Assembly (NCBI GenBank): GCA_949291125.1
Contig: CASEUJ010000022.1
Location: 1 to 58,963, forward strand
Direction: 5' to 3'
DNA: 58,963 nt
Source: an uncultured Ruminococcus sp.
GTDB lineage: Bacteria; Bacillota; Clostridia; Oscillospirales; Ruminococcaceae
Made by a program: the position numbers and the translations under genes. Positions 1-58,963 of this stretch are shown piece by piece (the stretch's first letter is position 1; each line of letters starts with the position of its first letter). The notes under the pieces were generated by a model. That model saw only the letters and a list, made by a program, of their open reading frames with translations. It was not told the DNA's origin and ran no database searches.

Positions 1-173
1 ATTTGCTTCGGCGCAAAAATTCTGTAATAGTGTCTCGAATGGTTCAATTGGCTCTCTTTGTCCCCAATTTGGAATTTTCCCATGCGTAATGTTGCCCGTA
101 AGGTGCATTTCACGTATCCAATAGGCGGCTTTCCGTAAATATGTATTATTCCGATATCGGAATAACCAGGATT
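1..173 (-). other. Partial reading frame at the window edge
   Basis: Downstream of the GH8 gene, on the same strand, one frame stays open to the window edge and reads like protein (for example KAAYWIREMHLTGNITHGK followed by IPNWGQREPIEPFETLL). No start codon or ribosome site is visible; the frame enters from inside the end of the GH8 gene. It could be an internal or C-terminal piece of a gene that continues outside the window, or a degraded remnant. The family is not recognised. Confidence 0.25.
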
Positions 174-176
174 TTT

Positions 177-1604
177 TTATTGCCCTATAAGCGATTTTTT
201 CATAAAATATAAATCTAAGCCGTTTATGACATCATCTTCATAAAGATCTCCTGCTTTCCAGTTTGCAAGAGTAATCTCCGGCACGCAAAGAAGCCACTTT
301 TGAAGTACAACAACATCAGTAATGGAAAATGCTCCGTCAGCATTTACATCGCCATACACGTTTGTATTTGTACTTTCAGGCACAATCCAACCGCCATCGT
401 CCACAATCAGACATAACATAGTGATGGTGTCGCCAAAATATACATCCTCTCCATAATTCAAACACATTTCTCTGATTTTATCATGCCATGTAGTATCTTC
501 ACTGCATGCTGCTGCAATCATAAACGGTGCATTGAAACAAAGGTCATTCCAGTCGGAAACGGCAATTCCTTCAGGCGTATAGCCTGCCATAATATTCCAT
601 GGATCGCCGCCCGTTTCCTCTATGATAAAGGCATTGATTACATCTGCATATTCCTTTGCATCTTCATTTCCGTTTATTAAATAATCCATGCTGATGCGCC
701 ATGGCGTACGGCAGGCATTATAATAATAGTTTCCATCATTTTCACTTTCCAAGAAGTTTGCGAGTGCCGGAATAAATTCTCCGGTTGCAGGATCTTTGAT
801 GATAAAATCAGGCAGAATACCTTTGCCATAGTCGTTCACAAACTGACGGATGATGTTATAGGTGCTTTCATACAACGTCAGCCAACGATCATCTTCAGCA
901 GCCTTTGCGAAAACAGGCATATATTGCATCATAAAATCGGAGGAACGCGTAGCGGCATAATACTGATATCCTTCCTTCGACCAGTACGCCCAGTCACCAA
1001 GCTGTAATACCCAATCAGTTTTGTTGACTTCATAGGTCATGATATCATGGATCACATTCACTGCCGCCTGTTTATAATTAATTTCACCGTCACTACCCCA
1101 GATGCTATCAGCCATCAGCAGTGAATAGGCGATATCCATATCACCATCCGTAGCAGAATCCGCGCCAGAAGCATTGACAATCGCAGTGCCGTTATCAACT
1201 TGCTGCCATGCCATAAGATTTGGTCCAATTTCGCTCAGATGCGCTCGATAGTAACGGTACATCCCATCAAAGATTTCCTTTGCCTCACTATCATATTTCG
1301 CCATAGACGCAGCAATTATCATACCATATCCATGTGCTTCTGAAACGGTGACAGCCACCTCATATCCAGCTTCTGCATAAGTTTGCTCTCCATAAAACAC
1401 ATAATATTGTGTTTCATTCGTAACATAGAGATCCTGTGTCAGATATTTTTCCTTCCAGTAATTGTAGAAATTTACGGTTTCTTCTGAGAGTGTACCGGTA
1501 TATAAATGATTTCCTTCATAGGAAGATGCCGGTATTGATACAAATGAAATAACACTTACTGCAGCAGTTGCTATTGCTGTAATTTTTACAAGAAAATGAT
1601 TCAC
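177..1604 (-). CDS. Secreted GH8 endoglycanase with type I dockerin
   Basis: 475 aa. An N-terminal signal peptide (about residues 1-28) is followed by a GH8 (alpha/alpha)6-barrel catalytic domain (about 30-400) and a C-terminal type I dockerin (about 415-475). The GH8 acid region is seen as VSEAHGYGM and the conserved DSATDGDMDIAYSL block is present. GH8 enzymes cleave beta-1,4 or mixed-linkage glucans, xylan or chitosan by inversion; the substrate cannot be fixed here. The dockerin shows the two F-hand repeats: GDVNADGAFSITD is canonical, the second (GDLYEDDVINGLD) is less canonical at its calcium ligands. A dockerin implies docking to a cohesin scaffoldin outside the cell, so this is probably a cellulosome subunit. 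GTG start chosen for the AGGAGG site just upstream and the signal peptide. Stop TAA. Confidence 0.93.
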   Translation of the reverse strand: MNHFLVKITAIATAAVSVISFVSIPASSYEGNHLYTGTLSEETVNFYNYWKEKYLTQDLYVTNETQYYVFYGEQTYAEAGYEVAVTVSEAHGYGMIIAASMAKYDSEAKEIFDGMYRYYRAHLSEIGPNLMAWQQVDNGTAIVNASGADSATDGDMDIAYSLLMADSIWGSDGEINYKQAAVNVIHDIMTYEVNKTDWVLQLGDWAYWSKEGYQYYAATRSSDFMMQYMPVFAKAAEDDRWLTLYESTYNIIRQFVNDYGKGILPDFIIKDPATGEFIPALANFLESENDGNYYYNACRTPWRISMDYLINGNEDAKEYADVINAFIIEETGGDPWNIMAGYTPEGIAVSDWNDLCFNAPFMIAAACSEDTTWHDKIREMCLNYGEDVYFGDTITMLCLIVDDGGWIVPESTNTNVYGDVNADGAFSITDVVVLQKWLLCVPEITLANWKAGDLYEDDVINGLDLYFMKKSLIGQ

Positions 1605-1648
1605 AAGAATTCCTCCTGGTATGCTGTAGATTTTGTATGATTTTATAT

Positions 1649-1677
1649 ATTATAACATGCCTTATCGAATAATGCAA
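1649..1677 (-). promoter_or_regulatory. Sigma-A promoter of the GH8 gene
   Basis: On the minus strand TTGCAT (1677-1672), a 17-bp spacer and TATAAT (1654-1649) stand about 45 bp upstream of the GH8 start codon. Confidence 0.75.
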
Positions 1678-1986
1678 CTATAGCATGTTCACGAGCTACG
1701 GTATTTTAACGAGAAAATAAAAGATGAGTCAAAGCCCATAAAAATAAAATAATCAATTTTTCTGATAAGATTTTTTGTGCCAAAAATTGAAGTAGTGATT
1801 TAATGACGCATATCTCTTCTTTGATTCGTTTTGAAATTCATAAAAGATAAGCTTGTTAAAACACCACGGTTCATAATTGTGCAACAACATTTACTTCATG
1901 CAGAAGACCATTATAGATACATTTATAGATACATTATAAAGGACACGAAGTATTTTCTGTTGTTCTGGATTTTCGCGAAAACAGAC

Positions 1987-2015
1987 TTGACAGAAAGGGG
2001 ATTCTGTGATATGAT
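1987..2015 (+). promoter_or_regulatory. Sigma-A promoter of the folate operon
   Basis: TTGACA (1987-1992), exactly 17 bp, then TATGAT (2010-2015), with a TG one base upstream as an extended -10. The predicted transcript start near 2022 is just ahead of the first helix of the riboswitch. The stretch 1690-1986 before it shows no convincing gene. Confidence 0.85.
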
Positions 2016-2025
2016 AAAGACAAGT

Positions 2026-2131
2026 CAGGCAGAGTAGTAAACTGAGCGTAAAGTGCCCTTTTGGACGGGGAGTTGCCAGAGGGACGAAAAAACATTTGTT
2101 TTTGCGATTCAGTTTTCGCATCCCGCTGCTG
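2026..2131 (+). promoter_or_regulatory. Tetrahydrofolate (THF) riboswitch aptamer
   Basis: Assigned from conserved blocks in THF-riboswitch order: GAGTAG (2032-2037), GCGTAAAGTG (2046-2055), GGGGAGTTGCC (2067-2077), ACGAA (2084-2088) and GCATCCCGCTGC (2118-2129). Helices by eye: P1 GCAG 2029-2032 with CTGC 2126-2129; P2 AAACTGA 2039-2045 with TCAGTTT 2109-2115; P3 2056-2064 with 2076-2083; a hairpin 2087-2103; pseudoknot GGGA 2068-2071 with TCCC 2121-2124. Class known to sense reduced folates upstream of folate synthesis and transport genes, which fits the folC-folBK operon downstream. The promoter is just upstream and an intrinsic terminator just downstream, so transcriptional attenuation is the likely mode. 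Confidence 0.88.
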
Positions 2132-2157
2132 CATACTGGATCCAAGAATCGAACTGC

Positions 2158-2197
2158 GTCCTCTATGTAGTGTTTTTCTACGTCAGAGGACTTTTTT
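2158..2197 (+). terminator. Riboswitch-linked intrinsic terminator
   Basis: GTCCTCT (2158-2164) pairs with AGAGGAC (2185-2191), followed by six T. It lies between the THF aptamer and folC, so it is read as the expression platform. Six pairs between 2110-2115 and 2151-2156 could form an alternative antiterminator; this is inference. Confidence 0.8.
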
Positions 2198-2245
2198 ATT
2201 TCATTTGGGAATTATGGCGGGAAATCTGAATAGATCAGGTGAATT

Positions 2246-3562
2246 ATGGATCATAACGAAGCAATGCAATTTCTGAAAAATCTGTCCAAAAGCGGCAGTA
2301 TCTATGGGCTTTCCCGCATGCGGCATCTTATGTACTATCTTGGAGAGCCACAGTCAAAGCTGAAATTCATCCATGTCGCAGGCACAAACGGAAAAGGTTC
2401 AGTCTGCGCCTTCCTCTCGCAAATCTTATCCCAATGCGGATATCACACCGGCTGCTATTTCTCACCTGCGCCTTTTGGATATCGGGAACATTTTCAGATC
2501 AACGGTATCCCGATCTCACGAGATATGCTTGCCGCACAAGTAACCCGGATTGTCGATGCGATTGAAAGCATGAAACGCATCGGACAAGAACTTCCAACAC
2601 TGTTCGAAGTAGAAACTGCACTCGCTTTTTCCTATTTTGCAGATATGAATTGCGATTTTGTTGTCTTAGAAACAGGAATGGGTGGCAAAGAAGATGCCAC
2701 GAATATCATCGCCACAACAATGTTGGAAATTTTCACACCAATTGCAATGGATCACACCGCTGTTTTAGGCGATACACTTTCTCAGATCGCCGAACAGAAA
2801 GCTGGTATTTTCAAATATGGCGTACCTGCCGTGTCTGCCGTTCAAGCACCAGAAGCCGAACAGGTTCTGAAAAACACCGCATTTGCAAAACGCTGCGTAC
2901 TACACTTTGTAGATCCCTGTTTATTTTCTGATATATCTTATGGGCTGACGCAGCAGACATTTTCTTACGGCATCTGGAAAGATGTCAAGATCTCAATGGG
3001 TGGCACTTACCAGGTTGAAAATGCTGCACTTGCATTGGAAGCAGTTGTGACACTGCGATCGATCGGGCTGGATCTTCCGAAGGATTCTGTGCGTAAGGCA
3101 CTTGCGCTGACAAAATGGCAAGGACGTTTTACTGTCTTGGCAAATCAGCCACTCATTCTACTCGATGGTGCACATAATCTGAACGGCGCAAAAGCACTTG
3201 CCCGATCAATCAAGCAGCTTTGCCGTGAAAAATCGTGTTATATGATCTTCGGGATGCTTCAAGACAAGGATTATCTACAAGTTTCTGAGATTCTAGCGCC
3301 TCTTGCAACTCGCATTTTTACCATACAAACACCGCACAATCCCCGCGCACTTTCCGCCACTGTTTTGGCAGATACTGTCCAGAAAACAAATCCATCCGTA
3401 GAAGCGGTCGGAACGATCCCAGCCGCTGTAGAACGCGCCATTTCGCTTGCATCTGAAGAGGATCTGGTTCTCATCTGCGGCTCGCTGTCATTTTTAGAGG
3501 ATGCGCGCTTTGCTGTCTATCGTGCGCTTGAACAGAAGGGAGCTTGCCATGAGCCGAATTGA
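2246..3562 (+). CDS. folC: Folylpolyglutamate synthase / dihydrofolate synthase
   Basis: 438 aa, usual FolC length. It adds glutamate to dihydropteroate and/or reduced folates with ATP, in the cytoplasm. Visible motifs: the P-loop VAGTNGKGSV (about residues 42-51), the VLETGMGGKEDATNI block (about 142-156), ITPIAMDHTAVLG-like text and the C-terminal ligase-domain LLDGAHNLNGAKA. First gene of a tightly packed folate operon behind a THF riboswitch; AGGTGA precedes the ATG. It overlaps the start of the next gene. Stop TGA. Confidence 0.93.
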   Translation: MDHNEAMQFLKNLSKSGSIYGLSRMRHLMYYLGEPQSKLKFIHVAGTNGKGSVCAFLSQILSQCGYHTGCYFSPAPFGYREHFQINGIPISRDMLAAQVTRIVDAIESMKRIGQELPTLFEVETALAFSYFADMNCDFVVLETGMGGKEDATNIIATTMLEIFTPIAMDHTAVLGDTLSQIAEQKAGIFKYGVPAVSAVQAPEAEQVLKNTAFAKRCVLHFVDPCLFSDISYGLTQQTFSYGIWKDVKISMGGTYQVENAALALEAVVTLRSIGLDLPKDSVRKALALTKWQGRFTVLANQPLILLDGAHNLNGAKALARSIKQLCREKSCYMIFGMLQDKDYLQVSEILAPLATRIFTIQTPHNPRALSATVLADTVQKTNPSVEAVGTIPAAVERAISLASEEDLVLICGSLSFLEDARFAVYRALEQKGACHEPN

Positions 3563-4031
3563 TCTGATCTGCTGCCATCCCAAATGGAAACAATCTATTG
3601 AAAAAATTGCCTCCTTTGAGCGCGATCGCATCTTTTGCAAACACGATCCGGCACACTTACTCGATGTCGCACGACTGGCACAGATCGATAATCTTGAGCG
3701 GCAGCTCGGCATTTCCAAAGAATTGATCTATGCGACGGCACTGTTGCATGATATTGGGCGCTTTCAGGAATATCTAGACGGCACTCCGCATGATCAGGTC
3801 AGTGCCGCACTTGCACCCGAAATTCTATGTAACTGCGGATTTTCCCCGGAAGAAACGCATACGATTTGTCATGCCATAGCATGTCATCGCACACCCGGAA
3901 CAGAAGCACATCCAAACTTAGATGGGCTGATTTACCGCGCTGATAAGAAATCGCGCATGTGTCTGTTTTGTCCGGCAAGAACACAATGTAATTGGTCGAA
4001 AGAAAAAATGAATTTACAAATCAAAATCTGA
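3549..4031 (+). CDS. HD-domain phosphohydrolase in the folate operon
   Basis: 160 aa from the ATG at 3549, chosen because GAAGGGAG lies 6 bases upstream and because it overlaps the end of folC by 14 bases (translational coupling). HD-family metal-binding residues are visible: the KHDPAH histidine near residue 36, the LLHDIGRF histidine-aspartate pair near 71, and a later HAIACHR histidine cluster. A C-terminal CLFCPARTQC cysteine group may bind metal. HD proteins of this kind hydrolyse phosphate mono- or diesters. Position between folC and folP suggests a pathway role, possibly dihydroneopterin triphosphate dephosphorylation, for which no Nudix enzyme is seen nearby; that is inference. Confidence 0.8.
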   Translation: MSRIDLICCHPKWKQSIEKIASFERDRIFCKHDPAHLLDVARLAQIDNLERQLGISKELIYATALLHDIGRFQEYLDGTPHDQVSAALAPEILCNCGFSPEETHTICHAIACHRTPGTEAHPNLDGLIYRADKKSRMCLFCPARTQCNWSKEKMNLQIKI

Positions 4032-4061
4032 TCCGCAGATTCGATAAAGGAGTGTCATTGT

Positions 4062-4895
4062 ATGAAAATTGGGAATCGTGAATTTGATGTTACGCACAAC
4101 TGTTATATCATGGGCATTTTAAATGTTACGCCAGATTCATTTTCGGATGGTGGAAAATGGAACAGCCTTGATTCTGCACGCGCACATGTTGCAGAAATGA
4201 TTGCACAAGGCGCTTCAATCATCGATGTCGGTGGCGAATCGACGCGCCCGGGGCACCAGCAGATCACCGCAGATGAAGAAATCAGACGCGTTGTTCCGAT
4301 CATTGAAATGATTCAAAAGGAGTTTGATATCCCCATTTCCATCGATGCCTATCGCAGTCAGGTTGCAAAGGCAGCGCTCGATGCCGGAGCGAATATGGTC
4401 AACGACATCTGGGGGCTTCAATATGATCCGGACATGGCGCCTCTGATCGCCGCATATAAAGTACCCTGCTGTCTGATGCATAATCGGAACGTTCCTAAAT
4501 ATCAGAACTTTCTACAAGATCTCCGTGAGGATCTGCGCCATTCCATTGAAATTGCAAAAACTGCGGGAATTGATGATTCTCAGATCATCATTGATCCGGG
4601 CGTAGGCTTTGCAAAAACATATGCACAAAACCTGTCCGCCATTCATCACTTAGAATGCCTACATGAACTCGGCTATCCGGTATTGCTCGCAACATCGCGC
4701 AAGTCTGTGATCGGAAACACGCTCGATCTCCCTGCAGATCAGCGTTTGGAGGGAACACTCGTCACAACAGTATTCGGCGTAATGCAGCATGCCGCATTTA
4801 TCCGCGTGCATGATGTTGCAGAAAATATGCGCGCAATCCGCATGACACAGGCAATTTTGCAGGAGGGAAAACCAGATGCAAATGATGACATATGA
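4062..4895 (+). CDS. folP: Dihydropteroate synthase
   Basis: 277 aa. Condenses 6-hydroxymethyl-dihydropterin diphosphate with p-aminobenzoate to give dihydropteroate. TIM-barrel DHPS landmarks are complete: IMGILNVTPDSFSDGG (about residues 17-32), IDVGGESTRPG (about 59-69), SIDAYRSQVAKAA, NDIWG, and DPGVGFAKT near residue 179. GGAG ribosome site 8-10 bases before the ATG. The 3' end overlaps folBK by 20 bases. The sulfonamide target. Confidence 0.95.
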   Translation: MKIGNREFDVTHNCYIMGILNVTPDSFSDGGKWNSLDSARAHVAEMIAQGASIIDVGGESTRPGHQQITADEEIRRVVPIIEMIQKEFDIPISIDAYRSQVAKAALDAGANMVNDIWGLQYDPDMAPLIAAYKVPCCLMHNRNVPKYQNFLQDLREDLRHSIEIAKTAGIDDSQIIIDPGVGFAKTYAQNLSAIHHLECLHELGYPVLLATSRKSVIGNTLDLPADQRLEGTLVTTVFGVMQHAAFIRVHDVAENMRAIRMTQAILQEGKPDANDDI

Positions 4896-5715
4896 TCAAG
4901 TTCGCATCGACGATCTTGAGATTTTCGCCAACCATGGCGTTCTGGCGGAAGAAACAACCTTGGGTCAGAAATTTCTGTTATCCATGATCCTTTACACTGA
5001 CACGCATGCTGCCGGTTTATCGGATGATCTTGTGCACTCGACCGACTACAGCGATGTTTGTCACTTTGCCACAGAATATACACATGATCATCCCCGCAAA
5101 CTGATCGAAGCAGCAGCTGAAGATCTGGCGCGTGAAATCTTATTGCATTATCCACTCGTAAAAGGCATCACACTTGAACTAAAAAAACCATGGGCACCGA
5201 TCGGACTTCCGTTACGATCAGTTTCCGTCAATATTTCACGTTTCTGGCACACGGCATATTTAGGGCTCGGATCAAACCTCGGCGACAAAAAACAGCATCT
5301 GGACTTTGCTGTATCACAGCTTGATAAAGTACCAGGCTGCCATGTGATGAGGGTTTCTTCCTATCAAATCACAAAACCTTATGGTGGCATAGAGCAAGAC
5401 GACTTTCTCAATGCCTGTCTTACCATGCAGACCATCCTGACGCCGAAAGAACTGCTGGAACGTCTTCATATTATTGAAAAGCTCGCCCACCGGGAGCGTC
5501 TGATACGCTGGGGTCCTCGCACTCTTGATCTGGACATCCTGCTCTATGACGATCTAATTCTCCGGACAGACGATTTGATTATCCCACATAAAGATATGCT
5601 CAACCGCACATTTGTATTAAGTCCTTTATGTGAACTTGCACCAGATCTGCGCCATCCGATTACCGGAAAGACAATGGAAACGCACCTAAACCAGCTCACA
5701 TCAAAAAAACCATAA
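4876..5715 (+). CDS. folBK: Fused dihydroneopterin aldolase and HPPK
   Basis: 279 aa bifunctional protein. Residues about 1-115 are FolB (dihydroneopterin aldolase: VRIDDLEIFANHGVLAEE and a DYSDV block). Residues about 118-279 are FolK (pterin pyrophosphokinase: AYLGLGSNLGDKKQHL, then RWGPRTLDLDILLYDD and PHKDMLNRTFVLSPL). Together they convert dihydroneopterin to hydroxymethyl-dihydropterin diphosphate, the FolP substrate. The first ATG (4876) is used because GGAGGG is 8 bases upstream; two further ATGs follow within 10 bases. No folE (GTP cyclohydrolase) is in the window, so the first step is encoded elsewhere. Confidence 0.95.
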   Translation: MQMMTYDQVRIDDLEIFANHGVLAEETTLGQKFLLSMILYTDTHAAGLSDDLVHSTDYSDVCHFATEYTHDHPRKLIEAAAEDLAREILLHYPLVKGITLELKKPWAPIGLPLRSVSVNISRFWHTAYLGLGSNLGDKKQHLDFAVSQLDKVPGCHVMRVSSYQITKPYGGIEQDDFLNACLTMQTILTPKELLERLHIIEKLAHRERLIRWGPRTLDLDILLYDDLILRTDDLIIPHKDMLNRTFVLSPLCELAPDLRHPITGKTMETHLNQLTSKKP

Positions 5716-5719
5716 GACA

Positions 5720-5757
5720 AGCATCAAAGGCAAGAACGTGTATCAAGGATGCTTTTT
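5720..5757 (+). terminator. Terminator of the folate operon
   Basis: AGCATC (5720-5725) pairs with GATGCT (5748-5753) and runs into TTTTT, 5 bases after the folBK stop codon. Confidence 0.65.
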
Positions 5758-5771
5758 CTCCAGATCCTATT

Positions 5772-5957
5772 TCAGGTACATATGCGCCGTAGTTCCACTG
5801 AATCTGTCGGACAAATAGCGACGCAATTCCCACAGTGCAGGCAATGTTGTTGTAACATCTTTGCATTGCTTGCCAATTTTTGAAAGCAGAGCTTATGAAT
5901 ACCACTCGACAGTTTCAGAATTTCAGATGTAATTTTTACCAATAAATGAAAAGGCAC
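5772..5957 (-). pseudogene. Remnant of a 4Fe-4S protein
   Basis: A 61-codon frame ends with CLHCGNCVAICPTDSVELR, a clear single 4Fe-4S ferredoxin-type motif (CxxCxxCxxxCP), then stops. There is no ribosome site and no recognisable partner domain, so this looks like a leftover of a larger ferredoxin-like protein. It sits at the junction between the folate operon and the TetR/ABC island and may mark an old insertion or deletion edge. The rest of 5958-6043 is AT-rich and empty. Confidence 0.4.
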
Positions 5958-6043
5958 CGCAATATATTATTGTTCTGTTGCACTTTTCTTTATCTTAAAT
6001 GTTTGAAAGCGATTGTGAAATGCTTCTATGGGTAATTTTCCTC

Positions 6044-6098
6044 TTGACAAAACACGCTTTGCATGCTATAATATAACGGTGATATATAACAGCGTTAT
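6044..6098 (+). promoter_or_regulatory. Promoter and palindromic operator of tetR/ABC
   Basis: TTGACA (6044-6049), 17 bp, TATAAT (6067-6072). Immediately after the -10 is a dyad 6073-6098 with arms ATAACG and CGTTAT; 18 of the 22 inner bases are symmetric. Its position over the transcription start is that expected for an autorepressing TetR protein. Confidence 0.75.
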
Positions 6099-6103
6099 GA
6101 GAG

Positions 6104-6727
6104 GTGAAGAAAATAGACGGAAACCTGACAACCTTAGAACGCATCCACCGAGCTGCAAAATCGGAGTTTTTGCAAAAAGGCTACAAAGACGCTTCCCTGA
6201 GGAATATCGTAAAATCTGTGGGTATGACAACCGGAGCCTTTTATGGTTACTATAAAAGCAAAGAAGAATTGTTCGAGGCTTTGGTGGGCGAGCATTATGC
6301 GTACCTGTTGGATTGTTTCCAGAAGGCGCAGAAGGAATTCGCCAATCTTCCCCACGAACAGCAGCCGGAGGTTTTGAGCGATATTTCCGGCGCCTGTATG
6401 TTTGAGATGCTTCATTACGCCTATGAGCATCTAGAGGAATGCAAACTGATTCTCTGCTGTTCGGAAGGGACAAAATTTTCCGGTCTCATTGATGAAATGG
6501 TAGAAATTGAAGCAGAAGCAACCCACTCCTATCAAAAGGTCTTGCAGAAACTGGGACGGCCATCCCCCCAGATTGACCCTACGCTGGAGCATATCCTGAT
6601 TACCGGCATGTTTCACACCTTTTTTGAATTGGTGATCCATGAGATGCCGCTTAGGGATGCGGAAAACTACGTGAAGGAAATGCGCGCCTTTTATACCGCC
6701 GGATGGATGAAAATTATGGGGCAGTAA
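6104..6727 (+). CDS. TetR/AcrR-family repressor
   Basis: 207 aa. The N-terminal helix-turn-helix is typical: IHRAAKSEFLQKGYKDASLRNIV, then MTTGAFYGYYKSKEELFEALV (to about residue 63). The remaining about 140 residues are an all-helical ligand/dimer domain without family-specific signature. GTG start; upstream in-frame alternatives are absent. It precedes an ABC exporter pair by 110 bp and probably represses both itself and the exporter until an effector is bound; the effector is unknown. Codon use (GGC, GCG, CTG rich) differs from the AT-richer folate operon, consistent with acquisition. Confidence 0.88.
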   Translation: MKKIDGNLTTLERIHRAAKSEFLQKGYKDASLRNIVKSVGMTTGAFYGYYKSKEELFEALVGEHYAYLLDCFQKAQKEFANLPHEQQPEVLSDISGACMFEMLHYAYEHLEECKLILCCSEGTKFSGLIDEMVEIEAEATHSYQKVLQKLGRPSPQIDPTLEHILITGMFHTFFELVIHEMPLRDAENYVKEMRAFYTAGWMKIMGQ

Positions 6728-6748
6728 AGCCCTGTAATTTTTGCTCAA

Positions 6749-6769
6749 TGGTTAGCTATAACTAACTTT
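6749..6769 (+). promoter_or_regulatory. Small dyad between tetR and the ABC genes
   Basis: GTTAG (6751-6755) and CTAAC (6762-6766) form a short dyad followed by TTTT. It could be a weak terminator/attenuator or a second repressor half-site. No convincing separate promoter was found for the ABC genes. Confidence 0.3.
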
Positions 6770-6837
6770 TGGATATAAGAAGAACGCACCTGTGTTCTCT
6801 TTATCATAAATAAAATAAAGAAAAGGAGGAACCTTCT

Positions 6838-8610
6838 TTGAAAAAACAATCCAATCTGTCACGGCTGCTTGCAGTTGCAGGCAGCCACAAATACCTGCTC
6901 TATGCTTCATGGGTGCTTTCGGCAATTAGCGCCCTCGTCACATTAGTGCCCTTCTACTATATCTGGAAAATCATCCGGGAAGTGCTGGAGGTCGCGCTGG
7001 ATTTCAGCCATGCGCAAAACCTGACCCATAACGGCTGGATGGCGGTGCTGTTTGCCGTCATTGCGGTATTGGTCTATATAGGAGGGTTGATGTGTTCCCA
7101 CAAAGGAGCGTTTCGCATCGCTACCAACCTGCGCCTGCAAACGATGGAACATATCGTCAAGCTGCCCCTTGGTTTTGCAGAGCAGTTCGGCAGCGGCAGG
7201 CTTCGCAAGATCGTCAACGAATCCAGCGCCGCTACCGAAACCTATCTGGCTCACCAGCTTCCGGACCGCGCCAACGCTATTGCAACGCCCTGCGGTCTTT
7301 TAGTCCTGCTGCTGGTGTTTGACTGGCGGCTGGGGCTTTTGAGCCTTGTTCCGGTTGTGCTGGGATTTCTGATTATGATGGCAATGACCGGAAAGCGGAT
7401 GCAGGAAAAAATGAAAGAATATCAAAATGCCCTTGACGACATGTCCAATGAAGCGGTGGAGTATGTACGAGGGATTCCCGTTGTCAAAACCTTCGGGCAG
7501 ACCATCTTCTCTTTCAAAAAGTTCAAGGATTCCATTGACCGGTATAAAGTATGGGTGATCGCCTATACCAAGGAGCTTCGGGCACCCATGATGTTCTACA
7601 CGGCAGCCATCAACGGAGTGTTTGCCTCACTGATTGCCGGTGCGCTGATTTTTACCCAAGGCGGCGTTACCAAGGATTTCCTACTGGATCTCATGTTCTA
7701 TATCATTATTACGCCCATTATCTCCGTCACCCTCACCCGCATCATGTTCCAGAGCGAAAACGCCATGATTGTGGACGATGCCTTGCAGAGAATCGACAGC
7801 ATATTAAATCTTAAACCGCTTGCAGAACCAAAACAGCCGGAACACCCAAACGACGCTTCGGTACAGCTTAACCATGTCCATTTCAGCTATGATGGAGAAA
7901 ATGAGGTTATCACGGACATTTCTCTCGGAATCCCCCCAGGGCAGAAAGTGGCCTTTGTAGGACCGTCCGGCGGAGGAAAAACCACCCTTGCCAATCTGAT
8001 CTGCCGATTCTTTGACCCGCAAAGCGGCAGTGTAAAAATAGGAGGCGTGGATGTGAAAAGCATTCCGAAAGAAGAACTTATGAATACTGTCTCTTTTGTG
8101 TTCCAAAACAGTCACCTAATCAAAGCCTCGATTTTGGAAAATGTGCGCATGGGCAAACCGGATGCGACCCGCGAAGAAATCATGGCCGCACTCCATAACG
8201 CGCAGTGCGATGATATTCTTGAAAAACTGCCCCAGGGCGCGGATACCGTGATCGGCACAAAGGGCGTTTACCTTTCAGGAGGCGAACAGCAACGGATTGC
8301 GATTGCCCGTGTCATGCTGAAAGACGCGCCTATCGTTATTCTTGACGAGGCCACCGCTTTTGCCGACCCGGATAATGAAGCACGTGTGCAGGCGGCTTTC
8401 TCTAAGCTATCCGAAGGGAAAACGGTGATTATGATTGCCCACCGGCTCTCCACGGTAGCCAGTGCGGATCAAATTTATGTCATCGAAAACGGCCGGATCG
8501 CAGAAAACGGCAATAGCCAGGATCTGTTGGAAAAAGGCGGCATTTTCAGCCGGATGTGGCAGGACTATCAGACTTCCGTTCAGTGGAAGGTTGCAAAGGA
8601 GGTAAAATAA
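6838..8610 (+). CDS. ABC exporter half-transporter, subunit 1
   Basis: 590 aa: an N-terminal six-helix exporter domain (about residues 15-310) followed by an ATPase domain (about 345-580). Walker A is GPSGGGKTT, the signature is YLSGGEQQR, and Walker B reads IVILDEATAFADPDNE, with catalytic Glu present. The ATAFADP text after Walker B (instead of ATASLD) is characteristic of one subunit of heterodimeric exporter-fold pairs, including the YbtPQ/IrtAB-like group. TTG start chosen because GGAGGA is 7 bases upstream and no ATG fits. Works with the next gene as a heterodimer; substrate could be a drug, peptide or siderophore. Confidence 0.88.
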   Translation: MKKQSNLSRLLAVAGSHKYLLYASWVLSAISALVTLVPFYYIWKIIREVLEVALDFSHAQNLTHNGWMAVLFAVIAVLVYIGGLMCSHKGAFRIATNLRLQTMEHIVKLPLGFAEQFGSGRLRKIVNESSAATETYLAHQLPDRANAIATPCGLLVLLLVFDWRLGLLSLVPVVLGFLIMMAMTGKRMQEKMKEYQNALDDMSNEAVEYVRGIPVVKTFGQTIFSFKKFKDSIDRYKVWVIAYTKELRAPMMFYTAAINGVFASLIAGALIFTQGGVTKDFLLDLMFYIIITPIISVTLTRIMFQSENAMIVDDALQRIDSILNLKPLAEPKQPEHPNDASVQLNHVHFSYDGENEVITDISLGIPPGQKVAFVGPSGGGKTTLANLICRFFDPQSGSVKIGGVDVKSIPKEELMNTVSFVFQNSHLIKASILENVRMGKPDATREEIMAALHNAQCDDILEKLPQGADTVIGTKGVYLSGGEQQRIAIARVMLKDAPIVILDEATAFADPDNEARVQAAFSKLSEGKTVIMIAHRLSTVASADQIYVIENGRIAENGNSQDLLEKGGIFSRMWQDYQTSVQWKVAKEVK

Positions 8611-8611
8611 A

Positions 8612-10345
8612 GTGATGAAATGGCTTCAAAAAAGATATGCCCTTTCCGAACAGGGGGCTAAGGATCTGGTGAAAGGCTGTCTGGCCTGCGTCCTTCAAAA
8701 TCTTTCCTTTATGTTTCCCGTGGGGCTTTTGTATTTTTTAGTGGCCGATATGATAAACGGCGGCGTTCCCGGTAAAAAAATTATCTTTTACATAATCGGT
8801 TGTGCGGTGTGTATCGGCCTAATTCTTCTTACCACTTACATTCAGTACAACGCCACTTATTTTGCCACCTATACAGAAAGCGGTGTGAGGAGGATTACGC
8901 TGGCTGAACGACTGCGGAAAATACCGTTGTCGTTCTTCGGGAAAAAGGATTTGGCAGATCTGACCAGCACCATCATGGCCGACTGCACCTTTTTAGAGCA
9001 GAGCTTTTCCCATTTTATACCTGAACTGGCAGGTTCCATTATTTCTACGGTCTTGATTTCCATTGGTCTTTTGGTGTTTGACTGGCGCATGGCACTGGCG
9101 GCGCTGTGGGTGCTGCCGGTTGCCTTCGCCATTGTAGGCTTCTCTGCAAAGGTGCAGGAACGGCTCAATCAAAAAGCGATGGATGTGAAGATGGCCTGCG
9201 CGGACGGGATTCAGGAGTGCATTGAGACCGTACGCGACCTGAAGGCCAACAACGCGGAACAGGAATATCTGAAAGGATTAGAAAAGAAAATCCGCGCTGT
9301 AGAACACCGCTCTATCCTGAACGAATTTGGACTGGCCGCCTTTGTAGTTTCCGCATCACTAATATTAAAGCTAGGAATTGCCACGGTTGCACTGGCAGGC
9401 TCAGTCCTGCTGATAAGAGGCAGTCTCGATGTACTGACCTTCTTTATGTTTCTGCTCGTTGTTTCAAGGCTTTACGACCCGCTGCAAGGAGCGCTACAAA
9501 ATCTAGCGGCGGTTATCAGCACCCGCACCAACATCGCCCGTATGAATGAGATCCTCGATCATCCGATTCAACAAGGAGATACCGCACTTTCCAACAAAGG
9601 CTATGATATTGCCTTCGATCATGTAGGCTTTGCCTATAACACGGGGGAAACCGTGCTGAAAGATGTTTCCTTTACCGCAAAGCAGGGCGAAGTCACGGCT
9701 CTGGTTGGACCGTCCGGCGGCGGCAAAACGACGGTTTCCCGGTTGGCGGCAAGGTTCTGGGATGTGAACCAGGGGAAAATCACTGTGGGCGGCATGGACA
9801 TTTCTAAAATTGACCCGGAGGCACTGCTTTCCCTGTTCTCCATTGTGTTTCAGGACGTTACCCTGTTTGACAATACTATTTTAGAGAATATACGAATCGG
9901 GAATAAGGACGCAACCGACGAACAGGTATTAGAAGCGGCAAGACTTGCCAATGTAGATGAATTTGCCGAAAAGCTGCCGGATGGCTGGCATACCACTATT
10001 GGGGAAAATGGCTGCGAGCTTTCCGGCGGGGAGCGGCAGCGGATTTCCATCGCGCGAGCTTTCCTGAAAAACGCGCCGATTATTCTTTTGGACGAGGCTA
10101 CCGCTTCGCTGGATGTCGAGAATGAAACCCTGATTCAGACCGCCCTTTCCCGCCTGATCGCAGATAAGACTGTGCTGGTAATTGCTCACCGGATGCGAAC
10201 CGTAGCCGGAGCGGATAAAATCGTGGTGCTCTCAGAAGGAACCGTGGCAGAAGAAGGCGCACCAGAAAAGTTGATGAAACAAAACGGCTTGTATGCTCGT
10301 ATGGTGAAGCTACAGACGGAGAGCCAGAATTGGAAGCTGGCGTAA
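8612..10345 (+). CDS. ABC exporter half-transporter, subunit 2
   Basis: 577 aa with exporter transmembrane domain (about 20-310) and ATPase domain (about 335-570): Walker A GPSGGGKTT, signature ELSGGERQR, Walker B IILLDEATASLD and an H-loop IAHRM. Starts GTG (8612) or, 3 bases on, ATG (8615); GGAGG at 8598-8602 favours either. It begins 1 base after the stop of subunit 1, so the two are co-translated. The conventional Walker B region contrasts with subunit 1. Confidence 0.88.
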   Translation: MMKWLQKRYALSEQGAKDLVKGCLACVLQNLSFMFPVGLLYFLVADMINGGVPGKKIIFYIIGCAVCIGLILLTTYIQYNATYFATYTESGVRRITLAERLRKIPLSFFGKKDLADLTSTIMADCTFLEQSFSHFIPELAGSIISTVLISIGLLVFDWRMALAALWVLPVAFAIVGFSAKVQERLNQKAMDVKMACADGIQECIETVRDLKANNAEQEYLKGLEKKIRAVEHRSILNEFGLAAFVVSASLILKLGIATVALAGSVLLIRGSLDVLTFFMFLLVVSRLYDPLQGALQNLAAVISTRTNIARMNEILDHPIQQGDTALSNKGYDIAFDHVGFAYNTGETVLKDVSFTAKQGEVTALVGPSGGGKTTVSRLAARFWDVNQGKITVGGMDISKIDPEALLSLFSIVFQDVTLFDNTILENIRIGNKDATDEQVLEAARLANVDEFAEKLPDGWHTTIGENGCELSGGERQRISIARAFLKNAPIILLDEATASLDVENETLIQTALSRLIADKTVLVIAHRMRTVAGADKIVVLSEGTVAEEGAPEKLMKQNGLYARMVKLQTESQNWKLA

Positions 10346-10380
10346 ATTTTTTCTTTGCCGCTGTTTCATTGTAGTTAGGT

Positions 10381-10507
10381 GGTGACAAGATGGGAAATTA
10401 GTCGTACTGGACTTGGAGGAATCCGGCAGGCAAATTGACGAAAAACTGTTTGCTGTGTTTTCTCTTAACCAAAATAAGGGACTTGCTCAGTTTATCCATG
10501 ACTAAAG
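10381..10507 (+). pseudogene. Coding-like remnant after the ABC operon
   Basis: A frame with no start codon reads GKLVVLDLEESGRQIDEKLF and then AVFSLNQNKGLAQFIHD before a stop. It looks like the C-terminal piece of a lost protein. The family was not recognised. Together with the truncated regulator that follows, it suggests rearrangement at the right edge of the TetR/ABC island. Confidence 0.3.
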
Positions 10508-10513
10508 CAAAAC

Positions 10514-10792
10514 TTGCTGAACCAATCCCTGACAGAAATCCGGGAAGGTAATTTGTATTTTTGTCTGGAGAAGCGCTTAGTGACAGTGCGAAGCCAGATA
10601 ATCCCGCTGACGATCAAGGAATTTGAAATCTTCTCTTTGCTCATACAGAATCCGAAGCGAGTATTCACCTATGAAATGCTTATAGATTTGGTGTGGAAAG
10701 AAGAGTACACCTACTATTCCCGCAAGGCTGTCAACAACCATATCAGTAACCTGCCGAAGAAAATCAGGATTGCCCCGGATGTACCGGACTAA
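10514..10792 (+). pseudogene. Truncated OmpR-type response regulator
   Basis: 92 codons covering most of a winged-helix effector domain: LTIKEFEIFSLLIQNPKRVF, YEMLIDLVWKEEY, then AVNNHISNLPKKI. The receiver domain is missing upstream and the normal C-terminal beta hairpin is missing: the frame stops at VPD. Adding one base would extend the frame by only a few codons. No ribosome site. It is therefore called a remnant of a two-component regulator, perhaps one that came with the ABC transporter. Confidence 0.65.
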
Positions 10793-10812
10793 AAGCCTGT
10801 TGAAAATATAAC

Positions 10813-10837
10813 GGCTGAAAAGTCAGGCAGCCTTTTT
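10813..10837 (+). terminator. Intrinsic terminator after the ABC island
   Basis: GGCTG (10813-10817) and CAGCC (10828-10832) followed by TTTTT. It would end rightward transcription before the convergent fructokinase gene. Confidence 0.6.
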
Positions 10838-10859
10838 CAATCTTACCACAGGAACATGT

Positions 10860-11825
10860 TTATGTTTCCCCGATCAACGCTTGAATTTCCGCCTGCGTCG
10901 GCATCACTATGAGTGCGCCTTTTCGGGTCGTGATCAACGATGCACCAGCATTTGCAAAAGTAAGTAAATTCTCCAGATCCCGATGCGTCCAAGTTTCCAT
11001 ATCGTGTTCCAATGTGTAATTGAGCGCACATCCTTCAAACGTATCACCTGCACCCGTTTTCTCGACCGGTTTGATTCTTGTGAAAGTCGGCATATATGCT
11101 TTCATGTCCTTGTAATACACGCTGCTCCCATTCTTTCCGAGCGTCAGGAACAAAACCTTGATATTAGGGTATTCTCCGCGCAACATCTGTGCGCCCTTTT
11201 CAAAGTCGGTCGTCCCAGTCATAAACTCCACTTCATTGTCCGAAATTTTTAGGATATCACATTGAGACAAGCCGTAGGCGATCTCTCTTCTGGCATCTTC
11301 AAGATCTTCCCAGAGCGGCTCACGCAGATTTGGGTCAAAGGAGATCCACGCACCGGATTTCTTTGCTGTCTCCACCGCAAAGCGCGTAGCTTCCCGTACA
11401 TCTGGATGGGTCGAAGAAAGCGTGCCAAAGTGAAATATCTTTGTGTTCCGGAGCAGATTAATATCGATCTCTTCGCGTCTGAGCATCATATCTGCCCCGG
11501 GATTGCGATAAAAGCTGAACTCACGTTCGCCGTCCGACAGCGTGTGAACGAAGGCAAGTGTTGTATGCACGGTCTGATCAAAAATGAGATCAGAGGTATT
11601 AATGCCGCACTGCTGCACAATATTTGCAAGCTGTCTGCCAAACGTATCCTCGCCCACTTTTCCGATAAATGCTGTACGCTTTCCAAGTCGGCTGAGCATT
11701 GCCAGCACATTGCATGGCGCACCACCGGGGTTTGCCTCTAATACGGGATTCCCTTGATCGCTGATTCCGTTTTCCGTAAAATCGATCAGCAATTCTCCCA
11801 AAGCCACTACATCAAATTGTTTCAT
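10860..11825 (-). CDS. scrK: Fructokinase (PfkB family)
   Basis: 321 aa ribokinase-like sugar kinase. N-terminal GELLIDF, the NPGGAPCNVLAML glycine motif (about residues 33-45), and the C-terminal PfkB signature KTGAGDTFEGCALN containing the catalytic Asp (about 256-269). Phosphorylates fructose to fructose-6-phosphate with ATP. It is the last gene of the LacI-controlled operon, 50 bases after the GH32 gene, which releases fructose; this context supports fructose over other sugars. Confidence 0.88.
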   Translation of the reverse strand: MKQFDVVALGELLIDFTENGISDQGNPVLEANPGGAPCNVLAMLSRLGKRTAFIGKVGEDTFGRQLANIVQQCGINTSDLIFDQTVHTTLAFVHTLSDGEREFSFYRNPGADMMLRREEIDINLLRNTKIFHFGTLSSTHPDVREATRFAVETAKKSGAWISFDPNLREPLWEDLEDARREIAYGLSQCDILKISDNEVEFMTGTTDFEKGAQMLRGEYPNIKVLFLTLGKNGSSVYYKDMKAYMPTFTRIKPVEKTGAGDTFEGCALNYTLEHDMETWTHRDLENLLTFANAGASLITTRKGALIVMPTQAEIQALIGET

Positions 11826-11875
11826 CCCATACGCCGCCCTTCTCCATTTTTCATTTTACACTACGATACTGGAAT

Positions 11876-13186
11876 TCAATCTTCGATCGCAAAAAGTACA
11901 TATCGATCGCCTCGGATCTCATTGGATAATCCATAAACGACATTGGTCAGCACATATTCTCCGTCGTTGACATACACCTCGATTAGATTCGAATCCACAT
12001 AGATCGCAAGGTGACAGCCATTGTGAAGCCTCGGCGTTTCAAACCGACATTGAATTTCATCGTGTCCAGCGAATACAGCGCTGCGGTCAGCACAGAACTT
12101 GCCATCACGATATTGAAGCGCATAACCGCCGATGGAAAAGACTTCACCTTCTGAAAGTTCGGTGCGCAACAGATAGCCACCCTTTCCGGCTTCACTGGGA
12201 TCCTGTATCGGACGAGTGAATCTCCCTGCCACATCAGGATGTGGACGAAAGTAAACATGATCACCCTTCACCTCTACCACGCGCGGCATACAGAACATGC
12301 CGTTCCACTTGCCTTCTACCGCTTCCGGCATTCTTGCCCATGCGATCACAATGCGTCGTCCTTGTGCATCTATCGTACTCTGCGGTGCATACAAATCCAG
12401 ACCATAATCAAGCATTTGATAACTGTCCGGAATCTTCATCTCACAAACAGTTTCATCAAACTGTGCCAATGTACAAATGGCAACAGCGCGATAGAGCTTT
12501 TCTGTTTTCAAAAATTCCATTGGCGAAAAGATCAGAACACCCTGATTCTCCACTTCAAAATAGTCGGGGCACTCCCATCCCCAACCCCAGCCATGATGCT
12601 CAGCAAAGCTCTGAAATGTCCAGTGTTCGAGATCACCGCTGCGGTATAACAGCACCCTGCCTTCTTTCTCCGCAGTACTGCCAAGAATCATATACCATGC
12701 ATCTTTGCCGCGCCAAACCTTCGGGTCACGGGTATGATTCTTACATCCGATGGACTGATCCTCGATTGGCGGTATGACTGTAATTTTGTCACGAATGTTG
12801 TCAAAATGAAAGCCGTCTTCCGATGTTATCCGCATTTGTGCTGCGGTAAAGGTGTCATTGATACAACAGTTGATATTGTCGGGGTCTTCTTCTGTGTAAT
12901 TGACACCGGTATAAAACAGATATAGTTTTCCATTATGTTCCACAGCGCTACCGGAAAAACAGCCGCTGCGATCATTGATTTTCGTGGGATAAAGCGCGAT
13001 ACCCTTGTGCTCCCATATCACCAGATCGCGGCTCACTGCATGTCCCCAGTGCATTCTTCCCCACTGTGTCGAATAGGGAAAGCATTGATAAAACAGATGG
13101 TACATACCTTGAAAATAGATAAATCCATTGGGGTCATTGATCCAACATCCCGGCGCTTTCAAATGTATCAGATTTTGCTCAGACAT
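11876..13186 (-). CDS. GH32 beta-fructofuranosidase / sucrose hydrolase
   Basis: 436 aa from the ATG at 13186, preceded by GGAGGTG; a longer frame upstream overlaps the transporter gene and lacks GH32 similarity. Five-bladed propeller motifs are clear: the nucleophile block WINDPNGFIYFQG near residue 14, the RDPKVW block, and WECPDYF with the acid/base Glu. A C-terminal beta-sandwich follows. There is no signal peptide, so it acts in the cytoplasm on imported sucrose or fructo-oligosaccharides. It starts within the last 8 bases of the ATPase gene. The neighbouring fructokinase then phosphorylates the fructose. Confidence 0.92.
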   Translation of the reverse strand: MSEQNLIHLKAPGCWINDPNGFIYFQGMYHLFYQCFPYSTQWGRMHWGHAVSRDLVIWEHKGIALYPTKINDRSGCFSGSAVEHNGKLYLFYTGVNYTEEDPDNINCCINDTFTAAQMRITSEDGFHFDNIRDKITVIPPIEDQSIGCKNHTRDPKVWRGKDAWYMILGSTAEKEGRVLLYRSGDLEHWTFQSFAEHHGWGWGWECPDYFEVENQGVLIFSPMEFLKTEKLYRAVAICTLAQFDETVCEMKIPDSYQMLDYGLDLYAPQSTIDAQGRRIVIAWARMPEAVEGKWNGMFCMPRVVEVKGDHVYFRPHPDVAGRFTRPIQDPSEAGKGGYLLRTELSEGEVFSIGGYALQYRDGKFCADRSAVFAGHDEIQCRFETPRLHNGCHLAIYVDSNLIEVYVNDGEYVLTNVVYGLSNEIRGDRYVLFAIED

Positions 13187-14273
13187 AGCACACCTCCGTG
13201 TCTTTATCAAAGAAATGCATTCTTGCTGGAGTAAACACAAATTCAATGTTGTCACCGACACTACTGATCTCGTACTTAGACACTCTTGCCACTGAAGGAC
13301 TTCCGCCGAAGGTAAAATATAGGTTGTTCTCATTACCCATGACTTCCGTGTTCTCTACAACAGCATGCTGCTTTTCGTGCTGATAGAGCGAGAGGTTCTG
13401 TTCGTCGAGCTTAATGTCCTCGCCGCGGATGCCAAGAATCATTTCGCCGTGCTTGCCGCTAAGCTTTGCAACAACAGATTCTGGTAGCGCGATTGTTTCA
13501 CCAGTGGAGAATGTGACAACATTGTCTTTTACCGTAACGTTGTAGAAGTTCATCTGCGGCGAGCCAATAAAGCCAGCGACAAATTTATTTGCTGGGTGCT
13601 CATAGAGTTCCATTGGCTTACCCACCTGCTGGATCACGCCGTCCTTCATGATGACGATCCGATCCGCCATGGTCATCGCTTCAACCTGGTCATGCGTGAC
13701 ATAGATCGTGGTGCTGCCGAGTTCGCGGTGGAGCTTGCTGATCTCATTGCGCATGCTGACACGCAACTTTGCATCGAGGTTCGAAAGCAGTTCGTCCATG
13801 AGGAACACTTTCTGGTTCTTGACAATTGCGCGTCCGAGTGCCACTCTCTGACGCTGACCGCCGGAAAGATTCTTCGGCTTGCGATAGCGATATTCTGACA
13901 GTCCGAGCATATCGATTGCCCAGTCTACTTTTTTCTTGATTTCTGCCGCCGGAACCTTCATGTTTTTCAGCCCATAGGAGATATTCTTTTCCACAGTCAT
14001 GTGCGGATAGAGCGCATAGTTCTGGAACACCATTGCAATTCCTCTGTCGCGCGGTGCCGTATCGTTCATTTTCTTGCCATCGATATAAAGTTCACCGCCG
14101 GTGATTTCTTCAAAGCCGGCAATCATACGTAGCGTTGTGGACTTACCACAGCCGGATGGGCCGACGAACGCAATGAACTCGCCTTGTTCGATCTCAAGAT
14201 TAAAATCTGTAACGGACTTTTTATTCGCATTGGCATACTGCTTGTCAATGTGTTTCATTTCAATAAAGCTCAT
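13179..14273 (-). CDS. Sugar ABC transporter ATPase (MsmK/UgpC type)
   Basis: 364 aa. Walker A GPSGCGKSTTLRMIAGF (about 36-52), Q-loop FQNYALYPHMTV, signature LSGGQRQR, Walker B VFLMDELLSNLDAKL, H-loop THDQ, and a C-terminal OB-fold/TOBE regulatory domain (about 240-364). This is the CUT1 ATPase architecture that energises oligosaccharide importers. Many Firmicutes have one shared MsmK; here it sits inside the operon with its permeases. Stop overlaps the GH32 start. Confidence 0.92.
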   Translation of the reverse strand: MSFIEMKHIDKQYANANKKSVTDFNLEIEQGEFIAFVGPSGCGKSTTLRMIAGFEEITGGELYIDGKKMNDTAPRDRGIAMVFQNYALYPHMTVEKNISYGLKNMKVPAAEIKKKVDWAIDMLGLSEYRYRKPKNLSGGQRQRVALGRAIVKNQKVFLMDELLSNLDAKLRVSMRNEISKLHRELGSTTIYVTHDQVEAMTMADRIVIMKDGVIQQVGKPMELYEHPANKFVAGFIGSPQMNFYNVTVKDNVVTFSTGETIALPESVVAKLSGKHGEMILGIRGEDIKLDEQNLSLYQHEKQHAVVENTEVMGNENNLYFTFGGSPSVARVSKYEISSVGDNIEFVFTPARMHFFDKDTEVCYV

Positions 14274-14276
14274 AAC

Positions 14277-15128
14277 TTAGCCCTCCTTAGAACCTGTGGA
14301 AACCACGCCTTCTACGATCTGTTTCGAGAAGAGTGTATAGATAATAATCACTGGAATGGTAATCATGGTGATGACAGCAAGTGTCTGTCCCATGGTGGTG
14401 TTGTCGTTGGAAGTGATGGAGTTCAGACCGATCTGTGCCGTCAGAAGATCACTCGAAGTGAATACCAACGACGGCCAGAGATAGTCGTTCCATACGCCGA
14501 GGAAGGTAAAGACGCTTACCGTTGCAACAACTGTTTTCGACATGGGCAGTACCATTGTGAAGAAATACTTTAACGGGCTGCAGTAATCAAGCTGCGCTGC
14601 CTCCCAAACATCATCCGGTAAACTGATAAATACCTGTCGGAACAGGAAAATGTTAAAGGGGTTGACGATCATAGGAAGCACATAGCCGAATACGGTATTG
14701 AGCAAACCCATTTTTGCAACAAATAAGAAGTTGATGGTAATGATCGTTTCTGTTGGCACGATCATCAATAGCATAATGATCAATACCCAACGTTCTCGGA
14801 ACGGAAATTTAATCTTTGCCAGCGCATATCCTGCCAGACCATTGACTACAATGCCTGCAATAATTAGAATCGCTGCATAAAAGAGAGTATTGAGCATATA
14901 GCGGAGAAAATCAGTGTCCTTTAAGATGGTGATATAGTTATCAAAAAATCCACCATTCAGTGCCGGCGGCACAAATGCCTTGACCGTATTCATATCCGCG
15001 GTAATCGCAGCATCTGTTTTGAATGAGTTCGCCAGCATCCAGATGACCGGGAATAAAAAGAACAGCGATAATATAAATAAGACAACAGCTAAAATAATAT
15101 TAGCGGTTTTTTGCTTTCTTGTACGCAT
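14277..15128 (-). CDS. Sugar ABC transporter permease (MalG type)
   Basis: 283 aa with about six membrane segments. The cytoplasmic EAA loop that contacts the ATPase reads EAAQLDYCSPLKYFFTMVLP. Inner-membrane half of the fructan/sucrose importer. Its start overlaps the preceding permease by 29 bases and its stop lies 3 bases before the ATPase gene. Confidence 0.9.
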   Translation of the reverse strand: MRTRKQKTANIILAVVLFILSLFFLFPVIWMLANSFKTDAAITADMNTVKAFVPPALNGGFFDNYITILKDTDFLRYMLNTLFYAAILIIAGIVVNGLAGYALAKIKFPFRERWVLIIMLLMIVPTETIITINFLFVAKMGLLNTVFGYVLPMIVNPFNIFLFRQVFISLPDDVWEAAQLDYCSPLKYFFTMVLPMSKTVVATVSVFTFLGVWNDYLWPSLVFTSSDLLTAQIGLNSITSNDNTTMGQTLAVITMITIPVIIIYTLFSKQIVEGVVSTGSKEG

Positions 15129-16002
15129 GTTTACCCTCCTTATCCTTTGTTAGAATGGTCTGAATGATCGTGAGAATGACCACGAATACGGTAAAGACAA
15201 TTGCCATTGTCGATGCAAGACCAATCTCCCAGTTCACAGTACCGGTTTCGTAAATATCGTATACCAGTGTATAGGTCGAGTGCGACGGACCTCCGCCGGT
15301 CATGACCATTGGCTGTACGATCATGCGGAATGCACCGATCGTGACAGTAATGAAAACAAAAACGCAAAGCGGTTTGAGTTCCGGAAGTGTGATATCCTTA
15401 AACTTCTGCCAGCCGCTGGCATGATCCATCTCCGCCGCTTCATAAAGCGCTGGATTGATTGCCTGCAATCCGCCGAGAAAAATAATCATTTGATAGCCAA
15501 CGCCTTGCCACACACTCATGATCGCAATCGATGGCAACGCCTGATCTGCACTATGGATAAAAGGCTGAGCATTGATCCCAATATGGCTGAGCAACGTATT
15601 CAAAATGCCCTCTGGACTATAGATCTGCATCCACAAGCTAGAAACAACTGCTAGTGACATGACAACCGGAATAAAGAACGCAACCTTGAAATACTTCTTA
15701 CAGATGGTCACCTTATTAATCAGAAGCGCCAATACCAGTGCACCGATGCTCTGCGCCGGAACAATGATTAGCACAAACTTGACCGTATTCCAAAACGCCG
15801 CAGTAAACAATTCGTCGTCAAAGATCTTGGTATAATTCTCAAATCCCACAAAGTGGGTCAGATCCGGGTTCAGCGCGAAATAATCTGTGAAGCTGAAAAT
15901 CAGCGTCAACAGCATCGGCAGGAACAAAAACAGAATCAAAAGCAACAATGCCGGACCGAAAAAAGCCATTCCCATCAGGGAGCTTGCACGATTCTTTTTC
16001 AT
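15100..16002 (-). CDS. Sugar ABC transporter permease (MalF type)
   Basis: 300 aa, about six membrane segments, with the EAA loop reading YEAAEMDHASGWQKFKDITLP. Pairs with the following permease. The start codon overlaps the stop of the binding-protein gene (ATGA), so translation is probably coupled to the end of that gene. Because the binding-protein gene carries a premature TAG, reduced coupling could also lower permease synthesis. Confidence 0.9.
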   Translation of the reverse strand: MKKNRASSLMGMAFFGPALLLLILFLFLPMLLTLIFSFTDYFALNPDLTHFVGFENYTKIFDDELFTAAFWNTVKFVLIIVPAQSIGALVLALLINKVTICKKYFKVAFFIPVVMSLAVVSSLWMQIYSPEGILNTLLSHIGINAQPFIHSADQALPSIAIMSVWQGVGYQMIIFLGGLQAINPALYEAAEMDHASGWQKFKDITLPELKPLCVFVFITVTIGAFRMIVQPMVMTGGGPSHSTYTLVYDIYETGTVNWEIGLASTMAIVFTVFVVILTIIQTILTKDKEGKHAYKKAKNR

Positions 16003-17321
16003 TTTCTTGTATAACGCTCTAATTTGGCGTCGATCCTTTCTACAGATTTATCCAGTTCATCTTGCGCATCCTTGCCGCTCAGTCCCACACTTTCGAGCGC
16101 CTGTTGGAAGGATGTGCTTACCTGTGGATAGACAGGTGTTTTTGGTCTTGGGTGTCCATAATCACGTAGCTGTTCATACAACGCCCTATAGTTCTCATCT
16201 TCATCGAACAGCGTGATCTGTTCATATGCCGCAAAGGTCGAAGGCATGCTCTTGGTGTTCTCAAAGAGCAGGACGCTACTTTCTGTGCCGCTCATCCACT
16301 TCACAAGTTCTGTCGCAGCCTCTAAGTCATGTGCTTTCGAAGTTGCTGCATATGCCCACGATCCGGTTGGCGTATATTTGCCGCCATCCCAATTGTCGCT
16401 GACTACATAAGGTGCCACACCGAGTTCAATATCTGGATAGCTTTCATAAATGGTGTTGACCTCCCATGCGCCATCAAACTTAAACGCAGCTCTGCCACTT
16501 TCAAACAGTTTTTCAATTGGCGCCTACGACATATACTGGTTGTCAACAAGGCTCCGGAAATATTGCATTGTTTCGACGTTTTCCGATGAGTTAAACACAC
16601 CGTCTACGGTAAGACCGTCTTCACTGACAAGATCGCCGCCGTTTGACCAAATAAAGGGAGCGTAGTAGTAAATGCTCGACTCCCCCACCGGGAATGTCAT
16701 ATCCAACGGATAGCCGTTTTTCTCGTCCATGATCGGCTTTAACCGTTCTAAGATTTCTGTAAATTCTGTCCACGTCCAAGGATCGTCTGCCGCAGGAACT
16801 GTAATACCGGCTTCTTCGAGAATTTCCTTGTTGTAATAAAGCCCGACGCTGGACTCCATGGCGCCGAGGGCATAGAGCTTGTCATCATATGTTCCTTGAT
16901 CAAGGATGGAATCCAGGTAGGCACTGCACTCATCGTCACTCAGTTCTGCAAGCGGTTGGATAATGTTGTTCGCCGCATACGCCGCCACATTCGGGCCGTC
17001 GACCGTAATGACATCCGGTAAATCGCCGGACATAACCGAGGCGTTGATCTTATCAGAATATCCACCGCCGCTGTCGTTACGCGGAATAAACTCCACATCT
17101 GCAAAATATGTTCCGTCATAGGCATCGTTAAAGCTTTTGACAGATTCCAGATACGCCTGTCCTTCTGGTGTATCCTCAATGGTATGTACCCACATACTGA
17201 TGTACGTTTCTCCGGCATCATATCCCGACACATCGCCCGGCTGAACATTTTTTCCGCCACAGCCCGTCAGCGTCGCCGTGAGCAACAGCGATGAGATGCC
17301 GATCGATACTGCTTTTTTCAT
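15999..17321 (-). pseudogene. Sugar-binding lipoprotein interrupted by in-frame TAG
   Basis: CUT1 solute-binding lipoprotein of 440 codons. Signal peptide with lipobox LTGCGG (Cys about residue 21), extracellular, anchored by lipid. Codon 266 (16526-16524) is TAG, in the context YMS-stop-APIEKL; the same frame then stays open for 174 codons to a TGA at 15999-16001, with normal family text such as FESGRAAFKFDGAW and YPQVSTSFQQALESVGLSG. No other damage is visible. Either a fresh nonsense mutation (CAG or AAG to TAG), a sequencing error, or TAG read through as sense. There is no ribosome site or ATG for a restart just downstream. First gene of the operon after the LacI operator. Confidence 0.85.
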
Positions 17322-17371
17322 AAATTCGCTCCTTTCCGAATGCGTAGTGTAAAGGATGGGCTTCGTTATAA

Positions 17372-17393
17372 AACCGGTTAAGTAACCGGTTAC
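17372..17393 (-). promoter_or_regulatory. LacI-family operator for the fructan operon
   Basis: AACCGGTTAAGTAACCGGTT-type site followed by AC: two AACCGGTT units that match the arms of the perfect palindrome at 17498. It lies just downstream of the operon's -10, where repression would block initiation or elongation. Confidence 0.75.
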
Positions 17394-17404
17394 TTTATGC
17401 TTTT

Positions 17405-17433
17405 AGTATACGTCATCCCACAACATTTGTCAA
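17405..17433 (-). promoter_or_regulatory. Sigma-A promoter of the fructan operon
   Basis: Minus strand TTGACA (17433-17428), 17 bp, TATACT (17410-17405). Start of transcription predicted near 17398, directly in front of the operator. Confidence 0.85.
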
Positions 17434-17497
17434 GCGTTTTTTGAATTTTCGTAAAAATTGTCGAATACGGGATACTCCATTTGTATACCTTGCATAT

Positions 17498-17517
17498 AAC
17501 CGGTAACGTTACCGGTT
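17498..17517. promoter_or_regulatory. Perfect 20-bp LacI-type palindrome
   Basis: AACCGGTAAC and its exact complement GTTACCGGTT form a perfect dyad with CG at the centre, typical of LacI-family operators. It is about 125 bp from the operon operator, so a tetramer or two dimers could loop the divergent region. It lies about 20 bp upstream of the regulator's own -35. Confidence 0.82.
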
Positions 17518-17537
17518 ACTTTGTTCAGAAAATGTTC

Positions 17538-17566
17538 TTGAATTTCTTTCCCGGCTATGGTATGAT
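17538..17566 (+). promoter_or_regulatory. Promoter of the lacI-type gene
   Basis: TTGAAT (17538-17543), 17 bp, TATGAT (17561-17566), giving a short leader with AGAAGAAGGTG before the ATG at 17589. Confidence 0.65.
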
Positions 17567-17588
17567 AGCATTAGAAGAAGGTGTTTCC

Positions 17589-18614
17589 ATGAAGAAAAAG
17601 AACGTCACATTCCAGGATATTGCAGATTATACTGGCTTTTCCAAGACCACAATTTCGCGATATTTCAATAACCCGGACTCACTCACGCTGGAGAATCAAC
17701 AGCGCATCGCCGATGCGCTTGTTGCACTGGACTATAAAGAAAACAAAGTGGCACGAATCTTAGCCAGCGGTAGAACGGAATACATCGGCATCATTGTACC
17801 GAATCTCTATCTCCACTATTATTCCGAAATGCTCAACCAACTGCTCTCCACCTATGAAAAATACGGGTATAAGTTCCTGGTCTTTGTCGGCAATGAAAAG
17901 AAAGATATCGAGCGCAAATATATCTCTGAACTTTTAGCATATCAGATTGAGGGCATGATCATTTTGAGCCACACGATCTCCTCTGAAGAGCTTGCGGCAT
18001 ATCGCATCCCGATCGTCACCATTGAACGTGAAGATAAGTATGTTTGCAGCGTGAATACCGACAACTATATGGGTGGGATACAGGCAGCAAGCCTATTGGC
18101 AAAGGACAACTGTGACATCCTAATCCACATTAATTCTGACATTTCGCCGGACATCCCGTCCTACGGGCGAATTCGCGGCTTTCAGAATATATGCGAAGAA
18201 AAGAAACTACCGTATGAAATGATATTCGAAGACTTCGGGAATTCATACGAAGAGGCAACAAAAAAAATGGCAGAGATCTTTCAAAAAATAGAGGAACGCT
18301 ATCCGACGCAACAAAAAGGAGTCTTTATTTCGAATGATACACACGCCAATATTTTCTTGAATCTAATCATCCGCAAATACAGCATTTTTCCAAGCAAGTA
18401 TCGTATTGTGGGATTTGATAACTCCCCGATCTCGTCGGAGGCAGTTATTCCGATCAGTACTATCGGGCATCAGATGGATGTAATGGCGGATCAATCGATG
18501 GAGCTTTTGTTATTTCAAATCAATGAACGCAAAAAAAGACGTCCTAAGCCTCTGAAAGAACCCATTCACAAAGTTGTGACACCGGTACTTTATCGTCGGA
18601 ATACCACAAGATAA
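17589..18614 (+). CDS. LacI-family regulator of fructan/sucrose use
   Basis: 341 aa from the ATG at 17589; this start gives the standard LacI N-terminus (VTFQDIADYTGFSKTTISRY) at residues about 5-24. The HTH and hinge helix (ARILASGRTEYIGIIVP) lead into a periplasmic-binding-like sensor domain. Divergent from the sucrose/fructo-oligosaccharide operon, with two matching palindromes between them, so it most likely represses that operon and perhaps itself. Effector probably a fructose-containing sugar or its phosphate; inference. Confidence 0.88.
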   Translation: MKKKNVTFQDIADYTGFSKTTISRYFNNPDSLTLENQQRIADALVALDYKENKVARILASGRTEYIGIIVPNLYLHYYSEMLNQLLSTYEKYGYKFLVFVGNEKKDIERKYISELLAYQIEGMIILSHTISSEELAAYRIPIVTIEREDKYVCSVNTDNYMGGIQAASLLAKDNCDILIHINSDISPDIPSYGRIRGFQNICEEKKLPYEMIFEDFGNSYEEATKKMAEIFQKIEERYPTQQKGVFISNDTHANIFLNLIIRKYSIFPSKYRIVGFDNSPISSEAVIPISTIGHQMDVMADQSMELLLFQINERKKRRPKPLKEPIHKVVTPVLYRRNTTR

Positions 18615-19043
18615 CTGAAAAATATTTCTACAAACGAACTTTACTTTTAGGAAAATAAGGGCAAAAGTATCCATTTACCCTGATAGATCCAGTGAATAAA
18701 ACAGCTTCGGATATTATATCTCAAAGGCAAGAATACAATTTCAGCCAATTAAATGATATCCAACCGATTTAGCGACAGAAAACCAGATATTTTATCATCG
18801 ATATGTGGTGTACCTACCCCGATTCTCTATCTGTGCGATTCAAAGCCACAGTGCAAAATTGATATAATGGCATTACGATTCATGATGCTTAGAGCCATAG
18901 CAAAACAAGCAGCCACTTTTCAGCAACTGCTTGTTTGCAAACTTTTTCACTTCTCTTCCTAACTATTTCCAGAAAACCTTTTTGTGCCATCTACTTGTCT
19001 GGAAAAACATAGTATAAATCTGACGAAAATCATTTTTTAATTT
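18615..19043. other. Gene-free stretch with one hairpin
   Basis: No supported gene. A hairpin at 18903-18936 (AAACAAGCAG with CTGCTTGTTT, 14-base loop) could act as a terminator between lacI and the convergent 3' end of cotJC. T-tracts are weak on both sides. The 69-codon frame at 18753 has no ribosome site and no family text. Confidence 0.45.
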
Positions 19044-19160
19044 TTATCTCATCTTTCTGCCACGATTCATATTTCGACCACCACAGTTCTGGTCATAGGA
19101 CGGGTTGCAGCAATAAAAGTTCTTTGCATCAAGATCGTCCTGCACCATGCGCAGGGCTTC
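19044..19160 (-). pseudogene. cotJC: cotJC, C-terminal segment (codons 176-212)
   Basis: Minus-strand sequence FGEALRMVQDDLDAKNFYCC and NPSYDQNCGGRNMN is the usual C-terminal tail of CotJC, a manganese-catalase-like spore coat protein. It has no start and is fused upstream to element A sequence. The break falls at the GCTTC core (19156-19160). Joined to the middle segment at 35401-35405 it gives RFGEA|LRM in frame. Ends with TAA at 19044-19046. On its own it cannot be expressed as CotJC. Confidence 0.85.
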
Positions 19161-19184
19161 ACCGAAACGAAGAGATTGAAGCGG
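19156..19184. other. Left attachment site of element A
   Basis: Core GCTTC (19156-19160), then element sequence CGAAACG (19163-19169) and arm ATTGAAGCGG (19175-19184). Joined with the right end it makes a 50-bp dyad: CCGCTTCAAT, 5 bases, CGTTTCG, 6 bases, CGAAACG, 5 bases, ATTGAAGCGG. The centre dinucleotide is TC (GA on the other strand), the expected crossover position for a serine recombinase. Confidence 0.82.
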
Positions 19185-19231
19185 AGTGAGTATGTCGAAA
19201 AGCTGGTAGTGCGGGAATTGTGTAAAAATTG

Positions 19232-19284
19232 CAAAACAAAAGAGAGCTGGCTGCACGAAAGTAAGTGCATCAGCTCTTGTTTTG
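19232..19284 (-). terminator. Long hairpin ending the exopolysaccharide operon
   Basis: The arms CAAAACAA..GAGCTG..TGCAC and GTGCA..CAGCTC..TTGTTTTG pair over about 20 bp with an 8-base loop; on the minus strand the 3' arm is T-rich and runs into ATTTTT. It lies between the last operon gene and the left attachment site. 19285-19375 holds nothing else. Confidence 0.55.
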
Positions 19285-19375
19285 GTTGTCTCTTTCTTCA
19301 TAATCTTTAAATAATCCCAACTATTCCTAATGTCCCATGTGAAAAATCCTAATAATCCATATGTACCAAAAAATT

Positions 19376-19576
19376 TTACACTTTGATCGGACATACCCTC
19401 ACGCACTTACCGCACCGTACACAAAGTATAGGGTCAATTTGCGGATAATCAAATCCTTCTTCATCTTCCACCATGGCAATAGCATTCCGAGGGCAAATGG
19501 AAAAACAAGCTGTACAGCCACAACAATCCTCTTTTTGTTCATATAAAATGGGAATTGGTTTTTGAGATGCGTCCAT
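19376..19576 (-). CDS. Small 2[4Fe-4S] ferredoxin
   Basis: 66 aa with two complete cluster motifs: CCGCTACFSICPRNAI (about 18-33) and CVRCGKCVRVCP (about 52-63). Electron carrier. Starts 1-2 bases after the stop of the upstream FrhB-like gene (GAAAGGG as ribosome site), so it is likely its redox partner. In the second copy of this pair (28665-29807) the ferredoxin is fused to the front of the FrhB-like domain, which supports the partnership. Last gene of the operon. Confidence 0.85.
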   Translation of the reverse strand: MDASQKPIPILYEQKEDCCGCTACFSICPRNAIAMVEDEEGFDYPQIDPILCVRCGKCVRVCPIKV

Positions 19577-19577
19577 G

Positions 19578-20531
19578 TTATTTTTTCCCTTTCTCTAAAA
19601 GTAAACGCTTAGATTTTCGAAGTATGCGTATAAGCTGATGTGTATAACTCTCACTTGTGATTTTTTTTAGGTTTTTCCAGGTTTTCTTTTTTTGATATGC
19701 ATACATTTTTTTGTTTCTTGAAACCGAAGTCATAATATTAGGGTTAAATTTTAAATAATCAGTTGACGTAAGCTCTTGACATACTATATTAGACATTATA
19801 ATATTCCATAATTTCATGCCATATTCTGAATGAACTAAAACAAGCGATATTCCTTTATCATCAAATAATTCAGAATGCATTTTCCAAACACCCCATAAAT
19901 CGGCTAATGTGATGTCAACATCTCTTTGCAAACCTTTAAATCTACAGGAGTAACATGATGGCCGAAGATAGATATCTTGTAAAAAGCCTTTCATATATAA
20001 ATCTTTTTGCTGCGGTTGGCGGTATATTGAACCATCAGAAAAAACAATTTTTAATGAAAATTTCTGCCATCCTTCTGTCTTATCACGAAAGTAAATATTG
20101 GATATTTTTCTTCCATTCGAACGTAAGCTTAAATATTCTTTCCATGTGTTTTGACTTGGCACACCATGACAAACGAAATCAACTGTAATAAGTTTTTTAA
20201 AGTTTTTTCCTAAAAAAGATTTTAACCCAGCTATTTGGCATGGTGTTCCAGAGAACAAAACTAATCGCCCTGATTCTAAAAACAATTTCACTTTTGAAAA
20301 CAAATTTTGCATAGAGCTTTGTACATATTTACTTTGCAAAAATGAAATTACACCTTCCATAGTATCAGAATAATCATGTATTACATTCCAATTTTCATCA
20401 AATTTTGCACCGCACACAATACCACCTTGTGATATTGTCCATTTTGCCAATGCAAAAAATATACCACCGGAAGAACTCTTTCTTCGTACTTCTTCATCCA
20501 CATTATAGCAAGCATATGCTTTTGTTCCCAT
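19578..20531 (-). CDS. FrhB/FdhB C-domain oxidoreductase in polysaccharide locus
   Basis: 317 aa, coenzyme F420 hydrogenase/dehydrogenase beta-subunit-like. Family text: SSSGGIFFALAKW near the N-terminus, FSGTPCQIAGLKSFLG (about 92-107), VDFVCHGVPS, and a cysteine pair CYSCRF followed by DITLADLWGVW. This family appears often beside pyruvyltransferases in bacterial exopolysaccharide clusters, where its reaction is not established; flavin-dependent redox chemistry on a sugar or lipid intermediate is plausible. It lacks the N-terminal ferredoxin found in the paralogue at 28665, supplied here by the next gene. Confidence 0.82.
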   Translation of the reverse strand: MGTKAYACYNVDEEVRRKSSSGGIFFALAKWTISQGGIVCGAKFDENWNVIHDYSDTMEGVISFLQSKYVQSSMQNLFSKVKLFLESGRLVLFSGTPCQIAGLKSFLGKNFKKLITVDFVCHGVPSQNTWKEYLSLRSNGRKISNIYFRDKTEGWQKFSLKIVFSDGSIYRQPQQKDLYMKGFLQDIYLRPSCYSCRFKGLQRDVDITLADLWGVWKMHSELFDDKGISLVLVHSEYGMKLWNIIMSNIVCQELTSTDYLKFNPNIMTSVSRNKKMYAYQKKKTWKNLKKITSESYTHQLIRILRKSKRLLLEKGKK

Positions 20532-20543
20532 GCGTGTCTCCTC

Positions 20544-22094
20544 TCAGCAAAACCGCTTTTCAAGTTGTAACTTTCCCTTTGTCATCCGATCGACCAGCTG
20601 TACACACTGTTTGAATTGCTCTGTCTTTCGATAAAAGACCAGATAAATTATATTCGGCACAATCAAGCAGATTACTCCCCGAACCAACAATGTCAGCCAA
20701 TGCGACATCTGAATCCAATAACAAATGCCAAAACAAACCAAGCAACTCAGCAACACAACCAATGCATAACGAAGCAGATGTTTTAGATAATCTCCAAAAA
20801 ATTTTTTAGGGAAAAGAACCGTAAATAGATTATGCAGCAACCATGGCATTCCCACAAGCAGTGTTGACAACACAGTGGATAAAAGCACACCATAAATGCC
20901 CCAGAATTGCACCATAATCAGGTTCATTATTAAGTTTGCACCAGCTGTCACAAGCGGTCGGAACCGATCCTCATGCCATATTCCAGCAGCATCTTTATAG
21001 GTATTCAGAAGTTGGTTAATTTCATAGATAAAATAATACGCACAGAAACAAATTACTGCAGAAATGCCGAGCATCAAATCTTTGCCAACCCAAAGTTCCA
21101 TAAATGGCTGATACAAGCATAAAAAACTACATGTGCAAAATCCGGCAATCCATGCAATTAAGAAGGTGAATTTTTTTAAATCGTTATAGTTTTTTTCTTT
21201 GGTCTCCACAATGACACTGTTGCCAATTCCTGCGGTGCAAGCATTGAACACGATTGTCACAAGACCAATCACAGAAGTCAGAATGAAGTAGTAATTCTGA
21301 TATACTGCCAGTACAGTAAGTCCCAGAAATGCAGAAATGACAACTGTGTCTGCAGAATTAACAATGACAGCGCCTAATTTTGAAGTGAATAGATCTCGGA
21401 TACGTTGGTTAATATCCTTGACTGCCGTCTTTTCTAGTTTCCCAACGGGTTTATAATCTGGATACGCCCTTGTTGCACGAACTGCTGTGATTACATTGGT
21501 CAAAATCTGAGCAAGGAGCATTGCCATAATGTACAAGTAATAATCCTTGATCCAAAAAATAACTGCAAATTGCAAAAGATAACGAATGGTACTGGTCAAA
21601 ATCGAGATTTTACTGACAACGTCCACACGCTGATGTGCCTGAAATAGTGCATTTTTGTAGGCAAAGAGCCAGTAAGAAAGTACCGTAGCTGCTAGATTCA
21701 ATAGGTACAGCACATAGATATTCAGTTCGGGAGGAAGATCACTTTTAACCAGTGCCGGAATAAATGGCGTCAATACCGCTCCCACAACGGCAATAACGCA
21801 ACCAATTACTCGATAATATGTACGATACAAGCGCATCAAGGCACAGATTGTTTTAGTATCATCCTCTACGATAGGCTTGTACATACCATAGACCATGGCA
21901 CTGCCGACTCCAAGTTCTGCCAAATTCAGTACTTGAAGAATAGAAGTGAACAAGCTGTCCAGACCCAAATACTCCACACCCATAAAATAGATCATGGCAG
22001 TGCGCAGCAAAAATGGCATAGCAATTTGGTAGATTTTGAGCGCCATACCGAAGACAATATTTCGGGTGGCGTTTTTTGTGCGTTCGAGTTTCAT
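20544..22094 (-). CDS. Polysaccharide repeat-unit flippase (Wzx-like)
   Basis: 516 aa, about 14 membrane helices, of the MOP superfamily (polysaccharide synthase/Wzx). Moves undecaprenyl-diphosphate-linked repeat units across the membrane for polymerisation outside. N-terminal KNIVFG-like amphipathic stretch RNIVFGMALKIYQIAMPFL is typical. Pairs functionally with the Wzy-like polymerase at 25308. AAAGGTG lies before the ATG. Confidence 0.88.
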   Translation of the reverse strand: MKLERTKNATRNIVFGMALKIYQIAMPFLLRTAMIYFMGVEYLGLDSLFTSILQVLNLAELGVGSAMVYGMYKPIVEDDTKTICALMRLYRTYYRVIGCVIAVVGAVLTPFIPALVKSDLPPELNIYVLYLLNLAATVLSYWLFAYKNALFQAHQRVDVVSKISILTSTIRYLLQFAVIFWIKDYYLYIMAMLLAQILTNVITAVRATRAYPDYKPVGKLEKTAVKDINQRIRDLFTSKLGAVIVNSADTVVISAFLGLTVLAVYQNYYFILTSVIGLVTIVFNACTAGIGNSVIVETKEKNYNDLKKFTFLIAWIAGFCTCSFLCLYQPFMELWVGKDLMLGISAVICFCAYYFIYEINQLLNTYKDAAGIWHEDRFRPLVTAGANLIMNLIMVQFWGIYGVLLSTVLSTLLVGMPWLLHNLFTVLFPKKFFGDYLKHLLRYALVVLLSCLVCFGICYWIQMSHWLTLLVRGVICLIVPNIIYLVFYRKTEQFKQCVQLVDRMTKGKLQLEKRFC

Positions 22095-22121
22095 AGGGTC
22101 ACCTTTTCTGAAATCAATTGA

Positions 22122-23255
22122 TTATCGAAATCCAATCCAGGATAACAGTTGTAAGCCGAATTTGTTTTTGGCAAAAATATGGTTTACAAAATGTACCACA
22201 CTAAAACTGATACCAACAAGCAAAATCCAAGTTAGAATGTAATGCAATAACCACATCTTGGAAATGCCCAGAATATCAAAGAGCTTTTGAATAAATATGA
22301 GAAAGAACCAATGGATGTAATAGATCCCATAAGAGTCGTCACCCAGGCGTTTTAAGAAGCCAAGCTTTTCTGCATTACGCGTGGCTTTCGCATGTATCTG
22401 ACGCACCCACAAAATCAGCATGAATGTATACAAGAAGGTGCCAAATTTAATCTGGCTGGTGATGAGATCGTTGCTACACCCAAGTCCCAACAGAAGGAAG
22501 GCTTCTGCAATGGCGATACCCAGTGCGGTCAGAACGGCAATGGGGTTGCCGAAATAACGCTGTGCCGTTTTGACACGCCGGACGCAGGCCGGATCCGCTT
22601 TGATGCGCAGTCCTAGATAATAGAAACAGAACCACGCCGGAAAGAAGGTTTCATACAGCATGGGCAATGCTCCGTTGACGAGGTTGTAGAGGTACAAGCC
22701 GAGGATCCACAGAGGCGTAAGACCATAGAGCAGCAGAGAGCCGCGGGAACTTTTTCGAATCAGCCGAATCAGAATCGGGGTCAGAAGCGTCAACTGCATC
22801 AGAACAACAATGTAATACAAAGGAGTAGACGCCTTTCCAACAAGAATTTTTAATAGTATGTTTACCCCGTCTATTTCCTACCCGTTGCTGAGATTTCTTG
22901 CAATATTTATGCCTGTATAAAAGACAGACCACAAGAGAAATGGAACTACCAGGCGCTTAACACGCCGAAAGATATATCCCACTGGGTTTGCTATGCATTT
23001 GTCCGAATTAACAAAGTAGCCAGAAAGAAAAATAAAAATCGCTACCGGAAAGTTGATTACTTGCCGTATCACCAAATGGGTGGTAAATTCAAATGTTCCA
23101 GCGCCATAAGCGATGCCGCTAGAGCAATGAATTAACATTACTGCCAAAATACATATGCCTCGAATAATTTGCCAGAATTGATCTTTTTGGATAGGTGAAA
23201 TTTTTGTTGGCATTGTATCAATCTTTCCATTCAAATTGTTGCATTCGAATTGCAT
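22122..23255 (-). pseudogene. Acyltransferase 3 interrupted by in-frame TAG
   Basis: 376-codon integral-membrane acyltransferase (OafA/WecH type) that would O-acetylate or O-acylate the polysaccharide. N-terminal FWQIIRGICILAVMLIHCSS holds the family's conserved His; C-terminal segments carry GIYYIHWFFLIF. Codon 126 (22880-22878) is TAG, in the context NLSNG-stop-EIDG. The frame then stays open for 251 codons to TAA at 22122. No frameshift or other stop is seen. This is the second in-frame TAG of this kind in the window. Either recently inactivated, misread in sequencing, or read through. Confidence 0.82.
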
Positions 23256-23267
23256 GAGATCACCTTT

Positions 23268-24296
23268 TTAGTCAGGAATAGATTTTAAGTTTTCTTTTAG
23301 GAATTGAAGAGAATCTGCGCGCCTTTCTGCCCAGATCTGATCTGCAGAAGTGTCAAACATCCCAATATTCTCCCAAGTGAAATTGGCATTTGTAAATCGA
23401 TGATTCTCTAAATGAAATGTAGAACACAGCTCATCAATACGAGAAGACATATCCTGATCATGGCTAACACGTTCAAAAACAACAAATGGCCTTTTATAAA
23501 TGAACGAAAGCACAGATGCATGAAAGGAATCAGTACATACCATATCAGCATGATGGATCAAGTATACAAACTCCGCTGGTCCTATTGCCAAACCACTTTT
23601 TTTACAGTCTACCACTTGTAAATGATGTTTTTGCGCATATTGCTGGATCTCATTTTCATGTAAATTTTTACCTAAAAAATAGGTAAATAAATAGGGTGAC
23701 TTTTTCATTTTTCGTGGTTTCTTTTCTAATTGTGTCCAGTCTTCTCTTGATAATAACAGCGTCGGATCTAAAGCTAAAAATGCATCTTGACCAGTAAGTT
23801 CCTTTACGATTTTTACACCACTTTTTTCCCGAACAGAAATAGACCGGATCTGCTTCAGGTAAGAACCAATACGACTGCGCTCTGATTCTGGAATCGTATC
23901 AATGCCAAAACTAGCCGCATATGATATTTTCTTTTCTTTTCGAATAAAAGGTAAAAAATCTTCTTCCCCTATAAAATCAAAATCTATGTTCCAAATTTGA
24001 TCACTTCCGATGACGAAGCAATCATAGTGCTTTTCTATGTTTTTGCTTATTTTATTTTTCGACACCACATCTCTGCTCCATTGTATTTTGCGATAAAAAG
24101 CATAAAAATTGGAGCGACTATCTCTTTTAATCAAACTCCGAAAGTTTTTCTTTAAGAAATACATTATTGTTTGTGGTTGACGATTAAGCGTTTCAACAGA
24201 AAGTCCAAGATGCTTTAAAATTTCTTGCAAAGCATAATTTTGCAGACGATTTCCGTAGTTAAAACTACATATAGTCAATATTGCAATTTTTTTCAT
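23268..24296 (-). CDS. Polysaccharide pyruvyltransferase family protein (1)
   Basis: 342 aa from the ATG at 24296, six bases after AAGGAG. N-terminal SFNYGNRLQNYALQEIL, mid-protein VIGSDQIWN (about 96-104), and the C-terminal TDSFHASVLSFIYKRPFVVF with the conserved His typical of CsaB/WcaK-like proteins. Family members add a pyruvate ketal from phosphoenolpyruvate to a sugar, giving negative charge. Three family members are in this operon. Confidence 0.85.
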   Translation of the reverse strand: MKKIAILTICSFNYGNRLQNYALQEILKHLGLSVETLNRQPQTIMYFLKKNFRSLIKRDSRSNFYAFYRKIQWSRDVVSKNKISKNIEKHYDCFVIGSDQIWNIDFDFIGEEDFLPFIRKEKKISYAASFGIDTIPESERSRIGSYLKQIRSISVREKSGVKIVKELTGQDAFLALDPTLLLSREDWTQLEKKPRKMKKSPYLFTYFLGKNLHENEIQQYAQKHHLQVVDCKKSGLAIGPAEFVYLIHHADMVCTDSFHASVLSFIYKRPFVVFERVSHDQDMSSRIDELCSTFHLENHRFTNANFTWENIGMFDTSADQIWAERRADSLQFLKENLKSIPD

Positions 24297-24328
24297 ACGC
24301 AACTCCTTAGTAAAAATCTACTTATATT

Positions 24329-25285
24329 TTATGATACATTTGCTTTTCTAAGTTTTTTATACAGTACTGGGAAAAAAATTATGAGTATAATTCGCAAACG
24401 TGTTTTGAAATCACTTTCTTTGCATTGCTTTTTTAACTGTTTTTTTATCAATACAATTTGTGATTTGTTTTCTTTTTTATTATGATATAAATCAAGAATA
24501 GCAGTAGATTTTAGTGTAGCAGAAAAATAATTTGCAGACTTCAATAAATCCGGAAAATTTATTCGACACTCATCTACAATTGCATTTAATGCTTGTAGGA
24601 TAGAAAGTTTTTTTTCGTCATAACGTCGATGGCAAAGACTGCTAGATGATATGAAGTAATTATATAAAATTCGATCATTGACAGCAATACGGGAACAAGT
24701 TCTCACAAGTTGTGTTAATATAAGCACATCTTCGCATAAGTGAATATCTTCCCGAAATCGAATAGTGCCATCTTTTAAGATAAAGAGTCTTTTTTCAAAG
24801 AGTTTGTTCCACAGCACACCCATAAATTTATAATGAAATATATCCGAAAGCAACTGTTCTCTTGTGATTGTTTTCTCCTGTTCATGATAAGCAGCATCTT
24901 CTGTTTTATCTTCATATACCAGACGATATCCACAAACAGAAATGGAAGCATTTTGTTCTATCATATTTGTCAAAAGATCTTCGTACATAGTTTTTTCTAT
25001 ATAGTCATCCGAATCAACGAACCCAATATATTCCCCTCTGCACACTTCTAATCCACAATTTCTTGCAGAAGATGCACCACCATTTGGCTTATGAATTACT
25101 TGAATACGAAAATCTTTTTTTGCATAATTATCGCAAATTGCACCCGATCGATCCTTGGATCCGTCATCTACCAAAATAATTTCTAAATTGGTATACGTCT
25201 GATTTATAATGCTCTCAATACATCTGGTGATTGTATTTTCACAATTATAAACTGGGATGATTATACTAATCAACTTTTCTTGCAT
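24329..25285 (-). CDS. Glycosyltransferase family 2
   Basis: 318 aa. GT-A fold: ISIIIPVYNCENTITRCIES at residues 6-25, ILVDDGSKDRS, NGGASSARNCGLE, and the metal-binding FVDSDDYI (DxD region, about 90). Transfers a sugar from an NDP donor to the growing lipid-linked repeat unit at the cytoplasmic face. The donor and linkage cannot be told. The C-terminal 100 residues are basic, AT-rich and variable. Confidence 0.9.
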   Translation of the reverse strand: MQEKLISIIIPVYNCENTITRCIESIINQTYTNLEIILVDDGSKDRSGAICDNYAKKDFRIQVIHKPNGGASSARNCGLEVCRGEYIGFVDSDDYIEKTMYEDLLTNMIEQNASISVCGYRLVYEDKTEDAAYHEQEKTITREQLLSDIFHYKFMGVLWNKLFEKRLFILKDGTIRFREDIHLCEDVLILTQLVRTCSRIAVNDRILYNYFISSSSLCHRRYDEKKLSILQALNAIVDECRINFPDLLKSANYFSATLKSTAILDLYHNKKENKSQIVLIKKQLKKQCKESDFKTRLRIILIIFFPVLYKKLRKANVS

Positions 25286-25307
25286 ATATCCTCCACTTAT
25301 GATCTAG

Positions 25308-26447
25308 TTATCCCAAAATTTTCTTTTTTCTTTTAGATAATATTTCCATGATTTTATATTTATTATCAGGCTGTAACAACTGAACAAAAAAGAATAGAGT
25401 AAAGTTGTATTTTAATGAGCACCAAGAATTTTCTGTAAACGCATATAATGCCATTGCAATAACTGCGATAATATAGATATACTGCTCTCGTCTAACTAGT
25501 TCTCGCACCATTGCAAAATGCAAAATTATGAAAATTAAGCTTCCGACAATTCCAAAAACCAAAAGTAATTGTACATATCCTGAATCTACAACTAAATATT
25601 GGTAAATATCCAACTCTTTATAATTTGTAGAACTGCTAATCAACCCGATATCCGTATGCTCTAAAATTAAATTTGTCAATGTAAATCTATGACTCAGCAT
25701 TCTATCCATAGCATCTACCACTTCACGGTATTTGACGCCATCTCCTATAAACAAACCGTATCTTACACTCAACGGCAGATACAAACTAAGAAACATCAGA
25801 ACAATGGGTAAATATTTTCCCAATATATTTAATACTTTTTTTATTTGGAAACATTTAAATCCAATTGTTAAAAGCCAGATTAACAAACTCGTAATCAGAC
25901 CTGTTCTCGACCCGGTAATCACAAAGCAAAGCAATATTACAAACAGCATTGCAACCAATTTGTACATATTAATTTTTTCCCAGTAGATGCACAGAAAAAG
26001 CAAAATCAAATCCACAAATGTTAACATCAATAAATTGCCATGCGAAAACCCTAAAACAATTCTTCCACCGTTGGCATTCATTATAATCGACAAAAGCGCC
26101 ACACTCACTGTTAAAATTAATTTTTCAAAAAACGTGACTTTTAGAACATTTTGCAAATCTAAATCTCTTATTGCAATAACTGTTATAATTAATACCAATA
26201 TTCGTGAATCTTTTGTAATATAGAAATTATAAAAAAATATTGCAATTAATACTGCCAAAAATACAAGTTTTTTCGGCTGATACTTATTTTTGAGAAAAAT
26301 GTGCAGTAAAGACAACATTAAGGACACCAGCAATAAAATTGTAAGTATGCCTGTTTGAAATATGGTATCGCTTAACCCATAATATAGATTTGTTAAAATA
26401 ATTGAACAATAAATTAATATATTGCTTTTTTTTATCGTGATATTCAT
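25308..26447 (-). CDS. O-antigen polymerase-like (Wzy) membrane protein
   Basis: 379 aa, about 10-11 hydrophobic helices with one larger outer loop (about residues 225-290), the usual shape of Wzy/EpsG polymerases. Sequence identity in this family is low, so the call rests on topology and on its place between glycosyltransferase genes with a Wzx-like flippase in the same operon. It would join repeat units outside the membrane. Confidence 0.72.
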   Translation of the reverse strand: MNITIKKSNILIYCSIILTNLYYGLSDTIFQTGILTILLLVSLMLSLLHIFLKNKYQPKKLVFLAVLIAIFFYNFYITKDSRILVLIITVIAIRDLDLQNVLKVTFFEKLILTVSVALLSIIMNANGGRIVLGFSHGNLLMLTFVDLILLFLCIYWEKINMYKLVAMLFVILLCFVITGSRTGLITSLLIWLLTIGFKCFQIKKVLNILGKYLPIVLMFLSLYLPLSVRYGLFIGDGVKYREVVDAMDRMLSHRFTLTNLILEHTDIGLISSSTNYKELDIYQYLVVDSGYVQLLLVFGIVGSLIFIILHFAMVRELVRREQYIYIIAVIAMALYAFTENSWCSLKYNFTLFFFVQLLQPDNKYKIMEILSKRKKKILG

Positions 26448-26470
26448 TTTAACAGAATGTCTCTCCTCTT

Positions 26471-27595
26471 TTATTGTTCAAGTACACTTTGATAAAGCCC
26501 TTCTAATCGTATCGTCTCCTGTGTTAAATCATATTTTGATGTTGTTACAGAATGTCTTTCCATAGGTTGATTTTCAAAAGCATTTTCAAAAGCCCTACAC
26601 CAAGTTTGTGGTTCTAATTTTAAGAATTCCACTCTGCCTGAAATGTCTACCTCTCTTGGAACAGCTTCTGAAACAATGCAAGGCAAACCGGATACCTGTG
26701 CCTCAATATTTACAAAACCAAAACCTTCGTAAATGGATGGCAATACAAAAACATCCATTGCAGAATAAAAAAGATCCGGCTGTGTCACCTTTCCAACAAG
26801 AATAACATACTCTTCAATATCAAGGGCTTTTGTCTTTTCTTCAATTGCGCTTCTTTGAGAGCCATCTCCCACAAGAAACAAACAAAAATCTTTATTTTTA
26901 TCAGCATACAGTTTCAAAGCATCTAATATAAATAAATAATTTTTTTGGGCTTCAAGTCTTCCCACACTGCCAATTACGAATTTATCTTGTATGCCATATT
27001 GCTTTCTTATTTTTGCTCGTAATTCTGAATCAAAATAAAACTTACTTGTTTCAATTGCATTATTGATAACCGCAAACTTTGAGCTTTCCATGAAATGCCT
27101 TGTATATTTACTTGCTCCGGATTCTTTTGAACAACTAAAACCCATATCCACAATATGGGAAAGAAATATCTTAAAGCAAAACCGGATGAAGTTATCTGCC
27201 AATGTATGTTTTGGCATACCAGGATTATGGGCATGCGCAATGACTTTTGTTCCCTTTGTACGCCACCCAGGAATTGCCCCACGAAAGATCCCAATAAAAG
27301 AGCAGGAATGGCAGTGAATGATATCATAGTGATTATCGCGCAACACTTGCTTTACTTGCCGTATTTGTGCCAAAAGATTACGCCATCTGTTTTGGTGCTG
27401 ATTTTTGATGACATAGATCTGACTTCCCGCCGATTTTACTTCCTCCAGAAAATCCATCTTAGAATCATCATAAATAACAAAATCAACTTGAAACTTTTCT
27501 TTATTTAGATGGCGGAAGAAGTTCATGACGAAAATCACATTTCCGCCCATACCTAAGGAATTTACAGACATCAGTACTTTTATTTTTTTTGACAT
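26471..27595 (-). CDS. Glycosyltransferase family 4 (first)
   Basis: 374 aa GT-B enzyme. N-terminal SVNSLGMGGNVIFVMNFFRH; C-terminal donor domain with SVGRLEAQKNYLFILDAL and the EX7E motif in PSIYEGFGFVNIEAQVSGLP (about 290-309). Retaining transfer of a sugar from an NDP donor. GGAG ribosome site 4-5 bases upstream. Confidence 0.9.
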   Translation of the reverse strand: MSKKIKVLMSVNSLGMGGNVIFVMNFFRHLNKEKFQVDFVIYDDSKMDFLEEVKSAGSQIYVIKNQHQNRWRNLLAQIRQVKQVLRDNHYDIIHCHSCSFIGIFRGAIPGWRTKGTKVIAHAHNPGMPKHTLADNFIRFCFKIFLSHIVDMGFSCSKESGASKYTRHFMESSKFAVINNAIETSKFYFDSELRAKIRKQYGIQDKFVIGSVGRLEAQKNYLFILDALKLYADKNKDFCLFLVGDGSQRSAIEEKTKALDIEEYVILVGKVTQPDLFYSAMDVFVLPSIYEGFGFVNIEAQVSGLPCIVSEAVPREVDISGRVEFLKLEPQTWCRAFENAFENQPMERHSVTTSKYDLTQETIRLEGLYQSVLEQ

Positions 27596-27604
27596 ATTTC
27601 TCCA

Positions 27605-28672
27605 TCACTTTCTGTTATTCTCAAGCCACTGCAAAACCGTTCCCCAAGAATATTCTGCATATTCACTTAATATTGCCTGTATTTCTTCCCAAGGAATATG
27701 TTCTTCGATTTTGAAATCTGGATTATCAATAGTTCGCTGCGGCAATTTTACCATATCTAGAAGCCGCAACAGCCGCAGTTTCTTCTTTCCTGTATTTGAA
27801 AAGCAGTAACAAGCAAACTGTCTTTCAAAAATCAGCGAAAAAACTGTGCCATGGAAAGAATCTGTAAACACATAATCCGCATATTTTACCCATGACAAAA
27901 AATCTGTTGGCGAAAGGTGGGAGAAAAAAGAATATGATTTGTTGCTGATAAGCTTCAATCCTTTTTTGCGGCTAAACTGTTCTGCTTGTTCAATCAATTC
28001 CTTAGATTCATGAATCATAAACAAAAATACGTATGGCTCTCTGCAAAACCGCTTTGAAGCAATACTATCCCATTCCTCAGCCTCTAACAACAATGTCGGA
28101 TCGCACACCACCGTATAATCCTTTGCAAGATTTTTTTTCAATGCCTCTGAGGCAATCTCCTCTCGCACGGTAAGCAAATCAAACTGATTTAAATACTTTG
28201 TCAACGACAAATCCGTAATGGGATCATCCCCAAAGGATGGCGCATAGGCAATTTTGATCTGGTTTTCTCCTGCAAAATCCAGAAAATAGCTTGGATCATG
28301 ATTCGTAAGTCGCGCACACCATACTTGATCACTTCCAGTAACCAAAATATTGTAAGCCGTCGTTTTCCTTTGTAAATCTTCTTTCGAAAATTTTGGACTT
28401 AGACGAAATACTGCACAATTAAATGTGTCAAATGCATGTTTTTTGTTTATATAAAATACTGCTCCAAATACCGTGTGTAAAAATGTTTTAATGTCCGTTT
28501 TCTGGAAATTCCATAATTTTAGCCTCTTTTGAATCTCTGCATTATGATAATTGATTATTTCCACATCCAAGAAGATCTCTTGCAATTTTTTTTGCAGTGC
28601 ATATGCCTGCAAAGACGCACCGTAGTTGCGCACATCGTGGAATGTTAAGATTCCAACTTTATCATTATACAT
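27605..28672 (-). CDS. Polysaccharide pyruvyltransferase family protein (2)
   Basis: 355 aa. GILTFHDVRNYGASLQAYAL at residues 8-27, VTGSDQVWCARLT (about 110), APSFGDD, and FTDSFHGTVFSLIF (about 290). Its start overlaps the end of the ferredoxin-FrhB gene by 8 bases, so the two are translationally coupled; a joint step is likely. Confidence 0.87.
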   Translation of the reverse strand: MYNDKVGILTFHDVRNYGASLQAYALQKKLQEIFLDVEIINYHNAEIQKRLKLWNFQKTDIKTFLHTVFGAVFYINKKHAFDTFNCAVFRLSPKFSKEDLQRKTTAYNILVTGSDQVWCARLTNHDPSYFLDFAGENQIKIAYAPSFGDDPITDLSLTKYLNQFDLLTVREEIASEALKKNLAKDYTVVCDPTLLLEAEEWDSIASKRFCREPYVFLFMIHESKELIEQAEQFSRKKGLKLISNKSYSFFSHLSPTDFLSWVKYADYVFTDSFHGTVFSLIFERQFACYCFSNTGKKKLRLLRLLDMVKLPQRTIDNPDFKIEEHIPWEEIQAILSEYAEYSWGTVLQWLENNRK

Positions 28673-29807
28673 GCAACTTACTCCTTATTTTTTTGAAGAC
28701 ATATCTCCAATTCAAAAAGACATTGTTCTTGGCGTATTTTCGTATGATATAAGGAAATGATTTTGTCTGATAATCTCTCCAGAATTCTCCTTTATCCCTA
28801 TGTGGTGCAGATGGCTTTATCAGGGCTTCTTGACAATAATCCACAAATTGTACTTCTTTTACGTTCATTTCATGGGCAGTGTCTGCAAAAAATGTTCTTG
28901 CCTTTTCTGTATTTATCAAAATCAGAGAAACACCCTTTTCATCATAAAATTCCGGATTTTTTTCCTTTATGCCCCATGCATCTCCAATTGTAAAATCCCC
29001 AAGTCGTTCTTTTCTGGCGTATTGGCAAGTATAGCAAGAATCACGCAATGCTAAATTGTTATAAAACAAACTTTTATGATATTCAGAAAATGTCACTTTT
29101 CCACTTTCAAATTTAAACGCACTTATATGACTGCCCCATTTTCCAGCCGCTTTACTTCGGAACACAACATCTTTAATTATAGAATGCCGCTCCTTTTCAT
29201 AATATTGAAGCAGATCACGCCACAAGAATACAGAAGGTACTCCATGGCAAATCAGGTCTATTGTATATAACTTGTCTGTTGAAATCAGACGTTGACCCAA
29301 TGCTTGATACACACCTTTTACCTGACATGGCGTTCCGGAAAACAAAACAATTCGATCTGCCAACAAGTCGTTTGCCAGAGTATCATAGACAAGATCCATA
29401 CGACTTTGAACGTATTTGCTTCCTTTCAACTTTTCCAAACCGCTCAAATCTGTGATCCGGATATGGTGTGCTTCAAATTTTTGATCCAGTGCCGCACCGT
29501 ACACTACACCACCCTTTCGCAGTACTGCATGGGCAATCGCTGTAAATGCCCCACCAGATTGAGATGCCATCTGTGCTTTTGGATTGTTTAATTTTCCGAT
29601 ATATGCATACTTTACCAAATGAAAAGAAATAGAAGCATGGCAAACTTGCATACATTTCCCGCAAGAAATGCAGACATCGGAAACTCTGGGTTCCAAAAAG
29701 CCTTTGTTATTTTCTACCATGGTGATGGCTTTTTTCGGGCATACTGCTTTGCAAGCACTACAGCCGTAACAGACTGTTTCATAGATTTTACCAATCAATA
29801 TCAACAC
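28665..29807 (-). CDS. Ferredoxin-FrhB fusion oxidoreductase
   Basis: 380 aa. An N-terminal 2[4Fe-4S] ferredoxin (CYGCSACKAVCPKKAI and CISCGKCMQVC, about 13-55) is joined to an FrhB/FdhB-type domain (SQSGGAFTAIAHAVLRKG; FSGTPCQVKGVYQALG; DLICHGVPS; CYTCQYARKERLGDFTIGDAWG). It is the fused counterpart of the split pair at 19376-20531. Coupled to a pyruvyltransferase-family gene. Reaction in polysaccharide loci unknown; electrons presumably pass from the Fe-S part to the flavin domain. The start is uncertain: GTG at 29807 or TTG at 29804, after AAAGG. Confidence 0.85.
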   Translation of the reverse strand: MLILIGKIYETVCYGCSACKAVCPKKAITMVENNKGFLEPRVSDVCISCGKCMQVCHASISFHLVKYAYIGKLNNPKAQMASQSGGAFTAIAHAVLRKGGVVYGAALDQKFEAHHIRITDLSGLEKLKGSKYVQSRMDLVYDTLANDLLADRIVLFSGTPCQVKGVYQALGQRLISTDKLYTIDLICHGVPSVFLWRDLLQYYEKERHSIIKDVVFRSKAAGKWGSHISAFKFESGKVTFSEYHKSLFYNNLALRDSCYTCQYARKERLGDFTIGDAWGIKEKNPEFYDEKGVSLILINTEKARTFFADTAHEMNVKEVQFVDYCQEALIKPSAPHRDKGEFWRDYQTKSFPYIIRKYAKNNVFLNWRYVFKKIRSKLHV

Positions 29808-29853
29808 TGCCTTTAAACTAATTTATTTTGTTTCCTAGTCAATATTGTAAAAA

Positions 29854-30876
29854 TCACTTCAAAATTTCTTTTAAAAATTCAATTTGCGCTTCTTGCTTTT
29901 GCGCTAATCCTTCAAGTTGCATCGGCTTGCCATCAATTTTCTCAATACCTACACTTTCAAATAATACCTTTCTCGGTGAATCCGAATATAGTACTGCTTT
30001 ATTTCCAAATGACAATGTCGGAATGCATGCATGGACTCTATCTGAATATACTGTGTCAACATTTCTATATAACAATAAGTAATCTAATGGATAATCAGAA
30101 ATTAAAAAGTCATTCTGTTTGACTAATTTACTAATTTTTGTATACGGAAAAGGTTTATGATTACTATAAATAATTTTTCTTCCTTTTCCACGAAGTTCCT
30201 TTACCAATATTTCTTTTGTTTTTTTGTGCTTTGGCTCTTCAATATTTACAACATCATACGATGAATAAATAGAATCAAGCTTTGGAATTTCTAATTTATT
30301 TACAAAGAAAACATTGTCTATGCCATTGTATACATTGCTGCTGCATTTGCTGTAATGCTGAAACGCAACAGCATCCCTTGTCATAATTGCATATGGATTC
30401 AACTTTTCTAAATATTGTGTCACAAAATTAATTTCATAATCTGTATAGTAATTTCCACTGGCTCCCAAGAAAACCAATTTACAGCCCTGCGCTATTTTGT
30501 CCTCTAAAAGCTTTCCATAGATAGTGAAAAACGGCACTGTTAATACACATCCCGGAATAATTAAATAATCAAAATGAAACATGCTGGCCGCTGAAAAAAC
30601 ATCAAGTGTACTCACTGCTTGATAGGATCGATCATGAAGTCTATTTGCAAAATTCTGCATTATATGCGTCCACAGCCAGTTAACAACACAATTTTCTTTC
30701 AACATAAATGTTTTTCCCATAGAGGCTGCAAAATTAGCGCACTGACTTACCTTAATAATCTTTGCCTCTTCAGGCATTGTAGATATTGCTTCCCGTATGG
30801 CCATTTCTGCACCAAGATCAATAAACCCATTCCCAATATTATTAAAGTAAACTGATGTAAAAAGACCTATATTCAT
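29854..30876 (-). CDS. Polysaccharide pyruvyltransferase family protein (3)
   Basis: 340 aa. NIGLFTSVYFNNIGNGFIDL at the N-terminus, DYLIIPGCVLTV and LVFLGASGNYYTDYE in the middle, and YSDRVHACIPTLSFGNKAVLY near residue 280 with the conserved His. More diverged than the other two family members. AGGAGGG precedes the ATG. Could add pyruvate or a related group to another position of the repeat unit. Confidence 0.78.
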   Translation of the reverse strand: MNIGLFTSVYFNNIGNGFIDLGAEMAIREAISTMPEEAKIIKVSQCANFAASMGKTFMLKENCVVNWLWTHIMQNFANRLHDRSYQAVSTLDVFSAASMFHFDYLIIPGCVLTVPFFTIYGKLLEDKIAQGCKLVFLGASGNYYTDYEINFVTQYLEKLNPYAIMTRDAVAFQHYSKCSSNVYNGIDNVFFVNKLEIPKLDSIYSSYDVVNIEEPKHKKTKEILVKELRGKGRKIIYSNHKPFPYTKISKLVKQNDFLISDYPLDYLLLYRNVDTVYSDRVHACIPTLSFGNKAVLYSDSPRKVLFESVGIEKIDGKPMQLEGLAQKQEAQIEFLKEILK

Positions 30877-30918
30877 TCACAAGACCCTCCTAAGAATCTT
30901 AAAATCATACCTTCATTT

Positions 30919-31998
30919 TTATCCCAAAACTGACCGATAAAAGTCCACCAATTTCTGAGCCTCACACCGAATGGAATATCCATGTTGAATCACCAAATCC
31001 CGATTATCGCATCTCACGTAGTTTGTATACGCCAGAATCTGTTCAGCCCATTTTTCCGCTTGCAAATCCAAAGATAAAAAGCTGACATTCTCTGTAACTT
31101 TGATCTCTTTCGGAATCTGATCAGACAATACACACGGAAGACCACTACATTGTGCCTCCACCGTTACCAAGCCAAAGCTTTCATACAGCGACGGCATCAC
31201 AAAAACATCAGCCATTTGATATTCTTCTTCCGGGTGCAATGTCTGTCCAACAAAAGTTACGTGCTGCTCCAAACCATATCGCTTGACCTTATTACGAATC
31301 TCTTCCATTTTGTCACCCTGTCCCACAAGGCGAAGTCTTGCATTTGAGTTCCTTTTTGCAACTTCTCGAAAGATATCAATTAAAAAAGTGTGATTTTTCT
31401 GTTCATTAAACAATCCCACATGAAGAATCACAAATTGATCTTGCGAAATATTCCATTTTTCTCGCATCTTTATTCGAAGTTCTGGAATCCATCGGAAACG
31501 TTCTTCTTGAATGCCATTGTTTAAAATAATATGTTCATTATCGCCATACAGCCACTTTCCAGCTGCTTTGCTGCATGCAATTCCATAATCATAATTCTTA
31601 ATGAATGCTTGATATAAGAGTCGATGCAGCTTTCGATGAGTACAATCTGTATTATGACCATGTACCACACGAAGTGCTTTAGTCTTACTTTTTTTGCAAG
31701 CGAATAGCTCGATTGTCATCAGCGCACTGTTTCCATGAATATGAACAATGTCGTAATTTCCATTACGGATAATCTGGGATAATTGCCAGACATACAAAAA
31801 AGGCAATTTGTTTCTGTTATGCAAAACAAAGATTTTGCTGTTCCCAGCTAAAATTTCTTTCTCGTAAGATGGATGTATTTTTTCATCGATTACAAAATCG
31901 TATGATACCTGATCTTTTGTATAGCGATAGTAGTTCATGATGATGGTCGATATACCATTTATGCAAAATTCGACTGTATTGATCACTAATACTTTCAT
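30919..31998 (-). CDS. Glycosyltransferase family 4 (second)
   Basis: 359 aa from the ATG at 31998, 8 bases after GAGG. EpsF-like GT-B enzyme: VLVINTVEFCINGISTIIMN at the N-terminus, LHVGLFNEQKNHTFLIDIF and the EX7E motif in PSLYESFGLVTVEAQCSGLP. Probably acts third in repeat-unit assembly, after the Alg13/14-like pair encoded just upstream. Confidence 0.9.
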   Translation of the reverse strand: MKVLVINTVEFCINGISTIIMNYYRYTKDQVSYDFVIDEKIHPSYEKEILAGNSKIFVLHNRNKLPFLYVWQLSQIIRNGNYDIVHIHGNSALMTIELFACKKSKTKALRVVHGHNTDCTHRKLHRLLYQAFIKNYDYGIACSKAAGKWLYGDNEHIILNNGIQEERFRWIPELRIKMREKWNISQDQFVILHVGLFNEQKNHTFLIDIFREVAKRNSNARLRLVGQGDKMEEIRNKVKRYGLEQHVTFVGQTLHPEEEYQMADVFVMPSLYESFGLVTVEAQCSGLPCVLSDQIPKEIKVTENVSFLSLDLQAEKWAEQILAYTNYVRCDNRDLVIQHGYSIRCEAQKLVDFYRSVLG

Positions 31999-32012
31999 TA
32001 ACACATCCTCAT

Positions 32013-32513
32013 TTATTGACCCAATAATTCTGCCACGATATTCTCAATATGCCGGTTAAAGCGCTTATTATTGCTTTTCATAAAAGACGGCATTTCACTT
32101 ACAATAGAATCATAAGTGAAAATCACGTCTTGAAGCTTATCCATATTTTCAACTACAATAATATTTCCCATTCGTTCTGCTACTGTCTTGCAAAACTCCA
32201 CCTGATGATCATTAACATGCTCATCAAACTGCTTTTTCCGCGGAACAACAATTGGTATTTTGCCAATTTGCAAAGGCATAATAAAACTGGATGGACCACC
32301 ATGGGTAATCACAATCCTTGCGTCTCTCACCTTATTTTCCATTTCCAAATACGGGAGTAACTTTTTCCATTGGCAGAATTTGGGTTCATAAGTGCTAAAA
32401 CCAGTCTGTATGAAAACTTCTTCTGTAATTATATCATCGCGTTTCAACTCATCTATTTTTTTTATCAACCTATCAAACGGTTGCTCGTGAGTTCCGACTG
32501 TAACAAAAATCAT
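32013..32513 (-). CDS. Alg13-like glycosyltransferase catalytic subunit
   Basis: 166 aa. MIFVTVGTHEQPFDRLIKKI at the start and HGGPSSFIMPLQIGKIPIVV near residue 90 match the C-terminal (donor-binding) half of a GT28 enzyme, the Alg13/PssE/EpsF-type subunit. It forms a two-protein transferase with the Alg14-like membrane partner encoded 12 bases upstream and typically adds the second sugar to an undecaprenyl-diphosphate-linked sugar. AAGGGG ribosome site. Confidence 0.88.
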   Translation of the reverse strand: MIFVTVGTHEQPFDRLIKKIDELKRDDIITEEVFIQTGFSTYEPKFCQWKKLLPYLEMENKVRDARIVITHGGPSSFIMPLQIGKIPIVVPRKKQFDEHVNDHQVEFCKTVAERMGNIIVVENMDKLQDVIFTYDSIVSEMPSFMKSNNKRFNRHIENIVAELLGQ

Positions 32514-32525
32514 GCCACATACCCC

Positions 32526-33005
32526 TTAAAAAATACTGCCCAGATTAATTGCTTTTGGATAAACCCGCTTCATTTCTTCCCATTCAACAATAAACTTATC
32601 CACAATAGGATATACCATCTTTCCAGTCAATGTTGGCTTATCGATTCGATCAAACACTTCAATATAGATTAACTTTGCGCCCATCAGTTTTCCGATATAA
32701 AAAAACGGAACTGCAACAGCCGCACCAGATGAGATGATGAGATCTGGCTTTTCTTTGTATAAAATCTTTATAGCCAAAATTGTATTTCTTATCAAATTCC
32801 ATAAATTTCGATTGGTTGGAAAATAGCAGGGATACATTTTTTCGTCTTTTAGAATGCTTTTTGCGTCCTCCTTATCAAATGTAACCCAAAATCGTTTTTT
32901 ATTTTCCCAAAATGGTTTCAACATGTATAAATGTGTTAAATGCCCTCCGCTCGATCCCACAAGGCAAATGTTGATTTTATCTGATTTTTTACCCAATTTT
33001 ATCAC
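32526..33005 (-). CDS. Alg14-like glycosyltransferase membrane anchor
   Basis: 159 aa. NICLVGSSGGHLTHLYMLKP at residues about 12-31 and LIISSGAAVAVPFFYIGKLM near residue 95 match Alg14/PssD/CpsF. Brings the acceptor lipid to the Alg13-like subunit. First gene of the operon; GTG start with poor ribosome site. No priming phosphoglycosyltransferase (sugar-1-phosphate to lipid) is found in the element, so that step must come from the chromosome. Confidence 0.87.
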   Translation of the reverse strand: MIKLGKKSDKINICLVGSSGGHLTHLYMLKPFWENKKRFWVTFDKEDAKSILKDEKMYPCYFPTNRNLWNLIRNTILAIKILYKEKPDLIISSGAAVAVPFFYIGKLMGAKLIYIEVFDRIDKPTLTGKMVYPIVDKFIVEWEEMKRVYPKAINLGSIF

Positions 33006-33132
33006 CCATACTATACACTAACCTATTTATTGAATCATTATCTCAAAATTGACATCATTTAAGATACCTTCAAATGACAATAAATAAGCCAATCAGACTT
33101 CAAAATAACGCAACGATTGAATTTACGATAAT

Positions 33133-33161
33133 ATTATAGCACAAGCCACAACAAGTGTCAA
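33133..33161 (-). promoter_or_regulatory. Sigma-A promoter of the exopolysaccharide operon
   Basis: Minus strand TTGACA (33161-33156), 17 bp, TATAAT (33138-33133): a perfect consensus promoter. Predicted leader of about 120 bases before the Alg14-like gene. Between 33162 and 33590 nothing certain is seen. Confidence 0.88.
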
Positions 33162-33609
33162 GAAAAACGGTCGGCAAAAAATCTGGAAACGTGAAAAAAT
33201 GCAAAAAAAGATTGTATTTTTTCTGTTGATATTGCCTAATTTTTCTATAATAAGTTTCCTATTTTTCTGGAGCAAAGTGCTATAGATTAATAAATTCAGT
33301 ATAAATCGTCAAAAAAACGAAAGGACAACTGCGATAAATGCTTTTTCACTCGTTATTATTCATATACCAATAGAACATTCCGAAACCTTGCATGCAGATT
33401 GATTCCGTAAGTCATGTATCTTCCACATCAACCTGACACCAAACGCGGATAAACTCCTACACAAATATATAAGGTTTTCCTCTTACACCACATTATACAC
33501 GATCACACCGCTTGCAGCAATGTCGAAACACAGCATCTTCAAACCTCTATCGCAGTGCTAAATGCTGAAAATTTCCCATATGATAAGCAGAAGAAAGGAG
33601 GCATTTGCC

Positions 33610-33720
33610 ATGGAGATTACTTCTACATCCAAACCAATTAGTGACACCGAAAAAAAATCAATTGAGGACCAATTATACGACATATTCATAAAATATTTAG
33701 AATATAAATTATTATCGTGA
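33610..33720 (+). CDS. 36-aa small protein beside the recombinase
   Basis: ATG at 33610 follows a strong AAGGAGG (33596-33602) at good spacing. Sequence starts MEITSTSKPISDTEKKSIED and ends in an Ile/Tyr/Leu-rich helix. Family not recognised. It is 81 bp upstream of the element A recombinase and in the same direction, so an accessory role such as recombination directionality is possible; that is inference. Confidence 0.5.
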   Translation: MEITSTSKPISDTEKKSIEDQLYDIFIKYLEYKLLS

Positions 33721-33801
33721 ATGCATTTTCAACCTGAAGTCTGTCTGACAGTGCTATATTAAATGTGTACTGTTAGCCTTCTTTTTCAGGAGGTTATATG
33801 A

Positions 33802-35313
33802 TTGAAAACAATTGCAATTTATGCCAGAAAATCTGTAGAACGCATGGATTCGATCTCCATCGAAAGTCAAATCGAATTCTGCAAATATGAGGCGAGAGGT
33901 GGATTATATCAAATCTATTCCGACAATGGCTATAGCGGCAAAAACACCGACCGACCAGCATTTCACACCATGATGCAAGACGTCTGTGCAAACCGGATCA
34001 GCGCTGTCATCGTATACAAATTAGACCGCATCAGCAGATCGATATTGGATTTTTCCGAAATGATGGAGCTGTTTCAAAAGTATAATGTGCAGTTCATCTC
34101 CGCAACCGAAAAGTTTGACACTTCTTCTCCCATGGGGCGTGCCATGCTGAATATCTGCATTGTATTTGCCCAGTTGGAGCGTGAGACGATTCAACAACGT
34201 GTGACAGATGCGTACTATTCTAGGTCTAAGCGTGGCTTCTACATGGGTGGCAGGATTCCATACGGATATCAGAAAGTGGATACCGTTGTCGATGGTGTGC
34301 ACACTGCAAAATATGTTGCAGTCCCAGAAGAAGCAGAAGATATCAAAAAAATGTACATACGATACGCTGATCCGGGTGCAACACTGGGAGACGTGGTAAG
34401 AGCACTGCAATCCACTTCAAAATATAACAAGAGAGGGCATGCGTGGAACACGGCGCGAGTCAGTGATATGATGCGCAATCCTGTTTATTGCATGGCAGAT
34501 CAGAGTATTTACCGATTTTACCAATCCCAGAAGAGCAATATCTACAATGCGCCGGAGGACTTTAATGGACGCAATGGGCTGTATCTATTTCGCGGCACAA
34601 CAAATCCCAACCGAAAGACGTGGGATCTTGCAGAAAAAGAGGTGGTTATTGCGCCGCACGAAGGAATTATCGATGCAAAGACATGGCTGATCTGCCGAAA
34701 GAAGCTGCTTCGAAATCACACGGCCAAAACCGGAAAGGCAAAAAACAGCTGGCTGGTGGGGCTTGTGAAGTGCGGACGCTGTGGATATGCGATGAGCATC
34801 AAAAAGTCTAAGAGAAAGGACGGCGTTGTGCGGTATTTTTGTTGTAGTTTGAAAAGCGCATCCCGGACTTGTGAGGGTGCCGGCAGAACGGTTCATGCCG
34901 ACGATCTGGAAGTCATCATATCTAAGGAAATCCGGCAAAAGCTTGACACCTTGTCCATCACGACACCGAAAGTGACGGTACAACATAACACGCAACGTGA
35001 TGCTACGGAAACAGAAATACAGCGATTAAACGCTGCCATTGATGCACTTCTTTCAAAGCTTCCAGATGCAAACGATGCCCTGATGAAATACATCAATGAC
35101 AAAGTGATGGAATACGACCGAGAGAAAAGTGAATTAGAACGCAGACTGATTGCGTTGCAGCAAGGCAATGTCAAAATGCCAATTCGTCAGCTGCATAATT
35201 GCATGGATGTCTGGGACGCTTTGTCTTTAGAGGATAAGACAGGTGTCGCAAGGCTATTGATTCACAAGATTACGATCTATCCGGATCGGACGCATATTGA
35301 TTGGAACGTATAA
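33802..35313 (+). CDS. Large serine recombinase of element A
   Basis: 503 aa. Resolvase catalytic domain (about 1-150) with nucleophile Ser11 in IYARKSVERMDS and YKLDRISRSILDF; recombinase DNA-binding domain (about 160-290, GGRIPYGYQK); zinc ribbon (CGRCGYAMSI, CC, C; about 323-355); coiled coil (about 400-452), the usual large-serine-integrase layout. TTG start, 8 bases after AGGAGG. The gene ends 88 bp from the right attachment site of element A, which by position and dyad is its probable target. A dyad CTGTC-T-GACAG lies in its promoter region (33743-33753). Confidence 0.92.
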   Translation: MKTIAIYARKSVERMDSISIESQIEFCKYEARGGLYQIYSDNGYSGKNTDRPAFHTMMQDVCANRISAVIVYKLDRISRSILDFSEMMELFQKYNVQFISATEKFDTSSPMGRAMLNICIVFAQLERETIQQRVTDAYYSRSKRGFYMGGRIPYGYQKVDTVVDGVHTAKYVAVPEEAEDIKKMYIRYADPGATLGDVVRALQSTSKYNKRGHAWNTARVSDMMRNPVYCMADQSIYRFYQSQKSNIYNAPEDFNGRNGLYLFRGTTNPNRKTWDLAEKEVVIAPHEGIIDAKTWLICRKKLLRNHTAKTGKAKNSWLVGLVKCGRCGYAMSIKKSKRKDGVVRYFCCSLKSASRTCEGAGRTVHADDLEVIISKEIRQKLDTLSITTPKVTVQHNTQRDATETEIQRLNAAIDALLSKLPDANDALMKYINDKVMEYDREKSELERRLIALQQGNVKMPIRQLHNCMDVWDALSLEDKTGVARLLIHKITIYPDRTHIDWNV

Positions 35314-35346
35314 CAGATACAAATTCCACAGGTTACATAAGACATG

Positions 35347-35369
35347 AACACGAGTTCGTGTTATTTTTT
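35347..35369 (+). terminator. Terminator of the element A recombinase
   Basis: AACACG-AGTT-CGTGTT followed by ATTTTTT, between the recombinase stop and the right attachment site. Confidence 0.75.
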
Positions 35370-35379
35370 CAGGTACATT

Positions 35380-35405
35380 CCGCTTCAATAACCCCGTTTC
35401 GCTTC
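35380..35405. other. Right attachment site of element A
   Basis: Arm CCGCTTCAAT (35380-35389) and CGTTTC (35395-35400) from the element, then core GCTTC (35401-35405), followed by cotJC sequence. The arm is the exact inverted complement of ATTGAAGCGG at 19175-19184. Confidence 0.82.
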
Positions 35406-35841
35406 GCCAAAACGCTGGAAATGCACGATTTCCCGCTGGCGCAGGAACTTGATCGGATCCCGGACATCTGGATCATCGCACAGCCGCAGGATGTTATCAT
35501 ACGTGGAGCGTGCTTTTTGTTCTGCGGCAAGATCCTCCGTCAGATCCGTGATGGGGTCGCCCTTCGACTGGAGATAGGCAGTCGTAAAAGGCATACCGGA
35601 TGCACCCTGCGGATAGATGCCAAGTGTGTGATCCACAAAATAGGTGTCAAACCCTGCCTCTTTGATCTGCTCCGGCGTCAGGTTTGCAGTGAGCTGGTAC
35701 AAGATGGCAGAGACCATTTCCACATGTGCAAGCTCTTCAGTTGCCACATCCGTCAAAATCCCCTTTACCTTATCCGGCTTCATGACGTATCGCTGGTTCA
35801 TATATCGCAGCGATGCGCCAAGTTCACCATCAGGACCGCCA
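35385..35841 (-). pseudogene. cotJC: cotJC, middle segment (codons 33-176)
   Basis: The main body of CotJC: GGPDGELGASLRYMNQRYVM, ATEELAHVEMVSAILYQLTA and REIVHFQRFGEA. The two ExxH-type metal-ligand motifs (EELAH and REIVH) of the di-manganese catalase fold are both here. The frame has no start codon: on its 5' side it meets element B at the CAGGACCGCCA core (35831-35841); on its 3' side it meets element A at GCTTC, and the residual frame ends after the spurious residues KRGY at TGA (35385). cotJC proper covers 35401-35830 plus core. It is flanked by two convergent recombinase genes. Confidence 0.9.
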
Positions 35842-35859
35842 GATCTCAAAAACAGAGAA
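35831..35859. other. Left attachment site of element B
   Basis: Core CAGGACCGCCA (35831-35841) then element arm AAAACAGAGAA (35849-35859). The arm is the exact inverted complement of TTCTCTGTTTT at the other end; in the joined circle they flank the core with 24 bases between them. Confidence 0.85.
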
Positions 35860-35874
35860 CGCCAAGGTAAACAT

Positions 35875-37362
35875 TCAAATCTTGTAACAAATCGTAACTT
35901 GTGTCTTTTTGCGGTCGAACTCGATTTTTTTCACAAACGTGCACAACACATCGTTTTTTAGTGCTTCTGGGATTCCTTCTGCTTCTAAGATCGCCAGGTT
36001 TGATTTAATTACCTTGTGCGGTTCTTTCGCCTGCTCCTGCACTTTCGGTGTACAGTCCCGTATCTGTTCTAAAAGCATACCCATTTCCGACTGCACACGT
36101 ATCTTATTCTCACGATATTCTTCGAGGGTGTCGATACCAGCCTGATAAGATGCTTTTACTCTATCGAGCTTTTGCTTTACGCGACCAAGCTGTTTTTTCA
36201 GAAATCCATAGCGATCTTCAGAAATCTCTGAATCGCCGTCCAAAGCTGTAATGAAATTTCCTGTACCCATGTCTTCTCTGATCTGATCTAGCACAAGTCG
36301 GTTCAGTTTTGTGATCCGGATAAAATGTGATTCCGTGCACTTGCCGCGTGCATACTGGTGACATTGTACGCCGTCATTGCGCCTTGACATTGTAAGCGTA
36401 TAGCCACACGCACTGCACTTTACAAGTCCTTTGAGCATATACATCATCCCGTGTTCTTGATGTGCATTTCCGGCGTATTTCCGTTTGTTTTGCGACATCC
36501 TTTCCTGAACAGTCCGGAAAAGCTGTTCTGGGATGATCGGCACGTGAGAATTTGCAGAAATAATCGTATTTTCAGTAATTTTATCTGCGTGTGCTTGTCG
36601 TTTTGTGCCGCCCGGTGTCCAATGCATTTTCCCAGTATAAGTACGATTGCGTAAGAGATATTCTACATTCCGATTATCCCATCGATTTCCATATCTCGTT
36701 CTAATCCCAAATTCATTCAGCTGCATAGCAATTTTTCGCGTTGATTTTCCTGCGGCACAGTCTTCAAAAATCTTTTTGACGATCGGCGCTTCATCTGGAT
36801 CTGGTGCAAGCACGCCATTCTCTATATGATAGCCAAACGCAGCACTGCCAAGTACACCGCCGCGCCGCGCTTTTTCTGACATGCCACGTACGACTTCTTC
36901 TGCAAGATTGATGCTATAATACTCATCCATCGCTTCCAGCAAAGCCTCGATTAGGATTGAAGTTTTATCCTCCCCCAACTGTTCCGAGATTGAGATCACA
37001 TCAATCCCGCACTGCTTGCGCAGCATGGATTTATATATGATGCTGTCCTCCCGATTCCGAGCAAACCGTGAAAACTTCCACACAAGGATCGCCTCAAAAA
37101 GACGCGGCTTTTGTTTTGCTGCCCCAATCATGCGCTGAAATTCCGGCCGCTTGGTATTGCGTCCGCTGATCCCTTCGTCCATATATATAAATGTTTCAGG
37201 GACGATGTACCCGTGCTTCTGCGCATAGTCCACAATCGCCTTTTTCTGACTATCCGGTGAATATTCAATCTGATCGTCGGTAGATACCCGGATATATGCC
37301 GCAGCAATTTTCAAAGGATCATGCGCCTGACGACTGATTTCCCCGTTCCCGGCGCGTACCAT
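35875..37362 (-). CDS. Large serine recombinase of element B
   Basis: 495 aa from the ATG at 37362, 6-7 bases after AAAGGAG; a longer frame exists upstream but lacks a ribosome site. Nucleophile Ser27 in AAYIRVSTDDQ; WKFSRFARNREDS; recombinase domain (GSAAFGYHIENG to about residue 290); zinc ribbon (LVKCSACGYTLTM and C-containing partner, about 310-345); coiled coil (about 375-440). Only distantly like the element A recombinase, so the two were acquired separately. The 3' end lies 34 bp from the left core. A CATACAAT motif at 37457-37450, like a mother-cell sigma -10 box, lies upstream. Confidence 0.92.
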   Translation of the reverse strand: MVRAGNGEISRQAHDPLKIAAAYIRVSTDDQIEYSPDSQKKAIVDYAQKHGYIVPETFIYMDEGISGRNTKRPEFQRMIGAAKQKPRLFEAILVWKFSRFARNREDSIIYKSMLRKQCGIDVISISEQLGEDKTSILIEALLEAMDEYYSINLAEEVVRGMSEKARRGGVLGSAAFGYHIENGVLAPDPDEAPIVKKIFEDCAAGKSTRKIAMQLNEFGIRTRYGNRWDNRNVEYLLRNRTYTGKMHWTPGGTKRQAHADKITENTIISANSHVPIIPEQLFRTVQERMSQNKRKYAGNAHQEHGMMYMLKGLVKCSACGYTLTMSRRNDGVQCHQYARGKCTESHFIRITKLNRLVLDQIREDMGTGNFITALDGDSEISEDRYGFLKKQLGRVKQKLDRVKASYQAGIDTLEEYRENKIRVQSEMGMLLEQIRDCTPKVQEQAKEPHKVIKSNLAILEAEGIPEALKNDVLCTFVKKIEFDRKKTQVTICYKI

Positions 37363-37471
37363 ATACACCATCTCCTTTACAGCGATTACACCGCATACGC
37401 CAACCATTCAACCAAAAACAGAGGTCTTTTTGTAACGTGCGGTTGATTCATTGTATGCCGAATCAAGCGAA

Positions 37472-37516
37472 AAGACGCTTACGAGTTCTAAAAACAGAAC
37501 TCAAAGCGTCTTTTTT
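37472..37516. terminator. Strong bidirectional terminator/hairpin
   Basis: AAGACGCTT and GAGTTCT pair with AGAACTC and AAGCGTCTT around a six-base loop; T-runs on both strands. It ends the GH31 transcript, which would otherwise run into the recombinase gene from upstream. Confidence 0.8.
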
Positions 37517-37572
37517 CGATGGTGATTTTTCAAATGTTGATAAGCCAGATGCCCGGTGATGTGCGCTTTTAT

Positions 37573-39555
37573 TTACACAGTGCGGAGATTCTGCTCTAAA
37601 TTACAGGATTTGGAAATACCGTCGTCTTCATACAGCGCATATGTGGCATCATTCCATCCCAAAAAGCACAAACGATTTGTGTCCAACGATGTGGTATTGT
37701 CTGCGCTTTGCACCAGAGGAATCTTTTTCCCATTTCGAATAAAGAATATCAGTTCATTGCATTTTGCTGGAACATAATGATGTCCCTTTGGAAGGATCTG
37801 TGTTTCCAGATCCTCTAATCCTCGCATCCGTACCAGCATCATTTCTTCGGGCAAGTAGACATATCTGCCCTGTGCATTCTGCTGATAGATTGGCGTGATC
37901 ATCAGCTCATCGCCAAGGAGAAGCTGATCTTCCACATTTCTTGCCATATCATCTTCCCGAAACACAAATCCGAGCGGCTGGAACATCATATCCCCATTCA
38001 AAACTGCCTTCATATACTCGCTATAGATGTACGGGATCAGACCATAACGGATCTCGATCATCTTCTTGGTGTCGGCAACATTCGCAAATTGATAAAGCTC
38101 TTGTTCTCTTGTTCCGAGGGCAGAATGGTTACGCATCAACGGCGTGAAGATCGACAGCTGTAACCAGCGCATCACTAAGTCCTCTGTCGTCTGACTGCCA
38201 AAACCACAGGTATCTGCACCATTGAACAAAAAGCCTGCCATATTGAGAGAAGGAAGCATCTGTAGGTTCATCAGTAAGTGAGACCACCAGGACTTGTTGT
38301 CGCCCTGCCAAATGCCGCCGAACCGGTGTGCACCGATGTAAGATGCACGAGAGAACATCAGAATCCGTTTGTCCGGCACAAGACGATCAAACCCTTCGGA
38401 TGCAGCCCGTGTCATCTGATAGCCATAGAGATTATGCACCTTGCTATGCACCACTTTTTCTCCATCGATCTCATGATAAAAACTATCATAGTCTTCTCTG
38501 CGATTGCTGATCCCTTCCACTAAACCTTTGAACTCAAAGAACTCATTCACGCCCATATTTTGCTGACTCAGATCATTGATGCGCTGCATTACATCGTCCA
38601 AATGTTTTTCTGTATAGAATATCGCCGGCTCATTCATATCGTTCCAAAAGCCGTCGATCCCCATGTCCAGCAGGATCTGATATTTCTCGCCAAACCAATT
38701 TCTGGTCTCCGATTTCATGAAATCCGGAAAGTGCACCTTGCCGGGCCATACTGCGCCGACAAAGTCTTTTCCTTCAGCGTCCTTGCAGAAATAGTCGTTC
38801 TGAACACCCTCTTCATAAACATCATATCCTTCTTCAATCCTAACGCCGGCGTCGATGATTGGCACCAAATGAATGCCCCGTGCCAGCATATCACTTTGCA
38901 GCTGTTTCAAATCTGAAAAACGCGTCGGATCAACGGTAAAGTCCTTATAGCGCTCCATGTAATCGATATCCAGATAGATGCTATCGAGCGGAATTCCGTA
39001 TTCTGCGTGCTTGTCCGCAATTGCACGAACATCTTCTTCGGTTCGATACCCCCATCGACTCTGTCCATAACCAAACGCCCACTTCGGTGCGATATAGCTT
39101 TGGCCGATTATGCTGCGAAACTGCTTGACAATCTCCCGCTCTGTTTCTCCGGTGATCATATAGATCATACAATCAGCACTTTCCAGCGTAACCTGAAGTA
39201 CGCTGTGATCGGTAAAGCCAACATCGAATTCCACCATGCCGCCGTAATCAAAAAATACACCAAACAATTCCTTTCCGGAAATTAAAAGGAAATTGTGTGC
39301 ACCGTACAACGACTGTGTATCTTCCTCATGATTCGGATTGTCGAAGTTAAAGCTCTGGTATTTCCAGCCGCGCTTGTTGATGCCGCGCACCTGTTCTCCT
39401 AATCCGTATACAATATCTTCTTCCGAAAGCCCATAGGAAAACGTCCGGTTTTCATTCGTCGTCTGAAAAAACGGCAGTGTTCCATGAGAGAGTGAAATCT
39501 CTGTGACGACTGCTTCTGTTTCGATAGGATTTCCATATTGATATTTTTGAATCAT
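37573..39555 (-). CDS. GH31 alpha-glucosidase/xylosidase-type enzyme
   Basis: 660 aa, no signal peptide, cytoplasmic. Landmarks: the galactose-mutarotase-like N domain; GYGQSRWGYRTEEDVRAIAD; the nucleophile Asp in DGFWNDMNEPAIFY (about residue 310); SRASYIGAHRFGGIWQGDN; MAGFLFNGADTCGF. GH31 members hydrolyse alpha-glucosides, alpha-xylosides or sulfoquinovosides; the one used here is unknown. Divergent from its LacI-type regulator, with an operator candidate just after its -10. GGAGG precedes the ATG. Confidence 0.9.
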   Translation of the reverse strand: MIQKYQYGNPIETEAVVTEISLSHGTLPFFQTTNENRTFSYGLSEEDIVYGLGEQVRGINKRGWKYQSFNFDNPNHEEDTQSLYGAHNFLLISGKELFGVFFDYGGMVEFDVGFTDHSVLQVTLESADCMIYMITGETEREIVKQFRSIIGQSYIAPKWAFGYGQSRWGYRTEEDVRAIADKHAEYGIPLDSIYLDIDYMERYKDFTVDPTRFSDLKQLQSDMLARGIHLVPIIDAGVRIEEGYDVYEEGVQNDYFCKDAEGKDFVGAVWPGKVHFPDFMKSETRNWFGEKYQILLDMGIDGFWNDMNEPAIFYTEKHLDDVMQRINDLSQQNMGVNEFFEFKGLVEGISNRREDYDSFYHEIDGEKVVHSKVHNLYGYQMTRAASEGFDRLVPDKRILMFSRASYIGAHRFGGIWQGDNKSWWSHLLMNLQMLPSLNMAGFLFNGADTCGFGSQTTEDLVMRWLQLSIFTPLMRNHSALGTREQELYQFANVADTKKMIEIRYGLIPYIYSEYMKAVLNGDMMFQPLGFVFREDDMARNVEDQLLLGDELMITPIYQQNAQGRYVYLPEEMMLVRMRGLEDLETQILPKGHHYVPAKCNELIFFIRNGKKIPLVQSADNTTSLDTNRLCFLGWNDATYALYEDDGISKSCNLEQNLRTV

Positions 39556-39678
39556 ATTATAACCTCCATAATACGAAAATCAGCTTTTCTGAAGCAAGCA
39601 GTTTTTGGGGTAGATCCATCTGGATCGATCCTCACAGACTTTTGCCTCGCATACCATTTTTCATCTTTTGCAATTTTA

Positions 39679-39725
39679 TGCAACCGATTGCGTTATCATT
39701 ATACCACAAGATATAAAAATTGCAA
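39679..39725 (-). promoter_or_regulatory. GH31 promoter with LacI-type operator
   Basis: Minus strand TTGCAA (39725-39720), 16 bp, TATAAT (39703-39698). Directly downstream is the imperfect dyad TGCAACCGATTGCG (39679-39692) with the central CG step usual for LacI-family sites. Confidence 0.65.
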
Positions 39726-39821
39726 TACTTTTTCACAGGTTTCTATGTTTTAACTAAATACAAAGATATATTATTGTTTGATTATGACAAATTATCAAAA
39801 AACTCCTTGAATGCAAGAATT

Positions 39822-39876
39822 TTGCATGCAATTATTTTGCAAAGACATTGACAATATTGCATGAACGTGGTATAAT
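39822..39876 (+). promoter_or_regulatory. Promoter and palindrome of the second lacI gene
   Basis: TTGACA (39848-39853), 17 bp, TATAAT (39871-39876). The palindrome TTGCATGCAA (39822-39831) lies just upstream of the -35; similar TTGCA words recur in the region. Confidence 0.7.
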
Positions 39877-39911
39877 ATTCTCATAAACGAAGAGAAAGGA
39901 AGAATGCATCT

Positions 39912-40976
39912 ATGATCACCATGGAAGATGTAGCAAAAGCGGCTGGCGTATCGGTTTCAACGGTTTCCCGCGTTTGCAGCGGCAATGCATCAATCAGTGA
40001 AAAGACACGCGAAAAAGTTCAAAACGCGATCAAAAAACTGGGATATGTGTCAAATTTCCAGGCTTCAAGTCTGGCAACGCACAACTCCCATACAATCGGA
40101 ATTGTTCTGCCACCATCAGATCAAGCAGCATATCAGAACACTTTTTTTCTGGAGATCATCCGCGGCATCGGTATGATATGCAATACAAATAAATATATGA
40201 GCGCCATAATCACGGCACAAACAGAGCAAGAATTATTGCAATCCATTCATGATTGTACAAAAAGTCAGTTCGTTTCCGGATATATCCTTTTATATTCCCA
40301 CGAGCAAGACCCAGTTACTGATTATCTTCAGCAAGAACAGATCCCCTATGTCATTGTCGGGAAACCCACCAGTGCAACTCAAAATGAATGCAGCGTGGAT
40401 ACAGACAACATTCTAGCAGGGCGCGAGGTAACGGAATATCTAATTGCAATGGGACATCGAAAAATTGCGTTCCTCTCTGAAAAAAGCAATTACAACTTTT
40501 CACTGGACAGAAAACGCGGATACCTTCTTGCATTGACGGAACACAACATCCCAATTGAGCAGAACTATATTGCAGAAACTACAGAGCCGCCTTGCCCGGA
40601 GGAACTAGGCATTCATGCGATGCTCACTTGTCCCGATCCACCATCTGCTGTCATTGCAGATGACGACATGCTGGCGGTTTCTCTGATCCATGCCGCACAC
40701 ATGTTGCAGATCCATGTACCAGGCGATCTGTCCGTCATTTCTTTTAATGATTCTCTTCTCGCGCGTTTCTGCATGCCGCCTCTGACAAGCGTCAATGTCC
40801 ATGCACCACAGCTTGGAACAGAAGCAGCGCTGCGTATGATTCATAATATTGAACATCCCGATGAGAAACCTGCCAAAGCTGTGGTGCCGCATCAGCTAAT
40901 TGAACGTGAAAGCTGCATTCCTCCGCAGGCACAGCGCAGAGATCCCAGAAACGAAATTATCCCCAACAAACCATAA
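39912..40976 (+). CDS. LacI-family regulator (element B)
   Basis: 354 aa. HTH DVAKAAGVSVSTVSRVCSGN at about residues 6-25, hinge ASSLATHNSHTIGIVLP, sensor domain with DTDNILAGREVTEYLIAMGH and the C-terminal NVHAPQLGTEAALRMI. Divergent from GH31 and 1.2 kb from the alpha-galactoside operon; most likely controls GH31 and perhaps itself through the TTGCA-containing dyads between them. Confidence 0.9.
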   Translation: MITMEDVAKAAGVSVSTVSRVCSGNASISEKTREKVQNAIKKLGYVSNFQASSLATHNSHTIGIVLPPSDQAAYQNTFFLEIIRGIGMICNTNKYMSAIITAQTEQELLQSIHDCTKSQFVSGYILLYSHEQDPVTDYLQQEQIPYVIVGKPTSATQNECSVDTDNILAGREVTEYLIAMGHRKIAFLSEKSNYNFSLDRKRGYLLALTEHNIPIEQNYIAETTEPPCPEELGIHAMLTCPDPPSAVIADDDMLAVSLIHAAHMLQIHVPGDLSVISFNDSLLARFCMPPLTSVNVHAPQLGTEAALRMIHNIEHPDEKPAKAVVPHQLIERESCIPPQAQRRDPRNEIIPNKP

Positions 40977-40977
40977 A

Positions 40978-41083
40978 GGCTGCTGTCAGATCATCCAATC
41001 ATCCAAAACGCAGCAGCCCTATATATCTTTTATATATAAATTTTATCGCACAAATGGATCAGATGTCAGAAATTGCATTTGTG
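40978..41083. terminator. Convergent terminator region lacI/araC
   Basis: GGCTGCTG (40978-40985) pairs with CAGCAGCC (41011-41018), giving an end for the lacI transcript. CACAAATG (41049-41056) pairs with CATTTGTG (41076-41083), serving the convergent araC-type gene. T-tracts are weak. Confidence 0.5.
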
Positions 41084-41092
41084 ATCCCCTTT

Positions 41093-41974
41093 TCATTCAT
41101 CTGCATTCTCCTTTGATAAAGTATGCTGTGTGCGCCATTCACGCGGCGAGATACCATAGATATGCTTAAACGCTCGGGAAAAATGCAGCGGATTAGAGTA
41201 TCCTACCGCACAGCCAATGTCCCCGATAGGCATTCCGGTCAAGATCAGAAGCTCAGACGCCTTGACCATTCGATACTTCATCAAAAACTCCTGCGGCGTC
41301 GATCCAACCGCTTCCCGAAAGATCTTTCCAAAATAGCTGCGATTCAGACCACAGGTTTCGGCGATTTCCTCCACCGTAATGGGGTTTTGAAAATTATGTT
41401 CAATAAAGACAATTGCCTCATGGATATAATTGTCCCGGAGAGCACTGATGTGATTGATGCGTGTTGTAGAAACCGAGCGGATCAGATAATCCAGAAACAA
41501 GTACAGGTGTCCAATTAAATGAAAGGGTGACATCTCCCGATGATCAATGATATATAACAGCTCTTGTGCCATTTCCTCCCGGAACTCTTTGGATTTTGCA
41601 CTGTATACTGGGTGCCCCGGAGAAAAGCCCGCCGTTTCGAGCAAAGACTTGACCCGTAGCCCGTCGAACTCAACCCAGACATATTCCCACGGGATATCTG
41701 AATCGGCTATATAGGTTGTGATTTGGTTCGGAAACAGAAAAAATCCCTGCATACTCCGGATCAGATACTCTCGATTTTCTCCTTTGTTATCTGCCGCAAT
41801 TAGTGTCCCTTTCCCAGAGAGAATATAGTGAAACAAATAGTGATTTCGCGCCGCCGGCCCGAAAGAATGGGCAGGTTTACAACGCTCCCATCCAAATTGA
41901 AAAAGCCCCAGATCAACAAAGCTATGGCTGGGAAAAACAGAAAAAATCAAATCATTCATTGTGATATGTCCCAA
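41093..41974 (-). CDS. AraC-family regulator of alpha-galactoside use
   Basis: 293 aa if started at the TTG at 41974, 6 bases after AAAGGA; the ATG at 41959 is the alternative. The longer frame to 42037 overlaps the predicted promoter and is rejected. N-terminal cupin sugar-sensing domain (HYLFHYILSGKGTLIAAD, about residues 50-70) and C-terminal double HTH (VEEIAETCGLNRSYFGKIF; IGDIGCAVGYSNPLHFSRAF). Divergent from the binding protein-permease-GH36-gal operon; likely an activator like MsmR/RafR-type proteins. Confidence 0.88.
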   Translation of the reverse strand: MGHITMNDLIFSVFPSHSFVDLGLFQFGWERCKPAHSFGPAARNHYLFHYILSGKGTLIAADNKGENREYLIRSMQGFFLFPNQITTYIADSDIPWEYVWVEFDGLRVKSLLETAGFSPGHPVYSAKSKEFREEMAQELLYIIDHREMSPFHLIGHLYLFLDYLIRSVSTTRINHISALRDNYIHEAIVFIEHNFQNPITVEEIAETCGLNRSYFGKIFREAVGSTPQEFLMKYRMVKASELLILTGMPIGDIGCAVGYSNPLHFSRAFKHIYGISPREWRTQHTLSKENADE

Positions 41975-42008
41975 AGAAACGTCCTTTCTCAGAAATTCTA
42001 TTAGGAAT

Positions 42009-42037
42009 ATTGTATCATAGAACATGCCAAAATGCAA
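42009..42037 (-). promoter_or_regulatory. Promoter of the araC-type gene
   Basis: Minus strand TTGCAT (42037-42032), 17 bp, TACAAT (42014-42009); start near 42002 leaves a short leader to the TTG at 41974. Confidence 0.65.
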
Positions 42038-42063
42038 GATTCATTTTGCAAAAATAAATAAAT

Positions 42064-42129
42064 ATAGCATAAAGGTATAAAATACGCCGATTTATGCTAT
42101 TTACGCATTGCATTTTGATATGATATAAT
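42064..42129 (+). promoter_or_regulatory. AraC-type dyad and alpha-galactoside operon promoter
   Basis: Perfect arms ATAGCATAAA (42064-42073) and TTTATGCTAT (42091-42100), 17 bases apart, end directly at a poor -35 (TTACGC, 42101-42106), followed by 17 bp and a perfect TATAAT (42124-42129). A weak -35 with an abutting dyad is the layout of an activator-dependent promoter. Confidence 0.75.
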
Positions 42130-42167
42130 ATATACAATGAAATTCGAAAATCAAAGGAGGTCATCTT

Positions 42168-43463
42168 ATGAAGAAAAGAAGATCGGCAGGGATTCTGGTA
42201 CTGCTCGGCTTTCTGACCCCATCTCTGCTGATGTTGCAGGGATGCGGTTCAGACAAAACCAGTGATGGAAAAACCATCGTCACAATGGTGCAGTATAAAC
42301 CAGAAGCAGTATCGGCATTTGAAGAGATCGAAGAACGCTTCAATGCCACGCACGATGATATCCTACTTCAAATCGAATCCCCGAACGAGGCCATGACGGT
42401 GCTCAAGACACGCTTTATCCGAGAAGACTATCCGGATATCGTAGGCATCGGCGGCGACATCAACTATTCCAACTTCCTAGATGCAGACATGTTCATGGAC
42501 ATTTCCGATTTTGAGGGCGTGGCAGATATCAAGCCCGCTTATATGGAAATGGAAGATGCGTTGGAGTTCATTCCAAAAGAAGGCATTTATGCGCTCCCCT
42601 ATGTGGCAAACTGTGCTGGGATTTTGTACAATAAGGATATCTTCCAGGAAAACGGTTGGGAGATTCCGACAACCTGGACGGAATTCATTGATCTCTGCGA
42701 AACGATCCAGAATACTACAGACATATATCCGTTATATTTCGGATACAAAGACACCTGGACATGTCTGGCACCATGGAACGCACTGGCAGTAGGTCTGTCC
42801 TATCAGACCGTGTGCAGCGATGTCAATGCCGGCTTAACGACATTCAGCGATGAGTATGTTGAAGTCGCAGAAAAAGACAAACAACTTCTGCAGTATGCCG
42901 AGTCGAACCCCTATGCCTACAGCTATAACGATGCATGTACTGCCTTCGCAAGAGGACAGGCGGCAATGTTCCCCATCGGCAGCTATGCCGTACCGCAGAT
43001 CCAGTCCGTCAACCCGGATATCAACATCGATTCCTTTACATTCCCGGCAAATGAGAATGCCGAGGACAATGTATTGAACTCTGGCGTCGACCTGCACTTC
43101 TGTGTCATGAAACAGACGGAGCATAAAGAGGAAGTCTATGAGGTTCTACGCTTTTTATTTGAAGATGAGACCATTCAGATCTATCTCGACGATCAGAATG
43201 CGATCCCCTGTAAGGAAGGCGACTTTGAGCTGCCGTCTATGCTTGATGGCATGTTAGAAGATATCGAAAGCGGCAACATGGCGGACTTCCACGACCACCA
43301 TTATCCCAGCGAAATGAGCGTGGATGCAATGGTACAAACTTATCTGATGGATGACAGCCCAGATGCAACAGAAACCTTCTTAGCACGATTTGACCGCGAA
43401 TGGGTACGCTATAATCGCAGGTTGATCGAAAGAGTAAAAGAATATGAGGAGGGATTGTCATGA
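42168..43463 (+). CDS. Sugar-binding lipoprotein (alpha-galactoside ABC)
   Basis: 431 aa CUT1 solute-binding lipoprotein. Signal peptide with lipobox MLQGCGS (Cys about residue 26). Mid-protein text ALPYVANCAGILYNKDIFQE and ARGQAAMFPIGSYAVPQI is typical. Captures an oligosaccharide outside the cell for the two permeases that follow; with GH36 in the operon, raffinose-family sugars or melibiose are likely. AAAGGAGG precedes the ATG. No ATPase is encoded in this operon, so it probably borrows the MsmK-type ATPase at 13179-14273 or another. Confidence 0.9.
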   Translation: MKKRRSAGILVLLGFLTPSLLMLQGCGSDKTSDGKTIVTMVQYKPEAVSAFEEIEERFNATHDDILLQIESPNEAMTVLKTRFIREDYPDIVGIGGDINYSNFLDADMFMDISDFEGVADIKPAYMEMEDALEFIPKEGIYALPYVANCAGILYNKDIFQENGWEIPTTWTEFIDLCETIQNTTDIYPLYFGYKDTWTCLAPWNALAVGLSYQTVCSDVNAGLTTFSDEYVEVAEKDKQLLQYAESNPYAYSYNDACTAFARGQAAMFPIGSYAVPQIQSVNPDINIDSFTFPANENAEDNVLNSGVDLHFCVMKQTEHKEEVYEVLRFLFEDETIQIYLDDQNAIPCKEGDFELPSMLDGMLEDIESGNMADFHDHHYPSEMSVDAMVQTYLMDDSPDATETFLARFDREWVRYNRRLIERVKEYEEGLS

Positions 43464-44353
43464 ATTCGATCCAGAAAGTCAGAAAGCCCATGACCAAACG
43501 AACAAAAACATTACTTCTGATGACATTACCGGCCCTGATCTTATTTATCCTATTCAATACAGTGCCGCTGATTACCGGCGCATTTTACAGCCTGACGGAT
43601 TATCGCGGCTATGGTACCTATGAATTTGTAGGATTACAGAACTTTATCGATCTGTTTCAAGACAGCCGTGTCGGAAAATCCTATCTGTTCACTTTCAAAT
43701 ATGCTATCGCAGGAACCATTCTGGTCAATGTGCTTTCTTTGCTGATCGCAATGGGACTAAACAGTAAGATCAAGTTCAAAAGCACCTTGCGCGGCATCTA
43801 TTTCCTGCCGAATATTTTAGGCGGACTGGTTGTCGGTTATATCTTCAGCTTTATTTTCACTTATATCATTCCAACTGCGGCACAAGCACTACACATCGAT
43901 TTTTTAAGCAGCAGTATTCTTGCAAGCGAAACATGGGCATGGGTCGGCGTATTGATTGTCGGCGTATGGCAGACCGTCGCCATGAACACCATCATCTATA
44001 TTTCCGGTCTGCAAACCATTCCGGCAGATATTTATGAGGCGAGTTCGATTGACGGCGCCGGAAAATGGTATACTTTCCGCAAATTGACATTGCCGCTGTT
44101 GATCCCGTTTATTTCCACCAATCTGATCCTGAGCACCAAGAATATGCTGATGGTATTCGATCAGATCATGTCATTAACCAAAGGCGGTCCTGCACAGAGC
44201 ACCGAGTCGATCTCCTACCTGATCTACCGCAACGGTATGGACGGCGGACAATTCGGCTTCCAGAGCGCGAATGCAGTCGTATTCTTTGTTCTGATCGTAA
44301 CGATCTCTGTGATCCAGCTTGCTATCACGAATAAAAAGGAGGAGCAGTTATGA
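43460..44353 (+). CDS. Sugar ABC permease (MalF/MsmF type)
   Basis: 297 aa, about six membrane helices. EAA loop YEASSIDGAGKWYTFRKLTL; C-terminal GGPAQSTESISYLIYRNG is characteristic of MsmF-like permeases. Start overlaps the binding-protein stop by 4 bases (ATGA). Confidence 0.92.
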   Translation: MNSIQKVRKPMTKRTKTLLLMTLPALILFILFNTVPLITGAFYSLTDYRGYGTYEFVGLQNFIDLFQDSRVGKSYLFTFKYAIAGTILVNVLSLLIAMGLNSKIKFKSTLRGIYFLPNILGGLVVGYIFSFIFTYIIPTAAQALHIDFLSSSILASETWAWVGVLIVGVWQTVAMNTIIYISGLQTIPADIYEASSIDGAGKWYTFRKLTLPLLIPFISTNLILSTKNMLMVFDQIMSLTKGGPAQSTESISYLIYRNGMDGGQFGFQSANAVVFFVLIVTISVIQLAITNKKEEQL

Positions 44354-45258
44354 GTTCTGAAAGACATCATGTTCCGCAATTACCCGAAGTACATATCAAA
44401 CCAGCCAGTGAAATCCGGAATGACAAAGACAGCAAATCGAATATTTTTCTGACCATACTGCTGATACTCGGCTGTATCACGATCTTATTCCCGCTTTATA
44501 TGACAGTGATCATTGCGCTCAAATCGCCGTCTGAAATGACAAACGATATCGCAGGTGCACTGAGCTTTCCGAACAGCTTTAGCCTTGATAATTTCGCAGA
44601 GGCCATGCGAGTCACAAACTTCTGGAACTCTCTGACCAATAGCTTGGTGATCACCGGCATTACTATTATTCTCGCACTTATCATTCATTCGATGGCCGGT
44701 TATGCGATCGGCAGAAGTATGGCACGGCATAAGGGTTTCAAGCTGATGTATTTCTATATCGTCAGCGGTATGTTCGTACCGTTTGCAATCCTGATGATGC
44801 CCCTTGTCAAAGAAACGGCAAAAATGAATCTCGACAATATGTTTGGCGTAATTCTTCTGTATGTCGTCTTCTATATGCCGATGAATGTTATGCTTTACAG
44901 CGGTTATCTGAAAAATGTTCCCCTTGCAATGGAAGAAGCAGCAGACATCGATGGTGCGTCCACATGGAAAACTTACTGGACGATCATTTTCCCGATGATG
45001 AAGCCGATGCATGCAACCGTTGCAGTATTAACAGCACTCGGCACATGGAACGATGTCATGACGCCGCTTGTCATCATGTCTGGTTCGGAACATACCACAT
45101 TGCCGCTTGCCCAGCTTAATTTCCAGACACAATTCGGCACGAACTATAACCTGGCGTTTGCCTCTTATCTGCTTGCCTTGATCCCGATCCTGATTTTCTA
45201 CATTTTCTGTCAGAAGCAGATCATCGGCGGCATTGCAAACGGCGCAGTCAAGGGGTAA
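44350..45258 (+). CDS. Sugar ABC permease (MalG/MsmG type)
   Basis: 302 aa with about six membrane helices after a longer hydrophilic N-terminus (about 32 residues). EAA loop EEAADIDGASTWKTYWTIIF. Overlaps the preceding gene by 4 bases. Works with the MalF-type permease; the ATPase is not in this operon. Confidence 0.92.
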   Translation: MSSERHHVPQLPEVHIKPASEIRNDKDSKSNIFLTILLILGCITILFPLYMTVIIALKSPSEMTNDIAGALSFPNSFSLDNFAEAMRVTNFWNSLTNSLVITGITIILALIIHSMAGYAIGRSMARHKGFKLMYFYIVSGMFVPFAILMMPLVKETAKMNLDNMFGVILLYVVFYMPMNVMLYSGYLKNVPLAMEEAADIDGASTWKTYWTIIFPMMKPMHATVAVLTALGTWNDVMTPLVIMSGSEHTTLPLAQLNFQTQFGTNYNLAFASYLLALIPILIFYIFCQKQIIGGIANGAVKG

Positions 45259-45327
45259 AACTCTAATACATCAGAGATCGGATGGATCTCTCTGCATTGG
45301 GGCTAAGCCCGATCAAAGATTCATGCT

Positions 45328-45363
45328 CTGCGTCCACAGAAGACATCATTTCTGTGGACGCAG
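45328..45363 (+). other. Perfect 13-bp intercistronic hairpin
   Basis: CTGCGTCCACAGA (45328-45340) and TCTGTGGACGCAG (45351-45363) pair perfectly; there is no following T-run, and GH36 starts 24 bases later. More likely an RNA-stability or processing element that sets different transporter and enzyme levels than a terminator. Confidence 0.7.
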
Positions 45364-45387
45364 TTATTGCAAAGGAGATGTGTAATA

Positions 45388-47583
45388 TTGGCAATTTATG
45401 TAATAGAAGAAAAAAAGCTCTTTCAGATCGTAACAGCACACACAGAATATCAGATACAGGCAGATTCCTATGGAGTTTTGCGGCATCTCTGGTATGGAGA
45501 AAAGACCAGATGTGCCATGGATTATCTGCTGGATTATCCGGACGTAGGGTTTTCCGGAAATCCGTATGATGTAGGAACATGCCGCACCTATTCGCTGGAC
45601 ACCCAGCCCTTAGAATATGCTTGCACCGGAAACGGGGACTATCGCATTCCTGCACTGACGGTCACACAGCCAGACGGCAGCTGTTCGGCAGACCTGCGCT
45701 ATGAGAGTCACAAGGTCTATTCCGGCAAATATGCCATCCCGGGACTTCCAGCAGTTTATGATGACAAGGGCGAAACGCTGGAGATCATCCTCCGGGATCG
45801 GTATTCCGATCTGCGTGTCATCCTGCGCTATGGGGTATTGGCAGAGCTCAACATCATCACCCGCAGTGCCATCATTCAAAACGACGGCAGCATAACAGTT
45901 CGGCTGGAACAGGTCGCAAGCTTCAGCCTTGACATTCCGTCCCGCGGCTGGGAATGGATACACTTCTATGGCCGACACGCCATGGAACGCGTCACAGAAC
46001 GTGCGCCCTTGATCCACGGCATTCAAGAGAGCAGCAGCACACGTGGCACTTCCAGCCATCATCAGAATCCCTCTATGATTCTCTGCCAGAAGGATTGCAC
46101 AGAAACATCGGGCGCATGTTTTGGTGCTTTTCTCATGTACAGTGGCAGCTTTCAGACTAAAATCGAACTCGATCAGCTGCATCAGACCCGTGTTGTAATG
46201 GGCATCCACCCGGAGCTGTTCTCGTGGGCGCTCCAGCCAGGAGAATCGTTCTATACGCCGGAGGCTGTACTGACATACAGTGACACTGGTCTGGAGACAT
46301 TATCTCACCGCTTTCACAAGGTAATCCGGGAACATGTTTGCCGAGGCAAATATCAGCTGGCAGAACGTCCGGTGCTGATCAACAACTGGGAGGCAACGTA
46401 TTTCGATTTCGATGCAGAAAAAATTTACAACATTGCCAAAGAAGCGGCAACATTGGGTGTAGATATGCTGGTGTTAGATGACGGCTGGTTCGGCAAGCGG
46501 GATAGCGACGATTCCGGACTGGGGGACTGGTTTGTCAATGAGAATAAGCTTCAGGGCGGTTTGAAACAACTTGTGGATCGGATCCGGGGGCTTGGAATGC
46601 AGTTTGGCATCTGGATCGAACCGGAAATGGTTTCTGAAAACAGTAATCTATATCAGGTTCATCCGGATTGGATCATGCAAATTCCCGGTAGAGATCCGAT
46701 TCGCGGCAGATATCAGCTATTGCTGGATATTTCTCGTTTAGATGTCCAGGATTATCTCTATGATTGTATCAGCAAGCTCCTGACAACCGCAGACATCACC
46801 TATATCAAATGGGACATGAACCGCAGCATCTGCGACTGGTATTCTTCCCTTCTTCCATCCCAGCGCCAGGGCGAGCTTCCCCATCGCTATGTTCTGGGGC
46901 TTTATGCGCTGCTGGAACGGCTTGTCACCGATTTTCCGAATGTGATGATCGAAGGGTGCAGCGGCGGTGGCGGTCGATTCGATGCTGGCATGCTGTATTA
47001 TTGTCCCCAGATCTGGTGCAGTGACGATACAGATGCCTATGAACGCACCACCATTCAATATGGCACCTCATATATTTATCCCATCTCCGCAGTCGGCTCA
47101 CATGTATCCGCTGTTCCTAACCATCAGACCGGAAGAGTCACTTCTTTTGAGGCACGGGGCATCACAGCGATGGCTGGCAGCTTTGGATATGAGCTGAATC
47201 TGGGCATTCTAAATGAGGATGAGAAACATGCCGTAACAGACCAGATCCACCGATTCAAAACATATGGTCCTCTGATTCATAATGGACGGTATTATCGACT
47301 CAGCAATCCGATTACCGACGAAATTGCCGCATGGAGCTTTGTGGCAGAGGATGCCAGCGAAGCTCTTGTGCAAGGCATGGTATTCCGCACACAGCCCAAT
47401 GCGCTGCGCCATACACTCCGGCTTCGGGGACTGGATCCGAAAGGGTTATACCAGATCGACGGCACGGATCATATACTTACCGGCAGTGCGCTTCTGCATG
47501 GCGGCGTACTACTGCCAAAGACATGGGGCGACTATTATCCGTTTGAGATACACCTGACAAAAGTATCCGCAACCGATCGATGA
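45388..47583 (+). CDS. GH36 alpha-galactosidase
   Basis: 731 aa, cytoplasmic. Start at TTG 45388, 10 bases after AAGGAG. Landmarks: NWEATYFDF, LVLDDGWFGKR, YIKWDMNRS with the catalytic nucleophile Asp (about residue 475), and EGCSGGGGRFDAGMLYY and WCSDDTDA containing the acid/base Asp (about 540). Releases galactose from raffinose-family oligosaccharides or melibiose. The Leloir genes follow directly (galK starts 22 bases after the stop), so galactose is passed on in the same operon. Confidence 0.93.
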   Translation: MAIYVIEEKKLFQIVTAHTEYQIQADSYGVLRHLWYGEKTRCAMDYLLDYPDVGFSGNPYDVGTCRTYSLDTQPLEYACTGNGDYRIPALTVTQPDGSCSADLRYESHKVYSGKYAIPGLPAVYDDKGETLEIILRDRYSDLRVILRYGVLAELNIITRSAIIQNDGSITVRLEQVASFSLDIPSRGWEWIHFYGRHAMERVTERAPLIHGIQESSSTRGTSSHHQNPSMILCQKDCTETSGACFGAFLMYSGSFQTKIELDQLHQTRVVMGIHPELFSWALQPGESFYTPEAVLTYSDTGLETLSHRFHKVIREHVCRGKYQLAERPVLINNWEATYFDFDAEKIYNIAKEAATLGVDMLVLDDGWFGKRDSDDSGLGDWFVNENKLQGGLKQLVDRIRGLGMQFGIWIEPEMVSENSNLYQVHPDWIMQIPGRDPIRGRYQLLLDISRLDVQDYLYDCISKLLTTADITYIKWDMNRSICDWYSSLLPSQRQGELPHRYVLGLYALLERLVTDFPNVMIEGCSGGGGRFDAGMLYYCPQIWCSDDTDAYERTTIQYGTSYIYPISAVGSHVSAVPNHQTGRVTSFEARGITAMAGSFGYELNLGILNEDEKHAVTDQIHRFKTYGPLIHNGRYYRLSNPITDEIAAWSFVAEDASEALVQGMVFRTQPNALRHTLRLRGLDPKGLYQIDGTDHILTGSALLHGGVLLPKTWGDYYPFEIHLTKVSATDR

Positions 47584-47605
47584 AACAGCAGGGAGGAATC
47601 AAAAA

Positions 47606-48919
47606 ATGAGCCCACAAGAATGGATCGAAACCATTGTACGGGGAAAATCAGACGCATCTCTGTCCTATCTGTACGGCGACGGTGAATCGATCATCCGACA
47701 GCGACAGCGATATCTCGATGCAATCCGGGAATTTCAGGTGCTGTTCCCGGAGAGAAAAGAAATCGCTCTATTTTCTGCGCCGGGACGAACGGAGATCGGT
47801 GGAAATCATACGGATCACCAACATGGGTGTGTCTTAGCGGCAGCCGTAGATCTGGATGTCATTGCCGTTGTCGCCTTTCATGATGAGGACGTCATCAGAC
47901 TGAAATCCAAAGGCTATCCCATGGATACAGTCACGCTGGATGACCTATCTATACAGAAATCAGAAACAGGGCGCTCTGCCGGAATCATCCGAGGCATGGC
48001 GGCAAAGTTTGCCGCCGCCGGTGTAAAGCCAACAGGATTTGATGCTTATACCACATCCGATGTACTCAAAGGAAGCGGCATTTCCTCTTCCGCCGCATTT
48101 GAAGTGCTGTTGGGAACGATCTTCAACTGCCATAATAACATGAGAAAAACAGATCCGGTGGAGATTGCAATGTATGCCCAGTACGCAGAAAATGTCTACT
48201 TTGGAAAGGCAAGCGGTCTGATGGATCAGATGGTAAGCAGCGTGGGCGGATTCGTATGGATCGATTTCAAAAATGCAAAACATCCCGATATCCGCCGGTA
48301 TGATGTAGATTTCGCAAAAGCAGGCTACACCCTCTGCATTACAGATACCAAGGGCGACCACGCTAATCTGACCGAGGATTATGTTGCAATTCCCGAGGAG
48401 ATGCAACAAGTTGCGAATTATTTTGGTAAAACTGTGCTCCGAGATGTGCAAGAAGCAGCGTTTTATGACGCAATTCCGGCGCTGCGTCAGACTTGCAGCG
48501 ACCGTGCCATCTTACGGGCGGCACACTTCTTTGCAGAGACAAAACGTGCCACAGATGAAGCGAATGCTCTTGCAAACGGCGATATGGAAACATTCCTGCG
48601 GCTAGTTCATGCGTCCGGGGAATCTTCCGCAAACCTGTTACAAAATCTATATCTCTGCCGGGATGCAGGCGCTCAGGCAATCCCCTTGGCGATCATGATG
48701 AGCCGACGCATTCTCCAGGATACAGGTGCTGTACGTGTCCACGGCGGCGGCTTTGCCGGAACGATCCAGGCATTTGTTCCGCAGGATCAGGTAGATGCCT
48801 ATCGAAATGAAATGGAGCGGCTCTTTGGAACTGGAAGCTGTCATATCATGCGCATCCGACCAGTGGGTGGCGTTGAACTCACAAAACATGGATTCAAATG
48901 TAATGGAGATAATGTATGA
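47606..48919 (+). CDS. galK: Galactokinase
   Basis: 437 aa, about 40 residues longer at the N-terminus than E. coli GalK, as in many Clostridia. GHMP kinase motifs: APGRTEIGGNHTDHQHG (galactokinase signature, about residues 58-74), LKGSGISSSAAFEVLLGT (ATP loop, about 152-169), and HGGGFAGTIQAFV near residue 385. Phosphorylates galactose to galactose-1-phosphate. Ribosome site GGGAGG; stop overlaps the galE start. Confidence 0.93.
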   Translation: MSPQEWIETIVRGKSDASLSYLYGDGESIIRQRQRYLDAIREFQVLFPERKEIALFSAPGRTEIGGNHTDHQHGCVLAAAVDLDVIAVVAFHDEDVIRLKSKGYPMDTVTLDDLSIQKSETGRSAGIIRGMAAKFAAAGVKPTGFDAYTTSDVLKGSGISSSAAFEVLLGTIFNCHNNMRKTDPVEIAMYAQYAENVYFGKASGLMDQMVSSVGGFVWIDFKNAKHPDIRRYDVDFAKAGYTLCITDTKGDHANLTEDYVAIPEEMQQVANYFGKTVLRDVQEAAFYDAIPALRQTCSDRAILRAAHFFAETKRATDEANALANGDMETFLRLVHASGESSANLLQNLYLCRDAGAQAIPLAIMMSRRILQDTGAVRVHGGGFAGTIQAFVPQDQVDAYRNEMERLFGTGSCHIMRIRPVGGVELTKHGFKCNGDNV

Positions 48920-49911
48920 TGAAAATTTTAGTTTTTGGCGGAGCAGGATATATTGGTTCTCACACTGCACTGGAATTGGTACGTGCCGGAGAACAGGTCA
49001 TAATTGCAGACAATCTGGTCACAGGACACAGACAGGCAATTCCAGAAGGTGTCACATTTTATGAAGGTGATCTCCATGACCGCGCATTTTTAGACCGAGT
49101 ATTTCAGACCGAACAGATTGATGCTGTCATTCACTTCGCTGCCTTTTCACTAGTGGGAGAAAGCGTGACAAATCCGCTGAAATATTATGACAACAATCTG
49201 TGTGGCACAAAGGTACTGCTAGATGCGATGGTAGCAAATCATGTGGACAAGATCGTCTTTTCCTCCACGGCTGCCACCTACGGAGAGCCGGAAAATATTC
49301 CGATCCTAGAGACAGACCGCACCTGCCCCACCAACCCTTATGGGGAGACAAAACTGGCAATGGAAAAGATGTTCCACTGGACTGGGCTTGCCCACGGCAT
49401 GCGTTATGTTTCGCTGCGATATTTTAACGCCTGCGGTGCAGACGCCAGTGGCACGATCGGCGAAGATCACAATCCGGAAAGCCACCTCATTCCTCTGATC
49501 CTGCAGGTACCCAACGGAAAGCGAGAAACCGTCTCCATCTTCGGGACAGATTACGACACACCAGATGGCACTTGCATCCGGGATTATATTCATGTCACAG
49601 ATCTGGCACAGGCGCATATTTTAGCGGTGCAATATCTGGCAAACGGCGGCGAAAGCGATATCTTTAACCTGGGCAATGGCGTCGGCTATTCTGTCCGTGA
49701 AGTAATTGAGACAGCCCGCAAGGTGACAGGGCATCCGATCCCCGCCGTAGAAACGCCCCGTCGAGCGGGAGATCCTGCAAGACTGGTGGCATCCAGCGAA
49801 AAAGCACGCCGTGTACTGGGCTGGAATCCGGTGCACGATAGCTTAGAAGAGATTATCGCCAGCGCATGGAACTGGCACCACAATCATCCGAACGGGTTTG
49901 CACAGCAGTGA
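48916..49911 (+). CDS. galE: UDP-glucose 4-epimerase
   Basis: 331 aa extended SDR. NAD loop GGAGYIGSHTALEL at residues 7-20, SSTAATYGEP (catalytic Thr/Ser region) and the active-site NPYGETKLAMEKM (YxxxK, about 140). Interconverts UDP-galactose and UDP-glucose. Start overlaps galK by 4 bases. Confidence 0.95.
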   Translation: MMKILVFGGAGYIGSHTALELVRAGEQVIIADNLVTGHRQAIPEGVTFYEGDLHDRAFLDRVFQTEQIDAVIHFAAFSLVGESVTNPLKYYDNNLCGTKVLLDAMVANHVDKIVFSSTAATYGEPENIPILETDRTCPTNPYGETKLAMEKMFHWTGLAHGMRYVSLRYFNACGADASGTIGEDHNPESHLIPLILQVPNGKRETVSIFGTDYDTPDGTCIRDYIHVTDLAQAHILAVQYLANGGESDIFNLGNGVGYSVREVIETARKVTGHPIPAVETPRRAGDPARLVASSEKARRVLGWNPVHDSLEEIIASAWNWHHNHPNGFAQQ

Positions 49912-49925
49912 AAAGAGGGATGCAC

Positions 49926-51428
49926 ATGATTTGCCAGAATATTCAGAATTTACTTGACTATGCGATCTGCAAACATCTGATTGAGCCGATCGATGAGATT
50001 GTTGTGCGCAATGCACTGATGGATCTGTTCCACATCGAAACATGGGAAGTACCCACAGAACCTAAGACAGATCGACCAGCGTCGATCGACGCCATTTTAG
50101 AGGAACTTGTCGACTACGCCTGCGCTCAGGGCATGATCGAAGACACCAATGGCTCCAGAGATCTGTTCGACACCCGCATTATGGGTTATCTGACGCCATA
50201 CCCCCGAGAAGTGGCACAGAAATTTCGGGATGCCTATGCGGTATCTCCGAAGGCGGCGACAGACTGGTATTATCGCTATAACCAGGATGTGAACTATGTC
50301 CGTGCCGGTCGAATCGCAAAAGATCTGAAATGGACCTACACCTGTGATTATGGAACACTGGATATCACTATCAACCGTTCCAAGCCGGAAAAAGATCCCC
50401 AAGATATTGCCAAAGCTCGGACGCAACAATCAGTGTCTTATCCCAAATGTCAGCTTTGCCGGGAAAACGCAGGCTTTGCTGGTACTGCCACTCATCCGGC
50501 CAGACAGAATCTGCGTCCGGTTCCCATCACACTACAGGGCATGCCATGGGAATTACAATATTCTCCCTATGGCTATTATCCTGAACATTGCATCGCCTTT
50601 TCCGACACCCATGCGCCTATGGTAATCGATGGGGCAGCTTTTGAAAAGCTCTTTGATTTCGTGGATCTCTTTCCCCACTACTTCATCGGCTCTAACGCCG
50701 ATCTGCCCATTGTCGGCGGCTCAATTTTAAGCCATGAGCACTTCCAAGGCGGCTGTTATACATTTGCAATGGCAAAAGCACCCATAGAAACCGCATTCGC
50801 CATTTGTGGCTATCCGATGATCCATGCCGGCATTGTGAAATGGCCTATGTCCGTCATCCGTCTGGAGAGCACAGACCGCAATGCACTGGCGGCAGCTTCG
50901 AATATAATCTTAGAAAAATGGCGGGCGTACAGCGATCCAGCCAGTGGGGTTTATGCAGAGACAGATGGCACGCCCCACAACACCATTACGCCCATTGTAC
51001 GGAAGGTGGGAGAGCCGTATCAAATTGACTTGGTGCTACGCAACAACCGCACCACGCCAGAACGCCCCCTGGGGATATTCCACCCGAACCCGTCGCTGCA
51101 TCATATCAAAAAAGAAAACATTGGGCTGATCGAAGTTATGGGACTTGCCGTTTTGCCATCACGCTTGTCGGAGGAACTGGACGCGGTGAAACATGCGCTC
51201 TTATCCAGAACAGATCTCCGGAAAGATCCCCGCACGGCAAACCATGCGGATTGGGCAGAAACACTCCAAAGGCGCCACCCGGAATTTTCACCGGAGAATG
51301 CAACAAATATCATTCGTGCAGAAGTGGGAAGTGTATTTGAACAGGTATTGCATGACGCCGGTGTGTTCAAAACAGATCTGGCAGGACGCCAAGCATTTTC
51401 ACGGTTTTTGGATACACTGACATCTTGA
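49926..51428 (+). CDS. galT: Galactose-1-phosphate uridylyltransferase, class II
   Basis: 500 aa from the ATG at 49926, 6 bases after AGAGGG; the ATG at 49920 is too close to it. The longer frame to 49866 overlaps galE. This is the Firmicute class II GalT: a large N-terminal domain, a CQLCRENAGFAG cysteine pair and the active-site SHEHFQGG near residue 280 instead of the HPHPH of the E. coli enzyme. Exchanges UMP between UDP-glucose and galactose-1-phosphate. Confidence 0.93.
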   Translation: MICQNIQNLLDYAICKHLIEPIDEIVVRNALMDLFHIETWEVPTEPKTDRPASIDAILEELVDYACAQGMIEDTNGSRDLFDTRIMGYLTPYPREVAQKFRDAYAVSPKAATDWYYRYNQDVNYVRAGRIAKDLKWTYTCDYGTLDITINRSKPEKDPQDIAKARTQQSVSYPKCQLCRENAGFAGTATHPARQNLRPVPITLQGMPWELQYSPYGYYPEHCIAFSDTHAPMVIDGAAFEKLFDFVDLFPHYFIGSNADLPIVGGSILSHEHFQGGCYTFAMAKAPIETAFAICGYPMIHAGIVKWPMSVIRLESTDRNALAAASNIILEKWRAYSDPASGVYAETDGTPHNTITPIVRKVGEPYQIDLVLRNNRTTPERPLGIFHPNPSLHHIKKENIGLIEVMGLAVLPSRLSEELDAVKHALLSRTDLRKDPRTANHADWAETLQRRHPEFSPENATNIIRAEVGSVFEQVLHDAGVFKTDLAGRQAFSRFLDTLTS

Positions 51429-51468
51429 TTATTTTGCAGGCATACACCGCATCATTCAATCAAAGAAT

Positions 51469-51513
51469 AACAGGACACTTGTATCATGAATCGCATACAG
51501 GTGTCCTGTTTTC
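51469..51513. terminator. Terminator of the gal operon
   Basis: AACAGGACACTTGTAT (51469-51484) pairs with ATACAGGTGTCCTGTT (51495-51510, one mismatch), followed by TT; the convergent SDR gene probably shares it. Confidence 0.8.
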
Positions 51514-51528
51514 ACATAAAATCTGTTT

Positions 51529-52359
51529 TTACGCCTCCGGCTTCAATGGACCGTAGAAATAAGATGCCGTCGCACCACCATCGATCAGGAAGTCTGCACC
51601 GGTAATAAAACTTCCCTTTTCACTCATCAACAATTCTGCCACATTTGCCACTTCATCCGCAGTTCCCGGGCGACCGGCAGGACATCTGGCAAACATATTT
51701 TTGTAGAAATCACCGCGTGGTCCATTGAACTCATCCAACGCCAACGGCGTCACGATAATCCCCGGAGAGATCGAATTGATTCGTGCCCCCTTATCGCCCC
51801 ACCTTACGGATTCTGCCATAACACGCTTTTCATTACAGCGTTTTGCCAACTGGTATGCATGCAGTGTATCGCGAATATGTCCCGGCTGGAGCATCTTTAG
51901 CTGCAATAGTTCTTCTGTCGGGGTACAGGCAAGCTGTTCATCCTCTTCCGGCGCCAGCGCCGGCATACGATGTCCAGACTGGCTTGAAATCGTCACACCA
52001 ACGCCGCCAGGTGCGATGATCTTCCCAACCTCTTCAAGTAAAACTGCTGTGCCATACAGGTCAACTCTCAGGATCGTCTCAATGGATGCCTGACTCGGAG
52101 ATACGCCAGCAGCATTCACCATCTTCGTGATCGAACCATAATTTTGTGCCTGAGCAATCATTTTCAAAATAGATGCTCGTGAAGAGAGATCCATTTCCAT
52201 CCCGATTGTATCAAAGCCGGCTTCGTTCATGATCTTCGAAATTTCATTTGCATTTTCTGGATTTTTATCGCCAATGATGATCTTCATGCCATACCCGGTT
52301 CTTCTTGCAATCGCCATGCCAATCTGACCAGCGCCGGTCAGGATCATAACTTCTTTCAT
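51529..52359 (-). CDS. Short-chain dehydrogenase/reductase
   Basis: 276 aa from the ATG at 52359, 7-8 bases after AAAGGAAG. Rossmann motif TGAGQIGMAIA (about 8-18), VNAAGVSPSQA (about 88), catalytic Tyr-Lys in YQLAKRC (about 170-176), SPGIIVTPLA and a C-terminal ITGADFLIDGG. NAD(P)-linked oxidation/reduction of an unidentified alcohol or ketone. Begins a group with the cyclophilin-like lipoprotein and hydrolase genes, though separated from them by about 400 bp. Confidence 0.85.
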   Translation of the reverse strand: MKEVMILTGAGQIGMAIARRTGYGMKIIIGDKNPENANEISKIMNEAGFDTIGMEMDLSSRASILKMIAQAQNYGSITKMVNAAGVSPSQASIETILRVDLYGTAVLLEEVGKIIAPGGVGVTISSQSGHRMPALAPEEDEQLACTPTEELLQLKMLQPGHIRDTLHAYQLAKRCNEKRVMAESVRWGDKGARINSISPGIIVTPLALDEFNGPRGDFYKNMFARCPAGRPGTADEVANVAELLMSEKGSFITGADFLIDGGATASYFYGPLKPEA

Positions 52360-52416
52360 AGAAATATCTTCCTTTCTGATCCGCGATGCACATAAAAGCA
52401 CTGCAACAGCAGGCAT

Positions 52417-52753
52417 TGTGCAAACACTCTGTGTTCAATAATGCTTTATACTCTTAATTATACTCTGAATACAAAAATAAGCAATTCCGTTTTTGATGAT
52501 TTCAAATAAGTTTTGCTTATCCGAAAAGCACAAAGCCATACAGTGCAGCGATTTACGAAACAGATGTACCCGAAGTCCCCATATCGTTTTACCGGAGCAG
52601 CCAATCTTAAGGCATCATAAAACTACGCACAAACACTTTTGGCATCCATGCGTAGTTTTTAGAAATGTGGCAAAATAAAATACCTAAGGCAATACCACAC
52701 AAAGGCCTCCTGACGGCTTTGTGTGGTATTGCCCTAAATCGCGATCTCCTGTG
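52417..52753. other. Gene-free stretch with two long hairpins
   Basis: No supported gene. 52619-52660: AAAACTACGCA pairs with TGCGTAGTTTT and ends in T-run (a terminator-like hairpin). 52688-52733: 17-bp perfect stem from GGCAATACCACACAAAG and its complement around a 12-base loop. The second may be a repeat/MITE-like unit; no second copy was noticed here. Promoter for the SDR gene not certain. Confidence 0.5.
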
Positions 52754-53320
52754 TCATTGCACAATCGAAAATATCACCGTAGCGCTGTTATCCCCAAGTG
52801 CGTCTAACAGCTCGGAGGCATCTTCGATATGTCCGATCCTAGTATAACTGTATGGAGTGGAAAATGAGTCATAAAACAGAACAATACAGCTGTCTCCGTA
52901 AAGCATGATATCGCCTGCATAGATGTTCCTGACTCTTTCGGGCGTGCAGGGCAGTGACGTATCCAGATAGAAATATTTCTCATTGCCGTTGAGTTCAGAC
53001 ATTTCCAATGTTAAAGGAAGCAGATTGTATAGTGCCTGAACAGTATCATTATCTTCCAACGTCACGGAAAATATCTTGCCATTTATCGATAGCTGCATTT
53101 CATATGCCTCCTTTATCTCAGGATCTTCCATCGGTGTGGTTGCTTCTGGTGTCAATAGCACCATCTCAGTTTCTAAAACAAAACGATTGCTCGTTTCAAT
53201 CAGACTGGTTTCCGTTTCCGTCACAGTCTGATCTATATCATTCCCACAGGCGGTTAGTGTACACATCAAAAGACCGGTCACAGCCGCAATTAGCTTGTTC
53301 AAAACGTTGTTCTGATTCAT
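52754..53320 (-). CDS. Cyclophilin-like lipoprotein
   Basis: 188 aa from the ATG at 53320. Lipoprotein signal peptide with lipobox CTLTACGN (Cys about residue 25), a short Thr/Glu-rich linker, then a cyclophilin-like domain (about 75-188): INGKIFSVTLEDNDTVQALY, LPLTLEMSELNGNEKYFYLD, IMLYGDSCIVLFYDSF, YTRIGHIEDASELLDALG. Family proteins usually sit beside aldo-keto reductases, flavodoxins or hydrolases under LysR control, as here; biochemical role unknown. Extracellular, membrane-anchored. Confidence 0.85.
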   Translation of the reverse strand: MNQNNVLNKLIAAVTGLLMCTLTACGNDIDQTVTETETSLIETSNRFVLETEMVLLTPEATTPMEDPEIKEAYEMQLSINGKIFSVTLEDNDTVQALYNLLPLTLEMSELNGNEKYFYLDTSLPCTPERVRNIYAGDIMLYGDSCIVLFYDSFSTPYSYTRIGHIEDASELLDALGDNSATVIFSIVQ

Positions 53321-53361
53321 ACAGACTTTCTTGACCAGATGCAAAAATGGCATGAAACACA

Positions 53362-54348
53362 TCACTTCAAGTACTCGCCATAGAATGCCGCAAGCTTATC
53401 GAAAGGGATCACCTTTTTCTCGCCGCCATCATAGAGATCTGTGTGTGTCGCGCCCGGGATAATGAGAAGCTCCTTGTTTTCTCCCGTGAGCATTTTAAAT
53501 GCGTCTTCGCCAAAGTAGCGGGAATGTGCCTTTTCTCCGTGCATCACGAGCACTGCAGAGCGGATCTCATGGGCATAGGAAAGAATTGGCATATTGATAA
53601 AAGAAAGGGAAGAAGTCTTGTTCCAGCCGCCATTGGAATTGAGCGAACGAGGATGATATCCGCGGGAGGTTTTGTAGTAAGCATGATAATCCTTCACAAA
53701 GTCGGGGGCATTCTCCGGCAGCGGATCAACTACACCGCCACCAAGCGCATATTCGCCGGACTTGTAGTCCTCAATACGCTGTGCATTGAGTGACTGTTTC
53801 ATTGCAAAACGTGCGTCGGCATTATCAGCTTCATCAAAATAGCCCTTTGCATTGACTCTTGTCATATCATACATCGTAGAAGCAACAGTCGCTTTGATCC
53901 GGGTGTCGATCGCTGCGGCGTTGATCGCCATACCACCCCATCCGCAGATCCCGAGAATGCCGATCTTTTCCGGATCTACCTGCTCCTGCACGGAAAGAAA
54001 ATCTACAGCGGCACAAAAATCCTCTGTATTAATATCCGGAGAAGCCACATACCGCGGCTGTCCGCCGCTTTCTCCTGTATAGGACGGGTCGAATGCGATG
54101 GTCAGAAATCCACGTTCTGCAAGTGTCTGTGCATAAAGACCGCTGCACTGTTCCTTGACCGCACCGAATGGTCCGCATACGGCAATCGCCGAAAACGAGC
54201 CAGTGCTATGCTGTTTCGGAATGTACATATCAGCAGCCAGCGTGATCCCATAACGATTGTGAAATGTCACTTTTTTGTGATCAACTTGTTCCGACTTTGG
54301 AAAGGTCTTATCCCACTCTTGTGTCAGATGCAGCATTTCTTCTTTCAT
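53362..54348 (-). CDS. Alpha/beta hydrolase
   Basis: 328 aa. Serine-hydrolase fold: VCGPFGAVKEQCSGLYAQTL after the first strands, FDPSYTGESGG, the catalytic nucleophile region GILGICGWGGMA (Cys or the motif G-x-C-x-G in place of G-x-S-x-G, about residue 137), and a late LIIPGATHTDLYD with the catalytic His (about 308). The apparent Cys nucleophile is like dienelactone-hydrolase relatives. Start overlaps the stop of the upstream 81-aa gene (ATGA). Confidence 0.85.
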   Translation of the reverse strand: MKEEMLHLTQEWDKTFPKSEQVDHKKVTFHNRYGITLAADMYIPKQHSTGSFSAIAVCGPFGAVKEQCSGLYAQTLAERGFLTIAFDPSYTGESGGQPRYVASPDINTEDFCAAVDFLSVQEQVDPEKIGILGICGWGGMAINAAAIDTRIKATVASTMYDMTRVNAKGYFDEADNADARFAMKQSLNAQRIEDYKSGEYALGGGVVDPLPENAPDFVKDYHAYYKTSRGYHPRSLNSNGGWNKTSSLSFINMPILSYAHEIRSAVLVMHGEKAHSRYFGEDAFKMLTGENKELLIIPGATHTDLYDGGEKKVIPFDKLAAFYGEYLK

Positions 54349-54590
54349 GATTCAGATACCTCCATCATTTTTTTAAGTGTGTAGATGAAATAGTCAAGGC
54401 AATCCAGTTGCGCCGTATAACTGTGAATATGGTCAAGCAACGCTCTCCGATGCACAGCAAGCAGTTTTTCCAGATCCGAATAACGCTTTTCATCCAGCAT
54501 CTGCACACAACGATCTATACTATCCGCGCAAAAACCTGCATCACTCAGATTTTCTCGGATAACCGCAGTTTTATCTGTCGCATTTGCCAT
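54345..54590 (-). CDS. Small helical protein before the hydrolase
   Basis: 81 aa, all predicted helix: DAGFCADSIDRCVQMLDEKR and RRALLDHIHSYTAQLDCLDY. It resembles the C-terminal coiled-coil/effector region of MerR-type regulators without the DNA-binding part, but no family is assigned with confidence. AAGGAG precedes the ATG; 4-base overlap with the hydrolase gene argues they are translated together. Confidence 0.7.
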   Translation of the reverse strand: MANATDKTAVIRENLSDAGFCADSIDRCVQMLDEKRYSDLEKLLAVHRRALLDHIHSYTAQLDCLDYFIYTLKKMMEVSES

Positions 54591-54619
54591 GCTCTCATCT
54601 CCTTATGTTTTGTAAGCTC

Positions 54620-54648
54620 AGTATAACACAGAAAAGCAGAAATGTAAA
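54620..54648 (-). promoter_or_regulatory. Promoter of the hydrolase group
   Basis: Minus strand TTTACA (54648-54643), 17 bp, TATACT (54625-54620). Confidence 0.75.
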
Positions 54649-54665
54649 ATACCTATTTTTAATTG

Positions 54666-54704
54666 CTTGTGATGCTTTACAAGAATCACAAAATATTGTA
54701 TAAT
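54666..54704 (+). promoter_or_regulatory. lysR promoter with LysR-type box
   Basis: TTTACA (54676-54681), 17 bp, TATAAT (54699-54704). A dyad CTTGT (54666-54670) / ACAAG (54679-54683), a T-N11-A-like site, overlaps the -35, as expected for LysR autoregulation and divergent control. Confidence 0.7.
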
Positions 54705-54731
54705 ATTTCTATATTACAGCGGAGGTACAAG

Positions 54732-55604
54732 ATGGAGATCAGAGTATTGCGCTATTTTCTTGCGATCGCAAGAGAAGAAAATATGACAAGAGCCGCCCAG
54801 CAGCTACATATTTCACAGCCTTCTCTTTCGAAGGAAATCAAAAAGCTTGAGGAAGAATTAGGGCACCAACTGTTTATCCGTACGAATAAAAACATGCGTC
54901 TGAATGATGAAGGCATGCTTCTCCGAAAAAGAGCCGAGGATATTCTTGCAATGGTTGATAAAACAACAGAAGAATTCAATCAACTCGACAGCATCATCGG
55001 TGGAGAGATCCACATTGGATGCGCAGAGAGTTATCTGATCAAATATCTTGCACAAAGCATTCGATCATTTCAAAAACAGTACCCGGATTTTATCTTCCAC
55101 ATTTTCAGCGGCGATACTGATCCTGTCACAGAGCGTCTTGACCGCGGCCTGCTCGATCTTGCTGTAATCGTCGAGCCACCAAACTTGTCAAAATATAATT
55201 ACCTCACAATTCCCGAAAGCGACAAATGGGGCGTCGTCATGCGGCGTGATAGCCTGCTTGCGCAAAAAAAGGAAATCACCTTTGAGGACTTATATGGACT
55301 GCCGCTATTTTGTTCTAAGCAATCCATTCAGGTGGACTTCCCTCGATGGTGCGGCGAAGATATGGACAAGTTGAATTTTGCAGGAACATTCAATCTTGCT
55401 TATAACGGCTCGATATTTGTGAAAGAGGGGCTAGGATATCTACTGACCTTTGAACATCTGATCAATACAAGTGAAGAAAGTGGACTATGCTTTCGTCCGA
55501 TCACACCTACGCTAGAAACCAATATGTATATTATCTGGAAAAAGTATCAGGTATTCTCTCCGATCGCTGAGCTGTTTCTGAAGCGACTGAAATCAGAGTT
55601 CTGA
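54732..55604 (+). CDS. LysR-family regulator
   Basis: 290 aa from the ATG at 54732, after GGAGGT. Winged HTH at the start: LRYFLAIAREENMTRAAQQL, HISQPSLSKEIKKLEEELG (about residues 5-45). The C-terminal effector domain has IHIGCAESYLIKYL and EGLGYLLTFEHL. Divergent from the hydrolase and cyclophilin-like genes and probably activates them; effector unknown. Confidence 0.9.
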   Translation: MEIRVLRYFLAIAREENMTRAAQQLHISQPSLSKEIKKLEEELGHQLFIRTNKNMRLNDEGMLLRKRAEDILAMVDKTTEEFNQLDSIIGGEIHIGCAESYLIKYLAQSIRSFQKQYPDFIFHIFSGDTDPVTERLDRGLLDLAVIVEPPNLSKYNYLTIPESDKWGVVMRRDSLLAQKKEITFEDLYGLPLFCSKQSIQVDFPRWCGEDMDKLNFAGTFNLAYNGSIFVKEGLGYLLTFEHLINTSEESGLCFRPITPTLETNMYIIWKKYQVFSPIAELFLKRLKSEF

Positions 55605-55651
55605 CGACTCGCTGTGAAGCCTTTCGAATACCTACTATCCATCATATTTGT

Positions 55652-55846
55652 TTACCATGGATGATCATATGCCCATTGCAAAGCCTTTACCACGTCGTCA
55701 TAGTGCTCTGGATTCTGACGCACAAAATCTGCGACTGTGACTCCAATGCGCTTAGCAATGATTTCCCATGCACATTCTCTCTCCTGTACGGACAATGCAT
55801 TTAGAAGCATAAGATCATCGTTGTTTTGAATCATGCTTGTATGCAT
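55652..55846 (-). CDS. 64-aa small protein at the right end of element B
   Basis: ATG at 55846, eight bases after a full AGGAGG, so translation is likely. Charged, helical sequence: NDDLMLLNALSVQERECAWE, then IIAKRIGVTVADFVRQNPEH, ending DDVVKALQWAYDHPW. No family recognised. Ends about 120 bp from the right core, and a CATAGATT motif (55875-55868) stands at the -10 position. Size and place would fit a recombination directionality factor or another element-maintenance protein; this is inference only. Confidence 0.7.
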   Translation of the reverse strand: MHTSMIQNNDDLMLLNALSVQERECAWEIIAKRIGVTVADFVRQNPEHYDDVVKALQWAYDHPW

Positions 55847-55904
55847 GCAGATCACCTCCTGGGTGATAATCTATGCATGACTGCATGTACATTTTCATCA
55901 TCGA

Positions 55905-56066
55905 TTAGTCTTGATTCCTTAAATGTGCGTATAGAAGTACATCGAATCTGTATTCTCTGTTTTGGATACCAGGACCGCCAAGCTGTGAGATAATATACTT
56001 CGCCGTCTTCGCATTAGGCGTCTTGATGCGAACGGGATATTGCAATTTTTTCTCATATACCCACAT
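55905..56066 (-). pseudogene. cotJC: cotJC, N-terminal segment (codons 1-32)
   Basis: ATG at 56066, directly after the cotJB stop and behind AGGAGG. MWVYEKKLQYPVRIKTPN and AKTAKYIISQLGGP are the normal CotJC N-terminus. After codon 32 the frame crosses the core (55980-55970) into element B and ends after 21 foreign residues at TAA (55905). Spliced to 35830 and then 19155 it becomes a 212-codon gene whose length is divisible by three with no internal stop. As it stands it could make a 53-aa peptide. Confidence 0.92.
55953..55980. other. Right attachment site of element B
   Basis: Arm TTCTCTGTTTT (55953-55963), six bases, core CAGGACCGCCA (55970-55980), then cotJC sequence. Confidence 0.85.
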
Positions 56067-56321
56067 TCAATTCGCCTCCTTTTCCCATGGCCATGGTCCT
56101 TGATTCCATCCCCATGGTGCATTGCCGTCCGTTTGATCCGGCTGGATTGGGCCATATTTCTGCACATAGGTCTGTACCGCTTTCTTCCGCATCCCCTGAT
56201 ACTTGTTCCAGAGCTTCAGTGCCTCTGGGCAGTTCGGATGTGTATCCAGATAAAGCTGAAGATCATAAAGTGCAAAGTCATATTTGCGGATCATCATCAT
56301 GAGCTGTGTCTTTTCATGCAT
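56067..56321 (-). CDS. cotJB: Spore coat protein CotJB
   Basis: 84 aa from the ATG at 56321, after GAGGAGG; the longer frame upstream overlaps cotJA. HEKTQLMMMIRKYDFALYDL, QLYLDTHPNCPEALKLWNKY is the family signature; tryptophan-rich tail PWGWNQGPWPW. Coat component usually made in the mother cell with CotJA and CotJC. Overlaps cotJA by 8 bases. Confidence 0.93.
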   Translation of the reverse strand: MHEKTQLMMMIRKYDFALYDLQLYLDTHPNCPEALKLWNKYQGMRKKAVQTYVQKYGPIQPDQTDGNAPWGWNQGPWPWEKEAN

Positions 56322-56598
56322 ATGATCCACCTCCTCGCAGCGGATAGTCAAGCGCCGGGAAAATCGTTCCGATCGGAAATGCAGTGTCCATGTCATACGG
56401 TGTTTCCCACTGCTGATATGGAACATATGCCATGCCCGGCGGCGTCTGGGGCGGGAATGGCGAGATTTCATTACCGTTCTCATGCACCGATGCCGTCGTG
56501 ACGCTCAACGGATCTGGTTTAGAAAACGCTGACTCTTGCGGTGAATAGTCAAGCAACATATTGTGTTGAAAGTGATATCCGAATTGATTGTGTGCCAT
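56314..56598 (-). CDS. cotJA: Spore coat-associated protein CotJA
   Basis: 94 aa. Pro/Tyr-rich C-terminal core GMAYVPYQQWETPYDMDTAF, FPALDYPLRGG matches CotJA; the N-terminal half is variable. First gene of cotJABC. AAAGGAGAG precedes the ATG. The 5' leader has a perfect 7-bp hairpin (ACGCAGG 56613-56619 with CCTGCGT 56631-56637), and CATAGAAT (56650-56643) is a possible mother-cell sigma -10. Confidence 0.88.
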   Translation of the reverse strand: MAHNQFGYHFQHNMLLDYSPQESAFSKPDPLSVTTASVHENGNEISPFPPQTPPGMAYVPYQQWETPYDMDTAFPIGTIFPALDYPLRGGGSYA

Positions 56599-56742
56599 AA
56601 TCTCTCCTTTCTACGCAGGTTCTGTCACATCCTGCGTATTCCATTCTATGCAAAAGCAATCATCATGGTGAGAAACCATGCCTGTGAAAATGTATATGTG
56701 TTAAGAATAGTTACATAATGATTACAGTATAAAAAGCAAATC

Positions 56743-56771
56743 TTGACACGTTCAGCTGCTTGTGCTATAAT
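56743..56771 (+). promoter_or_regulatory. Sigma-A promoter of wzm-wzt
   Basis: TTGACA (56743-56748), 17 bp, TATAAT (56766-56771); AGAAAGGA before the ATG at 56821. Confidence 0.88.
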
Positions 56772-56820
56772 AAGTCTACTGCATCTGTTTTGCATAATTG
56801 AATAACAGAAAGGAACTGAT

Positions 56821-57609
56821 ATGAGTAACGCAATCAAATCACAGATCCTGCGGCTGAAAAATTATCAATTTCTGTTTGAAGAACTTGTTAAACGTGACTT
56901 TAAGAAAAAATACAAGCGCACGATCTTAGGTATGTTCTGGAGCGTCCTCAACCCTCTACTTCAGCTATTGGTGATGAGTTTTGTTTTCACCAATTTCTTT
57001 GGCCGCAACATGGAACACTATACGATCTATCTGTTCTCCGGAAACCTGCTTTACGCTTTTTTCAAGGACTCTACCTCCGGCGGTATGCACTCGCTGATGC
57101 AAAACGCCGGCATCATCAAAAAGATCAATCTGCCAAAATATCTCTTTCTCCTGTCCAAGCAGGTTTCATCACTCATCAATTTCGGTCTGACACTCATCGT
57201 CTATTTTGCCTTTGTCATCGGAGATGGTGTGCCGATCACATGGCGGTTTGTTCTGCTACTTTATCCGATCCTCTGTCTTGCGATATTCAACATCGGATTC
57301 GGATTGATCCTCTCGGCATTGTTTGTGTTATTCAAAGATATCCAATATCTCTATGATGTTTTCACAATGCTCTTGATGTACTTGTCTGCAATTTTTTATA
57401 CAACAGACGGATTCAGTCCGTTGATCCAGAAACTATTTTATCTCAATCCGATCTACACGTATATTTCTTATGTACGTAAAATCGTATTGCACCAGATGGT
57501 GCCCTCTCTTGCCCATCATGGATTGTGCCTGTTCTTTGCACTGGCGGCACTGATCATAGGATGCCTGATCTATAAGAAACTCAATTACAAATTCCTGTAT
57601 TATATGTAA
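56821..57609 (+). CDS. Polysaccharide ABC exporter permease (Wzm/TagG type)
   Basis: 262 aa ABC-2 type permease with about six membrane helices; VKRDFKKKYKRTILGMFWSV (about 22-41) and LNPIYTYISYVRKIVL near residue 215 are typical. With the following ATPase it exports a lipid-linked glycan or teichoic acid chain. Chromosomal (outside element B), divergent from cotJABC. Confidence 0.93.
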   Translation: MSNAIKSQILRLKNYQFLFEELVKRDFKKKYKRTILGMFWSVLNPLLQLLVMSFVFTNFFGRNMEHYTIYLFSGNLLYAFFKDSTSGGMHSLMQNAGIIKKINLPKYLFLLSKQVSSLINFGLTLIVYFAFVIGDGVPITWRFVLLLYPILCLAIFNIGFGLILSALFVLFKDIQYLYDVFTMLLMYLSAIFYTTDGFSPLIQKLFYLNPIYTYISYVRKIVLHQMVPSLAHHGLCLFFALAALIIGCLIYKKLNYKFLYYM

Positions 57610-57621
57610 GGAGAAACGCAC

Positions 57622-58374
57622 GTGGGAAAAGAAGAAATCACAATCGCAGCAAATGATCTCTCGGTGCGCTATGTACTTGGAGATTTCAAGGAGACCGGAA
57701 TCAAAGACTTTGTGATCCAGAAGCTGAAAGGAACATATGAAAAAAAAGTATTTTGGGCGGTCAAAAACGTTTCGTTCCAGTTAAACAAGGGCGAACTGCT
57801 TGGAATCATCGGTGCAAACGGCGCCGGAAAATCGACACTGTTAAAAATCATTTCCGGGATCATGATCCCCACCAAAGGGACGCTTGCGGTCAAGGGCTCG
57901 ATTGCATCCCTGCTTGAACTCGGCAGTGGATTTGACGGCGAACTGACGGTCAAGGAAAACACCTTTTTGCGTGGTGCAATGCTTGGTTACACACGGGAAT
58001 TCATGAACAACACCTATCGGGAAATCCTTGAATTTGCCGATCTTGTGGACTTTGAAGATCGTATGTTCAAACAGCTCTCCTCGGGCATGAAGTCTCGCCT
58101 TGCATTTTCCATCGCCTGTCTGGTCAATCCGGAGATTCTGATTCTGGATGAAGTACTCTCCGTCGGCGACGGTGCCTTCCGGCAGAAGAGTGAAAAGAAA
58201 ATGACTGAAATCATCCAAGGTGGCGCCACAACGCTATTGGTATCCCACTCACTGGCACAGATACGCCGACTTTCCACCAAGGTACTATGGCTAGATCATG
58301 GCGAACTGCAAGCATTCGGCGATCCAAAGCCGATCTGCGATGAATATGAAGCATTTCTAAAAAAGCAAAAATAA
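57622..58374 (+). CDS. Polysaccharide ABC exporter ATPase (Wzt/TagH type)
   Basis: 250 aa. Walker A IIGANGAGKSTLLKI (about 59-73), signature QLSSGMKSRLAF (about 153), Walker B EILILDEVLSVGDGAF, H-loop VSHSL. Ends after the ATPase core without the C-terminal carbohydrate-binding domain seen in some Wzt proteins. GTG or ATG-like start 12 bases after the permease gene, behind AAGGAG. Confidence 0.93.
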   Translation: MGKEEITIAANDLSVRYVLGDFKETGIKDFVIQKLKGTYEKKVFWAVKNVSFQLNKGELLGIIGANGAGKSTLLKIISGIMIPTKGTLAVKGSIASLLELGSGFDGELTVKENTFLRGAMLGYTREFMNNTYREILEFADLVDFEDRMFKQLSSGMKSRLAFSIACLVNPEILILDEVLSVGDGAFRQKSEKKMTEIIQGGATTLLVSHSLAQIRRLSTKVLWLDHGELQAFGDPKPICDEYEAFLKKQK

Positions 58375-58385
58375 CGGTTTGATAC

Positions 58386-58428
58386 GCTTCGATTTTCTTG
58401 TCATCGACGAGAAAATCGGAGCGATTTT
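58386..58428 (+). terminator. Terminator after wzt
   Basis: GCTTCGATTTTCT (58386-58398) pairs with AGAAAATCGGAGC (58410-58422), one mismatch, followed by GATTTT. Confidence 0.65.
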
Positions 58429-58540
58429 ACATTATGTCTGAATTATGCAAGAAATCGCAGAGCCGATCTGAGATAATTAAAGCAGAGTGCCGATTTAAAA
58501 AGTCATGTGCGCAAATTCGTGAAAAATTTACAATTTGCAC

Positions 58541-58569
58541 TTTACATCCTACGCTCTGGTGCTTATAAT
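58541..58569 (+). promoter_or_regulatory. Promoter of the alcohol dehydrogenase gene
   Basis: TTTACA (58541-58546), 17 bp, TATAAT (58564-58569). Confidence 0.8.
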
Positions 58570-58662
58570 GAAAGAGTAGAATTTGTGTGCTGCTGAATAC
58601 GGCGGTACATAGAGATTTTGCGACCAAAAAGCTGATATTGATTTTACAGGAGGAAACGAAAA

Positions 58663-58963
58663 ATGGGAAGATTTACATTACCGCGTGACCTGTATCATGG
58701 TTCCGGCTCACTGGAAATGCTCAAGACGCTGACCGGTAAAAAGGCAGTTATCGTTGTTGGCGGCGGCTCGATGAAGCGTTTTGGCTTTCTGGACAAAGCA
58801 GAAGGTTATCTGAAAGAAGCCGGATTTGAAGTCAAGCTGATCGAGGGCGTTGAGCCGGATCCGTCGGTAGAAACCGTTCTGAAAGGTGCTGCAATCATGC
58901 GAGAGTTTGAGCCGGATTGGATCGTTTCAATGGGTGGCGGCTCGCCGATCGATGCGGCAAAAG
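58663..58963 (+). CDS. Iron-type alcohol dehydrogenase (partial)
   Basis: First 100 codons only; the gene continues beyond the window. Nucleotide-binding half of a group III (Fe-dependent) alcohol dehydrogenase: VIVVGGGSMKRFGFLDKA, GVEPDPSVETVLKGA and SMGGGSPIDAAK. NAD(P)H-linked interconversion of aldehydes and alcohols in fermentation. AGGAGG 9 bases before the ATG. Confidence 0.9.
   Translation, partial: MGRFTLPRDLYHGSGSLEMLKTLTGKKAVIVVGGGSMKRFGFLDKAEGYLKEAGFEVKLIEGVEPDPSVETVLKGAAIMREFEPDWIVSMGGGSPIDAAK

Follow-up and report, generated by a model that had tools for sequence, protein, structure and literature searches.

The spore-coat gene cotJC is divided by two serine recombinase elements in an uncultured Ruminococcus and is recurrently split in its family

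The question raised by this locus is whether a spore-coat gene that lies in three pieces can be made whole, and by what means. The window analysed here (the whole stretch of 58,963 nucleotides, contig CASEUJ010000022.1 of an uncultured Ruminococcus sp.) carries cotJC as the third gene of the cotJABC operon, directly downstream of cotJB and cotJA. A preliminary description had reported three cotJC pieces in the correct order on the minus strand, gaps of 16 and 20 kb between them, and a short direct core inside cotJC at the bounds of each gap. We confirmed the positions and the gap sizes, and the cores were found as direct repeats of 11 bp (core 1, with two identical copies and no third in the window) and 14 bp (core 2, with copies that differ at two positions), which correspond to the GGP codons (site A) and the FGEA codons (site C) of cotJC, respectively (Table 1). 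Recomputing the join at the cores gave the frame that had been described, 639 nt and 212 codons without internal stop, whichever version of core 2 is used. A truncated 44-codon Mn-catalase gene piece on another contig of the same genome (C29) is 41% identical, and no recombinase of the clades seen at cotJC breaks was found in the surrounding 6 kb; the piece belongs to a separate gene and is not part of the split cotJC.

Table 1 Features of the split cotJC locus, in window coordinates
Feature	Position	Strand	Details
cotJC segment 1	55970..56066	-	codons 1-32, core 1 at its end
cotJC segment 2	35401..35841	-	codons about 30-177, core 1 to core 2
cotJC segment 3	19044..19169	-	codons about 172-212 and stop, core 2 at its start
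Core 1, segment 1 copy	55970..55980		CAGGACCGCCA on +
Core 1, segment 2 copy	35831..35841		
Core 2, segment 2 copy	35401..35414		GCTTCGCCAAAACG on +
Core 2, segment 3 copy	19156..19169		GCTTCACCGAAACG on +
cotJB	56067..56327	-	PF12652, 1e-29
cotJA	56314..56598	-	PF11007, 6e-15
Element 1	35842..55969		site A, about 20 kb
LSR of element 1	35875..37407	-	510 aa, site-A clade
Element 2	19170..35400		site C, about 16 kb
LSR of element 2	33802..35313	+	503 aa, site-C clade
Small ORF upstream of element 2 LSR	33610..33720	+	36 codons, ribosome-binding-site-like stretch

Each gap holds a large serine recombinase (LSR) gene adjoining a core, as had been proposed, while the distances given at the time, 88 and 34 bp, are corrected here to 87 bp (element 2, 35313 to 35401) and 33 bp (element 1, 35841 to 35875). 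Both LSR genes are complete reading frames, with Resolvase, Recombinase and zinc-ribbon domains all above cut-off. The Pfam scan agrees with the earlier view that the cargo includes surface-polysaccharide and galactose genes: element 2 carries a polysaccharide cluster (glycosyltransferases, pyruvyl transferases, a flippase and an acyltransferase), and element 1 a GH31, LacI and AraC regulators, an ABC sugar transporter, a GH36 alpha-galactosidase, GalK, an epimerase-family protein, GalT and others. The ORF at 25308-26447 has no Pfam match. The Pfam scan of element ORFs found no phage structural or replication genes (22878-23255 lay outside it), and a phage origin of the window elements was rejected for the scanned ORFs on this ground. 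The closest integrase to the element 1 LSR in the phage collection, at 45%, belongs to bajarodcaudo virus 3; since the motif GGnGGnCC is absent within 4 kb of that integrase, cotJC is unsupported as the target of this virus. Matches of the element 2 LSR in the same collection are all below 60%. Within the stretches compared from R. callidus and three further named relatives, matches to the window of at least 35% were confined to cotJA, cotJB and cotJC.

We then considered a sample of 297 genomes of the family, in which split copies were counted by hand. cotJC is split, with no full-length copy, in 78 of them (two ambiguous genomes, G300 and G098, are excluded from this count), and 19 of the 78 have three or more pieces; up to four DNA segments per genome occur among those tallied, and some relatives carry three elements in one cotJC. 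The preliminary description would have been contradicted by an intact gene in every relative, with boundaries that do not match the cores. The opposite was found: although cotJC is intact in R. callidus and others, relatives are broken at both cores of the window and at three further positions, and pieces with the same end positions are also among the matches listed from the order and class. The splitting of cotJC is not unique to the window genome, and is a recurrent, multi-site condition in the family.

The five break positions each have their own LSR clade. An LSR longer than 400 aa lies within 400 bp of 45 of the 54 breaks with both ends recovered. On a tree of 57 LSRs (ORFs shorter than 400 aa excluded), the four site labels require three changes, which is the minimum, against a mean of 31 after shuffling (0/200 shuffles as low). 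The site A and site C clades have support of 100/100, and the site D LSRs form two clades that correspond to two neighbouring cores. One second LSR, L175_134, which is 3.3 kb from its break, was kept in the tree and excluded from later analyses.

The ends of the elements were also compared as pairs, and the predicted circle junctions of both window elements are attP-like dyads. The paired ends of element 1 have a dyad score of 15, equalled or exceeded by 26 of 2242 mismatched pairings, and those of element 2 a score of 17, reached by none of the 2242; the dyads at both are more than chance. Over 53 end pairs the mean score is 13.8, as compared with 10.6 for the 2242 different-site pairings (Mann-Whitney p about 2e-15), with the site-B pairs of relatives scoring little above controls. 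In IMG/VR nothing matches the exact attP junction predicted for either window element, and the excised form was not seen there.

That cotJC is cut at the same places in relatives suggests a gene stitched together in DNA at sporulation, and we consider a skin-like developmental excision, in which one gene holds several independent elements, to be the probable explanation. Two independent LSR elements would have integrated at the conserved sites A and C, each LSR recognising its own junction pair. In the sporulating mother cell the LSR would be switched to excision, probably by a small directionality factor, and would recombine its two cores, so that the element is released as a circle closed by an attP junction and the attB scar left behind is normal coding sequence; two such excisions would restore the 212-codon cotJC. 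The forespore would retain the elements, and the split state would therefore be inherited. Within this model we infer the activity and specificity of the recombinases, excision itself, its timing and cell type, and the directionality factor.

For that factor, the ORF at 33610-33720 is a candidate; it did not cluster in the small-ORF comparison and resembles ORFs before two other site-C LSRs by eye only. A small ORF preceding or close to the LSR is conserved in nine genomes at site B, four at D1, two at C and three at D2 (there on the opposite strand), while none before site-A LSRs is conserved in more than two genomes. We also scanned for promoters. A sigma-E-like -10 element precedes 3/11 site-A LSRs (1/100 shuffles gave as many), 2/11 at site C (12/100 shuffles), 1/11 at D2, 0/12 at B and 0/8 at D1, and with a two-part sigma-E score p 0.05 was reached by 1/11 LSRs at A, 4/10 at B (several of these being related sequences), 1/10 at C, 0/9 at D1 and 0/10 at D2. 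The region upstream of cotJA, intended as a positive control, scored no better than shuffles with the two-part score, which makes the sigma-E scan a weak one; it did not find a consistent sporulation promoter before the LSRs. Sigma-A-like promoters precede 6/12 site-B and 3/11 site-C LSRs (0/100 shuffles each).

These vegetative-looking promoters agree with a different explanation, in which cotJC is a favoured attachment site for phages or islands, dispensable in its carriers, and the elements excise solely to transfer themselves. Among 50 viral contigs that carry site-A LSRs and no cotJC, an attP-like dyad surrounds a relaxed cotJC-like core in 20 (4/1000 at random), and the exact core GGnGGnCC lies no more than 250 bp from the LSR end in nine (background 0.031). 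The same search near LSR ends was negative for the site-B core (0/22, background 0.160) and for the site-C core (3/59, background 0.050). Several site-B LSRs are nearly identical between species despite widely differing cotJC, and so seem to have moved recently, and a second full-length Mn-catalase is present in several carriers (G004, G006, G012 and G013). Against dispensability, the split copies retain their frames and are under selection. As synonymous sites are saturated in most genus-wide dN/dS pairs, we used pN/pS in chosen within-genus pairs, which is 0.014-0.150 in nine pairs with both members split at the same site (the insertions in the two members of a pair may in some cases have arisen separately; element genes are in common in G026/G143 and G131/G206) and 0.078-0.182 in five pairs with intact cotJC. 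Within genera, in these other species, copies split at the same site are under purifying selection like intact ones. Moreover, a third LSR element in the window's genome divides another sporulation gene, dpaA, into complementary profile positions, 6-268 and 268-291. The selection on split copies and the dpaA split also count for the excision model, as do the SpoIVA and Spo0A_C matches found. We judge the attachment-site explanation unlikely.

Old insertions or rearrangements that left dead pieces or separate polypeptides are a distinctly poorer account. In G114, G020, G158 and G146 the pieces are inverted, out of order or hundreds of kilobases apart, the window cargo is of ordinary sugar and glycan genes, GH36 matches in eight relatives lie on contigs other than those with cotJC (in fragmented assemblies), and there is decay in G006, where two in-frame stops interrupt the LSR at the break and a frameshift and two stops disrupt cotJC. 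This joint decay in G006 also speaks for the excision model. The breaks, however, are inside conserved motifs and at fixed cores, and a first piece of 32-33 codons would be unlikely to function alone. Neither do the pieces decay in the tested pairs: between 1.7 and 7.3 stops per lineage would be expected under neutrality, and the sole stop counted, in G107, falls on the side of the break that belongs to the element. The same holds for the stops in G126 and G205 (codon 207 for one of those in G205), and those of other genomes, at codons 199-204, are near the end of cotJC, as judged by position.

Phase variation, with excision serving growing cells as a heritable on/off switch instead of taking place in the mother cell, is very improbable. 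The vegetative-type promoters at sites B and C and the many relatives with intact cotJC could be read in this way, but cotJC is a coat gene, listed under sigma-E control in the account of B. subtilis in PMC3416734, and SPbeta and the C. difficile skin element are described in PMC5595907 as having constitutive LSRs and yet excising at sporulation. An assembly or binning artefact is hardly credible, for although the window is a contig of a 47-contig assembly, 87% complete, this single contig spans both gaps, and the same break positions are found in the one-contig assemblies G131 and G146, in large contigs of G240 and G158, and on viral contigs such as the 5.5-kb L279 (site-A LSR, cotJC 25-189, site-C LSR).

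The comparison with skin and SPbeta made in the preliminary description is apt for the excision model. In the skin/sigK elements of B. subtilis and C. difficile, as here, a sporulation gene of the mother cell is interrupted by a serine recombinase element, with in-frame rejoining at a short core and an attP circle, as predicted for cotJC; the RDF gene skr of skin overlaps the start of spoIVCA according to PMC6957869 and PMC5025042, an arrangement that several small ORFs near cotJC-break LSRs resemble. The present case differs in the gene, in having two elements (three in some relatives) and in its five site-specific LSR clades. SPbeta in spsM is described as having an LSR with a constitutive promoter and a phage-type attP, its excision restoring the gene (PMC4191935, PMC6957869), whereas the window elements have no phage genes in the ORFs scanned and their LSRs have relatives on viral contigs. 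The gin element in gerE of B. cereus, as presented in PMC5595907, shares non-viral cargo, an LSR, dyad att sites and a short common core, but is a single 28.6 kb insertion with three recombinases, as compared with one LSR found in each window element. Sporulation genes are likewise interrupted by vfbin (spoVFB), vrin (spoVR) and yin (yabG), in the accounts of PMC4191935 and PMC10747680, although in different genes and with one element per gene, and vfbin is the nearest parallel to the dpaA element. Convergence of distantly related LSRs on one gene is also described by Durrant et al. 2022 (PMC10083194), where the targets named are Mg-chelatase and prolyl isomerase, with no developmental reading, and 'catalase' is absent from the main text. 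We found no report of cotJC interruption in openly licensed PubMed Central.

Where pieces are inverted, reordered or distant, simple excision is insufficient. We can suggest, tentatively, that in many Clostridia cotJC is a multi-segment gene, assembled anew in each mother cell by orthogonal serine recombinases at five fixed sites, with some segments inverted or reordered. If true, bacteria would here splice one gene at the DNA level, and dpaA would add another split gene in the window's genome. The published split sporulation genes that we found have, as their sources describe them, one element each, while cotJC is targeted repeatedly by five recombinase clades, in some genomes by two or three together, across the family and apparently beyond. 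The survey also yields LSRs with matching predicted attB and attP sites. It offers many natural replicates for asking why mobile elements settle in mother-cell genes and how several excisions are coordinated, and bears on whether spore-formers of this kind need DNA rearrangement in order to make spores.

The preliminary description placed cotJC of the window in three pieces on the minus strand, in the right order, with a large serine recombinase (LSR) gene in each intervening element, adjoining a core. All of this is borne out by the sequence and by a domain search, which found the three expected domains in each LSR; each gene lies near a core, one at 33 bp and the other at 87 bp, and cotJB and cotJA are found directly upstream of cotJC. 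The core of element 1 (at site A, one of the cotJC break positions) is an exact 11-mer, and that of element 2 (at site C) has 14 bp with two differences between its copies, both silent, so that the choice of copy does not alter the 212-residue protein. The window spans all of contig C22 and belongs to a 2.2-Mb assembly of 47 contigs, from a relative of Ruminococcus callidus, since the CotJC of a congener (G001) is identical to that of R. callidus ATCC 27760.

Excision would yield two products, the rejoined gene site (attB), with cotJC restored, and the circle junction (attP). The predicted attP has TTCTCTGTTTT...AAAACAGAGAA flanking the core in element 1 and CCGCTTCAAT...ATTGAAGCGG in element 2. 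In the genomes fetched, the mean dyad score of 53 element end pairs is 13.8 versus 10.6 in the controls, which are 2242 pairings of ends taken from different sites (p about 2e-15). Element 2 of the window scores 17, above all 2242 controls, and element 1 scores 15, a value reached by 26 of 2242. The lowest-scoring class is site B (8 to 14), and the degenerate element of G006, a genome of the same genus, scores 9.

A PF05067 match is present in 15 of the 16 genomes of the genus. Reading from the tables, cotJC is in at least two pieces in eight (G000, the window's own, and G003, G004, G006, G009, G011, G012 and G013) and intact in two (G001 and G010), while the remaining six have a single fragment, only the paralogue (a second Mn-catalase gene) or nothing. 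Of 297 genomes sampled evenly across the family, 199 matched the R. callidus CotJC, and 114 of these, picked for several or weak matches, were searched again. By hand tally, at least two complementary pieces without a full-length copy occur in 31 of 48 and 44 of 66 re-searched genomes; the rest are 24 with a full or nearly full-length gene, 11 with a single fragment, two ambiguous (G098, G300) and two with the paralogue only (G037, G070). Adding G000, G006 and G012 brings the hand tally of split genomes to 78. Most of the other 80 matching family genomes look full-length among the matches listed. At least three pieces are found in 19 of the 78, and four in G020, G126, G143 and G251; G231 may have four too. 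Pieces on separate contigs could be assembly breaks in single cases, but the break positions are identical throughout the split genomes. CotJC is matched in 129 of 157 genomes at the order level and 108 of 157 at the class level, both with pieces of the same end positions among the matches listed. Outside the order, at least 13 genomes from nine families have two complementary pieces among the matches listed, counted from the cotJC pieces alone.

The breaks fall at five sites with conserved core motifs: A (GGP), D1 (GTE), D2 (ELAH), B (AAE) and C (FGEA), and these motifs presumably include metal-ligand residues. In a tree built on 57 LSRs from the DNA retrieved around the breaks, the site-A (12) and site-C (11) LSRs each form one side of a 100/100 branch, a 100/100 clade holds 13 of the 14 site-B LSRs (the 14th is not at a break), and the site-D LSRs form two clades, of 9 and 11, matching the neighbouring cores D1 and D2. 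The four site labels require three changes on this tree, the minimum, against a shuffled mean of 31 (as low in 0 of 200). An LSR of more than 400 aa lies within 400 bp at 45 of the 54 breaks for which both ends were retrieved; at the other nine it is about 1.5 kb off (G059, G069), 2.2 kb off (G158), broken (G006) or, in five cases, absent from the stretch fetched. Of 56 LSRs, 54 have the 3' end turned towards the nearest break, and 50 lie no more than 110 bp from it. The smallest insert observed, about 2 kb, consists of an LSR and about 450 bp (G207), and one reaches 91 kb on a single contig with the pieces in the right order (G028). The latter genome also has a second LSR, 3.3 kb from the break.

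Other arrangements were also observed (table). Pieces on opposite strands, with a site-specific LSR present, would need inversion for joining. In G158 and G146, where about 11 kb and 674 kb separate the pieces, the joined gene would end up, after recombination, on a circle containing the stretch between them.

Loci with a split sporulation gene or an unusual arrangement (G, genome; C, contig; L, locus)
Feature	Genome:contig	Position	Locus
Split dpaA (dipicolinate synthase A; DpaA model NF006162)	G000:C15	35183-41243	L483
Truncated second Mn-catalase gene (44 codons)	G000:C29	1817-1948	L002, L245
Second LSR, tandem, upstream of site-B LSR; long branch outside site clades	G028	134-1717	L175
Site-A LSR at break, two in-frame stops	G006:C19		L142
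cotJC pieces on opposite strands of one contig	G114:C83		L148
cotJC pieces on opposite strands of one contig	G020:C23		L165, L166
cotJC pieces on same strand, wrong order	G158:C1		L151, L233, L234
cotJC pieces on same strand, wrong order	G146:C1		L235, L236
Additional cotJC 3' end, about 4 kb from piece already reaching about codon 203	G091:C28		L169
Additional cotJC 3' end, about 4 kb from piece already reaching about codon 203	G246:C29		

Across nine within-genus species pairs in which both members are split at one shared site, pN/pS is 0.014 to 0.150, and in five intact within-genus pairs it is 0.078 to 0.182; between genera the values are higher, 0.228 to 0.332 (three split pairs) and 0.203 (one intact pair). 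The sole stop counted in the pairs, in both rows of G107, lies on that side of the break where the element is, and neutral evolution would have produced about 2 to 7 per lineage. The insertions in G026/G143 and in G131/G206 are probably old, because each pair shares element genes near the LSR. G006, where cotJC carries two stops and one frameshift alongside the stop-bearing LSR, is a natural test of whether the split gene is still used.

The window's genome has seven LSR matches, three of them inside sporulation genes (around the other four, the neighbours were scanned in part); SpoIVA and Spo0A_C are matched there too. The dpaA parts cover model positions 6-268 and 268-291 and are 5,167 bp apart, and both score below the cut-off, as expected of fragments. 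An LSR between them ends about 195 bp before part 2, and dpaB follows. The dyad score is 15 (equalled or exceeded in 37 of 3000 random pairings) at a core of only 3 bp, chosen as the frame-restoring point. Around the truncated Mn-catalase gene, no LSR of the cotJC-site clades was found in 6 kb, nor was its remainder found by a PF05067 search of the assembly.

A sigma-A-like promoter stands before 6 of the 12 site-B LSRs and 3 of the 11 at site C (in each case matched by 0 of 100 shuffles), and a sigma-E-like -10 before 3 of the 11 at site A, the window's among them (1 of 100 shuffles). In SPbeta and the C. difficile skin the LSR is reported to be constitutive and the recombination directionality factor (RDF) sporulation-timed (PMC5595907), and in the B. 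subtilis skin skr overlaps spoIVCA (PMC6957869). Small ORFs that precede the LSR or overlap its start are conserved at sites B (nine genomes), D1 (four) and C (two), and are RDF candidates only.

IMG/VR contigs carry LSRs related to those of sites A, B and C (for A and C, the best 80 only), and 29 contigs carry cotJC pieces. At most 600 bp separates the LSR end from a piece in 27 of 89 (A), 8 of 35 (B), 7 of 89 (C), 2 of 3 (D1) and 11 of 12 (D2) LSR matches, each sited by best match and with some contigs counted twice. Fifty site-A contigs lack cotJC at the LSR. In 39 of them a dyad is present no more than 150 bp from the LSR end (random windows: 82 of 1000), and in 20 the dyad loop contains GGnGGnC (4 of 1000). 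Viral contigs thus carry some of the site-A recombinases, with a predicted attP centre similar to the cotJC core. For site-B and site-C LSRs the core test on IMG/VR contigs was negative.

Searches of openly licensed PubMed Central listed no title or abstract opening on an interruption of cotJC, and none is described in passages of PMC5595907, PMC4191935, PMC10747680, PMC10083194, PMC3533761, PMC6957869, PMC3416734, PMC5025042 and PMC8456093. By the tests possible, the elements of the window share the anatomy of the known sporulation gene-intervening elements, to which we liken them (skin, SPbeta, vfbin, vrin, gin, yin), and would work like them. New features are the interrupted gene itself, cotJC, the multiple elements that it can hold, the five clades specific to their sites and the wide occurrence of the phenomenon.
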